From NCBI RefSeq assembly GCF_022376445.1, contig NW_025955081.1:60914-124913 (forward strand): DNA of 64,000 nt, in the 5' to 3' direction. The notes under the pieces are model-generated. The model had not been told where the DNA came from. It saw nothing but the letters and a program-made list of their open reading frames with translations, and did no database searches. The DNA comes from Fomitopsis serialis. Lineage: Eukaryota > Basidiomycota > Agaricomycetes > Polyporales > Fomitopsidaceae. Position numbers and translations under genes: made by a program. The first letter of the stretch is position 1, and the number at the start of each line of letters is the position of its first letter. Shown one piece after another: positions 1-64,000 of this stretch.

Positions 1-2715
1 CCAAAGTAAACTTCGCAGCTGTTGTAGGCAGCCCACGCGCGGTATATTTGGAGGGGGTATGTCATCCGGCATCTCACGCAGAAGTTCCTCGATATCATTG
101 CTGTGCCTCACCTTCCCTCCATCCGCGCGCGCACTAACGCCGTCCGCACCAGACTTCCTGTCCGCGGTTCGCCCGGATGACCGCCTCAAGCGCGCGACGG
201 CGATCTTCGTCAAGCAGACGTCCATCTCCGAGGTTAGCAAGAAGATCGCGCAGTCCGTCGACGAGAGTCTGTCCAAGCAACAGAAGGAGTTCTTCCTCCG
301 ACAGCAGCTCGCCGCCATCCAGCGCGAGCTCCGGAACCTCAACCGGTCCGCGCTGCCCCTTGCGCGCCCGGGCACACCGGACGCTGTGGAGAGTAAAGGT
401 CCGAACGCGCCGGTGTCGGAGCTGGACGACGAGGAGCAAGCGGAGGCGGACGAGATGTCTGTCATGCGCGCGAAGGTCGAGGCGATGGCGAAGGAGAGCG
501 AGGAGCGCAAGACGGCCGTGCGAGAGTGGAGGCGGCTCAGACGGATTCCGGCCACCAGTGTCGAGCACGGTGTCATCCGCAACTACGTATGTGCTCGTTT
601 CATATGTCCTTCCCCAGTATCCTGACTCGTTTCTCGTTCACAGCTTGAATGGCTCACTGCAGTCCCCTGGCCCGCTTCCGCGCGCGAGGCGCAGTCAAAC
701 GCCTCCCTCGAGGCCCTGCGCGACCGTAGCTTCTTGACCAAAGCGCGGGCGCAACTCGACGCGGATCACTACGGCCTGGAGAAGATCAAGAAACGCTTGA
801 TCGAGTATCTGGCGGTCGTGCGGCTCAAGGAACTGCAAGCGGAGAAGGAGAGTCAGTTGACTGTGCTCGAGGGAGAGAAGCAAGCTGCGCAGGCGCAGCA
901 AGAGATTTCAGGGGAGGCTAAGGCAGAGACGCAGGGAAGGGACGAGAGCAAGTCGCTTATTCCCATACCGAAGGCCTTGCCAGCTCCCGTTTCGAGGCCG
1001 TTGAGGAAGAAGAACGTAAAGGGCCCTATCCTACTGTAAGTCACTCCTGTGTAAACTCTCTGTCTGTAATATTCAGCTCATGTGACACGCAGTTTTGTCG
1101 GCCCTCCTGGTACGGGTAAGACCTCGCTCGGGCAGTCCATCGCCCGCGCGCTTGACCGGCCGTTCCAGCGGATCTCGCTGGGCGGTGTGCGCGACGAGGG
1201 CGAAATCCGCGGGCACAGACGGACGTACGTTGCCAGTGGCCCGGGAAACATCGTGCAGGCTCTGAGGAAAGCTGGCCGGCCTGATCCTGTGATCCTATTG
1301 TGAGTACGTGCGTTGGGCGAGGGCGGGGGGAGGCTGATGAGGCCGGTGCAGGGACGAGATTGATAAGATCTCGCACGGGAACTTCCATGGGGATCCTGCG
1401 GCTGCGCTGCTGGAGGTGTTGGATCCTGAACAGAACCATTCGTTCCATGTGAGTGTACCGTCTGTGCGTGCTGCGTGCGTCGCTCATGGGCGGACAGGAC
1501 CATTATATCAATGTACCTGTCGATTTGAGCCAGGTGCTCTTCATATGTACTTCAAACACACTAGAGACGATCGCAGCGCCTTTGTTGGATCGCTGCGAGA
1601 TTGTACATTTGTCTGGTATGTCCGATCCGACGATGCTTGAGTCTTGCTCACCAGCACTTTAGGCTATACTTATGACGAGAAGATGCATATCGCTCGCCGC
1701 TTCCTTCTCCCGAAGCAGCTGCAGGCGAATGGCCTGACTGCAGATCACCTCAGCATCAGCGACTCTGCGCTTACGCACATAGCGACGCATTACACTCGCG
1801 AAGCTGGTGTGCGCTCCTTAGAGCGAGCCATCAGCGCCGTCGTCCGGCATAAGGCTGTCGAATGGGCTGAGTACTGCGACAGCGTCGGCGCCGACCCGAA
1901 CGCGCTCCTCTCGGACGTGGCCACCCGACAGGCCTCTGGCAGTCCCACAGATGCAGGGTACAGGGCAGCCGTCGAGGAGCACGAGCTCGAGAAGATCCTC
2001 GGCATCGCGCGGTGGGATGAGGACGAGCGGGAGCGAGAGGAGCGGTGTGGGCTCGTGTACGGACTCGTGGTCACCGGCATGGGCGAGGGCGGCGTGCTCC
2101 CCGTGGAGACGATCATGGTGCCCGGGAGCGGGAAGCTGAAGCTCACGGGCAGCCTCGGCGAGGTGATTAAGGAGAGCGGCGAGCTCGCGCTGAGCTGGGT
2201 GAAGCGGCATGCGTACGATTTGTATATCACGAAGACACGCGCGCAGGACCCGCTGAAGAACCCGGACCCGGTGGATGTGCATTTGCATCTGCCTAGTGGG
2301 GCGGTGAAGAAGGACGGGCCATCTGCGGGGATCGCAATGGTGCGTTTGATCTGAATGTTTACCTGGTTGACCTGACTGACTTGCGGTCTCGTAGACGTGT
2401 GCATTTGTATCATTGCTGACGGGTGTATGTGTTCCAAGCAATATCGCCATGACCGGCGAGGTCACCCTGCGCGGACGCGTCGGGCCCGTCGGGGGCATCA
2501 AGGAGAAGGTGCTCGGTGCGCACCGTGCGCAGATCACGAAGGTGATCTTGCCTTGGGCCAACCGCAAGGACGTCGAGCACGACGTGCCCAAGGAGATCCG
2601 TGCTGAGATGCAGATCGTGTTCGTGCGCACGGTCGAGGAGGTGCTCGAGGCCGCGTTCGGGAAGGGCGTCGTTGGATGGAGACGGAGCGATGTCCTCGTC
2701 GAGAGCAGGCTCTAG
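1..2715 (+). CDS. Peroxisomal-type Lon protease (5' partial)
   Basis: ATP-dependent serine protease of the Lon family, expected to remove damaged or unassembled proteins in the peroxisome matrix. The coding frame is clear from about 170 on. Exons are about 170-586, 644-1035, 1093-1299, 1352-1448, 1498-1615, 1663-2339 and 2395-2715, all joined by short GT-AG introns. Visible are a helical segment typical of fungal peroxisomal Lon ([19 protein letters not shown]), a Walker A (GPPGTGKT), a Walker B region (ILLDEIDK), the catalytic Ser motif (KKDGPSAG) and the catalytic Lys in GGIKEK. The protein ends in VESRL, and SRL is a PTS1-type signal, which favours peroxisomal over mitochondrial Lon. The N-terminal substrate-binding domain is absent and presumably lies left of the window; the first 170 bases could not be placed in frame with confidence. 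Confidence 0.9.
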
Positions 2716-3066
2716 CGTCCCGTTTGTGGATACGTGTATCGTTAGTATATGGACAGGGTGAGATTGAGTCTTTGGTGTTTGTACTATGTCTAGATGGTTC
2801 ACATTGGTTCTGTTTTCTTCGCATCTACATACTGTACGATCTGTTGTAGGTGGTCGGACTGGCTTGTTCGGTTGTTCCACTTCTAATATGTTGAATTTGT
2901 GCTTCGGGCCTCACTTCTTGCTCATATCCTGTTCACACTCGTTTAATATTGTACTATACTACATTTTGCAACAATCAGTGCACTGCTGTGCCTACAATCC
3001 ACTTCTCGTAGTCGAATTTGTCGGTATGGATCGCGGGGACCATCCAGCCTCTGCGGGTTCACGCTC
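2716..3066. other. Intergenic, convergent 3' ends
   Basis: This 351-base gap separates the stop codons of the Lon gene (plus) and the FIG4-like gene (minus). It is T-rich after the Lon stop, as expected for a 3' UTR. No gene or repeat was recognised. Confidence 0.5.
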
Positions 3067-6000
3067 TCACATACGTGACAAGACGTCCTCCTTCGGCTCT
3101 TGCAGCCAGTTGTGCTCACCGTGGGCGATGAACACCCGCTCTGGTACTTCTCGAGGTCGTCACGAGCCACGCCGTCGTCAGTTGTCACAAGCAGCTCTTC
3201 GTACTGGTTGACGTATCTGCGTACGCTGTCAGTGGAAGGTTTCTATGCATCATTGGAGGGTATTGTACACACTCTTGGTATTCGTCCTCTTCCTTCGGCG
3301 CCACGTTTGGGTTGAGGAGCTGCGTAGCGATTGCCTCAGTGGAAGTTGGATCCAGCTCTACTGCGTTGCCGACGAAGCGGGAGCGTGGACGTGCCACTCC
3401 GTCCACGGGAGACATGTGTGAGCCCTTTGGGCTAGAGCGCATCCAGCGCCGTACTCCGTCCATCAGCCTGTAGAACGAAAGTGTAAGTGACATGCTTGAC
3501 GTAAAGAGTCTATAGTGCTTACTTCGGATGGTGATGATGATGCGATGATGGGTTGTATTGGGGCAGAAAAGGACTGTGATTGATATCTCGCGCGGTTTTG
3601 CTGCAGTGCTTGTCAACATAAGGTGTTTGAGACTTGAAGGAGGGAGGGGCCTACCCAGGCAGCTTCAGCGTGCTGTTCATCGAAAACGCAAAGTGCTTCC
3701 CCAAAGAGGTAAACAACAGCGGCTTATAATACTCGATCCAGAAGTCGCCCCGAGTATTGATGAACTGGCTGATCCCACGCTCGCAATCTTCAAGCGCATA
3801 CGCAGGCTCAAGGTTTTCCTCCTTGAACCACTTCTGGTACTTGCCCCTCTGCGGCGCGCGTGCGACGGCGCGCTCGGGGTTGATCCCAGGAAGAGGTTGA
3901 TGGCGGCCTGCTTATCGGCGTCGAGGAGGGAGTTGGCGTAGAACCGGCGGAGGTTCTCGATGATGTCGCGTGAATGGCTGTTCCAGTGGGGCATGCGGCG
4001 GTAGGTCTCGACACGGTTGACGAGGGCGCTCCCGGTGTACTGGAGGGCCAAACCTGAGCCATGACCAATGTCAGCATGGTTCACAGTGCAGGGAAAGGAA
4101 CGGTACACACTGTCACCGTGATCGTGGTACATCTCGGTGAGCATGTTCACTGCGTCCGAGTCAAAGGCAAGGTTGGGCGAATCCACTACGCCAGTGCGTA
4201 CAGTGGTGGCCGAGCGCGCGCTTTCCAAAGACGAACTGCGCGGCGTTCGTTCGGTCGAGGCAGTCTACGCAGTTGGTCCGACAGATGCCGTTCTGCAGCA
4301 GCATCGTGCCACGCCATGACCTGTCTGACGCGTTCAGCCTCTAAACGCTGCATGTCAGTGACGGATACATAGAGGATTTGGGCATAGAGGACTTACTCAG
4401 CTTCGATGTCGAGTGCATGCGAGAAGGGTTCCGGCCCAGAGTGGAAGAAGCCGTCATCTGTATGGACTCCTCAGCGATATCCTCAAGTACCCATCACATC
4501 TTGTGTCTTCCTAAAACACATTAGGCCACTTCACATGCCGAACGCAAACCGCCCTACTCTTGTACGCCCTCGACATGTCCCACGCACGGTATATCATCCG
4601 CTTCTCAGGCGGGAGGAACTGATTCAGTAGTCCACGCACTGCTGGTACTCGACGCCAGCTTGCTCTCGCGCGGGACGGGCTCGCGCTTCTTGATGAGGTT
4701 GAGCAGCATCAGCGGTGCGCCGTACCGCGCGAATAGATCGGCAAGTGTCGGGACGCGGCAGTGTAGAACGGGTCCATGACGCTGACTGCGAGAACGACGG
4801 TCAGGGGACGGACGACGAACGCTGAGAGGAAGGACGTACTCTCATGGGCGGCTTGGGACTCATGCTGTTGGTCTCTTGTGCCCATAGACGGGATGCTGCC
4901 TCGTACTGCTCGCGTCAGGTTGTTCTGTTGGGAGAGCTGCTTACCTGCACGTAGCTCGTGAAGTTGGGGCTGGTCGCCGGCTTTGGTGTTCGCCGTCCGG
5001 GGTGCGCCGCGCAGGGTAGTAGAACGGGTGGTGAGCGTCTCGGAGACGATCTGCTCGTCTCAACCTCGTTGGCTACGTTGCCCTAGTACAAGTTCATTAT
5101 TGGATTAGAGGAAATATTTGTGGACTCACTTCGTCGTTCACGCCGCGCTTGAGGTAGCGTGCGCCGGCATGATGCCTGGACCGCCGGGCGATGAGGGTGA
5201 TGAAGATAACACGTCCGAGCACGGTGAGTTCTGAGTTCAGACCCGGTCAGAGCGCAGACGCAACAACGAAGTGAATGTACTCACTAGCCTGATCGACATG
5301 CCCGTGAATCAGGGCAATAGCCAGTGGTTCTTCGAGCTGGTGACTTTCCATCGTTGAATGGGAGGTCAGCATGTGGTTGTTCCATGCAAGCGATCATTGA
5401 GCAACCACCGCCGGTGTGGAGGGAGACCCGTGCGAGTGAGGTTGTGTTGCAAAGTGGATGTAAGATCATACGTATAGCTGGTCACTGTTGGTTCATTCTT
5501 CACGACAACGGGGGACTGCTATGGCACACCTGAAGTAGAAATTCTTGGACATGTCGACTTGCTTGAAGATGTTCATGAGGCGTTGCTCCTCTGCAGGCTT
5601 GTCGATCTTGTGGTTGAAGCACACCGGCAGGATGTCCGTGCTCTCACAGTGGTAGATGTAGTGCCCACCGAGCAGCGCGACCACAGAGCGTTTCGAGATC
5701 ACAATCATGTACCACCCCGCCGTGAACTGCACGAAACCTGATATATTCGTTGATACAAATACATGAGACTGACCACGGCAAGGCGCACCAGCGATGCCGA
5801 AGAACACCCTCGCTCGCCCAAGGCCTCCGCTGCCCCGGTTCCCATCCTCGAGCATCTTGAGCATGGCGCTCATCTGCTTCCCGCTGTAGACGGCCTCATC
5901 CTCGACTACCTCCAGTTCATCCTGCGAGGTCCTGTCGATCTTGATGATCTTGTGTCGTGAGTCGGACGTGTTAGATGCGACAATGTAGAAGCGCAGCCGG

Positions 6001-6341
6001 TTCTCGTATAGAATGAACTTGTTGAAAACAAGAGACTGGTCTTCGGTGTGAGGCGCTGGGTTGACGGAGGGAGGGGTTGTGGAGGCAGCAGCTATGAACG
6101 ACTGTGGCTTGCTCTCGTGAGACTGGGAAGAGGCAACCTCTACGTGACTTTCGGGTATCGATGATCCTGGTACAGACGACAGTGAGTGTTGTGAGACTGG
6201 TGTTACCGTCTCGCTGGTATCCGAGACTACTTCTGCGTTGTCCGAGTGAAGAGGTGTGGGTATCTCAAGCGGGGGCAGAGACGGTTTCCTGCTGCCTGTA
6301 GGCGACAGTGCCTTCGCCACTGCAGTGCTTGAGCTTGCCAT
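3067..6341 (-). CDS. FIG4: FIG4-type SAC domain phosphoinositide phosphatase
   Basis: Orthologue of the PtdIns(3,5)P2 5-phosphatase that works with Fab1/PIKfyve and Vac14 on vacuolar and endosomal membranes. Translation starts with [10 protein letters not shown] at 6341 after a Ser/Pro-rich N-terminus. The SAC domain begins near [16 protein letters not shown]. The catalytic CX5R motif is visible as [12 protein letters not shown] around 4235-4295. Further FIG4-like blocks follow ([21 protein letters not shown], [31 protein letters not shown]). The end is ...[14 protein letters not shown]...SRM with stop at 3067-3069. Many short introns. At least three frameshifts occur (near 3143, 3886 and 5388), and each is repaired by lengthening a short homopolymer by one base, so I read them as consensus errors. 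The gene is divergent from the LAA1-like gene. Confidence 0.85.
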
Positions 6342-6509
6342 CGCAGACGATGAGGACGAGCGACCTGACCGACAGCAAGCCGCAGACGCGCAGGCAGAGT
6401 GCTGGCGGCGGCGGCGGTGGCTGAGAAGGAGGAGCGACCCGCCACCGACGCGCGCGTCGATCGAGATCGCGGACGGTGCAGTCGTTCACTGCCCGTCTGC
6501 CTCCCCTCC
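6342..6509. promoter_or_regulatory. Shared divergent promoter, FIG4 / LAA1
   Basis: Only 168 bases separate the two divergent start codons (6341 minus, 6510 plus), so both genes must use this segment or overlapping 5' UTRs. No clear TATA box is seen. Both products act in endosome/trans-Golgi membrane traffic, which makes co-regulation plausible but unproven. Confidence 0.55.
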
Positions 6510-9500
6510 ATGTCCGCTGAAGCCCCTCCACTCTACGAGCCCGTCGACGAAGTGCGTGATTGTTATTTGTTTACTGAGCATAATAAACCTCACGAACGTC
6601 CATAGTCCCAGCTCACCGAAGAGACTGGGGAGATCTACCTCTTCCAATGGCTCGCGTCTACCGAGAAAGCGGTCCGGCAAGCCAGCACGGTGCGCTCTAT
6701 ATGTCAACCTCCATTACCGCTTGTATAGTATTGACCTGACGGCTAGGATGACTTGAAGACGATCCAGACAGACCTTGAGGAGACCCTAGTCAAGATCATC
6801 TCCTCCCCGGAACCATACCCATCTCCCGGCCGACCTGTCAGAAGCATTGTCGCGAGATGCCTGACCGCATTATACACCAGAGGAGAGACGAAGACTCTGT
6901 ACGATACAATCCAGTCATTCCTCAAGATAATCGGAGAGCCGAAGGGTGTGGGGAAGGACTCGAGCAAGATGTGCGTAACTTTCTCGTGTGGTGCTTTGGG
7001 TGATCCTTCGATCGCAAGCGTCACGACGGAGAACATATCCTAGATTATGCAGTGTACGATGCACATGGGCTCTCTATGAGGCTCCAGGGGATAATAGTGT
7101 CGGAAGAGTCACCCCGAGTACCAGTCTCTCCGTAGTCCAACTAACGGTGTCCTAACCAGAGCAGCGATGTACTGTGTCGCAGAGTTGATGGGCATGTTTG
7201 GTAGCCAGGTAGGAATGATGCATGTGTCATCTTGTACTCTAACACTCACGACGCTGTACAGGTCATGTCCCTCGTGATAGAGATTGTCACCACCTGTCTG
7301 AAGCTCTACCGCACATCCTCCGTGGTGAGTGCTACGCAAACTGTCCAACGATGCCCTTGTGCTCATGAAACTTCAAGCCAATCATCCTGAAGTATCATTC
7401 TCTCGGTGCTCTGGAGAAGACATTGTCTACAGCAAAGCGAGCAGTCACTGACGCGCTCGTGAAGGATATCACCAAGCAGATGAAGAATGCACTCAGCGAC
7501 AAAGCCCTCCCTCTCCAGCGGGCTGCATGCGATGTGAGTGTCCTGTTCAATTCTACGCACCTCCCTCTCATCAAGCTCTAGGTTCTGATCCTGATGTACC
7601 CGGCAGACGACAGCTCACGACTGGTATCAGACGTCGACCCTCTCGTCGTATCATGCACGAAGAGCCTAGAGAATGCTGACCAGCTCACGCGGCGCTCCCT
7701 CGCCAAGCTCGTCGCACACATCCTCGCGACTACGCAGGTCCAGCGCGTCATCCCCGTGGCGGAGCCGCCCAAGAAGGCGAAGAAGGGTCAGAACGCGAAC
7801 GAGGACGACGAGGACGCGATTCCAGGCATGCACGTCCAGGCGGAGGAGGCCAAGCCGATCATGACTCCGCAGGAGATGCTCGCGCAGCTGTCGACCCAGT
7901 TCAACAAGCCGCAGGCGAGCAAAAAGACGCGCGTGGGCATCTTTGACTTCTATGCGGCGCTGTTTGCCCATCTTGGGAGTGGGTGGGTGGAGGCGAACTA
8001 TGGGCTGCTCGTAGGCCATTTGATGACGGAGATCGTGGCAAACCCGAGGAACTCGACTACACGGTATGAGACGCTGTTGGTGAGGGCGCTAGTGGAGGTG
8101 TTGCTGCGGGACTTGGTGGGCGTGAGGATGCTCGGCGAGCAGGCGCAGATCAGCGCGATCCAGGAATTGTCGACCGTGTATCTGAAGCGGTGGCCTGCAC
8201 TGATGCCGGGTCAGACGGCGCCGAACCCACTGTGCCTCGCCGTCGCGCTGAGGGAGGTCGCAGGCCTGCTGCAACAACTAGGCAATGCACCTCCTCCCGT
8301 TCAGGTAGGCTCGAGCCCATTCCTGTTTGACACACTAGTGACGCGTCATGCTGCAGGACGCTCTGGTAGAGCCATTGCAGACGCTTCTAGGGCACCCGAA
8401 TCATACCATCCGCGTGAACGCATCGTGGGCTCTCCGGTGCTTCTGCTATTCTACTCCTCTCCGCCTGCCGAAGGTCCTCCTCAGCGTCGTCGAGATGTTG
8501 CAGCGCGACATCAGCACACTCACCACGCCCGCCGCTCCCGCAGACATCACTACTCGCACTCTCGGACACGCATACGGCCTCGCAGCGCTCCTAGCTGTCA
8601 TCCCAGAGCGCCCACTGTACGTTAGCTACGACATCAGTGCTAAAGTGTTCGACATGGCTGTACAGCTCCTGAACGTGCGGGCGAGCATGAGGTACGGGTG
8701 GCGAGGACGGAGGTGGAGGTCGCTTGGACGTGCATCGCGGCATTGATGGCGCTCGGCCCGAACTTCGTGCGAGCTCACCTCCCACAGCTCCTCGTCCTCT
8801 GGCGAAATGCCCTCCCGAAGCCCACAAGCAAGGACGCGCAGGCCGGGAGGAGCCCCGCCGAGTGGATGTTCCTCTTGCACCTCCGCGAGAGCGCGCTCGG
8901 AGCCGTTTACTGCTTCCTGAAATACAACTCCCCGACGCTCGTCACGCCCGACGTGACGCGCCGCATCGCATCGATGCTCAGCAACTCGCTCTCATTCGCG
9001 AACACGTTCACGTCCCGACGCGTCGAGGAGACGCCGGAGATGCCGCAGCCCGAGACGAAGGAGCTGTCGTTGGAAACCGCGAGGCGCTCTTGCGGACGAG
9101 GATCTTCTTGTGTTTCTCGCTGATCGGCCATTCGGGTGCGACGGAGTCGATACAGTCCAGCCTTCTGCAGTCCGCTATCGCGCTCTTCGCGAGTCCTGAG
9201 GATACGCGGGGTCGTCCTTGCAGGCCGCAATCGCCTCTTCGACTGGCTCATTTACGTCCATTTGGCAAAGCACAGATGGATATGCATATGGCGTGTCTGA
9301 TGTGGAAATCGAAGAGAGACTCAGGCCGTGTATGAACCGGGACAGCGTGGAGGTTTCTATCGAGGAATTGGTGAGCCTTGATGTTGTGGACTAAAATACG
9401 AACATCTACTGACTAGTAGTCAGACACAAAACCAATCCTCAGATCATGCTCTCATGATCCGTTGTTTCTCTGCCAACGGGTAACGACCGACACTGCCAGC

Positions 9501-12500
9501 CAATGGCCCGAACCGCCACCTCCCGCTACCGCTGCCGTCAATGCGGCTGTACACCTGTTTGCTCAACTCCTGCCTCTGCAGGATTTGTCTGTTACCGTTC
9601 GTTCCTTGACGCAGTTAATTGATTTCACCGGGTCTGCCAAGCTCGAAAAGAACTCTGGTAGGAGAGCCGCGGTGTCTCTTAATGTCACGATAGCTCTTGT
9701 GCTCGCTCTCAGGCAGGTTACTGGAGCCCGATCACGACAGGTACTCGGTAGTCCTCAGGTGACTTCTCTTTTGGCCCCGTTCTTGAAGGTAAGCTTTGCT
9801 AGCTCTTGAGTTCAAAAATTGCCACAACGCTTACTTATATGCAGGAGGTTCTGGTGGATGGAGACTCAGTTTGCGTAAAGGCGTGCTGAAGCCATCGGCC
9901 GCCTAGCCAACATCGCGGGGACCAACTTCCTGACGAACCAAGCGAAAACTCTAGTCGACCAGGTCGTTAGCAACCGCGATCCTCACGGACGAGCTGGATG
10001 TGCGCTTGCTTTCGGAGAGATTCATGCTCACGTTGGTGGTATGGCGGCTGGGCCACTTCTGAAGACCACCGTGCATGTCCTCATGTCCTGATCAACGACC
10101 CTCACCCCGTCGTCCACTTTTGGGCACTTACGGCACTCGCGCGCGTCATCGACGCTGCTAGTCTGGCCTATGCTCCGTTCGTCCCAAGTACACTCGGGCT
10201 ACTCTTCAAAGTGTATATGATGGAGTCACATGAACCGGAGGGTGGTGCGCTCAACCAAGCGAACGTCAGCGGTGATCTTCCCGCGTATCAGGTCGTCTGT
10301 CAAAACATCGATGCCGTGATCACTGTCCTCGGACCTGACATCCAGGACTCAGCTCGCTCTCGCACTCTTGTTCTCGATCTTGTTCATCAGTTCAACAGCG
10401 AGGACGACGACGGCATCTGCGTGGAGGCCATCAACTGTATTCAACATTTCCTGATGTTCGCGCCAGACTCGGTCAACGTACCGGACCTGGTGGTCCGCTT
10501 CAGAGGGTATCTATCGTCGTCACGTCGACCTCTGAAGCTCGCCTCGATCAATGCCCTCTACCAGCTTGTGCAAAAGGACGCCTTCGCGATGTCAAGGCTA
10601 GGAGGCGATCAACTTGTCGAGGAGCTGTTTGCTATGCTTGACGATGACTCGTCTGTAGACGGAGTTCGGAACGTCATCACAAGTTGGCTGCAGCAGACCG
10701 TCATCCACAACCCATCCGCTTGGATTGACCTATGTCAACGCATCATGTCTCGCACGACCGCTTCCCAGCAGATTGCAGACGCGGCTTCTAAGAAGGGCGA
10801 CTTAATGGATGATGAAGGACAGTCACTGAGTGTGGGTACAAGTCAAGAATCCGGGGCAGCTAGCGGTCGTCAAACGTCGCGGTGGAGAACTCAACTTTTC
10901 GCTCTGCAGTGTCTACACAGCATCTGCAATATCGTCAGCTCGTCGGGGCGCAGAGAACATCTGGACATGGTCTTCGCGCTTAGTCAAGGCATCCCAGTCC
11001 GTGGACTACTGGTCTCGCGAGTGCCAGACTTGATCAAGATTGCATTTACTGCCTCGGCAGCTCACGTTATGGAAATCCGCCTAGAGGGCCTAACCGTATT
11101 ACGAGACGTCATAGAGGTCAGTGGCTCAGTCAATGCCTGACTCTGTTATATTCATCGCGAGATAGATGTTTGCAAGGACACCGGATCCAGAATATCAAGA
11201 CGCTCTCTTGCTGGAACAACATCAAGCTCCTGTCACCGCAGCGTTGACGCCTGCCTTTTCGTCTGATTCGACCCCGGAAATCCTCGCAACAGCTATTGGA
11301 GCGTGCGCCGTGTTTGTTGGTTGCGGAGTGGTGAAGGATGTTGGCAGAATGGGCCGAATACTCAAGCTTCTGACATCTGCGTTGGAGCAGTCCAAAGGTG
11401 ACATTCACTCAGCGATGTGTCTTGCAGCCTTTATTGATGCGAGCAGAGTCTGGAATGCTGTCGCTTGGAGAGGCCGCCGAGCTTAGTCCTAACGCATCCG
11501 TCATGTTGCGCATTGCCACCTTGTCGGCCTGGGCCGAATTGCAAGTAGCAAGCAAAAGTCAGAAATACTTAATCGACGTCGTCAAACCATACCGATTGGT
11601 GCTTGCCCCCCTATGGATAGCATCTTTACGCGATTACGCCAGTGTTCGTGCCGATACGGAGGTTGTCGAAGATGCTCCTCCTGGCGCGATAGACTCGTCG
11701 TATACTAGTCTGGGGAAAGAGGTGCTCTTACCGGTGTGTCATCACGTTTTACATCGTCTGCGCTCGTCTACTGAGGTGCCGTAGTATTATGTCGAATCAT
11801 GGCCAGTCATCCTTCAAGCAATGGCCACCGCAATGGAAGAAGACGAGCCTTACATCGTAGCCGCCATGGACGGTCAAGAGGGTGTTGTTGCTGCCACCGG
11901 AAGAGAGTCCAACGATTCCATGCGAGAAGAGCCTGCTGCATTCTTCTTCGCCGTATTCGGTCTCGTTTACGAGGCTCTTTGTACCGCGGTTCCTGACGCA
12001 GACGCTGCTGCGCGTCGAGTTTGCACGATTGCATTACAGGCATTGACATCGCTTGTCTGTCCGAAGTACTGCGGGAAGGTATTTGCTGACCCTGTGCTGT
12101 TCGAAGAACTCGTCAATCTCTTCTATCGCATGGCGTTGACAGAGCCGGCAGTTGTGCAAGTATATATGGTGGAGGCAGTCGCAAGTCTAGCGGAAGGCCT
12201 GGCCGTAGTGCAGAGGGGTGGACCGGCAATGTCGCATACAATTTTTGCCTACGTCGAATGCAACTGACCTCCCTGTGAACAGGCCAGGTACATCGATCCA
12301 GGAGTTGATGAGCCTACCACAAGTACATTGCGTGCGGATATGTGCTTATGTATTGCGGAGAGCTATCACGGGTCCACGTATTAGTGCAGTAGGTGGGTTT
12401 GCATGTCCTTCGTGCTACGTGACAATTGCCTTACTCTGATTCTATCTAATTCTATCAGTCGATGGCTCAACCCCTCTAGACAAGGCAAAGCTCATCAACG

Positions 12501-13620
12501 CGACATTTGAGGCATTCGTCAAGATATCGTCATCCTTTGGCACCAGACAAAGAGAGGAGTTTAGGGCTATAGGCATCACGTTGTACGGCGGTTAGTTCAC
12601 TCGCAATTCTGTAGCAGCACAGCAGTTTAAAGCTAATTCCTATGCAGACCTCCTAAAGGATGAGACCTCAGAAGTCGACTTGGTCGGGCCTACCCTGCAA
12701 TCGCTGAAGATCCTCCTCGATAAACCCGCCGACCTGGTGGATACTGATAACAAGTACGAGAAAGCGATCCATGGTATCCTTTCTGCCTGCTTGGTGAACG
12801 TCGATGAGATGAGGTCAGTCCTCCTCTCGCAATTGGACGAAGTGATTTCTTAGTCAATGAACATACGTGCAGGGGGCGACAAGGGGTCATCTCAACGAGA
12901 AAGATCAAGACTAACCTTCTAGCTGCTGTGCTCATCTTGACTGTGATTCCTCCAAACGTGAAGGTCGGACGCGCAATCCTAGATCACTGCTGTTTCTTGC
13001 TTTCGCAGAAACTGTCAGACGCGGACGAGGTGAGCATTTCTGGATCAGTCGATACACGACATTACGTCTGACGCTTTGCAGGCATCACTGACGGCAGCTC
13101 ACTGCGCCAAGACGTTGATACTTGCGTCGACATCTGGCAATGCTGTGCTTCGTCATTGCGCAAGACTACTCTTGCCTGGCATGGTCGAATGTCTTGCCAA
13201 GATCGCTGCGTCTGTTGCAGACGATGCTACTGATTCTCAGCTAGCCATGGCAGACGAGATCTTCAAGGCACTCACCGCGTTATTGTCATCTCTCCCAGAG
13301 GAGCTTCGTAAGTGATCACATTATTATTCAAAGGCTGTTGATAATCTTTGCATATAGGCTCGCGAGCTCTGGGTGTTCTGATGCCAGCCATGATCCTGCT
13401 ACTCCATCCTACCCGAGTTATTCCGTCGAAGATGCACACACAGAGTGTTCGGCAACTCCTTGCGATTGCTGCAGTTTCACCAGCCGCGTTTAAGGAAGCG
13501 ACAGGCAAGCTCAACCAGCAGATGCGCGATACGTTGGAGACTTCTGTCAGACAGGCTGTTGGCAACCGAGGTCCTGCAGTGGATGCGCCCAAACCACAAA
13601 TCTCTCTGAGGTCATTCTGA
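6510..13620 (+). CDS. LAA1: LAA1/HEATR5-like large HEAT-repeat protein
   Basis: Homologue of yeast Laa1 and animal HEATR5, giant HEAT-repeat accessory proteins of the AP-1 clathrin adaptor at the trans-Golgi and endosomes. The start ATG at 6510 gives MSAEAPPLYEPVDE, then an intron, then LTEETGEIYLFQWLASTEKA, matching the family N-terminus. Other family-like blocks are RPVRSIVARCLTALYTRGET, GPNFVRAHLPQLLVLWRNAL with a VEVAWTCIAALMAL helix, and GCALAFGEIHAHVGGM followed by DPHPVVHFWALTALARV near 10000-10150. The stop is at 13618-13620 (...SLRSF). About 20 short introns are implied and the length is near the usual 2000 residues. Single-base contractions break the frame near 8676, 9075, 9200 and 10087, and restoring one base at each recovers the conserved sequence. 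Exon borders in 9340-13600 are only partly resolved. Confidence 0.85.
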
Positions 13621-14046
13621 AGGACATTACACATATCATTGTCGACGGGATAGACTAGTGGTAACTTATTGCGCTTGGAATGTTCCTGGACCGGCCTCCG
13701 TCAAAGTGTACCTCTCGACAAATCAAATTCTCTACCAGCGTCCTCGTGAACTCAATTGGACAGTGGGACGCGGAACACACTACATATGTATTCCACGCAG
13801 GTTCTATCCACAGAACGACATTGCAGACATAGGCTATGGCAGGCCAACTCTGCGCATCGTGCATATCAACCCCCCTGTGACATTGAAATATACGAGCCTA
13901 CTGTGCTCCCAAGAGACGTGAGGACGGTCTATCAGCCTAGCGAGCATACGATCAACAGACTACGATGCTATTTAAGATACGGTTGACTATAAAAATGACG
14001 AAGCGTAGAGCCACATACAATAAAAGCTGCATTATAGGCCATCCCA
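13621..14046. other. Intergenic, convergent 3' ends
   Basis: A 426-base gap between the LAA1-like stop and the RRM gene stop. Short open frames exist on the plus strand but have no recognisable content. AT-rich stretches near 13960-14040 (including ataaaa) suit 3' processing of either gene. Confidence 0.4.
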
Positions 14047-16154
14047 CTACCGAGCATAGGGATGGTACCCATGTTGTCCCCGCACGGCGTTCCTTGTCGG
14101 GCCCACGCCCGCATTCATCATCGGACTTCCCCTCCCCCGTGCCATAGGGCTCATGCCCCCGCCCATGCCGCCCATCATCCCCATGCCCTGCCTCATCATC
14201 GGACCCCCATTGTTCATAAAGTTTCGCATCATGCCCATGTTCTGCGTGTTCATCCCCATGGGGCCCATGCCCATCCGCAAGTTGCCGCCGCCCATGTTGC
14301 TGCCCATGTTCGCCATGCCCATGCCCCGGGAAGCGTTCATACCGCCGCCCATGCCGGCCCCCATTGGTGAGCCCATCCCGCCGCCGCCGCTCATCCCGCC
14401 GAAGCCCCCCATCTGCGGGCTCATGGGCATCATGCCCATGCCACCGCCACCACCACTCGTGTTGCCATGCCCATGCCCATGCCCATGCCTGCGCCCATCG
14501 GATTCATGCCCATGGGCATGGTGCCGCCCATCATGGGGAGCTGCCCCATCATCAGCATGGACATCTGCTGGGGGTTCACGGCTGGCCGCTGCGCCGCCTG
14601 GAAACCCATGCTGTTTGCTCCGGCCTCGTATGTCGACTCGCGTGTCGTTCGGCCCATGCGAGATTGGTCGCGTTGATTGCGCGGTTGTGCAACCTTTACC
14701 TCGATCTGTGGCTGGGCGTGAGCCTTGGAGTAATCCACGGGGTACGGACAACATACCGCTTTGTCGTCGAGTATCAAGTCGCTTCGACCGACGAGCTGGT
14801 CGGTGTTGCTCGCATCCTCGAATGTGACGAAACCGAAGCCCTTTGACCGACCGGTCTCTCGGTCGACCATGACAGTGCAATCGACGACCTTGCCGAATGA
14901 CGAGAAGAATGCTCGCATTGAGTCGGACGCCGTGACATGCGATAAGCCACCGACAAAGTAGCGTGTGTTACGGAGATGCTCCTCTCGAGGAATGGCTCGC
15001 TTTGGGTCAATCTATGGAGAGGTCGCAGTACACCGGTGAGTGCGCGACCATAGAGCTCTGAATGCATCTACCTACCGATTTCCCGTCGAGAATGTGTTCT
15101 CGTGTCATCACGGTATTCACGGAGCTCGGTTCTTTGAAGGTAAGGAAGGCGAACCCTCGCGAGCGTCCATCCTGGTCACGTAGAATGGTGCAGTCTTCAA
15201 CGTCGCCGAACTCTGAGAAGTATTTTCTCAGACCCTCTGATTAACGCACGTGAGGGCAACAATCAGCATGGCAGGATCAAGATCGACAGAACCAACGAGT
15301 ACCATCAGTTGTATCCCAACTCAGGCCACCGACGAACAGTTTGCTGGATATGTAGGCACCGAGTAGAGAATTGTTGATAATAGCATTGTCCGGTTATCGT
15401 AGCGAAGACAAGTACGGTGACATGTTGAGGAGTACCATGGATTGTGTCGAAAGCGATTAGTCGGTGTCGTAAGGAGAGCAGGCGGCGAGGCATTGCAGAC
15501 AGGCTAGGAACATAGACGCACGAGAGAGGGAGACAGAGGCAGAGACACAGCACAGTCGTACGGTGCGTAACAGTAGCGACAACAACCGTATGGTGTTAGA
15601 CGATACGAAGCCAGAACTGTAGGTGTCACGTAGCGTGTCTGACTCGTGAAGTACCAGATATCCATGTATGCGTGCGTCGTCCAATCCAGTACGCCTGTAC
15701 GAGCTCGACAGAACAGGGGGAAGCACTCACCCTTCGTCTTTCATCTCTGACGGCCTCACAGCCCGCCTACCAGAGGCATCTTGAAGGGAATTGTTCGACG
15801 AGTCGTTTCCGCCCGACGGCTGCGACGTCGAAGATCTGCTCTGTCGTTCCTGTGCAGGAGTCTGCTTGTATGCAGAGAATTGTTGTGCGATTTGCGCCGA
15901 ATAGGATAGTTCAGACTGGGATGGTTTTGCTGGCAAAGAGCTAACTCCTGTCGGAGTTTTGGTCTCCTCTAGCGGTGACTGTAGTGACTTTGCTTCATGA
16001 AAAGCATGTTGTGTCGGCGAGGAGGCTTGAGATGCGGGTTCTTTCATGTCCGTGCTATCGCCATAGAGGTCTGCAAATACTCAGCGCTGTGAGGCACGTT
16101 GAGGGTTCCCTTTCGCCTACCGTCGTAGATATCATCCTCGAGTGCAGCAGGCAT
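14047..16154 (-). CDS. Two-RRM RNA-binding protein with Gly/Met-rich C-terminus (Hrp1/Musashi-like)
   Basis: Resembles the Hrp1/Nab4, Musashi and DAZAP1 type of hnRNP protein with tandem RRMs that bind single-stranded RNA in nucleus or cytoplasm. Start at 16154 (MPAALEDDIYDD), an intron, then a Ser/Gln-rich N-terminal region (about 15727-16047). RRM1 has RNP2 KLFVGGLSWDTT near 15340 and RNP1 RSRGFAFLTF near 15150. RRM2 has TRYFVGGLSH near 14960 and RNP1 GRSKGFGFVTF near 14840, and ends in QIEVKVAQPRNQRD after an intron. The tail is a long low-complexity region of G, M, P and N ending HPYAR at 14047. One base is missing from a GG(G) run near 14465, which breaks the tail frame. The tail composition is prion-like. 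Regulation is not evident. Confidence 0.8.
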
Positions 16155-16469
16155 GGTCAAAGTGAGCGAAGCCTGAGGGATATGGCGAGAGGAAAGGGGT
16201 CGCAGTGTCTCGGCTCCCGGGTGCCTCGCTACTAGGCCTGAAGTCACGTGCAATCAAGATACATTCCACAGCTGCTGATTTACAAATATAGTAAGTGCAG
16301 TATTCGGCCTGCTGCGACTATTGTATGTATCAACAATTGGAGGTAATGATCACCGAAGATGTCACGAAGAGAACTCGATATTCGGGGACAAGCCTCAAGT
16401 CGTACCAGAGGTAATCCTTCGCAGGGCCCCCGACTGAGACCGTCCCAGAAGATCACGCTTGCCGGCCGT
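16155..16469. other. Intergenic, promoter side of the RRM gene
   Basis: A 315-base stretch between the RRM gene start and the ALDH7 stop; both genes lie on the minus strand. It must hold the RRM gene promoter and the ALDH7 3' UTR. No motif could be assigned. Confidence 0.4.
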
Positions 16470-18689
16470 TCACGCCGTAGGAGAGAATTGCACGCCTTGA
16501 GCGAGCGGGGCTTCGTCTGAGAAGTTGATGGTGCAAGCACTCCAGCGCACGTATTGTTTCCAGGCATCGCCGCCCGACTCACGACCCCTGGACATAATCT
16601 CAGTATAAAGGTGTCCATGTTTGAGAGACACCACATACCATCCAGTGCTCTACCAAATTCACAGGGCAGACACATTCAGTCAAAAGGTATTCGAGCTGCG
16701 CTAGTCTTACCTTGTTCCCTCCGAAAGCTGCCCCAATTTCAGCGCCGCTTGTGCCGACGTTCACCTGGCGATTCGATCATTCGGATGTATATGCGCAGAA
16801 TTATTGACGAAGCTTACGTTGACAATGCCCGCATCGGACCCCGCTGGCCCGATCCACTTACCAACATTGCGCAGATCCCTCGTCCATAAGCTACTGCTCA
16901 ATCCCTAGGTAGAGCACGTCAGTCTGTCTCATACTCTCCATAGCCATACAACTTCCCAAGGGACGAATTACCTGGGGAGCACCGTTGTTCCACGCAATCG
17001 CCTGTTCGAGTTCGTCAAATACGCCGACACAGAGCACAGGTGCGAACGTCTCCCGACTCCACACGGCGTCCTTCACGTTGACTGAAGTCGGTACCGCGAT
17101 GGTCGGCATGACGAAGTTACCGCCGTCGAGCGGCTTCGCCAAGCCTTGGTACGGCGTGCCACCGGCGAGGATCTGGGCACCCTCCTTGCGCAAACGGTCC
17201 ACGGCGTTAGAGTAGATCCCCACTGCAGCGCGCGTGTGCAGGGGGCCGAGGAGGGTCGCTTGATCGAGTGGATCCCCTGGGCGAATGGTCGCGTAGAGTG
17301 ACTGAAGACGTTCGATGAAGGCTGGGGCGATGTCCCGGTGCAGATACAGCCTTCTCGTGGAAGTGCAGCGCTGTCCAGCCGTCCCGACAGCACCGAAGAA
17401 GACAGCAGGCACTGCGAGGTCGAGGTCGGCATCGGGCATGATTATGGATGCTAGGTGGAACCCGTAGCGTCAGCTCACGGTAGAACGAGTTGGAAACGGT
17501 GACTTGCCATTGTTTCCGCCAAGTTCGAGCAGCACCTTTCCGAAGCGACTCTGTACTACCTTACCTACTTGTCGACCAACAGCTTCGCTGCCAGTGAAGG
17601 ATACTGTTCCAGCATGTCGGTTTTTGTATGTCCGATTTTAGCGGATAGACCCACCCATATCAACGTCCTGACTTTCGACGACCGCTTCGCCGACACTCTT
17701 CCCTCCGGTTACAAGTCCAGCAACAGCACCTGGTATGCCATTCCTCTCCAGTACTCCCGAGATAATTTTCGTGATAGCAATCGAACAGAGTGAGGTACTC
17801 GGAGAGGGCTTCCAGAGCGTGGCATTGCCAGCAGCGAGTGAGAGTGCCAAGTTCCTGTCCGGCGTGAGAGAGGTAAAACGTTCATTTAGAGCACCATCAT
17901 TACCATCCGTAGACAGCCACCGGGAAGTTAAAGGCAGAGAGGACCGCGACAACACCCAAAGGGTTGGGGACTGGAATGAGTGTGAGCATATAACTCATGC
18001 TTTGCAGTATGACAGAGGAAACTGTACCTTCGAGAATACTATGCCCTGCTCTCTCAGAGGCAACGACTCGACCATTCATCATGCGTGACAGACCAACGGC
18101 GTAGTCAGCCTGTGTTCCCACTTCAGCGCGCAACAAAGCTGTAAGACGGATGTTCGCGCACTATGTCAATAAACTCTTGCACCTCGCCAGTTCCCTCTGT
18201 CTTGATTTTTCCCATCTCGAGGGATACGAGCGCACCTAACTCATCACGCTACACGAGAGGTATATTAGCCGGTGCACAAGAGCGTACGACATGGCAGACC
18301 TTCGTAGCCAACGCCTCCCTGATTTGCCGGAGTATCTCTCCCCTCTTCGGAGCTGGCATCGTTCTGAACCAAGTGTATGCCTCCTTGGACTTCTCCAATG
18401 CTGTCTGAAGTTCTTGAGGGGAAGCCTATGTTCGCAGGAGCACTTAAGCACTGTGATTTCAGAAAGTATGCAGAGCACCTACGGAGCGAACGCGCGCCAG
18501 GACCTCACCAGTTGTGGGACATACGCTCTCGAGAATATCCCCAGAGCCCACCCATTCCCCATGATACACACCGGGCAGCTCACCATCTGCAGGAATACCA
18601 ACAGCGGAGAGCACCGCCGACGCACGAGTGGACAGTTCTCGGACATACTGTCGGTGCACGACTGCCAGGGCCCTCCTAGGGAACATCAT
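16470..18689 (-). CDS. ALDH7/antiquitin-type aldehyde dehydrogenase
   Basis: NAD-dependent aldehyde dehydrogenase of the ALDH7 (antiquitin, alpha-aminoadipic semialdehyde dehydrogenase) type. It starts at 18689 with [19 protein letters not shown], an Arg-rich amphipathic segment that could be a mitochondrial presequence. Visible in order: the cofactor-domain helix [35 protein letters not shown], the [10 protein letters not shown] loop, the general-base Glu in LLELGGNN, the nucleophile Cys in [12 protein letters not shown] (about 17370-17400) and [15 protein letters not shown]. The C-terminal [19 protein letters not shown] is close to antiquitin. The stop is at 16470-16472. The frame is interrupted by several short introns. 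Confidence 0.85.
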
Positions 18690-19244
18690 CGTCTTGAAGT
18701 TCTATAGGCGGAAGGTAGGATGGTCGACGTAATATATATGTGCGATTGTAACGAGCGGTACATCGTGACAACTGCCTCAGGCGACCTCTGTAGCGGTGTA
18801 GCCGCCCACTGTATGATCCGTACCGGTTGACTTTCCCCGCATCAGCAAGATCCCATCGCTACTGAACGCCTGTCATCCTTCGGCCAATTCCGACCCACCA
18901 ATATATGGCAATGGGGCGACCAGGATAATATTCTGGCATTGAACTTGGCGAAATAGGAATGAACATAAGTGGTATATATGCATAGTTCTACCGTACACGC
19001 TAAGCCTTATCCTCGATGCCCTGCTTCAGATATTTGAGTACCTGTACAACCCCCAATCCACCGTCCATGTAATAAGTTATTGCACAGACGAACTAACAGC
19101 AAATGCGCGACTGCAGACATGATAGCTCATAGCTCAATGACAGTGCTTTCGCAAAGACCAAGCAACTGCACGTTGAGAAGGCACTAGATAACAGGGGCCC
19201 GAGGGCGTAACGACACACCTCTCCCAACCCTCTACATCAACCGA
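18690..19244. other. Intergenic between ALDH7 and VHS-GAT gene
   Basis: About 555 bases containing the ALDH7 promoter and the 3' UTR of the VHS-GAT gene, both minus strand. No open frame, repeat or known motif was recognised. Confidence 0.4.
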
Positions 19245-22070
19245 TCAATGCACGCTGCCGACCAGAGCAGCCGCAGCGACTCTTCCTTGTCGAATCCTCT
19301 CTTGCGTGCGCTCTGCGGCAGCGTCGTAGACATATTGCACAGGCTGATGCCACCGATGATGTCGCCCATCGTCCGAGTCCGATTCGAGCGAATCGTCGTT
19401 CTGGCGAGACTGATCGTCTGCATTGTCGTAGAAGATATCATCTGGATCGAAGCCGCCTGCACACATTGATGAGCACAACGACACCACGACGAGAAATGCG
19501 ACAATGAGACACGCACGGTCAGACTCTGTTGGGTCGATCTGCCTTCGTTTTCCGAGAGCTTTTGCGCTGAGTCTGACAGGTGTCCCGTGCATATCCTCAG
19601 GGTTGTCCCTGTTGTGTACGCTGAGCCTGTTCATGTCTCGAGCAAGCGAGCCGGGAGCAGAGTCCAATGAGCTGCGCGGGACAGACTGTTTCAAGGATGC
19701 GCGTTCCGGCGAAGGTGTCCGCGATTGCGGGCCGGTGCTATGAGCGGGCGAACGCGGTCCTAGTGGTGCATGAGGAGGGGGAGCGAGAGATTGAATAGAG
19801 CCTTGAGTAGTAATAGGGGGCGCCTGATGGTGTTTTGCGGTCGGTGTCGTCGTATTTGAAGGGATAGGTGGCAGGGGATGTGATTGAGCAGGCGTCACCG
19901 TTGTAATGACGAAGGATGGTGCGGAAGACAATGAAGGAGATGAAGGAGATGGACTGCGTGATGACGATGCACCAGCGTGATGAGCTTCTCCTGGTTCCAA
20001 GTATGAATGATCCAGATCTTCATAACGAAGGTGCTGTATGCAAATCGTTGAGCGAGCGAATCTGCGATAGGAACAGGCAATCTCACGCTTCGATCCATCC
20101 TTGTTTCTTTACGGCTCCGTTCCTCCGCTTCACGTTCCATGCCAACACGTTCCAGGTCGTCATACAAGCGCAAAGCCTCCATCAAGTCCTCGTTGGCGGC
20201 CAACAAAGCGGCAAGTAGCTGTTCTTCCTGTGTCAACTCGCCAGTAGATGATATGGTTGATAAGGAGACTTGTGAGTCTGTACGGTTGGGGGTGCGCGAG
20301 TCCGTCGACGGCCTAGTACCACTATTCGGCTGGCCTCTGCGCCCCGCTGCTTGGCGTGACCGTTCCGCCTGCGCAAACGCCCAAGGTATCTGCGCAGAAA
20401 CGAGCTCTTGTGATGCACGACAGCGTGCGTAGAACTCCTGCGTAGCCATTAATGAGAAATTTACAGCCTTTGGTACAGAGAGCGCACTCGTATGATCTCC
20501 TTGAGTTTTAGATCCTCCGGTCTGGCGAATGCAAGCGCTTCGGACAGAAGTGAAGCGTTGCCGCGGCCGACCTTGCACTCCTGAAAGAGACGTCGCATGT
20601 CTTCCTCCGGAGGAATAACCTGACTACGGGAGGACGTTCTGGTTTTGTTGGGCATCACCTATAGCAAGTTCAGCCCACAGAGTAACAGCGATTCATACTT
20701 GGCCATACCGTTAGTGGAGGTCTGGATCCGGCCAGCGATGAAGGGTCTGGTGTTGTTTGGGACTTTTGCGAGGGATGTCTCGGAGTAGGTGGGCTGAACA
20801 TCGCGTCACCAGTGTCAATAGGAACACCGTCATCGGGTTTGTCTGCGGGCTTGACCTTCTTCCAGAGTGATCGAAAGGCTGCCTCCTTACTGCCTATGCA
20901 CCAGATGAATTAGCGGTCGTTGTAGAGTCGAGCAAAGCAATGCTCCCACCAGCTGAACTCGCATATGCCGCAGCAGCTAGAACCTCGAGCAAACGCTCAC
21001 GAACCACAGGCGATGTGCGTGACGACGTGACGACATCTTCCAAAGTGTCGAGGAACTTGCGAGATGTACATTGATGAGTGAAGACAGCAGAGGAATTCCG
21101 TAGCATGATCGCCCAGAGCCGTGCGGCCGACAACTGGGCAGTCGGTTCGGCATATCTCCACGAATGCAGTCAGTGACAGGAGGATCGACAGCAAGCTGAG
21201 CCTCACTTGAACTCACGGCGGAGGGCTTTGGCCGCCTCTTTGGCGTTGGGTTCACTAGATGATGCCCTCTCGCACACCTCCAATACGAGCGACCAATCTT
21301 CCGAAGCTGTTGCTGTCAAGTAGCCTTGTGGAGATCAATGAATAGACAAAACACCGCTGTGAAGATACTAGCATACCGATCATGCGCGTGAGCTCAGCCG
21401 GTGCATCGTCATCTCTGCGGTCTCGCTCGCGTCCCCTCTCTCGATCCTTCTCTCTCTCTCGGTCCCTGTCCTTGTCTCGTTCACGGTCCTTATCTTTCCG
21501 TTCCCAGAACCCTTTCCGCTCTTTCCTATCCTCACGGGTCGATATTTCTGTCATGTTGTCCTCGGACAGTTCAGAGGTGTTGTGAACTTCGAGATGTGGA
21601 TCCAGAGCCTTGAGGATGCCAACAGCGGCCAGCGCGCCGTGAGCATGACCATTCGGTGCTTTCTTGCGCAGTAGCGGCTGCTCTCGATCGCGGTCCTTCT
21701 GGCTTTGTTTTGCGTTGACCGCCGGAGATGGTGCTGCAGAAAGCGATGGAAGAGCGCGAGGGGTAGATATGTGGGAGGGAGCTATTGAGGAGGCCAATGG
21801 GGGAGAGTAGGACGCTGAGACGGTGGAGCGGACTGAGTAGGATTGTGCATCACTGTCGACGACATGCCAATGTTCCTCGGAAGGTTGTGGAGTACCCGAC
21901 CGAGATCTCTCATGCCCTTGAGCCGCGCTCACAGATGAAATATAGCTCTGAGCACCACGAGTGAGCCTAGTACTGGCCAAAGCCAGTTCACCTACATCTG
22001 GTACGCCTGAGCCGATGTCGGAAGGAGCGAGCTTGGGTTTCGACTTATCGCGGCCGAATAGCTTCTTCAT
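19245..22070 (-). CDS. VHS-GAT domain trafficking adaptor (Lsb5/GGA-like)
   Basis: Probable ubiquitin and cargo adaptor in endosomal or actin-linked traffic. It starts at 22070 (MKKLFGRDKSKPKLAPSD). A Ser/Pro-rich segment is followed by a highly charged run of Arg/Asp/Glu/Lys (about 21400-21540). A VHS-like helical domain follows (LDSNSFGRLVARI, then AARLWAIMLRNSSAVF, FLDTLEDVV, RERLLEVLAAAAY). A GAT-like three-helix segment lies around 20230-20600 (MRRLFQECKVGRGNASLLSE; ELVSAQIPWAFAQAERSR; QLLAALLAANEDLMEALRLY). The rest is Pro/Ser-rich, with an acidic DPDDIFYDNADD stretch near the end, and stops at 19245-19247. No GAE (gamma-ear) domain was seen, which favours Lsb5-like over GGA. Several short introns. 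Confidence 0.7.
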
Positions 22071-23451
22071 AGCAAAGAGAAGTAAAGTGATGTGGCCAGT
22101 GGGTCAACGTGTGCAGCAGAGCGTGACAAAGGCGATGTTCACAGTTCAGGCTGTGCCTCCCGTGCCCCGACCACGTCCACTGCGACCCGTCCCCAGCGCG
22201 CCCGTCCACGTGGCCCCGCCATCACGGGCGCTTAATCGTTCTTATTCTCCACAACAAACGCGACATGGTATCTGAGCTGCTGGCCTCTCACCACTACCAC
22301 ATCCATCTCGACTTTTCCCATACTCGGAAAATAGAGAAAACCGGTAGATGAGTAGAGTCAAAGAGACCCAAGAGGGGGTCGGCGGAGATCATAGGCACCA
22401 GCCCTATCCTACATGCACACACGAGGGTAATCCAAAAAACCAAGGCCACCAGGTTGAGGGAAAAACACGAGTGAGGCTGGAGACTCTGGCGCCAATACCA
22501 ACAACCCCGAGTCAAGGACACGCAGTCCTCAAAAAACTCACGAGTTCAATCATTGGGTCCCCTAAGCTAATGACAAGTATGACAGGCATAGAGCAAACCT
22601 ACGCAGGGAGCACTGAGGAAAAGGAGAAGGATGATGAGACAACAAGCATGAACTCTGGAGTCACCGACTCCGAGACCAACCAGGCCAAACACAGACCTGA
22701 GGATGGACGAGGATATCACTGACATCTTCAGCATCAGCAAATCAGTCACTTCGTCTAAGATCGCCTAATCGGTCTTATACAGACATTTAGACTGATCAGG
22801 ACAAATAGACGACACAAGTTCAATTAGTAGATTCGTGTCTGATACAAGCCATTCTAGACTATCATGAGACATTCATTAGACATATGATACACTGACCTCT
22901 GTATGGCAATCAGACAATGTTCAGACAGATCAGACACCAGATACGAAACAAACAGTATATTCAAGCCACATCTCATGGCTAAGAAGACTAGTCCATAATA
23001 TACTACGTGCACTGCAGTAGTACAAGAGGTGTGAGGTCGACAGAAAGCGAGATTAGCAGATATTAGAAGCAGCTTCAAAGAATGATTGACTGTAGAATAG
23101 TAAGGGAATTTGGCGCCGGGCGTACGAAGCAATGCCATGCCAGTGGTGCCGATGGTCTGCATTGATGCTACGAGCAGACACCACGAGGTCAAAACTTCGT
23201 GTTCTGTATGACAGAGGGTATCAGTGGATGGTGAGCCTTAGCATAGAAGAGCATACATCATCCTCAACAATGTTGGAATACGAGTCCGAATACAGGTCGT
23301 CATAGTTGTCGATCAATGCTTCGGCAGCCAAGAATTTGGTTGCCACGTCCTCGGTGGCAAGAGGTTCGCGTGCGTTTGACAGGATTTGGCTCCACTTCAC
23401 GCCGGTAAGTGTCACAATGGCATTGCCGAAAAATGCGATGCTTGGACCAAC
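22071..23451. other. Promoter side of VHS-GAT gene, then gene-poor DNA
   Basis: The first 200-250 bases should hold the VHS-GAT promoter. An open frame at 22348-22722 (plus, 124 codons) has no recognisable content. From about 22760 to 23220 the DNA is AT-richer and repeats short CAGAC/TAGAC words. No gene could be supported. The segment ends where a hAT-like terminus starts at 23452. Confidence 0.35.
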
Positions 23452-24194
23452 TAGTGCAGAGCACGGGTACACCCGCGGGTGTCCCGAGGTGTACCCGTAC
23501 CCGTACCCGCCCGGGTACAGACCGCGACGGCGGGTACGGGTTTTGCACGGGTGCAGGCGGGTCTGCGGGTCCACGGGCAAGTGGGCGGGTCTGCCCACCA
23601 TCGCGGTCACCCGTGTTTGCTCACACGCCCACCTCCTGTTCGCCGGCCGTGCTTGCGCGCTGGGCATTCGCCCTGCGTGCTCGCGGTCACCGTGCATGTG
23701 GTGCTGGTCCACACTGCACCCGCCCGCTTCCCTCTCGCTTGTGTTCTCTCACCCGCTGTACCTCGTCCACTGGCCCTCTCGCTCGTGTTCCCTCTCACTC
23801 GCTGTCCCTCTCGCCCGCCTGTCCTCTCCCTTGCCCATCCACCAGCTTTCTCCCGCACCTGCTGGTCCGCTTACCTACCCGCTCACCTCCTTGCGCGCTC
23901 GCCGCCTGGCCTGCCTGTCCGCTTGCTTATCCGCCCATTCTGGACCACCTGCCTGCTCGTCCGCTCACCGGCTTGTCCGCCTGCCCTCCCCCGCTTGTCC
24001 GCCTGCCCTCCTGCTTGTCCATCCGCTCACCTGCTCACCCATCCGTCGGCTGTGTTTGCGTGCTGGGCACTCGCCCAGCGCGCTCGCGGTGGGCGTGTGC
24101 TGTCGCCTGCTTGCTTGCCCGTCAGCTCTCTCCTACCCGGTTATTTGCCCACCCGATCGCTCACCTGTCCGCCTATCTCCTCACCCATCGCCTG
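23452..24194 (-). mobile_element. hAT-like non-autonomous element, truncated copy
   Basis: It begins TAGTGCAGAGCACGGGT, followed by dense subterminal CGGGTA/ACCCG words. This matches, in opposite orientation, the right end of the complete element at 49465-51529. The interior shares the same subrepeat core: CGTGCTTGCGCGCTGGGCAT near 23648 and CTGTGTTTGCGTGCTGGGCA near 24049. It stops abruptly at the LTR starting near 24195, so its second terminus is missing. The long open frames here are compositional and not taken as genes. Confidence 0.65.
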
Positions 24195-24808
24195 TGTTAG
24201 GATCGTGTGCTCGAGACGAAGTCCGAGGTCGGAGTTACGAAGTCCGGAGTTTCGGAGCGCAGTGGAGTGAGGACTTGGCGAAGCTATTAACAACGCCCCT
24301 GGGAGAACTCGACGAGGTCCTCTATTTGGACTTGGACGGAGGTGGACTATGACGGAGTCCGGAGATAGAGTCGGAGGAAGGAGGAGGAGAAGACGAGAGC
24401 GAGAGAGAGAAGAGAGAAGCTAGACAGAGGTCGGACGGAAGTCCGGAGTTCAGACAGGAGTTTGGAGGAAAGGAAATCGGATTGGTTAAACGAGGATAAA
24501 CGAGATATTCGAACTGGAGTACAACAGTGCTACAGTTCGGTCTTTTATACTAAGAGTCCTAATTGTGAACGGAAGACAATAAGTCGGAGGAAATGGTACG
24601 GAGAACAATAACGGAGGTCCGGAGATATTAGTATCCGGAGCGAATACAATAAGCTAATTGTTCGTACGAGTCAGAGACCATGCGGTACACTAATTGTAGT
24701 GCGGGAGAAGATAAGATAGACGAAGACAATAAGAGCAGAAATCGGAGAACGGAGACGGAGGAACGGAATCGGAATTCGGGAATGACCTTGGTGGCACGGA
24801 ACGTGACA
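24195..24808 (-). repeat. Probable 3' LTR of Gypsy element A
   Basis: On the minus strand it reads TGTCACG...CTAACA, giving TG...CA ends. It carries TATAAAAG on the minus strand at about 24546-24553, the orientation expected for an LTR promoter of Gypsy A. The next bases upstream in element sense (GTTGGGAGGCAC) could be a weak polypurine tract. The matching 5' LTR is not in the window, so the ends are inferred. Confidence 0.5.
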
Positions 24809-24976
24809 GTGCCTCCCAACTGGATCGAACCCCTGAGATCCATAGGCGATGGCAAGTGGCCGAGATCTGAGATCTGACCGGATATAAGGCTGATAATTTT
24901 CGGAGTCCGCATCTTCACAACTTGACCTCCACTCCCCACCATCTCCTCGCCACTCCCGCTCTCCGTCGCTCTCACC

Positions 24977-25966
24977 ATGTCCGACATTGCCGCCACCAAC
25001 CCCGAGAACACCGTCGACGACGTCGAGGAGCTGGAGAAGAAGCTCGCGGCCGCAAAAGCCGCAAAAGAGGTGCGACTACGCGCGGAGGCGGAGGCGAAGG
25101 AGCGGGCGGAGGCGGAGGAGCGGGAGCGGAAGGAGGCGGAGGAGCGCGCTGCGCGCATCGAGGCGGAGCAGAGGGCGAGTGCAGTGGTGGAGGAAAAGGA
25201 GGCGGAGGAGAAGAGGGCGGAGGAGTTGAGGAAGGCGCGGGCGGGAAAGTGCAAGGCGACGGAAGAGCCGGAGGTGCCCGGTGTGACCCAGTGAGTACCC
25301 AAGTCCGTGGTCCGGTTTTCGGAATTGACGGAGTACAGCACGGAGTGCGACCGATGCCGGGCCAAGGGCCTGGAATGTGTCTTCAAGAATGTGGGACGCA
25401 AGAAGTCCTGCGTCGCATGCCAGCGCGACAAAGCGGCATGCAAGGGTTCGACGGAGAAGCCGGAGACGACCCGGAAGAGGACAAAGAAGGACAAGGGGGC
25501 AGAGTCGAAGAAAATGGGGAAGAAGTCGAGGTCGGAGGTCGCGGACTCCGACGTGGAGGTCGTCGAGGGTCCGGTGGCCGGGTCATCAAGGTCGGAGGCA
25601 AGGTCCGCCCAGAAGAAGGCCACGGCTCAGGAGTACGAGGTACTCCTGAGCGACGCCAGGCGCATCTGGCAGCGGGACTCCAGCACGGGGATGACGAGCG
25701 CGGAGCTCTTCGAGGCCCTCCTGGTGGAGGTCCAACGGCTCCGACACGAAGTCCGGGAGGCCCGCATGGAGTGGAAGCGCGAGGGTAACCGCCGGGAGCG
25801 GATCGTGGCGGCGTACTTCGCCAACATGGTCAAGCGCCTGGAGAAGATCGCGAAGCTGGAGAAGTTGGCGGAGATGCGGGAGGAGGAGGAAGAAGAGGAG
25901 ATGACGGACTCCAACGAGGACTACGACCCGGAGGCGGAGGAGGAGACGGATGGTGAAGCGGAGTAG
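24977..25966 (+). CDS. Antisense Zn-finger/coiled-coil gene of Gypsy A
   Basis: Unknown protein encoded opposite to pol and convergent with integrase (stops 68 bases apart). It begins MSDIAATNPENTVDDVEELE. Residues about 15-95 are an A/E/R/K-rich coiled coil. A 48-nt GT-AG intron (25291-25338) removes an in-frame TGA. Next come a Cys cluster C-x2-C-x6-C...C-x2-C-x5-C (TECDRCRAKGLEC; SCVACQRDKAAC), a Lys/Arg-rich likely nuclear localisation stretch, a second coiled coil (VQRLRHEVREARMEWKREGN) and an acidic tail. TATA-like gatataagg lies about 90 bases upstream of the ATG, suggesting its own promoter. The Cys spacing resembles fungal Zn2Cys6 DNA-binding domains but function is unknown. It is not a typical Gag (no CCHC knuckle or capsid seen). 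Confidence 0.6.
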
Positions 25967-26034
25967 TGTACGGGCTCCGGGCCCTTTAATATAATATAAT
26001 TTCTGTTGTCTCCTGTAAGCGTGAACGGCGTGAC

Positions 26035-27818
26035 TTATGATAGCGAAGCCAAAGGTCCGGGCTTGTTCGGATAAGCAGCATGGAAGTCGGAGACGAGCTC
26101 CGCAGCGTGTTCGAGTTCCGTAGCGAGAATCCAGGAAGTCTCTTCGTCAGTTCCTTCATAACCAGCCCAGCGTACGAAATATAATAGCTGGCAAGCACGA
26201 CGACGACGGTCAATTTTGGAGTCGAGGATTTTGGAGATCTCGAACTCCGGTTCTCCGTCGATAAGAACTGGCGGAGGTGGAGACTGGACTCGTCCGGGAA
26301 TGGTGTTCGGAGTTGCAGGCTCGAGCTGGGAGACGTGGAATACTGGGTGAACAGCGCGCATAGTGTCCGGAAGTCGGAGGGTGAACGAATGGGAACCTGC
26401 TTGGGCAATGATGGTATAAGGGCCCAGGTTCTTTTCAGAGAACTTCTTAGCGGGACACATAGAACGGAAATGCTCGGCTTTGACATATACCGTATCTCCG
26501 ACCTTGAAGTCCGGAGCCGGAAGTCGGTGTTTGTCCACTTGGACTTGATACTGAGCTTGGGCCTGAGCAATGTGCGTCCGGAGTAAGGCGTGGAGTTCGT
26601 CGAGGTTGACAGCGAACTCGCGTGCGCGCGCGGAAGTGAGGGCGCGTTCGGGATGAACAGCGAGGGCCGGATTGTAACCCTTGTTGGCGAAGAAGGGCGA
26701 AATTCCGGTGGTCGCATTCGGAGCATTGTTGTAAGCAAACTCCGCAAGGGGCAGGAGACGCGACCAGTTGTCCTGCTGGTAGTTGCAGTAGACCCAGATG
26801 TACTGTTCCAGGGTCTGGTTGACTCGTTCGGTTTGGCCATCGCCTTCCGGATGATAACCGGAGGTGAAGTGAAGGCGCATGTCGAGGGCTTTACCGAGTG
26901 AGCGGAAGAAATGGGACACGAACTCCGAGCCCCGATCGGAGGTAACGTGCGAGGGAACTCCGTGCTTGGAGAATACATGGAGGATGAAGAGGTCCGCGAG
27001 TTCCGGAGCGGTAAGGGTGTCGTGCGTAGGTATGAAAATGGACTGCTTGGTGAGGCGGTCGACTACGATGAGGATGGCGGTGAAACCATCGGAGTCCGGA
27101 AGCTGCTCGATGAGATCCATGGAGATGGAGTTCCAGGGTCGCTTGGGGATTGGGAGTTGTTTGAGCGTGCCATAAGGAAGATGACGGGGGACTTTGGCTC
27201 GTGCACAGATGGTACAGGACTTGCAGTAGTCTCGGACGAAGAGACGGAGTCCGGGCCAGGAGTAGTCCCGGAGTATGAGGGCTTGCGTCTTGTTCTGACC
27301 GTAGTGTCCAGCGGTCGGATGGTCGTGACGGGATCGGAGTACCCGGAGACGGAAATCGTCCACGTCCGGTACGTAGATGTGACCACTAAGACGCAGGAAG
27401 CCTTCTTCGTCAATGGACCAGCGTGCGTTGTCGCCCTGAGAGGCCAGAGCGAGTCCGGCAGCAAGCTCAGAGTCAGGGAAGGAGGCGGACTGAGCAGTCC
27501 GGATGTCGGAACGGAGTAGATGTTCGTCGTGGATGAGGGATGCACGGAGGACTGGTTCTCAGAGAATGGTTGCCCGGAGAGAGGAAGCGAGCTGTTCCTG
27601 CGTGAAAACAGGTCGGAAGTTGTGTGGGTTGACGACGGAGTAGTCACTATCCCCCTCTTTTGGGTAGACATCCCAACGGCGCGTGAGTGCGTCGGGTTTG
27701 CTTCCGAGTTTTCCGGGGCGGAATCGGATGATCATATTGAACTGCGAGAGGAACTCCGACCAACGCGCTTGACGTCGCGTCAGGAGTTTTGTGGTAGCGA
27801 AGTATTCGAGGTTCTTGT
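26035..27818 (-). CDS. Gypsy A polyprotein C-terminal part: RNase H end, integrase, chromodomain
   Basis: Reading from 27818: [20 protein letters not shown] and [16 protein letters not shown] are the classic RNase H-to-integrase connector. Then come the HHCC zinc-binding region ([25 protein letters not shown]) and the DD35E catalytic core ([44 protein letters not shown]). The C-terminal domain ([26 protein letters not shown]) leads to a chromodomain ([19 protein letters not shown]) that in chromoviruses targets heterochromatin. The 5' end is cut by the Copia insertion, so no start codon exists here. Confidence 0.88.
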
Positions 27819-28103
27819 TGTTGAGCAGACTTGGTCACATGTAGTGGACCGCGCTCTAACTTACCTGCTTGAAGGTGTTGCTGTTAAGCTTGAGGCACAC
27901 AAGTAGTTCCGGTGTTGGAAGTACTGGAGAGAGAGCTACGCTACTGGTGGGTCTTATATACATCTGAGAGATGCTGACTAATACTACTGTATAGTCCATT
28001 CCCACGCATGACTTGCTCTATGCGGTAAGTGCGGATCTAGCACGTGCAGTGCGATCCGGCCCGTGGAACCCGGCGGCCCGGTGGGCGCCTATATGGTTCA
28101 ACA
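27819..28103 (-). repeat. Copia copy 1, 3' LTR
   Basis: 285 bp with TG...CA ends. It carries TATATAAGAC about 120 bases from its end in element sense, probably the promoter TATA box. It differs from the 5' LTR of copy 2 by three substitutions and from the LTR at 33433-33717 by two. Confidence 0.93.
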
Positions 28104-28112
28104 CTCCCCCTT
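28104..28112 (-). other. Copia copy 1 polypurine tract
   Basis: In element sense the sequence AAGGGGGAG directly precedes the 3' LTR. This is the expected plus-strand primer site for reverse transcription. Copy 2 has lost it. Confidence 0.8.
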
Positions 28113-28175
28113 GCTAAGTACGTCCCTGACATACGAAGCATATCCTGGCGCCATGGGCTGCCGTCCGTGGTTGCT

Positions 28176-31100
28176 CTAGGACTCTTCTTCGTAGAATCGA
28201 AGTCCGAGCATGCCTCTGAACTTTTGGAACTTGACACGGCCCAAGTTTTTGGTGAAGAGGTCTGCCGGATTATCGTCAGTGCCAATGAAGAAGACTTCGA
28301 CCTGTCGTTCTTCAATTAGCTCCCTGATATAATGATAGCGTATGTCGATGTGTTTCGACCGCCTCTCAGTTACAGGGTTGGAGCCGATGAATATCGCTCC
28401 TTGATTATCCGAGCAGATAGGTAGTGGGCCAAGTGGATATCCAATCTCCGTGAGGAGCATTTTAATCCATACGACTTGGCGGCTGCAGTCGCTGAGCGAC
28501 ATGTATTCAGCCTCAGTTGAAGACAGTGCTACCGTCTTTTGCCGTCAAGACAGCCAACTGAACACTCCACCAGCTAACTTCATAAAGTAGCCACTCTGAG
28601 ACCTCCGCATCTCCAGGTCGTTAGCCCAGTCGGAGTCTGTGCACGCCGAGACACCTTGTCCAGTTTTGCCGCTGTATACAAGCGCATAGGACTTGGTTCC
28701 AATTAGATAGCGGCAGATATACAGTGCTTTATCCAAGTGGTCTTGTGACGGGTTCGCAGCATGTTGCGCGAGTTTTGTCATGGCGAAACAGATGTCAGGG
28801 CGAGTTCCAAGCATAATATATAGCAAGGAGCCAATGACAGTCTGATACCGACTTCGAAGTGCAGGGTCAACCGTGCCAGTGTAAGGCTCAGGTTTGTAGC
28901 CCGCAGGGAGTGGAGTAGGCGCAGATTTAGCATTCTGCATGCCACAGCGCTCAAGCACCTTCTCAAGGTAGGCAGTTTGGTCGAGATGAATCTCGTCGCC
29001 TTTCCGAGTAATGCTCATTCGCAGGAATTCCTTGACGTCACCAAGGTCGCGACACTCCCACTTCTTCATGAAGCAGTTCTTTAGAGCGGCCACTAGGGCC
29101 TTGTCTTTTCTGCAGAAAAGGGCATCATCCACATAGACAATGATGAGGATGAACCTCCCATCTTTTGTCTTGTAGATGAATATTCCGGCATCGGATACAA
29201 GGCGTACACAGCCAAGTTCCTTGAGGGACTCATTGAGGGTGCGCCACCACGCAAGCCCCGCCTGTTTAAGTCCATAGAGAGCACGCAGTAGCCGGAGGAC
29301 TCTGTGCTCTTGGCCTGGGACTTTAAAGCCGTCAGGCTGCTCCATGTAAATCTCCTCGTCGAGTTTACCATAGAGGTACGCATTACGGACATCGAGTCCG
29401 GAGATGTGCATGCCCTTGAGCGCAGCTAGCGCGAGTATTAGGCGCACGGTCTCAAAGCGTACGACAGGAGAGAAGACCTGATCATAGTCAAGGCCTTCAA
29501 TCTGGGAGTAGCCTTTTGCGACTAGTCTAGCCTTTTTACGACCGTCAGTTTTGACGTCGAAGACCCAGCGGTTTTTGGTAACCCTACGTCCCTTAGGACG
29601 GTCTACCAACTCATAGACATTGCGTTTGCGTAGAGCCTCTAACTCCTCGCGACACGCTAGTCTCCACTTCTCTTGCTCCTCTTTGGGTAGCTTGAGAATA
29701 TCGCGGTATGTCCATTCACGTGGATTGGACTCTGGAGAATCATGTTCAACAGATGGTAATGCGCATGAAAGCAGCATGTTGACCATTCCTACTCCCCCTT
29801 CCCGGCATAGTCGTGCCATGAGTAACTCCTCGACTTCTTCGTCTGAGCCCGAGGCAGATCCAGAAGGTTGGTCTGGCTGTGGTTCTGGCGCGCTAGGTCC
29901 GGGAACCTGTTGCTGCGACCCTGATTGAGGGTTAGGGCGGGTGCTACCCGACCCTTCTCCGACAATCTTTTTCCACTGCCCCTTCTTTTCAATCTCTTTG
30001 TACTGGTCTACGGGATTGTGATTTTCTCCGTAGACGTTCCCTGGGCGAGTTACATGCTTCCGCTGACGACCTGATTTCCGCTGCCCTTGAGGCGCAGGAA
30101 TTCCCGAAGGTTGTGGCGGCGGAACTGGACTGGGCGCCTTTGGCTGCTCCTGAGCATCGTCACGCTCATCGTCCGTTCCCTTTGGAAGGTGGTAGGGACG
30201 AGAGATATCCTCATCGTCTGAATCCTCCTGAGAAGTGGGTTGGTGACCCGCTTTGTGGTCATGTTTTGGCGCGCTTTGCAGCCTAGTATTACCCCGCCGC
30301 TTCATGCTGGGGCATTTGGGGAACATACTCTCGTCGAACAACGCATGTGACGACGTGTAGAGCACATTATTTGGTGCACGCATGAACAAGTCACCGTGAC
30401 CTCCGGGGGCGACACCGAGGTATGTCATTAACTCTGACTTTCTAGACAGAGTGTTCTTGCGCACGTCCTTGGGGATAAAGACGTATGCGCCGCACCCGAA
30501 TACTCGTAGATGCCTAATGGCAGGAGCCTCGCCATTCAACATCTCATATGGTGTCAGCCATTTGAGGCGACGAGATGGTGTCCTATTGTACACATGGACA
30601 GCGTGGTTCACCGCAAATTCCCACCAGGATTCAGGTAGACACACTTCAAGGCGCATAGCCTGAGCTTTGTCCATTATCGTCCTGTTGAGTCGCTCAGCTC
30701 TGCCATTTTCCTGAGGAGTGTGTGGCGAGCTTTGCAAGATCTTGATGCCCTCGTCTTTCAGCATCTTATCAAACGCGTCAGACTTGTATTCTCCCCCAGC
30801 ATCCGACATCCATCCTTTGACTTTCTTGCCATATTGGGTTTTAACCGTGGCGAGAAATTGGCGCGTAGACAAAATCGCAGCACTTTTGGTGCGCAGATTC
30901 ACGGTCCAGGCGTGAGACGTGTAGTCGTCATAGTACAGTATGTAGTACCTGTACTTATGGTAGGAGTCAAGCGGGAACGACTTCACATCACTGTGAATGA
31001 GCTCGAAGGGCTCTGTCGCTCGCTTTGTGGATGGCGGGAAAGCCTTGTTTGGCATTTTCCCTTCTGCACATCCAGGGCACACAGGATCCTCCGTAGGGAA

Positions 31101-31673
31101 CTCAACCCTGAGAGGGAAACCATCGGTGTGTTTTTCAGCCTTCCGAAGAACATCCTTTGAGGGATGCCCAAAACGGCGGTGCATAGTTTCATAGTCTACA
31201 GTGTAGACCGTATTGTGGATACTTTGCGCATCTTCCCCAGAAGCTGCAGCATAAATCCCAAAAATAGAGCCACCTGGGTTCAGCGGTTTAAACACATATA
31301 GTGGATCCCGCGATCCCGGCTCATAGAGGTTGATGTGCTGCGAACCACCGCGCACAGTCATGCCTTCTTTGAGGAAAGTCCCCATGGACAACAACCGTTG
31401 ATGCAGACCTTGGAAATAATAGACAGGGTATAGACGAGTTGTTATCATCTCACCGTCTCCACCTAGGAAATTGATGAAGACGGTCCCGCGCTTCGTGCAG
31501 CGGGCCGTGCCATTCGCAGTCTGCACCAGGATGGGTTTGCTGAGATCCTCAACTTCAGCGAAGTCACTCATCCGGTTGGTAAAGTGCATTGAAGCACCAG
31601 AGTCCAACATCCAAGTTGGGTCTCCATCAGGGTAGGCTTCATTGCCACCCTCTAGGACATCCTCAATCTTCAT
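28176..31673 (-). CDS. Copia copy 1 Pol part: protease, integrase, RT, RNase H (with in-frame TGA)
   Basis: Aspartic protease motif WMLDSGASMHFTNR, GAG-pre-integrase zinc motif (MHRRFGHPSKDV; CPGCAEGK), integrase core (ELIHSDVKSF; MSDAGGEYKSDAF; PQENGRAERLNRT), reverse transcriptase (KNRWVFDVKTDG; HISGLDVRNAYLYGKLDEEI; IIVYVDDALF) and RNase H (TDSDWANDLEMRRSQSGYF). The frame meets TGA at 28545-28547 between the TDSDW block and LSSTEAEYMSL, then continues open in the same frame to the TAG at 28176-28178. The Gag part is cut off by frameshifts at about 31759 and 31977, both one-base contractions relative to copy 2. Confidence 0.9.
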
Positions 31674-31761
31674 TTTTCCTTTACACTTGGAGCACGCTGC
31701 AAACTCTCGCGCGTGACGACAGTGTATATATTTGTGTAATGAACTACCAATACATTCATTA

Positions 31762-33141
31762 TTACACGCGACTTAGATGATACTCTACTACATGCGGCTG
31801 TGGGTAGCGCATTGTCAGTAGGTCGCATGGGAATTGAAGGTGAGGGTACTGACCTGGCGTCCTCGTCCAGATCAAGCCCGGCGGCCATCGCGATGTCCTT
31901 GTCGACGTTCTCGTCGACGTCCTCGTCGTCCGACCCCCAGTTAAGGGGTTCCTGGGTCTCGGCCCAGGTGCCGTCGTGTACGAGTTGTAACCCGCATTCA
32001 CCTCGTCGATCCTCTCGGCCATGTCGTTGTCGTCGTTGGAGAGACGAGCGCGCTTGGATGCACGCGACTCCGTGTCAGAGAGGTAGTCCTCGATCTGTGC
32101 GGAGTTGTCGACAACTTGAGTGAGCGTTTTGAGGCGCTCGACCGTTGGAGAGACGTCAACCTCTTCGGCCAACTTGAGGGCGCGTTGCAGCCATTGCTGG
32201 CAGTTGCGCATAGGGCGCTTCTGCACAGGCGCGTGCGTTTCGACGATGCGGACTTTGCTGCCCGAAGGCGCGATGTCCACGACGTGGGACGTAGAGGGAC
32301 CAGCCACAGACGCCTGCGAGGCGATGTGGGCGTGGTCGTGGCCGTTGCTGTGGCCGCCGCCGTCCTTCTGGGCATGGGTCTTCTTGCCGCTGCGTTTACC
32401 GCGCTGCTTGCCCTTGCCCTTGTCAGCCTTCTCGCCGCTGCCGCTGCCACCGTCATGGCGCTGCTGCTGCTGCTGGAAGCTCGGCTCGCCTTGCTTGCGC
32501 TTGACGGCCGAGATATTCTTCGCGTCGTGCAAAGAAGACGCCTTCTTGCCTGAGCCTTGCTCAAAGGCGAGGTTGGCGGCGTGCCGGACATCCGAGATCT
32601 TGAGCTTCTTGACGTCCGTCGTTTGCAGCATGACCTGCACGACGTTGTCGTACCGTGACGGTAAAGCATTCAGGGCCATCATGGCCAGAAGCGCGTCGGG
32701 GAGCTTGAGATCATTGTCCTCGAGCTTCTCGCAAGCATCGATGATCTTGGCGAGGAAAGGAGCAGGATGCTGGTCAGCAGGAATGCGCACTGTCGTCGCA
32801 GTCCTGAAGGACACGTAGAGGTTTGCAGCGTTCTGCTTGCTGTACATTGTCGACAGCATGTCCCAGAGATCCTTCGCCGAGTCGTTTTCTTTGACGATCT
32901 GAACGACCGAGGGACTGAGGCGCAGGCATATCATGCCTTGCGCCTTCTCGTCCGCCTGGGTCCACGCAAAAACCTCCTGATGGTTCCTGCCGCCCTCTTC
33001 GAGTGTTGGGCGCTCACCGAGAGTCTGTCCGATCATGAACCAGACTTCCTGGCTCTGGAGGTAGGACTTCATGGCCTCCGACCACTTGGCGTAGTTGGAG
33101 CCGTCCAGGACAGGGACCATGTTGAGGAGAGCGTTGGACAT
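31762..33141 (-). CDS. Copia copy 1 Gag part (frame-broken)
   Basis: Starts MSNALLNMVPVLDGSNYAKW at 33141. A UBN2/DUF4219-like Gag region of about 200 residues (KSYLQSQEVWFMIG; AKDLWDMLSTMYSKQNAANL) is followed by a Lys/Arg- and His-rich linker. Codons are equivalent to copy 2 down to about 31977, where a TT run is one base shorter and the frame is lost. The last roughly 75 residues of this open frame are therefore out of frame and not real Gag. No CCHC zinc knuckle was seen. Confidence 0.85.
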   Translation of the reverse strand: MSNALLNMVPVLDGSNYAKWSEAMKSYLQSQEVWFMIGQTLGERPTLEEGGRNHQEVFAWTQADEKAQGMICLRLSPSVVQIVKENDSAKDLWDMLSTMYSKQNAANLYVSFRTATTVRIPADQHPAPFLAKIIDACEKLEDNDLKLPDALLAMMALNALPSRYDNVVQVMLQTTDVKKLKISDVRHAANLAFEQGSGKKASSLHDAKNISAVKRKQGEPSFQQQQQRHDGGSGSGEKADKGKGKQRGKRSGKKTHAQKDGGGHSNGHDHAHIASQASVAGPSTSHVVDIAPSGSKVRIVETHAPVQKRPMRNCQQWLQRALKLAEEVDVSPTVERLKTLTQVVDNSAQIEDYLSDTESRASKRARLSNDDNDMAERIDEVNAGYNSYTTAPGPRPRNPLTGGRTTRTSTRTSTRTSRWPPGLIWTRTPGQYPHLQFPCDLLTMRYPQPHVVEYHLSRV

Positions 33142-33420
33142 TGTGTGAGAGTTGTGTTGAACGGGGGAAGTGTTTAAGAGCTGCTTGGCGAAGGCGACAT
33201 CAGCGCTCTGTCACACAACGGACTGCAGCCAAAAGGCGCTGTCCACACACATGGACTCAGTGTCCTCATGGTGTTTAGCAGCGACGTGAGTCGCGCTTGA
33301 GACCTGCAGCGTTTCCGCGCATAGTCTCCCCCTGGCTTCAAGCCCGTGAGGGCGATGCCGCAGGTAAGCCAGTGCGCACCGAGTCGCAGCCGTTGAGGCG
33401 CAGTACTCAGGTGTCGACCG

Positions 33421-33432
33421 GGGCTCATAACC
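33421..33432 (-). other. Copia primer binding site, copy 1
   Basis: GGTTATGAGCCC directly follows the 5' LTR in element sense. Its complement GGGCTCATAACC is the anticodon stem-loop of an initiator tRNA-Met, not a tRNA 3' end, as in Drosophila copia, which primes from a half tRNA. Confidence 0.7.
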
Positions 33433-33717
33433 TGTTGAGCAGACTTGGTCACACGTAGTGGACCACGCTCTAACTTACCTGCTTGAAGGTGTTGCTGTTA
33501 AGCTTGAGGCACACAAGTAGTTCCGGTGTTGGAAGTACTGGAGAGAGAGCTACGCTACTGGTGGGTCTTATATACATCTGAGAGATGCTGACTAATACTA
33601 CTGTATAGTCCATTCCCACGCATGACTTGCTCTATGCGGTAAGTGCGGATCTAGCACGTGCAGTGCGATCCGGCCCGTGGAACCCGGCGGCCCGGTGGGC
33701 GCCTATATGGTTCAACA
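33433..33717 (-). repeat. Copia copy 1, 5' LTR
   Basis: 285 bp, identical to the LTR at 27819-28103 except two CpG-type transitions. The adjoining outer 5 bp read GGGAG in element sense and match the bases just after copy 2's 3' end (56909-56913), not those outside its own partner LTR. Confidence 0.93.
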
Positions 33718-35028
33718 CTCCCCCTGTACGATATCAATGAGGGCATTGATGTTGTGGGTTTTGAGGGCCTGGTCGACCTTGTATCTGTACGCCGGGCCGT
33801 CATTGACATCGCCCGCTGACGGGCCGACGGGCAGCGGGTTCTTCTGTGCTGAACGAAGGTGCGGGACCGCTTACAACATCTTAAGCGGCGGGATGAATCA
33901 ATACAATACTGAGTCACTCACGATCATGTCTCTTGTCTTTGTGCACCTCAACCACGACACTGTCTCCCCGCCGTTTCCTTTTAGCTTGCCCACTCTGATT
34001 CACTGTCTTGGTGGGCGTCTCGGACTCCTGCAATTGATCTTCTTCGTCACTAAAGTTGATCTCGCTTGCCGGACGCTTTCCCTTCGCTTTCCCGGCCCTG
34101 ATCTCTTGTACTTCGTCACCACGGCCTCCTGCAACTCGTCTTCCTCGTCGCTGGTATCATTGCTGTCCCGTGCCGGTGCCCGGTTAACGTTACCGGTGCA
34201 GCCACCATCACATTCGTCACAGAATGTTCCGCCTTGTCCTCCGATATCTCCATGTAATTCCATCCCACTGTTGAACACTTCACCTCTCCGCCCAGCAGCG
34301 CAGGGCCCGGAGTACGCTCCGCCTCCCGCGTCTCACTGCAGTGCTTGGGATCAGTGCTGGCGTGTGGGAGCTGGAACCGGACTGCATGCGCTGTGTGGGA
34401 CGTCATAGGCCGAGATGCACCAGCCGGCGATGTCTTTCGGGCGCGGTCGGGACGTGTGGGTTCCCGGGGCAGCGGAAGTCACCATGCCAGTAAAGCTGGG
34501 CAGCGGGTGGCCACCGGGCGGGGGACTTGCGGAGTACCAGGCATTCGTGAAGACTCTCGGCCCGTCATCCGATTTGATGCGCGCCATGCGGGTGGAATAG
34601 TCTCCGCTCACGTTGCCGGCCACTTCCTCCATCGCTGAAATAGCGAGCGGGGTACGTATACTACCCACTCTCTCGCTGAAGCCGATTCCAATATCGCGCC
34701 TATTTTGAACTAAGGTCCATGTAAGGCGTTGAAACCAGTGCCAATCTGAGCTACGACTGACCACCGAATTTTCTATGCCATTCCACTGTCATTGGGAATC
34801 CCAGTGTTACTGCCTGTGAAACAATGAATGGGAGTAACTCACGAGCCGCGCAATTGTTGTCCGATTCTGAAGACGGGGATTTTCGGCCTGCCTCAAGCGG
34901 GTTTCGATGTTGCGGCCATATGCAGCGAGGACCAAGTTGGCGTCCAAGGGATCGTCGTACCCCTTAAGTGGGTCAGCGGCTGCCCCCGGCAGAGCATGGT
35001 GGGATGACGAAGCGGAGGTCGAAGCCAT
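33718..35028 (-). CDS. Zn-finger/coiled-coil family gene 1, 5' part (split by Copia)
   Basis: Unknown protein, paralogue of the gene at 35539-38999. It starts at 35028 (MASTSASSSHHALPGAAADP). After an intron comes a conserved block (TPLAISAMEEVAGN...ARIKSDD, near 34560-34640) matching VISAMEELAA...ARITRDD of the paralogue. Acidic and basic linkers follow (SNDTSDEEDELQEAV; QAKRKRRGD near 33960) that look like a nuclear localisation region. The last exon runs into the Copia 5' LTR at 33717, with TSD GGGAG. The reading frame continues exactly in phase at 56914 on the plus strand. Introns and small frame breaks make the middle part approximate. Confidence 0.6.
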
Positions 35029-35538
35029 GAATGAAAGGCGACAGAGAGCAGTACAGAAGTGAGCGGATTATGTCGGGGAGATCAACGAAGTGCAGGGAGG
35101 GAACCAGGTGGCATTTGATCAGGCGTGCGTGGCAATCGAACCACGATCACGTGGCCAAATGTGGCCGAGGGGCCGCAGTAAATCCTATTGGTCAAAATAA
35201 GTACATATCAACATATCCTTACCATAATGCCGTCACGGCACCCAAGCCACCGGCACAGCCGGCCGGGTAATCTCTACATTGGCCGGCGGTCCATACGAGG
35301 ATGTTGATGTCTGACGCCCGGGGGCGGGCATCCGGTGGCGGGCATCCGGTGGCGGGCGTCCGGCGGCGTGCGTCCGAGGGCGGGCACCGGCGACGTGCGT
35401 GCGGCGGCGGGGCAAGCGTGCAAGGGATGATAGATTGTCCAAGTTCAATTTCATGTTCATGTATTGTTTTGTTCCAGCAAAAGAGGTTCCAACAATATAT
35501 ACAGAATCTACTAGTACATTGTGCGTTACACTACCAAA
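35029..35538. repeat. Intergenic with GGCGGGCRTCCGGT minisatellite
   Basis: About 510 bases between two minus-strand genes. Positions 35315-35413 hold a degenerate tandem repeat of a 14-base unit close to GGCGGGCRTCCGGT. The same unit recurs at 40921-40957, 58191-58258, 59850-59938 and 62549-62583. The segment 35029-35280 should contain the promoter of the family gene starting at 35028. Confidence 0.6.
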
Positions 35539-38500
35539 TTACAAATCCCCGCCATAGTCCTGTAACGTCGTCCAAGAGGGGACCATCGGTGGAGTTGCAA
35601 CCCCGCCTTGATCATTGCTGGGTCCGGGTTCGTGTTCCCCGGATGTCATCGCAACATCATTGTCATCCGGCGGCTCGGTCCGCTGCGCTGTCACGTCCGA
35701 GTCCCCATGAAGTCCGGGCGCGTTCGGCGTAACACTCGGTGATACGGGGCGTTCCCCATCGTGGGTTTGGCCTGTCTGCACAACGCTGTGAGCATGCATC
35801 GCTGCATCGAGCACCGTGCTGCTTACCGGCTCTGCAGACGTGCCTTGTGGCACAATACCCGGCTCGTTATCCGGCTCGTTACCTGGGGTCTCCACGACGT
35901 TCTCCTGGGCCTCATTTGACGACTGCTGCTCAGCCGGAGTCATACCGGGAAGGACTTCCTGCGAAGGGGTGACCGGCGGCTGTGAATCTGGAACCGTATT
36001 GTGCGAGTTGGGGGGCGGGGGGTCACAGTGGCCACATGCACCCCCATCCTCTGCTTTGTCGCCGGACACGCCACTCTCTCTGACATCGTGGTTTTTGACC
36101 GCGAGACCCGAAGGGCTTTGGCATGGCGGTGGGGGGAGAGGTGGGGGAGTCTGGGGGGGAGAGGCGGGGGAGTCTGGGAAGGCTGGGGGGGAGAGGCGGG
36201 GGAGTCTGGTATGGCCCTCGGGACCGCCTGGTAACAACCTGCGAGGCATCGTGCACCGCAGGACCGAGGTCCTGGGACACAGCCTCTGCCGCTGCGTCAT
36301 CTTGCCCGAGATGCGCCCTGTCACTGCCAGAGCCCTCGACCACCACGGCGGGTGGAATTTCGGACCGAACAGACTGTGTGGGGCTCGCTGCCATGCTCAG
36401 TGTCGGAGGCGGGGTCATGCGGACAGGGCCCGCCGCTCGTTTCGGGCTCTCCGCCTTTTCCCATCCAATGTTGTTCTCCGCCGACCAATCCATCTCGATG
36501 TCGGCTCCCTGGACGTCCGTTGCGAACGAGAGTGTGATGGCGGCGCCGGGAGCAACCTGCTCTTCATCCATATTGATGTCGTTCTCCAAGACGGGCGCGT
36601 CTTGAAGCTCGCTTGCCGATGGCTCACGGTCCGAAGTCGACGACAAGACCTCGGGATCTTGAGGGGTACCGGAACCCGAAGCCTCGGGCGGCCCCGATGC
36701 TGTATCCGTTTCGCCGGAAGGGAGGCGGCCCTCTGAAATGCAGTCGTCAGTGTTGTTACGACGGATCCATCCAATAAGACTCACCACGGCCAAGGACGAG
36801 CGCACGGAAAGCGTCGAATTCCTGCCTAAGCTGCTGGTACATCTGCCGCAGCTCCACATTCTCCTGTCGCAACTTGTGTAGCTCCTGCGAAATTACGCTT
36901 GCTGACTGGAGCATCACAACCCCCCGCGGCTCTTGCCCGGAAGGTAGCGGTGCTATTTCTGGTCAATGTGAGCGAAACACATCATGGTCACCACGAAGTA
37001 ACTCACGATGCGGGGGCTCCCCGATGTAAGCTGGGACAACGCGTGGTCGCTCAATTTGACCGGCATTTTGTGAAGGGCCGGCGACGCGACCCGGGGACCC
37101 CGGTTCTGGAGTGCTTGCGTCTTCTGGCTCTGCTGACGACTCCGGTGTCTTCGTGGCAGATCTGCTACCGGCGTGCTTCTTTTTCTGTACTGGTTCCGAC
37201 ACGATCCGCGGCCGTTTTGCGGGACGGCGAGCTGTCCGGGTGCTTCGTCGAGAAGACGTAGTGGCCACTGATCCGGCGTCCGATTCTGCTGCCCCGTCAA
37301 ACTCAGAGTCTGGAGGCGGTGTCGCCTCTGATGTCGCTGACTGAGATCGCGACCGTTTTCGCGGATTTGCTTTCCGCCCAGTGGGTGTGCGGGACCGCCC
37401 GCACTTGATTTCATGGGTTCCCGATGTGTCGTAGTCTACACAGGGATTGTGGCCCCGGAAGCACTCGTCGCAGGTCCTCGTGTTCCGCGCGGGGTCGCTC
37501 GAGATCCAGCAATGCATGGAGCGGCATTTGATGCAAGTCGTGGGCTTCAAAAGGCGTCAGCGGTGCGGAGGGAAATGCAACAGGATGACTTACGCGCACT
37601 CTGAGCCATCTCTGGCGCCGTTTCTTCATGATATCCGGGTGCTCCCAGTCGAAGTGCGGCAGCCCCTCCTGTGAGCGCTCGGCTGCAACGACATCCGCAA
37701 GATACTTGATGTCCTTTGTCTTGATTGCCCTGCTAATGCGTTGGTCCAAGGCCTCACCCGGTGTGATGTCCACATCCCAGTATGCTTTTGCCTCCGCAGC
37801 TGCGTTCTCAAGGTCGGTGGGCGATTCCTCACGGTCTGCGCGCGGCGTCAGGGAGACTGCTAGACGCCACGGATATGCTCCTCACCTTTACCCATCTCCT
37901 TGTCATCGTCCAAAGACATGACACTTGCCTCCCATGTCTTTCCGCGGGCTTTGCTGCTCGATGTCTTGCTCTTCCTAGGCACCACGGGCTCCGCTTCCTC
38001 GTCCTCGTCCACAACGAGGACATTGTCCGCATCCTCGTCCTCGTTCACAGGGTGGACGCTGTCCGCTTGCTTCTTGCCTTTTGCCTTGGTCCCCGGGGTC
38101 GCCTTTGTTTTCCGCGTGACCTGCTCTCGCTCCTCGTCCGCGTCCTCGGCAAAGTCGACGCTCCGCGCCCGTTGTTTTCCCTTTGCTTTAGCAGACGCGG
38201 TGCTGGTCAGTTTCTTCGGCCCGGGCTTGGGGCGCTGTCCCCCTTGCTCGGCGTCACCTGACCGCTGCTTGTTGGACTTCTTGGTGGGCGGGGTGGGCGG
38301 TCTCGCCGCCGGCCTGACGGGCGTGACTTGGCGGCGGAATGGGGGGTTCGTGGGCCTCGGACTAACTTCCGGCTCGCCGGAATCGTCGACGGCCATGTCG
38401 TCCTCGTGGTTTTCAGGGAGATCAAATGCGACCGCATGTTGGGGGCGGGAATTTGAGGGAAGGGGATGCGGTGAGGCCACAACATGTGACGGCTTGCCCG

Positions 38501-38999
38501 AGGCCACAATGGGAGGGCCACGCGGGGTATACCACAGATTCTGGAGGATTCTCGGGTCGTCCCGCGTGATACGGGCGACGCGCCCATGATGGTCAGGGTA
38601 TGGTGGTTGAGCCGCGAGTTCTTCCATCGCGGAGATCACCAATGGTGGCACGTACACCGGCCACTCGTTTGCAGCCGCGGATGAGAGAGCCTTGGCAGCA
38701 TCGACCTGGCAAACGTTTTAGTTAATGCTGCAAGGACAGCTACAGCGGATGCACGCACCCCCCATTTTTTGACCTTGTTCCACTGGTCCGCACACTCATG
38801 TTCAGTATGTCCCGTGTATATAAAGAAAGGCACTTACGATCTTCTGCATTACTTTCGCATCCTGGGCTTTGGGCATCTTCTCCGCCTTGACAAAATCTTC
38901 GAGTTTCGACTCGCATTGGACCAACAATCCCATGACTTGCTCCATCGTCACTACCTTAGGGCCCTCTTCGTCCGGACCGGGGTTGTTTGTCGACGACAT
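35539..38999 (-). CDS. Zn-finger/coiled-coil family gene 2
   Basis: Unknown protein, the intact paralogue of the split gene. It starts at 38999 (MSSTNNPGPDEEGPKVV). In order: an N-terminal helix (VVTMEQVMGLLVQCESKLED); a conserved VISAMEELAA...ARITRDDPR block near 38540-38640; a long Lys/Glu-rich linker with nuclear localisation-like runs (PTKKSNKQRSG; SAKAKGKQRARS); a FDWEHPDIMKKRRQRWLR block near 37600; a Cys cluster CIKCRSMHCWISSDP...CDECFRGHNPC near 37470-37540; KRPRIV-type basic runs; a leucine/glutamine coiled coil (LHKLRQENVELRQMYQQLRQ near 36850); and an acidic Pro/Ser-rich tail ending DYGGDL at 35539. Spacing C-x2-C-x4-C-x(n)-C-x2-C-x5-C suggests Zn binding and perhaps DNA binding. 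Frame changes around 36180-36240 sit in C7 runs and are probably consensus errors. Confidence 0.6.
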
Positions 39000-39214
39000 T
39001 GTAAACGAAAGCCGAGGGATGGGCGAAGCAGGCGGATTACAGGCGGCAATGGGGTGGACGTTGGTGATGGAATTCAGGTAGTGACGATTGAGCGGCAGCG
39101 ACAAACTGTGGGAACGCAGCCACAGACACGTGACCTGTGTGGCTGAGCCGCGCCGTGGGACATCCGATCGATCTCACTGATGAGATCTGAACCAACCTCT
39201 TGCTCCCTGCAACC
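39000..39214. promoter_or_regulatory. Divergent promoter between family gene 2 and SIM-repeat gene
   Basis: 215 bases between divergent start codons (38999 minus, 39215 plus). It contains CACGTGAC at about 39125-39132, an E-box-like palindrome. No TATA box is obvious. Confidence 0.45.
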
Positions 39215-41427
39215 ATGTCGAAATCAGTTGTTGCGATTATGAAGCGTAAAGATGGTAAGTGTGACTTTTATACTCGTATTGGAAGCATTCCTAACAGCGC
39301 CATATTCAGGATCACCCGCTACACCCGGGCCAGCCGGTATTTCGTCCGGACAGGCAAATCCAGACCAGACGCGGTCGCAGGAGCTGCGTGACTTGCTTGG
39401 TTCGTTGTCGGTGCGTCGATACTTATTGTTTCACATAGGATGGTGCGCTCACCCGGTGACGCCGCCCAGGATGCCAGTGATGTCGAGGATGACCAAGGTA
39501 TGTCGGGTCGCAATGGCTTGTAGTCTGGATGCCACATTGACTCGGGCTTACTGTGTCAGCACCACTGATCATCCCACCGAGACCCGGTACACTTCCGCCC
39601 ACCGAACCGGATGCCATGGTGAGCACAGTCATCAGGAATCCCGGAATACAATTGACTCGGGTGCAGGACACAAGTCCGGACGGTGGCCCGTCGTCAGGCG
39701 GTGTAGATAATGGTGCCGGTGCTGATGCCATGGTCGTCTCCGACGGGGAAACCAAACAGGCGTCACCACCCCGCCGTTGGTTTGTCATGCCTGTCCCTCT
39801 CCCGCGGCGAAGGCCTCCGGGTGCTCCCGTAGTTATTTGCCCTGACTCAGACCCCGAAAGCAATACACCGGTAAGACCGTCAGTTGGCCTGACCAGACCC
39901 GGAACCACTGGCATTGCCAGTAGAGTGACGAATGCTCTGGTATTGTCGGACACTGACTCCGATCTGGACACCCTGGACAAGCCCCTGGCTATGCCGTCGA
40001 GATCTGCAAGCACCGTTGCCACCTCGGCATCGAGCGGGCGTGCGGGAACACTCAATTTGTCCGACGGCGACTCGGACGGCGAGTCGGATGTAGGGGGACC
40101 CGTGGGCCCTTTTGTTATCCCCAGCAGGCAAGCACACCCGGGTTCATCAACGCACGGGTCAAAGACGAGTCGTACCGGCTCCCTCCTCTCTACGGTGATC
40201 GACCTATCAAGCGGCGATGAATCTGATTCGGGGGCGGACGGGCAACCGTTCCTCATCCCGCACAGGCCGGCAAGTGTGGCTACGCCGGTCGCAACTCCGC
40301 AGGCTACACCGGTCGCAGCTTCCCAGGCTGGTCATGCCGTTGCATATCCGAAAATCTCCCCTGCCCGTGCTGCAACGCCATTGGATTTGTCATCGGGTGA
40401 CGAGGAAATGGAGTCGAGAGGCATCGAGCAACTGCTAGTCATCCCGCCCAGGCCGGCGAGAATGGCTACGCCTGTCGCCGCTCCGCACGCGGCACGTTCC
40501 TCCAGCCGTCCGCAGTTCTCCCCTTCCCTGGGACCCACAACGATGACCGCCGGTCGTGGGCCACCGCGGGTTCCTGCCCGATTCGGAAACATATTCGGGC
40601 TTGGGGCAACTGGCCCAAGGGATGAAGCTAGGATGCCTGCCGGTATGCGAATTGAACGGGTCTTGCTGGGTAGCATCCCGGATGGACAAGAACAGCGATT
40701 TGAAGCTACGTTATCGAGGGTAAGCCATCGAAATGGTGGGTACATTCAAACTGATGACGAGTTGGGTACTGCAGGCTATCCCCCTTGTGGAAGAGTGCTC
40801 GGGTGTACGTGCGTTGAGCAGTAGCCCGGCCCATGACTCCGCCAGGTCTGAACATGTTGCTGGTCCGTCGGGTTCGAACACTGGTGAAGGTGAGTCGTTT
40901 GAACAGCCAGTCTACTTCTGGCGTCCGGTGGCGGGCGTCCGGGGGCGGGCGGGGTGGTCGATCCGCTGGTGTGGCGGCTTTCTCACAAAGTTGATTCATA
41001 TCCCAGGTAGCAGTTCTCCATTCCGGGGGAATTCCTCTGCAGCCGGGCGATCGCAGTCCCCCAGCGAGTGGCCCGGGCCGTGGCGCACTGCAGTATCGCC
41101 GGAGGAGGAGGAATTCCAAGGTAGGCCGATTCCATATGGAGCATTCCATTATCTCTCATATGTGCCACAGTTGCCCACGGGATCGTCCGGGGTCCCACAT
41201 ACGAAGGCCCCCTTCTGACGATGCTGCGACGGCAGATGCAGGAGAGCAATGTCGTGAAGGCGCGATTGGAGGCACTGCGAGAAATGAGGAAGGCAAACAG
41301 GCAAGGCGGGGAAATGCTGCTGAGGCTGAAGGAGCGCTGCGGCGCAGATAAAAAGTGGTGGAAATTAGATAACCGTTGTGTATTATATATTGCTTGCAGC
41401 CTTAACTGGCTCGCTGATGATGCTTGA
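39215..41427 (+). CDS. Protein of repeated SIM-like acidic modules
   Basis: Unknown protein starting MSKSVVAIMKRKDGSPATP at 39215. Early exons are joined by introns near 39253-39308, 39413-39466, 39493-39557 and 39618-39665. The body consists of about seven degenerate modules. Most pair a hydrophobic-then-acidic motif (DAMVVSDGE, APVVICPDSD, ALVLSDTDSD, LNLSDGDSD, TVIDLSSGDESD, PLDLSSGDEE) with a basic-proline motif (PLIIPPRP, FVIPSRQA, FLIPHRPA, LVIPPRPA). The first motif matches the SUMO-interacting motif pattern V/I-x-V/I/L with acidic and Ser flanks. After further introns the C-terminus is a Lys/Arg/Glu-rich helix (KARLEALREMRKANRQG) ending WLADDA at 41427. Function is inferred only from motif shape; exon borders after 40730 are uncertain. 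Confidence 0.6.
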
Positions 41428-42310
41428 GACAGTGGGGATCGACTCGGTATGGCTGCAGTGTATCATGTCAGCTGGTCGGAAAGCAATGCTAGTGCCCCGC
41501 CCCCCTAGCTTCCCGGCGGTCTGAGAAACCACTGACCACCCTAGCCACAGGAAAAGGGATGTAGTTTCGGATCAGCTCGAGTCTCAGCCGACTCGATAGG
41601 GATCTGGAATCTCACATCCCGGCCAAACTGACAGCATCCGACATACCTCATGCCGGCCGAGGCAACAAAGTAAGGAGAGCGGCATCGCCTTGTGTGCGTC
41701 GGCTGCTGCACCATGAAAGCCATTCTTAGCAGACTCGGCCGACCGGGACATAATGGTGAGTCTCTTATTGTTGGAGAACTCTCCGGCCGACGTGCCACCG
41801 CCCCGATGTATTGTTACGGCATGATTGCCAAGGGAAGGTATCGGCCCACCAGGCGACACTGATTGGGTTGAGAATGACTGCAGATCCTCAGCAGGGCGGC
41901 CGGGAAAACTACCATGGTTTATCCAACGCGCGGCCGCCGCGGGACGAACACGCCACCCGCTGGTCGGCCGACCAGATATAGACCGCCCGGTCGTACCGCC
42001 GGCCGCCCGGGTGGACAAGGGATTTCTGACCGTCGGCCGCTGAGGCTGGAGATAGGAATCTCATTCTCGGCCGACCGGCGAGGGATGTCAGCAGCCAATG
42101 TAAGGAGCTAACAACCTGTGGTGGGCGGCCGACCCGGAGGTGCTCATTCAGTTTGACGCGTCGGCCGACACGCAGGCGGCCGGAAAGTCTGAGCATCGGC
42201 CAACCCGGGCACTAACGGCGGAGTCAAACCGTCGGCCGACGTCGGGTGACCGGGTAACGATAAGTGAATCTCACGTCGGTTGGCCGGGTAACAACAGGGT
42301 GTTTAGCTAG
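41428..42310. repeat. Gene-free segment rich in TCGGCCGA/GGCCGACC words
   Basis: Between the SIM-repeat gene and Gypsy B, about 41580-42290 contains more than ten copies of the short palindromic word CGGCCGA or close variants on both strands. No open frame was credible and no convincing terminal repeats were found. It could be the inner part of a DNA transposon with transposase-binding subrepeats, or a Gypsy LTR remnant. Confidence 0.4.
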
Positions 42311-43744
42311 ATGGGCTCACGCTCAGACAAAGCTCGAAAGCTAGACGCACGTGTCGAGCAAGTCAAGCATTTCCTGATGACACTTTCCAAGCCAGATGGA
42401 CTTTCGCAACAAGCGTTCGAAGCGTTCTACAAGTACGCGACACAGTTCTTCGTCACCGGGGATCGACTCTGGAGACGGAATGGTCAAGGCGCGCATAAGG
42501 TTGTCCTACCACCCGAGCGAAGGCTTTGAACATTACGCGAGAGCCACGATAGGATCGGACACCGCGGAATCCACGCAACGATCGTAGCAGTCTCCGAACG
42601 CTTCTGGTGGCCCGATCACAAGTCCGACATAGGCTGGTATGTTCGAACGTGCGACCTATGTCAGAAGCGTCAGTTACGACAGATCCTCATCCCACCGACG
42701 GTCGCGATGCCAGCCGGACTATTCATGAAGGTGTTCTGCGACACGATGTTCATGCCTGTTTCGGGAGGCTATAAGCTCATAGCGCAAGCGCGCTGTTCTT
42801 CGATCACGTATCCCGAAGCCCGAATGCTTCGAAGAGAGACAGCTCAGACCCTTGGCGAGTGGCTATATCAAGACATTGTCTGTCGCTGGGGTACGCTTGT
42901 TGAACTAGTCTCCGACAACGGCGGACCCTGGGTCAAGGTGCTCGAGTACCTCTCGAAGAAGTATCACATCAACCATATCAGGATCAGTGGCTACAACTCG
43001 CGAGCAAACGGTATCGTCGAACGGTCGCACTTTGACATGAGACAAGCGTTGTTTAAGGCTGCCGACGGAGATCAGTCGCGCTGGTCACAGGTCTTCCATT
43101 CAGTACTATGGTCCGAACGCGTAACAACTCGTCGAAGAATGGGATGTTCGCCATACTTTGCGGTGACAGGCACGCATCCGATACTGCCTCTCGACGTCAT
43201 CGAAGCAACGTACCTTGTCCCACCGCCTGAGAGAGCACTCGACACTACCGACTTGATTGCTCGACGAGCCATAGCACTTCAGAAACGGTCGGAGGACCTT
43301 TCAAAGATCTATTCGAAGGTCTACGAAGCGAGGCGTGAGGCGGCCCGACGCTTCGAACGAGAGCACCAGTACACGATCAAAGACTTCGACTTCCAACGTG
43401 GGGACTTAGTCCTCGTCCGAAATACAGCGATCGAAAAGGCCTTGAATCGTAAGATGCGTCCACGATACCAAGGGCCTATGGTCGTTGTATCTCGGAACCG
43501 AGGAGGTGCCTACATCATCGCTGAACTAGATGGCACGGTCCTCGACAGACCTATCGCCGCTTTTCGAGTCATCCCATATCTTGCTCGAAGGTCAATCACG
43601 ATTTCACTCGAACACTTAGACATACCCTTCGAACGCTTGAGGGAGATGGAGCAGTCAGACACTCTAGGGGACGACGAGCCAGAGGCGTCCGGTTTACCCG
43701 ACGAGCTAGACGATGAGTCTTCAGCTTCAGAGGACAAAGAATGA
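42311..43744 (+). CDS. Gypsy B integrase fragment
   Basis: It starts in the spacer before the HHCC zinc domain (AHDRIGHRGIHATIVAVSER; RTCDLCQKRQ near 42540-42670). One frame change occurs at about 42530. The catalytic core follows with Asp near FCDTMFM, Asp in ELVSDNGGPW and Glu in RANGIVERSHFDMRQ, about 38 residues after the second Asp. The C-terminal region (FDFQRGDLVLVRNTA; RYQGPMVVVSRNRGGAYII) resembles retroviral-type integrase tails. No chromodomain is seen, so it is a lineage different from Gypsy A. The protein ends in an acidic stretch at 43744. Confidence 0.82.
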
Positions 43745-43989
43745 GTCTGTCAAGAGACTCGTGCAAGTATACCCTATACAGATTCAGGCTTTAAAACACC
43801 ACCATTCCTTTTCACTTCAATTCTTCGAACATTGTGGCAACATTAGAAACAAGATACTCATTATACAGTACGCGGACAAGAGACGTTACAAATCGGCAGC
43901 CACATGCGCGAGACATAGTCAGGACACTACAAGTACAGGTACGGGACCCCGAACACGGACACAAGCTACGAACACGACCTACGAACACC

Positions 43990-45651
43990 CTACTTCAAAC
44001 TCTTGCCCTTCGAAGGCCCGGCCGAGGGTCCAGCAGCGGGCGGATCGAACGCGCCACGCGCAACTCCAGTGGACTCGACGTACAGCTCGTCGACGCGACG
44101 GCTGTAGTACTCCTGGAGGCCCTCGAGCACCGCAAGCTCGAGACCCATCAAGTTCAGCGATGCCTCGACGTTGCCGACGCGCTCGGTGGTCGCAGTCAAG
44201 GCGGCACGGGCCTCGGCGAGCGAGCAGACCGGGGCGCACTGCGCCTGGAGAATCACCGAGATATCGATCAGCGGGGTCTGCGTCTGCGCGGCGTGCAAGG
44301 CCGCGGCGGCACGGGGATGGAGAGGCATGCGCGACGTCATGAAGGCCGCAGCGCCCAAGGCCGGGACCATGACAGGAGCTGGAGGTGCGGGGGCTGCAGG
44401 CTCCTCGGCGTCGCCGCCCTTGCCTACGAAACGGAGATGTCAGCTACGAACGACCCTCCGGTCTTCGAAGATAGGGAGTAGACTTACCGGCACGACGCGC
44501 CTTACGAGTGCCCGCCAGCGTGGCGGCGCCCCAGTAGCAGCCCTGCTGATCGTGCAGGCACTGATTGCAGGCGACCGCGTCAGCCTCGAAAATGCACTCC
44601 TTAGGAGTCGCGTAGCCCGCGGCGCAACGGTCGCACTAAAAGCACGAACAGTTAGAAGAATACGACAAAGAAAGGCAACCGAAATACTCACCGCCATAGT
44701 CCTGTCACGGACGGTAGTCGCGCGAGCGACGAGCTTGCGGACGGCGGGGTCCGTGACATCAGGGGCCGAGCCATCAGCCGGGGCCTTCCGCTTTTTGTTC
44801 TTCTTCGAGCCCTTGGGCTCGGGACGATCTCGACTTCGGGCGACTCGGCGCGAGCCGTCGAGACATCCGAGGCGGTGGGGGACTGCGCGCGGGACTTACC
44901 TTTGCCACGAGCGCCTGACCGACCACGTCGCGGCAAAGTCTTCTCCTCGCGAAGCTGACGAGCAGCCTCGCGTTTGTGGGCCTCGGCGGCCTCCTCGAGC
45001 TCGGCGGCCTCGCGGCGTTCGAGATCTTCGGCCTCGGCGGCCTCGCGACGAGCGTGTTCTTCGGCCTCCCGAGCCTCGCGAGCTTTCTGGGCCTCGGCCT
45101 CCAGACGTTCGCGTTCTTCGGCCTCCAGACGCTCGCGCTCCTCGGCCTCCAGACGAAGGCGGGTTTGTTCGGCCTCCCAGAGCGCGCGCTTCTCGTGTTC
45201 GAGCACGGCGTGCTTGATGGCGGCCTCGAGCAGAGGCCACTCCATGTTGTCGGCGCACTGGCGTGCGGCGTCCGGGTTTACGTCCGTGGCGAGGACGAGG
45301 AGATGGCCAAGGGCCGTCGCGTGGCGCTGCGAAAGGAACGCGCCTTTCGTCACGCGAGTGAAACGGTTCTTCGAACACTTCAAGTCAGCGCAAACAAAAC
45401 GAGGCGGATCCCGAACTCACGACAGCCGCGTATGCGCCCTCGATCCACTCCTCGATGGCGTCCGGATTCTCGGGGATGAGGTGCCCCACGACCCAGTTGG
45501 CGAGAGGAGCCATGGGGCTCTTTGGGTCGTGAGGGACGGGGAAGCCGGTCTTCGCGTCCACGGTGTACTTGTCGTCCGACGCAGAGGCGCCGGCAGGTTC
45601 GGGAGACTTGGCGAAGGCGGGAGTGGGCGCGGGAGCAGACGAGGCGGACAT
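43990..45651 (-). CDS. Antisense Zn-finger/coiled-coil gene of Gypsy B
   Basis: Unknown protein on the strand opposite integrase; stops are about 245 bases apart. It starts MSASSAPAPTPAFAKSPEPA at 45651. After an intron comes FTRVTKGAFLSQRHATALGH, then a long A/E/R coiled coil (about 44960-45210), a Lys-rich stretch (KGSKKNKKRKAPADG) and, after another intron, a Cys cluster CDRCAAGYATPKEC...CNQCLHDQQGC (C-x2-C-x8-C...C-x2-C-x5-C). The C-terminal helical region (SLAEARAALTATTERVG; LNLMGLELAVLEGLQEYYSR) ends KGKSLK at 43990. TATA-like catatagcg lies about 75 bases upstream of the ATG. A CCC run near 44821 is one base short. The architecture parallels the antisense gene of Gypsy A although the sequences are diverged. 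Confidence 0.6.
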
Positions 45652-46023
45652 GGGGCGAGCAAGTGGGGACGAAGATGGACGAGCGAAGCGGGGGATTAAG
45701 CGAAGTTCGGCTGGGATCCCCCCCGCTATATGTGCGCTCGAGCTTTGTGGGTCCACCTACCGCGTTCGAGGCGCTGAAACAACGGGGATCATCCCCATCA
45801 GAACCAGTCAAAAACGGGAAAGAAGTGCTGACCTCCCGTCCAATGGGATTAATTCTTCGGATCAACGTGATCGAAGCGCGTCCTGCCGTTCGCTAATCGC
45901 TTCTCGAGTGCTCGCCATTGGACAAGACCTTCGGACGGCCTGGTGCGGAAGTATCTCGATGATCGCGGACGCAAATCAAGCGCCGGCGTGTTCGCGCTGA
46001 CCGGGGACGGTCAGTATCTCAGT

Positions 46024-46033
46024 AAGGGGGAGA
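46024..46033 (+). other. Polypurine tract candidate of Gypsy B
   Basis: AAGGGGGAGA followed by TGATGAGCCC, where an LTR could begin. It lies beyond the 5' end of the antisense Zn-finger gene, so that gene would be internal to the element. Confidence 0.4.
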
Positions 46034-46257
46034 TGATGAGCCCTTAGCTCATCTACCCACCGAAAACGCCATTTACGGTCGATACAACGGTACACTAAGT
46101 CAGAACGGTTGACGCACTGTCCGTCCGTTCAAGGGAACCGCCCGATGTTCGAAGCTCAAGCGTCAATGTTCGGAACCCTTAGTGACAGAGGCAAGCGGTT
46201 TAGAAGTGTCGCTACATTGGTAGGACTCCGGAGCAAGTACACGGCTAGGTCAAACTA

Positions 46258-46657
46258 CTATATCGGGTCACGATCTCGGACAGCCTAGGTAGTCGGTCAC
46301 TCGAGCCTCATTCAACAATCACCCCTTTTATAGCTATGAAATAAATCGTAGCATGTCTCAATGAATCCTTGTAATGCCTGTACAGAATTTGAAGCCAATA
46401 CACTGAGATCTGTGTGCAGGAAAAATCACCCTTTGCGATGATACCTATTTCTGGTAAGCAGTGTGGCTCACCCTACTCTCGACCAGAATGTTAGCTACTG
46501 AGCTCGACTCAATGATCGTATATTTTTTCTCATATTTTTCTCGTATTCCTGAGGTCTTTTAACATACCTCCTCACAAGAATTCAGGTCATTATGGCCCAT
46601 ACAGAGTGAGGAGGGCTTGTCGAATGCTTAGGTGGCCGAGATCGTGACCCGATATAG
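46258..46657. mobile_element. Tc1/mariner-like MITE
   Basis: A 400-bp element with terminal inverted repeats: 22 perfect bases (CTATATCGGGTCACGATCTC plus GG) followed by a further imperfect stretch to about 31 bp. It is flanked on both sides by TA (46256-46257 and 46658-46659), the Tc1/mariner target duplication. There is no coding capacity. The interior is AT-rich and includes tttatagctatgaaataaat. Confidence 0.8.
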
Positions 46658-46688
46658 TAACTAGTGACGGCCTCGGCAACTCTCGTAT

Positions 46689-47500
46689 CTATGTCCTCGA
46701 CCTCCACACCCATGACCGCCACCCCCTACGAACAGACGGACCGGCGTCGGAGCCACGGTCAGTGTTGACGCGCTCGAGCAGGCTTTCGAGCAACCCGACG
46801 AGGGTGCCGTGCGTGCGGCGCTGGTCGACTGCAATGTTGTGAATCGCTCGACCCATGGACTCGAGATTGTCGGGCAGCTGGCGAAAGTCGGACAGGATCA
46901 ACGACTCGCGCTGATACTGCGGGTTCGCGAGAGGACGACGCTCGGCCTGGTTGACTTGTTCGAGCAGTACCAAGGTCTCGGACCACGCGATCGTAGGGTA
47001 GGGCGAACCTAGGATGTCCCCCTGGTTGCCATCGCGGTGAAAGACCTCGTCGAGGTAACACATCAACTCGTCGATCTCGGGGAACGACCTAGGAGCAGGA
47101 AGTGTATCGTTCGCTAGCAGGATGGCCCGGCTGCAGGACTCGAACAAGAATCGCTGTTCGAAGGTCGGTTCAATGGTTCGAATGGTAGTCTAAGTGCGGA
47201 GGCACGTACAATCATCCAACGGACTCCGTGGGCCCAAGCCAGCCACTCTCCGGGACTGTTGGCATCGTATCGCGGCTCGACAAGTCCCTCGGTCTTGAGG
47301 ACCTCTAGGAGGCGGTAGTAGCGGGCAGCATACGCTTCGGAAGTTGGGTCGAGGTGCGGCATGTTCGTGTAAGTCAGGCGAACTCCTGCAGCTGTCTCAT
47401 ATCTTCGAGGACTGTCACCGGCTCCGGTTATGACCTTCGCCGTTCGGGGACGGTCGCCCGTTATGCGGAACCTGCGGAAGGCCGAGTTGGATTCTCTCAT
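46689..47500 (-). CDS. Unknown two-exon gene inside Gypsy B/LTR region
   Basis: It starts MRESNSAFRRFRITGDRPRT at 47500. Exon 1 ends near 47210, a short intron follows, and exon 2 continues as RFLFESCSRAILLANDTLPA to the stop at 46689. It is about 250 residues, mostly helical by composition, with an acidic central part (FPEIDELMCYLDEVFHRDGN) and a leucine-rich C-terminal helix (LVGLLESLLERVNTDRGSDA). No family was recognised. Its ATG abuts the TG of the LTR-like segment at 47502, so the LTR may supply a promoter on the minus strand. Confidence 0.5.
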
Positions 47501-47501
47501 G

Positions 47502-48040
47502 TGTTAGTAGGTCCGGGTCGAGCATTGTGACATTCTCCGATTGGCTGCTTTCCTTATCACTTTCATTCATCATTTCTTGTATTTCTCTTGGCTCTCTTGG
47601 TCTTCGGACCGTATTTTCCTGTATATACTCTGGGACTTGTTCCCCTCGAATCTCAGAGACCCCCTTACCCTCTCAATCTCACCTCGCACCGGTGAGGTTC
47701 GTCAGTCAGCTAGTACGTTCAAAGTCAGCAAGTTCGCCAGTCAGTCAGTTCGTTCGAAGCCAGTCAGTCAGTTCGCCAGTACATTCGCCAGCTCGTAGTT
47801 GCCCCGAGAGGCTCTACACTTCTCCTCCTGCCGTCGCTCGCCTTCCTTGTCACCGTTCGTTCGACACGTCTGTCGAAACCCTCCTTCCTACCTTTGAGGC
47901 TTAGCCCTCGCCTTCTAACAGTCTTCGACATCTTCGAAGCTCTCCCACGTCGTTCGGAGTCTTGTCCGTCCTCCTCCTTCTTACCTAGACCACTGTACAG
48001 TCCCCCGTACATCTCATAGACGCAGAGGCCTCGCATAACA
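47502..48040 (+). repeat. LTR-like segment
   Basis: 539 bp starting TGTTAG and ending ATAACA. It contains ctgtatatactctgg at about 47617-47631, a TATA box for plus-strand transcription, followed by a C/T-rich region typical of R/U5. It has tandem GTCAGTCAGTTCG words near 47700-47780. No partner LTR is in the window. It does not resemble the Gypsy A LTR. It immediately precedes the truncated Gypsy A RT. Confidence 0.45.
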
Positions 48041-49256
48041 CTGCTCGACCTCACGGTTGGGTTTTTGTGTGGCTTTTGTGTTCTTTTCGGTCGCGTCACC
48101 GTACGACCTCAAAATCACCGTTGAGGACGGCGCTGTTCCACCCCTCGGACCTATCTATTCCTTGTCCAAGCTAGAGCTCGACACTCTCCGAGAGTACATT
48201 GACGAGAACCTCCACTCTGGTTTCATCCGCCCTTCCAATTCTCCGTGCGGAGCTCTGGTCCTCTTCGTCAAGAAGAAAGACGGGTCGCTTCGTCTCTGTG
48301 TCGACTACCGGGGTTTGAATAAAATCACCCGGAAGGACCGCTACCCTCTTCCCCTCATCTCCGATCTCCTGGACAGTCCTCGGAAGGCCAGAATCTATAC
48401 CAAGATTGACCTCCGGCACGCCTACAACCTTGTCCGGATTGCTCCGGGAGACGAGTGGAAGACCGCATTCCGAACTCGATATGGATCCTTTGAATGGCAA
48501 GTCATGCCCTTCGGACTTTCCAACGCCCCAGCGGTGTTTCAGCGTTTTGTCAACGAGATTTTTTCCGACCTACTCGATGTTCACGTCGTGGTTTATCTCG
48601 ACGACATTCTCATCTATTCCGATAACCCCGAGGACCACCGGAAACACGTCAAGGAAGTACTCCGGCGGCTCCGAAAGCATCACCTCTACGCTCGTGCGGA
48701 CAAGTGCGAATTTCACGCCGACTCCGTCGAGTACCTCGGGTACATCCTCTCTGCTGACGGTCTAACCATGGCTGAGTCTAAGGTCAAGGCGATTCTGGAC
48801 TGGCCGGAACCCCGCAAAGTCCGAGACGTTCAATCGTTCCTCGGCTTCGCCAATTTCTACCGCCGGTTCATTCACAATTACTCCGAAATCGTCCTACCGC
48901 TCACCCGACTCACCCGGAAATCCGTTGCCTGGAATTTCTCCGAGGACTGCCGTAAGGCGTTCAACGAGCTGAAGCAGGCTTTCACCACCGCTCCGATCCT
49001 GCACCACTGGATCCCCGACAAGCAGATCACCGTCGAGACCGATGCGTCAGACTACGCAATCGCCGGAATATTGTCCATTACTGTGGACTCCGGGGAAATC
49101 CACCCGATCGCTTTTCACTCTCGGACCTTGACTGGTGCGGAACTGAACTACGACACTCACGATAAGGAACTCTTGGCTATTTTTGAAGCCTTCAAGACGT
49201 GGCGGCATTATCTCGAAGGCTCCGAATCTCCGGTCGACGTTGTCACGGACCACAAG
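48041..49256 (+). CDS. Gypsy A reverse transcriptase/RNase H part (5' and 3' cut)
   Basis: Conserved from about 48106: [74 protein letters not shown], the catalytic [11 protein letters not shown], then the RNase H region ([37 protein letters not shown]). It ends in frame at GTCACGGACCACAAG, where the Copia LTR begins at 49257. The following residues are encoded at 27818 downwards on the other strand. Gag and protease are missing upstream of 48106. Confidence 0.88.
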
Positions 49257-51614
49257 TGTTGAACCATATAGGCGCCCACCGGGCCGCCGGGTTCCACGGG
49301 CCGGATTGCACTGCACGTGCTAGATCCGCACTTACCGCATAGAGCAAGTCATGCGTGGGAATGGACTATACAGTAGTATTAGTCAGCGTCTCTCAGATGT
49401 ATATAAGACCCACCAGTAGCGTAGCTCTCTCTCCAGTACTTCCAACACCGGAACTACTTGTGTGTAGTGCATTGCAGGGGTTCGGGTAACCCGCGGGGGT
49501 CGCGGGTACGGGTACTCGCGGGTAAGGGTCCGGGTAGCGATTTCCGTACCCGCATACCCGCCCTGCAGCCGTGCGGGTATTGCCCAAAGCGGCAACCCCG
49601 CGAGCGCCCAAACTCGCGGGGATGCCCCGGTCTGCCCCTTTCGAGTCTCCCTCCACCAGGTCGACTCGCCCACGCCCACGGCCTCAGCCTCAGCAATACG
49701 ACGCACACGCGCGCGGCGAGCACTCGCAAAGACCGCGCGTGCGAACGCAAGGCGAACGCAGCCGACGAACACCGCGAGCCCGGGCGCAGCGACGAACGGA
49801 CGGCAGGCCTGGACGATGAGTGGACGGCGGGGAGGAGTGGGCGACTGGCGGGGACGGGCGACTGGCGGGGACGGGCGAGGGCCTACAGGTGAGTGCAGAC
49901 GCATACGAGCTTGTCCACTAAAGCAGACGCAAGGCATCGCGACGCGCACAACAACTGCGAGCACGCAGGGCCAATGCCCCGCGTGCAGACACAGCCGATG
50001 AACGGGCGACGTAAGGGCAGGGCCGCATGTGGGCGTAGGGTGAATGGGTGGGCAGCAGGCGACTCGGAGGAACCAGGCCGGCGGGCGACCAGGTGAGTGC
50101 AAGCCGTGTGAGCAAGCGCGCTGACCTTGGGCATAGGACGCGCCAACGTGCAGTACAGCAGACACGCCGACCACGAGCGCGACGGGCGAATGCTCCGTGT
50201 GCAAACACAGCCGATGGGCGGACCACGGGCACCAGGGTCAACTAACAGGCGGGCGAGCCAGCCGACGGGCGCGTCGTCGCGCAGCACGCCACGCACGGCG
50301 ACCACGAGCGCGCTGGGTGAATGCCCAGCACGCAGACGTGGCCGTCGAACGCGCACGTACGCACGCAGGTAGGTGGGACAACGGGCACACAGGCGACCAG
50401 ACAGCGAGCAGGCGACCGGACGACCGGATGACTGCCCGACCGGACGACCAAACGAGCTCGCAGGTGGATGGGCTAGAAAAAAGGACACGAGCAGCAGGCG
50501 GGCAGGCCAGCGGATGAGCAAGCCAGCACATCAAAGGGCGACGACACGCACGGCAACCGTGAGCGCGCTGGGCAAATGCTCAGCGCGCAGACACGGCCGA
50601 CGAACGTGTACACGAGGGAGCTGGCAGGAGGAAAAGCGAGCGGGTCAATGGGCGGACAGACGGACCAGCGGGCCAGCGGACGACCAGACGAGTAAGCCGG
50701 TGGATGGGCAGGAGAGCCAGGTAAGCGAGCACACGGGTGGGCGCGCGGGCAGGCGAGAGGACGAACAAGCCGGTACGGAGACACGGCCGACGAATAGTCG
50801 GGCCCACGCAAGCGAGCGAGCGGGTGAACGGGTGAACGGACGGACAGGTGGGCTGGCAGACGAGCATCCGGACGAGCAGGCGGATGAGCAGGCAGGACTC
50901 GGGAGAACAGGCAGACGAGCGAGAGAGCTCGCCGATGGATGGGCAGGAACGCGAGGAAGACGGGTGGGCAAGCGGGCACGGACGGGACAACACGTGGACC
51001 ACCACGACACGCACACCGACCACGAGCGCGCTGGGCAAATGCCCAGCACACAGACACGGCCAATGAACGGCAGGCGGGCGAGCAGAGGATGGGCGAGCGG
51101 AGGACCAGCGAACGGAGGACGAGCGAGCAGAGGACCGGCGAACAGAGGACAAGCGAGCGGAGGACCAGTGAGTGTGCGGCCATAACAACGAGCAAGCGGG
51201 GAAGCAGGTGGACGGGTGCGATGGCGGGAATGCGCGAGCGCGAGCACGGAGAGCGGGGAGGACAGCGGGTGCATCGGTGACCCACCCGCTTGCCTGCGCA
51301 CTCGCATACTTACCTGCTCGCCTGCACGAGCCTCCTCACCGTGGCCACTCCCCCACTCACTCCCCCACCCCCCCGCCATTCTGCCCACGGACCCGCTCAC
51401 GGACCCGTAGACCCGTGGACCCGCAGCACCCGCACGAAACCCGTACCCGCGCTGCGGGTCTGGTACCCGGGCGGGTACGGGTACGGGTAAGCCCCCGGAC
51501 ACCCGGGGGTTTACCCCTGCAATTCACTACTTGTGTGCCTCAAGCTTAACAGCAACACCTTCAAGCAGGTAAGTTAGAGCGCGGTCCACTACGTGTGACC
51601 AAGTCTGCTCAACA
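49257..51614 (+). repeat. Copia copy 2, 5' LTR interrupted by hAT-like element
   Basis: LTR pieces lie at 49257-49464 and 51538-51614, with the 8-bp TSD repeated at 51530-51537. TG...CA ends match the copy 1 LTRs. Three single-base differences from the 3' LTR of copy 1 are all CpG transitions. Confidence 0.92.
49465..51529. mobile_element. hAT-like non-autonomous DNA transposon (2065 bp)
   Basis: It is flanked by the perfect 8-bp TSD CTTGTGTG (49457-49464 and 51530-51537). Terminal inverted repeats are TAGTGCATTGCAGGGGT on the left and TAGTGAATTGCAGGGGT on the right (one mismatch), fitting the hAT terminal consensus. Subterminal regions are packed with CGGGTA/TACCCG words. The interior holds about six degenerate copies of a unit whose core is a palindrome (GCTGGGCAAATGCCCAGC, as at 51028-51045). 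Long open frames on both strands lack any transposase motif and reflect GC-rich low-complexity sequence. Confidence 0.85.
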
Positions 51615-51626
51615 GGTTATGAGCCC
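51615..51626 (+). other. Copia primer binding site, copy 2
   Basis: GGTTATGAGCCC directly after the 5' LTR, identical to copy 1 and complementary to the anticodon arm of initiator tRNA-Met. Confidence 0.7.
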
Positions 51627-51905
51627 CGGTCGACACCTGAGTACTGCGCCTCAACGGCTGCGACTCGGTGCGCACTGGCTTACCTGCGGCATCGCCCTCA
51701 CGGGCTTGAAGCCAGGGGGAGACTATGCGCGGAAACGCTGCAGGTCTCAAGCGCGACTCACGTCGCTGCTAAACACCATGAGGACACTGAGTCCATGTGT
51801 GTGGACAGCGCCTTTTGGCTGCAGTCCGTTGTGTGACAGAGCGCTGATGTCGCCTTCGCCAAGCAGCTCTTAAACACTTCCCCCGTTCAACACAACTCTC
51901 ACACA

Positions 51906-54900
51906 ATGTCCAACGCTCTCCTCAACATGGTCCCTGTCCTGGACGGCTCCAACTACGCCAAGTGGTCGGAGGCCATGAAGTCCTACCTCCAGAGCCAGGA
52001 AGTCTGGTTCATGATCGGACAGACTCTCGGTGAGCGCCCAACACTCGAAGAGGGCGGCAGGAACCATCAGGAGGTTTTTGCGTGGACCCAGGCGGACGAG
52101 AAGGCGCAAGGCATGATATGCCTGCGCCTCAGTCCCTCGGTCGTTCAGATCGTCAAAGAAAACGACTCGGCGAAGGATCTCTGGGACATGCTGTCGACAA
52201 TGTACAGCAAGCAGAACGCTGCAAACCTCTACGTGTCCTTCAGGACTGCGACGACAGTGCGCATTCCTGCTGACCAGCATCCTGCTCCTTTCCTCGCCAA
52301 GATCATCGATGCTTGCGAGAAGCTCGAGGACAATGATCTCAAGCTCCCCGACGCGCTTCTGGCCATGATGGCCCTGAATGCTTTACCGTCACGGTACGAC
52401 AACGTCGTGCAGGTCATGCTGCAAACGACGGACGTCAAGAAGCTCAAGATCTCGGATGTCCGGCACGCCGCCAACCTCGCCTTTGAGCAAGGCTCAGGCA
52501 AGAAGGCGTCTTCTTTGCACGACGCGAAGAATATCTCGGCCGTCAAGCGCAAGCAAGGCGAGCCGAGCTTCCAGCAGCAGCAGCAGCGCCATGACGGTGG
52601 CAGCGGCAGCGGCGAGAAGGCTGACAAGGGCAAGGGCAAGCAGCGCGGTAAACGCAGCGGCAAGAAGACCCATGCCCAGAAGGACGGCGGCGGCCACAGC
52701 AACGGCCACGACCACGCCCACATCGCCTCGCAGGCGTCTGTGGCTGGTCCCTCTACGTCCCACGTCGTGGACATCGCGCCTTCGGGCAGCAAAGTCCGCA
52801 TCGTCGAAACGCACGCGCCTGTGCAGAAGCGCCCTATGCGCAACTGCCAGCAATGGCTGCAACGCGCCCTCAAGTTGGCCGAAGAGGTTGACGTCTCTCC
52901 AACGGTCGAGCGCCTCAAAACGCTCACTCAAGTTGTCGACAACTCCGCACAGATCGAGGACTACCTCTCTGACACGGAGTCGCGTGCATCCAAGCGCGCT
53001 CGTCTCTCCAACGACGACAACGACATGGCCGAGAGGATCGACGAGGTGAATGCGGGTTACAACTCGTACAACGACGGCACCTGGGCCGAGACCCAGGAAC
53101 CCCTTAACTGGGGGTCGGACGACGAGGACGTCGACGAGAACGTCGACAAGGACATCGCGATGGCCGCCGGGCTTGATCTGGACGAGGACGCCAGGTCAGT
53201 ACCCTCACCTTCAATTCCCATGCGACCTACTGACAATGCGCTACCCACAGCCGCATGTAGTAGAGTATCATCTAAGTCGCGTGTAATAAATGAATGTATT
53301 GGTAGTTCATTACACAAATATATACACTGTCGTCACGCGCGAGAGTTTGCAGCGTGCTCCAAGTGTAAAGGAAAAATGAAGATTGAGGATGTCCTAGAGG
53401 GTGGCAATGAAGCCTACCCTGATGGAGACCCAACTTGGATGTTGGACTCTGGTGCTTCAATGCACTTTACCAACCGGATGAGTGACTTCGCTGAAGTTGA
53501 GGATCTCAGCAAACCCATCCTGGTGCAGACTGCAAATGGCACGGCCCGCTGCACGAAGCGCGGGACCGTCTTCATCAATTTCCTAGGTGGAGACGGTGAG
53601 ATGATAACAACTCGTCTATACCCTGTCTATTATTTCCAAGGTCTGCATCAACGGTTGTTGTCCATGGGGACTTTCCTCAAAGAAGGCATGACTGTGCGCG
53701 GTGGTTCGCAGCACATCAACCTCTATGAGCCGGGATCGCGGGATCCACTATATGTGTTTAAACCGCTGAACCCAGGTGGCTCTATTTTTGGGATTTATGC
53801 TGCAGCTTCTGGGGAAGATGCGCAAAGTATCCACAATACGGTCTACACTGTAGACTATGAAACTATGCACCGCCGTTTTGGGCATCCCTCAAAGGATGTT
53901 CTTCGGAAGGCTGAAAAACACACCGATGGTTTCCCTCTCAGGGTTGAGTTCCCTACGGAGGATCCTGTGTGCCCTGGATGTGCAGAAGGGAAAATGCCAA
54001 ACAAGGCTTTCCCGCCATCCACAAAGCGAGCGACAGAGCCCTTCGAGCTCATTCACAGTGATGTGAAGTCGTTCCCGCTTGACTCCTACCATAAGTACAG
54101 GTACTACATACTGTACTATGACGACTACACGTCTCACGCCTGGACCGTGAATCTGCGCACCAAAAGTGCTGCGATTTTGTCTACGCGCCAATTTCTCGCC
54201 ACGGTTAAAACCCAATATGGCAAGAAAGTCAAAGGATGGATGTCGGATGCTGGGGGAGAATACAAGTCTGACGCGTTTGATAAGATGCTGAAAGACGAGG
54301 GCATCAAGATCTTGCAAAGCTCGCCACACACTCCTCAGGAAAATGGCAGAGCTGAGCGACTCAACAGGACGATAATGGACAAAGCTCAGGCTATGCGCCT
54401 TGAAGTGTGTCTACCTGAATCCTGGTGGGAATTTGCGGTGAACCACGCTGTCCATGTGTACAATAGGACACCATCTCGTCGCCTCAAATGGCTGACACCA
54501 TATGAGATGTTGAATGGCGAGGCTCCTGCCATTAGGCATCTACGAGTATTCGGGTGCGGCGCATACGTCTTTATCCCCAAGGACGTGCGCAAGAACACTC
54601 TGTCTAGAAAGTCAGAGTTAATGACATACCTCGGTGTCGCCCCCGGAGGTCACGGTGACTTGTTCATGCGTGCACCAAATAATGTGCTCTACACGTCGTC
54701 ACATGCGTTGTTCGACGAGAGTATGTTCCCCAAATGCCCCAGCATGAAGCGGCGGGGTAATACTAGGCTGCAAAGCGCGCCAAAACATGACCACAAAGCG
54801 GGTCACCAACCCACTTCTCAGGAGGATTCAGACGATGAGGATATCTCTCGTCCCTACCACCTTCCAAAGGGAACGGACGATGAGCGTGACGATGCTCAGG

Positions 54901-56873
54901 AGCAGCCAAAGGCGCCCAGTCCAGTTCCGCCGCCACAACCTTCGGGAATTCCTGCGCCTCAAGGGCAGCGGAAATCAGGTCGTCAGCGGAAGCATGTAAC
55001 TCGCCCAGGGAACGTCTACGGAGAAAATCACAATCCCGTAGACCAGTACAAAGAGATTGAAAAGAAGGGGCAGTGGAAAAAGATTGTCGGAGAAGGGTCG
55101 GGTAGCACCCGCCCTAACCCTCAATCAGGGTCGCAGCAACAGGTTCCCGGACCTAGCGCGCCAGAACCACAGCCAGACCAACCTTCTGGATCTGCCTCGG
55201 GCTCAGACGAAGAAGTCGAGGAGTTACTCATGGCACGACTATGCCGGGAAGGGGGAGTAGGAATGGTCAACATGCTGCTTTCATGCGCATTACCATCTGT
55301 TGAACATGATTCTCCAGAGTCCAATCCACGTGAATGGACATACCGCGATATTCTCAAGCTACCCAAAGAGGAGCAAGAGAAGTGGAGACTAGCGTGTCGC
55401 GAGGAGTTAGAGGCTCTACGCAAACGCAATGTCTATGAGTTGGTAGACCGTCCTAAGGGACGTAGGGTTACCAAAAACCGCTGGGTCTTCGACGTCAAAA
55501 CTGACGGTCGTAAAAAGGCTAGACTAGTCGCAAAAGGCTACTCCCAGATTGAAGGCCTTGACTATGATCAGGTCTTCTCTCCTGTCGTACGCTTTGAGAC
55601 CGTGCGCCTAATACTCGCGCTAGCTGCGCTCAAGGGCATGCACATCTCCGGACTCGATGTCCGTAATGCGTACCTCTATGGTAAACTCGACGAGGAGATT
55701 TACATGGAGCAGCCTGACGGCTTTAAAGTCCCAGGCCAAGAGCACAGAGTCCTCCGGCTACTGCGTGCTCTCTATGGACTTAAACAGGCGGGGCTTGCGT
55801 GGTGGCGCACCCTCAATGAGTCCCTCAAGGAACTTGGCTGTGTACGCCTTGTATCCGATGCCGGAATATTCATCTACAAGACAAAAGATGGGAGGTTCAT
55901 CCTCATCATTGTCTATGTGGATGATGCCCTTTTCTGCAGAAAAGACAAGGCCCTAGTGGCCGCTCTAAAGAACTGCTTCATGAAGAAGTGGGAGTGTCGC
56001 GACCTTGGTGACGTCAAGGAATTCCTGCGAATGAGCATTACTCGGAAAGGCGACGAGATTCATCTCGACCAAACTGCCTACCTTGAGAAGGTGCTTGAGC
56101 GCTGTGGCATGCAGAATGCTAAATCTGCGCCTACTCCACTCCCTGCGGGCTACAAACCTGAGCCTTACACTGGCACGGTTGACCCTGCACTTCGAAGTCG
56201 GTATCAGACTGTCATTGGCTCCTTGCTATATATTATGCTTGGAACTCGCCCTGACATCTGTTTCGCCATGACAAAACTCGCGCAACATGCTGCGAACCCG
56301 TCACAAGACCACTTGGATAAAGCACTGTATATCTGCCGCTATCTAATTGGAACCAAGTCCTATGCGCTTGTATACAGCGGCAAAACTGGACAAGGTGTCT
56401 CGGCGTGCACAGACTCCGACTGGGCTAACGACCTGGAGATGCGGAGGTCTCAGAGTGGCTACTTTATGAAGTTAGCTGGTGGAGTGTTCAGTTGGCTGTC
56501 TTGACGGCAAAAGACGGTAGCACTGTCTTCAACTGAGGCTGAATACATGTCGCTCAGCGACTGCAGCCGCCAAGTCGTATGGATTAAAATGCTCCTCACG
56601 GAGATTGGATATCCACTTGGCCCACTACCTATCTGCTCGGATAATCAAGGAGCGATATTCATCGGCTCCAACCCTGTAACTGAGAGGCGGTCGAAACACA
56701 TCGACATACGCTATCATTATATCAGGGAGCTAATTGAAGAACGACAGGTCGAAGTCTTCTTCATTGGCACTGACGATAATCCGGCAGACCTCTTCACCAA
56801 AAACTTGGGCCGTGTCAAGTTCCAAAAGTTCAGAGGCATGCTCGGACTTCGATTCTACGAAGAAGAGTCCTAG
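51906..56873 (+). CDS. Copia copy 2 Gag-Pol polyprotein (one in-frame TGA)
   Basis: A single frame of 1532 codons to TGA at 56502-56504, continuing in phase for a further 122 codons to TAG at 56871-56873. Domains by residue: Gag about 1-210, a Lys/Gly/His-rich linker about 210-290, aspartic protease near 510 (LDSGASMHF), GAG-pre-integrase and integrase about 620-860, RT about 1130-1370 (YVDDALF) and RNase H from about 1500 (TDSDWANDLEMRR). The TGA separates the first RNase H acidic block from LSSTEAEYMSLSDCSRQ. CGA to TGA is the likely change. Unlike copy 1, the Gag-to-protease junction is intact. All catalytic motifs are present up to the TGA. Confidence 0.93.
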
Positions 56874-56894
56874 AGCAACCACGGACGGCAGCCC

Positions 56895-56908
56895 AAGTCT
56901 GCTCAACA
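56895..56908 (+). repeat. Remnant of Copia copy 2 3' LTR
   Basis: AAGTCTGCTCAACA, the last 14 bases of the LTR, is joined directly to the internal sequence ending CGGCAGCCC. The junction shares CCA with both parental sequences, suggesting a microhomology-mediated deletion of the polypurine tract and the rest of the LTR. Confidence 0.85.
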
Positions 56909-58046
56909 GGGAGCGGGCTGTCAAGCGCCTGCCCAAGTTCAACTGGGACGCCGGGAAGATTCGGGGACGGCGCAAAGCTATCTGGCTGAGGACCATGGTG
57001 AGCTTGAATCATTCTTTTGATCGCCGGGAACTCATTAGCCGCTGCAGGAGCCTCCATGCACGCGGTGCTCCGGCATTCACTGCTGGATCTCCAGCGATCC
57101 CAACGCCAAGCGTCCTGCTACGAAGTGTGACGAGTGCGCCCGACTGGGCAAAAAGTGCTTTACCAGCGAGGCCCGCAATCCGTCCCCGGCTGACGAGGTC
57201 GGGGCGGGTCGATCCAGCACACCAACCCCGCCCAACGCAAACACCCAACACCGAGCCCGATCTCCGTCTGCTCTGCCCGATGCAAGTGGCCCTCCGGAAT
57301 CCACCGCGGATGCGCCCGCGGAGCAGGACAATGCTTCAACCACCGCCACCACCCCTCGAGGAAGCGGGGAAGAATCATGCGCTGCCGGGCAGTGCACATT
57401 GGATGCGGACAAACCGTGCACCTTCGTCCGCGCATACATTGGGGCACTCCCGCCAAGTGAGTGTTTCATCCATTCCGCTGTGATCATTATTTACGTGTGA
57501 TAAATGTACAGGATTGGCTCATCGGAAGCCGGACCCAAGTGCAGAGGGCATTGAGCTCCTGGAAACAACGGCGGACGTCTCATACAAAGTCCGAGAACTG
57601 CGACAGGAGAATGCTGAGATCCGCACCATGTGCGATGAGCTCCGGCAGGACTTCGCGACACTCCGTGAACACCTGAGAGCACGTAGTAAGTCAGACATGA
57701 AGTCCCTGGGCCATACTGCACTGAAATCAAATTGGCAGACAGTATCCGTGCTTTCACACACTTTGAACACCAGCCCGGAGCAGCGGCAGCGTCGGAGATG
57801 CTGGTTGATCATGGGGCGCAGACGAACGTTCCTGCCTCCCCGGATACATCGTCGCTGAGCAGGCATGCCATCCCGGCACCCAACTTGGCAAGCCACGACG
57901 TACACGAGGTTCCCGACGACACTGTCATTGCTTCTGCCACACTCCGGCATGCTTCCGCGTTGTGCACACAGGATGGCAGCGACATGGCCAGTATGGATGA
58001 TGGTAGTGATTTGGACATGTCAAGCGATGATCCCGACGCAGTGTGA
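56909..58046 (+). CDS. Zn-finger/coiled-coil family gene 1, 3' part
   Basis: Continues the gene broken at 33718. After TSD GGGAG the frame reads RAVKRLPKFNWDAGK and RRKAIWLRTM, parallel to FDWEHP...RRQRWLR of the paralogue. An intron (about 56999-57040) leads to PCTRCSGIHCWISSDP and CDECARLGKKC, the Cys cluster C-x2-C-x4-C...C-x2-C-x5-C. A Pro/Ala/Ser linker, a further intron, a coiled coil (VRELRQENAEIRTMCDELRQ near 57590) and an acidic end SMDDGSDLDMSSDDPDAV with stop at 58044-58046 follow. No promoter or start is left on this side, so this half should be silent unless read from Copia. Confidence 0.62.
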
Positions 58047-58190
58047 CACTCGCTTGGGCCAATAATAATAACACTATATACGTGTAATGTACGATGATGA
58101 AATTTGATTGCATCTACAACTTTATGGATTCGAACATAGAAGTTTCCAGCTTTGCTTAGTGAATGCTCATGCTTCAGTGGAGCACGAGCG

Positions 58191-58258
58191 GACGCCCGCC
58201 ACCGGACGACCACCACCGGACACCCGCCACCGGACACCCGCCACCGGACACCCGCCAA
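58191..58258. repeat. ACCCGCCACCGGAC minisatellite
   Basis: About five tandem copies of a 14-base unit (GACACCCGCCACCG), the complement of the unit seen at 35315-35413. It lies between the 3' end of family gene 1 and the next gene. Confidence 0.8.
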
Positions 58259-58466
58259 GCCAGATGGTGGCAGCTGCAGCCGTTGCAAAAGTCATAGGTG
58301 TACTGCGTTCGTGGGTGGTATCTCGCTGTCAACGCTTCCATCAAGGTCGACACATACTCAGCATTGTGAAGGTCGACATACACTACGGACTTTCGCTGGG
58401 AACATTGTACAACGTATATTACACATACAAATAGATTCGGAAACCTTTTCCGACATGTCACTTTCA

Positions 58467-59557
58467 TTACTCCTCCTGCATGTCTTCTAACCCACGAAAC
58501 TCGGTAAATCCGCGGGCAAAATAGTCTGAATCCTCCATCACCGGGTGCGGGGCAACCCGCGCATACCAGTCACTCTGTTCCCGCTCACTGCCCTCCAAAA
58601 CTGATTCCCAGAAGCCTATTTCGGCCGAAATATAGTCCTCCATGATCCCATATTGCGTCATCAGGGCATCAATGATGTTGTCTAAATACTGGACCTTTTC
58701 CGCCGGATCCAACACCTTCGTGAGCTCGCCATTTGCAAGTTGTCTGTACTGCCCGGGTGGACTGGCCGGAATTGGCATGACCATGGGCGGCAGTAGGCGT
58801 AGGTTCAGCTTATTGATGTAATGTGCGATTCCCTAGGGGTCGCGATGTGAGTCCGAGCGCAAGTGAATGCAGCACCGATACATACGTCCTGTTGCTCTCT
58901 GATGTGCCTGCGTTCGAGTGACATACGCCTTTCGTCCTCCCTGGTGATCTCCGCATCGAGCAAGGCCTCGACGGCCTCCACTCGAGTGGCCTCGGTGTCG
59001 AATGTGTCCCTCATTTCCATGCGAAATGCAGAAAGGGAAACATTGTCAGGCGGGATGAGCACGTTCCCTTCTTCACCAGTTAGGGTGGGTCGGTGAAATG
59101 CACAAGCCAGCGGGACATACCATCATCCAATCCATGCTTCCGGGTCATCGGAGGCACTCCCCGTGTGCCTTGACTTCCCTCTGGCTCCATCGATACATCT
59201 TTCAGGACCACCACGTCCTTCAAGCGCTCTAGTGCTGCAGCCCCAGATTGTTCCGGGGCATCGAGGACCTCCCAAAACCGGGCCATGGCGTCCGTAATGC
59301 CTAACACCATCAGCGTGTCTTCATTGGACAGGCGCTGGAACCCTGTGATCATCGCTGCCATACACTGCCAAAACACAGTGTCAGTGCGTTACAGCAAATG
59401 GAAACAAAGGTTAATACAATACCATTGATTTGAGGAGCACGCGATCCTCTGCGGCAGTGCTCCCGTGGGCCCCGGTTGACTGAGCCGCTGCTTGCGCCGC
59501 AGCAACCGCATTGTCATGAAACACGGCCTCAAATTCTTGGGCGGTTGGGAAGGTCAT
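58467..59557 (-). CDS. Unknown four-exon protein
   Basis: It starts MTFPTAQEFEAVFHDNAVAA at 59557. Four exons are inferred, with introns near 59370-59425, 59090-59120 and 58835-58890. Segments include MITGFQRLSNEDTLMVLGIT, a helix MRDTFDTEATRVEAVEALLD and a Glu/Arg-rich helix ITREDERRMSLERRHIREQQ. The C-terminal part (PAEKVQYLDNIIDALMTQYG) ends EDMQEE at 58467. No family was recognised; it is probably soluble and helical. It is convergent with the 3' half of family gene 1. Confidence 0.5.
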
Positions 59558-59849
59558 CGTGTAGAGGGTAGGAAGGACAGAGAAGCCAAGTTGCTCGCGA
59601 GATCAAAGTAGAGAGCAAGGAGCACTACTGATCCACGACGTCTGATTAGCACTCCCCGGTTCGGGTATTCTTTCCCACGCAGCCACTGGTGTGAGATGAC
59701 AGGCGTCAAAATGATGCGCGTTTATCGATGTGGGCAATGTGTGATGCCCGGTGGCGGTGCTCATCCAACTACAGGGGGAAGGGCTGCAATGTAGCGGCGA
59801 CGACGTTTGACGACGTCTCATGGCTGTGGCTTACCACGCGTCCGTCCCC

Positions 59850-59938
59850 AACACCCACCGACGGACACCCGCCACCGGACAACCGCCACCGGACACCCGC
59901 CGCCGGACGCCCGCTGTCGGACACCGGACGCCGGACAG
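59850..59938. repeat. ACACCCGCCACCGG minisatellite
   Basis: A degenerate tandem array of the same 14-base unit as at 58191-58258, between the genes at 58467-59557 and 60070. Confidence 0.8.
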
Positions 59939-60069
59939 ATGGAAATCTTGGTGGACTTTCTGCATACCCTCATGACCTGGCATCGGTTGCACTCTGAAGC
60001 GGTGGTACAACTGCTGAAGCGGTTCTGCGTAAACATCCATTCGTTAACTTGAAATGATACATTGACTGT

Positions 60070-61149
60070 CTACGCTGGGAGGATGACTTCCGGCGGCGCG
60101 TTCTGGAGGTTATCGAGCTTCTCCCGGTACGCACGGGCGTAGGCAATGGAGTTGAGACGGCACTTGTCTGCCCGCTCATTGATATACTTTCGGAATTCGA
60201 GCCCGTAGATGCTCGTCCAGTATCCGCGACCGGAGTGAAAGCCGCCAATGTACTCCCATGCGCATTGGGCGTTGCGGCGGCTAGGGCGCAACCATGCTGT
60301 GTAAGTCCCGATGATCGCTAGCCCCCACGGCAGCTCATGCTTCGTGAGGTCCACATGAGCGACGACTCGCGCCATGTACGATTGCAGCTGTTTCAATATA
60401 GCGATCCGGTCGTCGATTGTCGGAATCACCTCGTCGGGACGCAGCGACCTGACTTCAACAACGAGGCGTGGCACCTCCCGCTCCAGCTCCTGACCCCCTG
60501 GCTCTTTGAGGCCGTAGTACGAACTGATGAGGAAGTCGGGGTACTTCGTGCCAGACTTCGTGCGCGAGTACACAATCCCTCCTGTCAATAATCAGTTGCG
60601 GTTGCGTCCGGAAGCCCTGCAGAAATCGTACATACCGTCCCAGTCGACACTAGTCGGGGGCCGCCCAGCCAGCGCTTGACCGGCGGCCGCTTGCTCGTCA
60701 TTTCCACGCCCGCCCGGCACCGCGTCAAGGATATGCTGTCCGGGGACAGACGGGCGGAGCGGCTCTTGTGGCTTGATCAAGGTACGGGGGAATCACAAGG
60801 TAAAGTACCTTGTCCACGCGCCATACTGGGAAAATTGCGTGGAGGCCGGCTTCAAATGCCAGTGGTGGACCATTTCGCGGAGTTGGTCGTCCACATCGGG
60901 GTGACCGTCGAAAGAAAACTGGACATAGTAAGTGTCCTTCGCGTGCACGATCGAAGCGGCCCGGCGTACCATGTTTCCAATGTTAGCCTGTCCGACCACA
61001 GCGGTGAGACTTGCGCTGCTGAGATCCGTGGCGGCGCTGTGCGCCCTTTTATACACCAAGCACATCACACGTCGGAATGCCTTGCTTGCTAATGTGCCGC
61101 TGTTGAGTGCGGTCACAAGGGCCACATCGGAGGCATGCCTGCTGCCCAA
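60070..61149 (-). CDS. Unknown protein with PD-(D/E)XK-like motif
   Basis: The stop is at 60070-60072. The main exon (60070-60585) reads TKYPDFLISSYYGLKEPGGQ, then VPRLVVEVRSLRPDEV and a helix AILKQLQSYMARVV. A Pro-Asp followed about 25 residues later by a hydrophobic strand with E-V-R is the layout of PD-(D/E)XK nuclease folds, with Arg in the usual Lys position. An intron near 60588-60636 precedes VDWD; further upstream LIKPQEPLRPSVPGQHILDA and QFSFDGHPDVDDQLREMVHH appear to be earlier exons. No ATG could be fixed, so the 5' border is a guess. Nuclease activity is inferred from motif shape only. Confidence 0.45.
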
Positions 61150-61527
61150 TCAAGGGGCGTGCATTGTGTCGTGGAACACGACCCGACGTCGCATGCTTAT
61201 CCACTGTCCACAGAAGCCCGGATATGTCTTCCGTAGAAGAGTACTGGGTGATACACAGCTGATGCCCCGTCCGGACTGCATTGAGATAGCAATTTGCGCT
61301 GCAACCCACATGTGCAGCGCACTCATGGGACCCGCAATACATGCTGCGATAGTAGCAGCTACAATCAAGGCAATGACACCGGCCTTCTCGGGGTGCTTTC
61401 CAGCCACGGAGTTAGTGCGGACAACAATATACAGAACGTGTGTAAATATATTTGGGTATGTTCCGTCCGCGACATGGGACCACTTTGTTCTCACACCTAA
61501 GTTTGTTTGACATCCGGCAGGAAACAC
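61150..61527 (-). other. Open frame with possible membrane segments
   Basis: A minus-strand frame containing GVIALIVAATIAACIAGPMS, which is hydrophobic enough for a transmembrane helix, with VLYIVVRT upstream. There is no ATG. It may be an exon of the gene at 60070-61149, a separate small membrane protein or chance. Confidence 0.25.
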
Positions 61528-61637
61528 TCACCGGCACATGTACCATGATAGCGGCACACGGGAGAAGTCCATATCGTGGGTATTATTCACGTGACTGACT
61601 TAGTAACACAACCATCATGACATAGCACTGGAGTCTA

Positions 61638-62374
61638 TTGGATCTACAATCCGTGCCCCCACAAGCTGCAGCCACAAAGTACAAGGTGAGTGTAAGTGCC
61701 TGTGACATGTCCTACAGTTGTCTGATGCACCTCCACAGCATGGTTGGCGTCATCTCTGGTACATACTGCCGGTGGAGAGCCTGCACTGGTTCTGCCGGTG
61801 CTGGGTCGGTCCCTTTGTGCCCGAGGAAATTCCGGAGGTCGAGGGGCCTCGCGAATTCAATGCATTCGTGAACGACATACTGTGCATGATCGACTGGATT
61901 CGGGGTCTGGAGAGGAGCAAGCTCGTGCCTCCTGTGAGCTGTGAGTACCATCCCCAAGCACACGGGCTCCATTACTGAGCCCCCCTCAAAACAGGGCTTC
62001 TCCCGGACCGGGGCGAAACTGCCGTCATCGTCACGGGATACGAGGATCAGAAGAAGGGGGTCTCCCGGATCCCGGAAGACGACAGGCAGGTTCGCGCGCG
62101 CGACTGGTTTGTGAAACACGCGAATCTGGTGGCCGGGGAAAACATCTTTGTGAGCGACAACTTGCAATATTTTTGCACCGCGGAAGAGAACCTGGAGCTT
62201 CCCCTCGCACTGTGAGTGAGCGATGTGACCGCTTGGTCCGCGAGCTGATCAAGAATGCACAGGTGCTTCGATCCGCCGCCGCAGACAGGCAAGGAGAAGG
62301 CCGCTGAACCGGTACAGCCCCGGTACAATTTTCATCCTCGCAACCCGTCCCGGGAGCCAACTCCCCTGTCTTGA
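61638..62374 (+). CDS. Unknown multi-exon protein
   Basis: Four exons are inferred from GT-AG introns near 61686-61718, 61942-61995 and 62211-62261. The sequence includes GWRHLWYILPVESLHWFCRC, FNAFVNDILCMIDWIRGLER, AVIVTGYEDQKKGVSRIPED, RDWFVKHANLVAGENIFVSD and a Pro-rich end NPSREPTPLS with stop at 62372-62374. It is rich in Trp and aromatic residues. No ATG lies in frame before the first exon (the frame opens at a TTG), so an upstream exon is missing or the start is elsewhere. No family recognised. Confidence 0.45.
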
Positions 62375-62548
62375 TCTGTAGTTAGCCGTCCGAACTTGTG
62401 CCTAGTTTACGCGGTGTACGATATCATATGTAGGGGTTGAAATCGCATGATTGTCTCTCGATTAGTACTGGCTGATTCCGCCAGCGGGACCACATGCAGC
62501 GGCGGATGTGTGTTGTCACTTTCAGCTAATGCCCGGCCGGTGGCACTC

Positions 62549-62583
62549 ATCCGGCGGCGGGCGTCCGGTGGCGGGCGTCCGGT
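62549..62583. repeat. GGCGGGCGTCCGGT minisatellite, short
   Basis: Two and a half copies of the 14-base unit, again between two unknown genes. Confidence 0.7.
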
Positions 62584-62712
62584 CCCACATAATCTGTATT
62601 GTACGCACAGTACAAAGACAAGGCAATACATTCGTTATTCTCATTCTTCGCCGACGGAAACAAGCCATTCAATGCAATAACACTCCCACCATCATTTCTA
62701 CCAACCCTCCCA

Positions 62713-63197
62713 CTAGTGCCGGGGCTTCTTGGCGGCACGTTGCCCCTTCGTCGGAGACACGGGCTCGCCCTTGCGGCCGCGCTTCCGGATCCTCGTGCCA
62801 ATGGCAGATGCATCCGACCCGGTACCTGGAGGATTCATGAGCCGCTTCGACCGCTTTGGAACTTCCTCCCACTCTTTCGCCAGTGACTTGCAAGCATACA
62901 GGAGGTGATCCTTGACGAACGCGTGATCATGCAGAGTGTTAAGTACGTGATCTGGTAAGTTATACTTATCACGGTTGCTCGACAATGACTTTCTAAGTCA
63001 TGCAGCAGCATTCCGATTGTTAGAGCGAGGGTTTGCGCTTCAACCATGCTGATTGTCGTTCCTTCATGCTCGTCGTTATCTTGCTCAGCCATGATTTGAA
63101 AGATCGAATTTCGGCAGCGTTGTTGTGGGCAGCGGGCGGGCAATGACTCTTCCGGTAAGACCACATGCCCCATTCCCAAGTCTTTGATGTACGCCAT
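62713..63197 (-). CDS. Unknown small basic protein
   Basis: It starts MAYIKDLGMGHVVLPEESLP at 63197. After an intron near 62985 it continues SNRDKYNLPDHVLNTLHDHA and a Lys/Arg-rich C-terminus (SKRLMNPPG; RIRKRGRKGEP; GQRAAKKPRH) that looks like a nuclear localisation signal. About 140-160 residues. CPQQRC near the N-terminus is the only Cys pair. No family recognised. Confidence 0.5.
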
Positions 63198-63500
63198 GAC
63201 CCGGCTTGTGACTAACAGGACGCTCCCAGTCAGCAGGTACTATCCATCCACATGACGACGGCCTTCATCAGGAAAAACCCATATTATTATTGAAGCTATT
63301 CGGACACAACACTTCTTTACAGTGGTTACGTACTTCAACTAAGAGGCTTATGGTAACTTAAGACGAATGTAGAGTGTTTAGATGACCTCAGTTACCTGTT
63401 GGTATACGCTAACACTAAATTTCTCTTAGCTTAAGACATCTAATGTGAGGTGGTGACCGTTTGAGAGACCATCAGGGAAAAGAAGTTTACAGGCTTGTTT
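63198..63500. other. Intergenic
   Basis: Mostly AT-rich sequence with no credible open frame. It includes the promoter side of the small basic protein gene. Confidence 0.4.
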
Positions 63501-63538
63501 GGCCAGGCGAGTCTTTAACAGAATATATTCACTGAATC

Positions 63539-64000
63539 TTGACTGTAGCGAAGAAATCAGGCAAACCGCTGCTTTGTACAACACCGGAGCCTCAGTCGTC
63601 AAGCAAAACTCCTGCTGCCACTACGCCCGGCAAGGCAACTACAAGCGCGACGTCTGGCGCGACGTCTGGCAAGGCAAAGCCCACTGGCAGGCCGACTTCT
63701 GGCAAGCCTCAGAGCCCGGGGAAGCTACGAGCGCCGCTAAACCTGGCAGTGCGAAGCCTACGAGCTCCGGTAAACCGGCCAGTACGAGGGCTACAAGCTC
63801 CGGCAAACCGGCGAATGCTGGTGGTAAGCCAGCGGGTGTCAGGAAGGTACCGGCGGCAGTCATCGCTGAGACGTCCGACGTCGAGGGTGGTGACGGCAAC
63901 GGCTCGAGGGGGCCAACTTGGGTGATGGCGAGGGGCTGGCACAGGCGCAGGCGGAGACACTGGCAGCGAGAGCGGCGTCGATCCCGACGCTGAGAGACGC
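63539..64000 (+). CDS. Partial gene with SGKP repeats (runs off the right edge)
   Basis: Frame-shifting open sequence with a repeated motif S/T-G-K-P/A (KSGKPLL, TSGATSGKAKPTGRPTSGKP, SSGKPAS, SSGKPANAGGKP). It continues in different frames to the window end, as expected if one or two bases are missing or introns are present. It is low complexity and basic; neither start nor end can be set. Confidence 0.3.

Follow-up and report, generated by a model that had tools for sequence, protein, structure and literature searches.

Crossed target-site duplications at two inverted Copia copies in Fomitopsis serialis support an inversion of the 15.5-kb segment between them

The window, a stretch of 64,000 nucleotides of Fomitopsis serialis DNA without N, contains two Ty1/copia retrotransposon copies, which lie in inverted orientation at the ends of the segment 33718-49256 (Table 1). 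The assignment to Ty1/copia follows from the gag domain, an integrase placed before the RVT_2 reverse transcriptase, LTRs of the form TG...CA and target-site duplications (TSDs) of 5 bp. The LTR ends of both copies read TGTTGA...TCAACA and directly abut all four flanking 5-mers. The two LTRs of copy 1 differ from each other at two sites. A deletion in copy 2, with 3 nt (CCA) common to both of its edges, has removed the polypurine tract and left only the final 16 bp of the 3' LTR, and the 5' LTR of this copy is split by an insertion of 2,065 bp.

Table 1. Positions of the elements, target-site duplications and host segments in the window
Feature	Position	Strand	Remarks
Host Gypsy, 3' part	24194-27818	-	H2C2, integrase, Tf2-like SH3, chromodomain
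ACAAG beside copy 1 3' LTR	27814-27818	-	plus strand CTTGT; partner 49252-49256
Copia copy 1	27819-33717	-	two 285-bp LTRs; Pfam gag, rve, RVT_2
Copy 1 3' LTR	27819-28103	-	
One-base gaps in copy 1	~31760, ~31977		opposite copy 2 ~53070, ~53290
Copy 1 5' LTR	33433-33717	-	
GGGAG beside copy 1 5' LTR	33718-33722	-	plus strand CTCCC; partner 56909-56913
Host segment of the GGGAG insertion, inner part	33718-42320	-	collinear with contig C23
Segment with supported inversion	33718-49256		point of exchange would be within the Copia copies
Host Gypsy, RT-RNase H part	48099-49256	+	parted from the remainder by the ACAAG insertion
ACAAG beside copy 2 5' LTR	49252-49256	+	partner 27814-27818
Copia copy 2	49257-56908	+	hAT-like insertion within 5' LTR; most of 3' LTR deleted
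hAT-like insertion	49465-51529		terminal inverted repeats about 17 bp; 8-bp TSD CTTGTGTG
8-bp TSD CTTGTGTG of the hAT-like insertion	49457-49464 and 51530-51537		
Copy 2 3' LTR remnant	56893-56908	+	last 16 bp of the LTR
GGGAG beside copy 2 3' LTR remnant	56909-56913	+	partner 33718-33722
Host segment of the GGGAG insertion, outer part	56909-63265	+	directly next in C23; its beginning also in C273 and C21

The insertion in the 5' LTR of copy 2 has the terminal inverted repeats and the 8-bp TSD of hAT elements, and it is this duplication that we take as the link to hAT. A scan of four open reading frames in the insertion gave no Pfam match at E<=0.001 and no hAT transposase, so that it is at most a non-autonomous, hAT-like insertion. 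It contains many internal repeats.

In the sense of the elements, copy 1 lies between GGGAG and ACAAG and copy 2 between ACAAG and GGGAG, which means that the TSDs are exchanged between the copies. The initial annotation had described this arrangement, with each duplication split between the two copies, and all four 5-mers were indeed found in place against the LTR ends. From the base composition of the window, both crossed matches would arise by chance with a probability of ~1.3e-6; the uninterrupted relatives of the two target sites, described below, are a stronger test and are independent of this figure.

Ten other Copia copies of the family were retrieved through their 3' half, nine of them with a 5' piece as well. 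Both LTR ends are readable in five of the nine, while the 5' LTR falls outside the fetched piece in C351, C701, C247 and C579. The 5-bp flanks are identical in three of the five (C129, C84 and C23), agree at four of five bases in C92 and are unlike in C300. Flanking repeats of 5 bp are thus typical of this family, and the window copies are not alone in having unlike flanks. The C300 copy (L036 and L024), with its unlike flanks, is possibly also a recombinant, and no partner for it was found among the flanks read.

At the ACAAG site the interrupted host is a Ty3/gypsy element, as indicated by the order of its domains on two parts of the window: RVT_1 and RNase H, then an H2C2/rve integrase and a chromodomain. 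The RT-RNase H part ends at 49256, and the part running from RNase H into integrase starts at 27818 on the opposite strand. A search with 48039-49256 found nine places that match over most of its length, including the window, with 40 of 121 candidates scored. In all eight others, which hold both parts, the match to 26300-27813 adjoins at a distance of 0-2 bp (same 40 of 121 candidates). All seven relatives that were fetched align contiguously across one ACAAG; over 60+60 bp four show no difference, one has a single gap and two (L007 and L008) are ~91% identical. In the uninterrupted relative L006, 100 residues can be read without a stop across the joint. This bears out the proposal that re-inversion rejoins the RNase H-integrase region of the Gypsy element across a single ACAAG.

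The host Gypsy element is itself cut off at 48099, and the next 1.5 kb of the fetched relatives beyond this point has no listed match of at least 60 bp in the window. The interval 42318-48098 holds other repeated DNA, among it a piece of an integrase zinc finger (H2C2). A unit of ~404 bp at 46256-46659, with 27-bp terminal inverted repeats, is MITE-like, and at least 11 places among the matches listed resemble its first ~283 bp at 96-98%.

The GGGAG site interrupts a segment with relatives elsewhere in the genome. The flank 33723-34700 has four matches and the flank 56914-58000 has seven, three of which are 62-bp fragments. Outside the window three contigs, C23, C273 and C21, hold both flanks in like orientation. 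The spacing between them is 5 bp on C23 and C273 and 4 bp on C21, which has one G fewer in the run yet retains GGGAG. All three join 33718 to 56909 across one GGGAG, with 95-97.5% identity over 60+60 bp. On C23 the order is that of the re-inverted window: positions 42320 to 33718, descending, are succeeded by 56909 to 63265 in a collinear stretch. Homology to C23 ends at 42320 and 63265; judged by its fetched pieces, C23 is related to the right half only. Relatives of 33718-42320 and 56909-63265 are ~96-98% identical on C23 and mostly 75-88% identical (67% in short pieces) on C273 and C21. The initial annotation had placed an unknown gene's frame across one GGGAG. C23 does carry an open frame of 249 amino acids, stop to stop, across the site; its status as a gene did not find support, with no Pfam match and no homologue at E<=0.001. 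The target site, 33718-33724, happens to read GGGGGAG, like the polypurine tract of the element, and this reading is native in C23.

The uninterrupted relatives show the re-inverted order at both sites independently, which supports the view that 33718-49256 lies inverted relative to the pre-insertion order. In the uninterrupted state each site has one copy of its target, without deletion or duplication, the comparison being with relatives from the same genome rather than with this locus in a second strain. The simplest cause would be recombination between the two inverted Copia copies, as one exchange explains both sites. Two elements of one family would have inserted 15.5 kb apart in opposite orientation, one into the Gypsy element, generating the ACAAG duplication, and the other into the segment with relatives elsewhere, generating GGGAG. 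Subsequently the inverted copies, lying on the same chromatid, would have undergone homologous exchange; this would have turned round the intervening DNA, so that each copy ended up with one target-site repeat of its own insertion and one of the other. Inversions with exchanged TSDs are well known to arise in this way. Hybrid-end transposition, which has to be excluded for DNA transposons, is not known to be used by LTR retrotransposons. The insertions, their target sites, the crossed repeats and the ancestral order at both sites are observed directly; from these we infer a crossover, and one that happened in the chromosome itself.

The two interiors align over 5,281 columns with one mismatch and two one-base gaps (99.94% alike), in agreement with the earlier description of inverted repeats of ~5.3 kb. 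Copy 1 differs from six other family copies at 66-171 of about 3,600 sites (~3.6 kb), the comparison comprising these six copies, with L031 left out and L022, L028 and L029 (opposite orientation) having no row against the window copies. The 5' LTR of copy 2 and the 3' LTR of copy 1, which belong to one insertion according to their TSD, differ at 3 of 285 sites, all of them CpG transitions. For substitutions, 3/285 in the LTR against 1/5279 in the interior gives a Fisher probability of 0.0005, which becomes 0.002 when the two gapped sites are counted and 0.0003 when only CpG positions are used. As the interiors are less diverged than the LTRs, these small counts point to homogenisation of the Copia interiors relative to the LTRs, and conversion accompanying the exchange would produce such a difference.

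Copy 2 has a base of its own at all three differing sites of the interior, two gapped and one substituted, while the other family copies have another base in 8/8, 4/4 and 9/9 of those aligned (10 copies compared). Copy 1 has the family base at the third site and is missing one base at each of the other two. That both gaps of copy 1 fall on variant sites of copy 2 by chance has a probability of ~2e-7 if the gaps are independent and exactly placed; their placement is ambiguous, as a run of two or three A includes the variable site, and the true chance is somewhat higher. Plain shortening of the A run is possible. The coincidence suggests that the consensus of copy 1 may have drawn on reads of both copies, in which case the copies were not kept apart everywhere.

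Under the simplest hybrid expectation of the recombination proposed in the initial annotation, the 5' LTR of copy 2 should pair with the 3' LTR of copy 1. LTR site 132 is a misfit: its base is common to the two LTRs of copy 1 and differs in the 5' LTR of copy 2 and in all ten of the other 3' LTRs compared, and it therefore gives no support to the crossed pairing. Conversion between LTRs or reversion could lie behind this pattern. As markers of chimerism, the LTRs offer few differing sites, of which 132 points against the crossed pairing, and the interiors are almost devoid of markers.

Genome searches with the flanks 26300-27813, 33723-34700, 48039-49256 and 56914-58000 gave the window as the sole place matching the full query at 100%, among the matches listed, and no contig carrying the other Copia-bearing order was found among them. 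Matches of 100% to 26300-27813 and to 38500-42300 are confined to C26, and for 5000-8000, searched for a second copy, the window alone matched. A near-identical second version of window ~12.6-23.6 kb is present on the contig C763 (L044; 11,425 bases), which was found with shorter queries, those above 10 kb missing near-identical matches, even the window itself. The searched pieces of 15000-22200 match C763 at about 100%, C763 having roughly 500 additional bases near 16287, and a base-by-base comparison over ~6.56 kb gives 99.79% identity between the final 6,553 bases of the contig and 17000-23556. It may represent the other haplotype or a redundant contig. C763 ends at 23556, 0.6 kb short of the Gypsy element and short of the Copia copies, and is therefore silent on their order.

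The possibility that the flanks match by chance, or that GGGAG was copied from the polypurine tract of the element, is suggested by the GGGGGAG common to that tract and to the 5' flank of copy 1, and we regard it as extremely improbable. GGGGGAG is native in C23 and GGGGAG in C21, both without Copia, C273 aligns across the same bases, and the recombination reading has the advantage of explaining both sites at once; the uninterrupted relatives with their native GGGAG rule this origin out. A more serious alternative, which we hold to be possible but the less probable course, is that the segment is uninverted in the strain and that the assembler switched between the Copia copies within the 5.3-kb repeat at both ends. 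The crossed appearance of the TSDs would be identical in that case, and the length and near identity of the repeat favour such an error, as do the fragmentation of the assembly (806 contigs for 66 Mb, the contig of the window ending at the window end) and the short redundant contig C763, which repeats part of the left flank. Copy 1 is also one base short at two of the three interior difference sites, as a consensus of mixed reads might give; a consensus of this kind can also come from read correction when reads do span the repeat. Against an assembly error, the contig is continuous through both copies, and the hAT-like insertion and the LTR differences provide anchors near the copy edges.

It is also conceivable, if rather unlikely, that both orders exist, in different nuclei, cells or strains, the repeats having been homogenised and the segment flipped repeatedly. 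This would fit the homogenised interiors, the mixture suggested by the gaps of copy 1 and the slightly different C763, from which two versions of the locus may be present in the sample, and a precedent exists in the yeast flip/flop region (PMC9731477). C763, however, stops before the Gypsy and Copia region, and among the matches listed no contig has the other order, flanks of ~100% identity being confined to C26. The fullest form of this proposal, a flip/flop segment of 15.5 kb with Copia copies kept alike by conversion, repeated inversion, coexisting orders and a real mixture in copy 1, seems more doubtful still. The weights given to these readings do not sum to one, since flip/flop overlaps the main explanation. 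Overall, a chromosomal flip is favoured over an assembly flip, and a chromosomal inversion by homologous exchange between the inverted Copia copies appears reasonably probable on the sequence evidence. The initial annotation had considered the locus the expected product of homologous recombination between inverted repeats; the ancestral order is confirmed at both sites and an inversion against it is supported, and the chromosomal event is to be read as probable only.

If chromosomal, the locus would be a well documented single case of a retrotransposon-mediated inversion, in which the two target sites, an empty native counterpart of each and the two recombinant copies are all legible in one genome. 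It also carries a caution: at near-identical inverted copies a real inversion and an assembly flip leave the same signature, and exchanged TSDs alone are therefore no proof of a chromosomal event. Such exchanged TSDs are an established signature (PMC2775673), and the present case adds a clean further example to a known class of event.

In Drosophila, PMC2775673 describes opposite orientation, exchanged TSDs, a single uninverted target and chimeric copies as the grounds on which ectopic recombination was inferred. The inversion 2z3 of Drosophila buzzatii, generated by Galileo and described there, resembles the present locus in having opposite copies at the segment ends, exchanged TSDs and a single uninverted target, as well as later insertions, one of them a hAT, nested in the breakpoint copies. 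Unlike the Ty1/copia elements found here, Galileo is a DNA transposon with 7-bp TSDs. For 2z3 the breakpoints were sequenced in both chromosome arrangements, inverted and non-inverted, and chimeric copies were shown, whereas the comparison here is with relatives in one assembly. In the Saccharomyces flip/flop region (PMC9731477), near-identical inverted repeats of ~4 kb can repeatedly invert a segment of 24 kb and are themselves homogenised, which is similar to the small inversion between nearly identical inverted repeats kept alike that is proposed here. The yeast repeats are gene pairs, and both orders occur in strains, whereas in the present locus the repeats are transposons and one order is seen.
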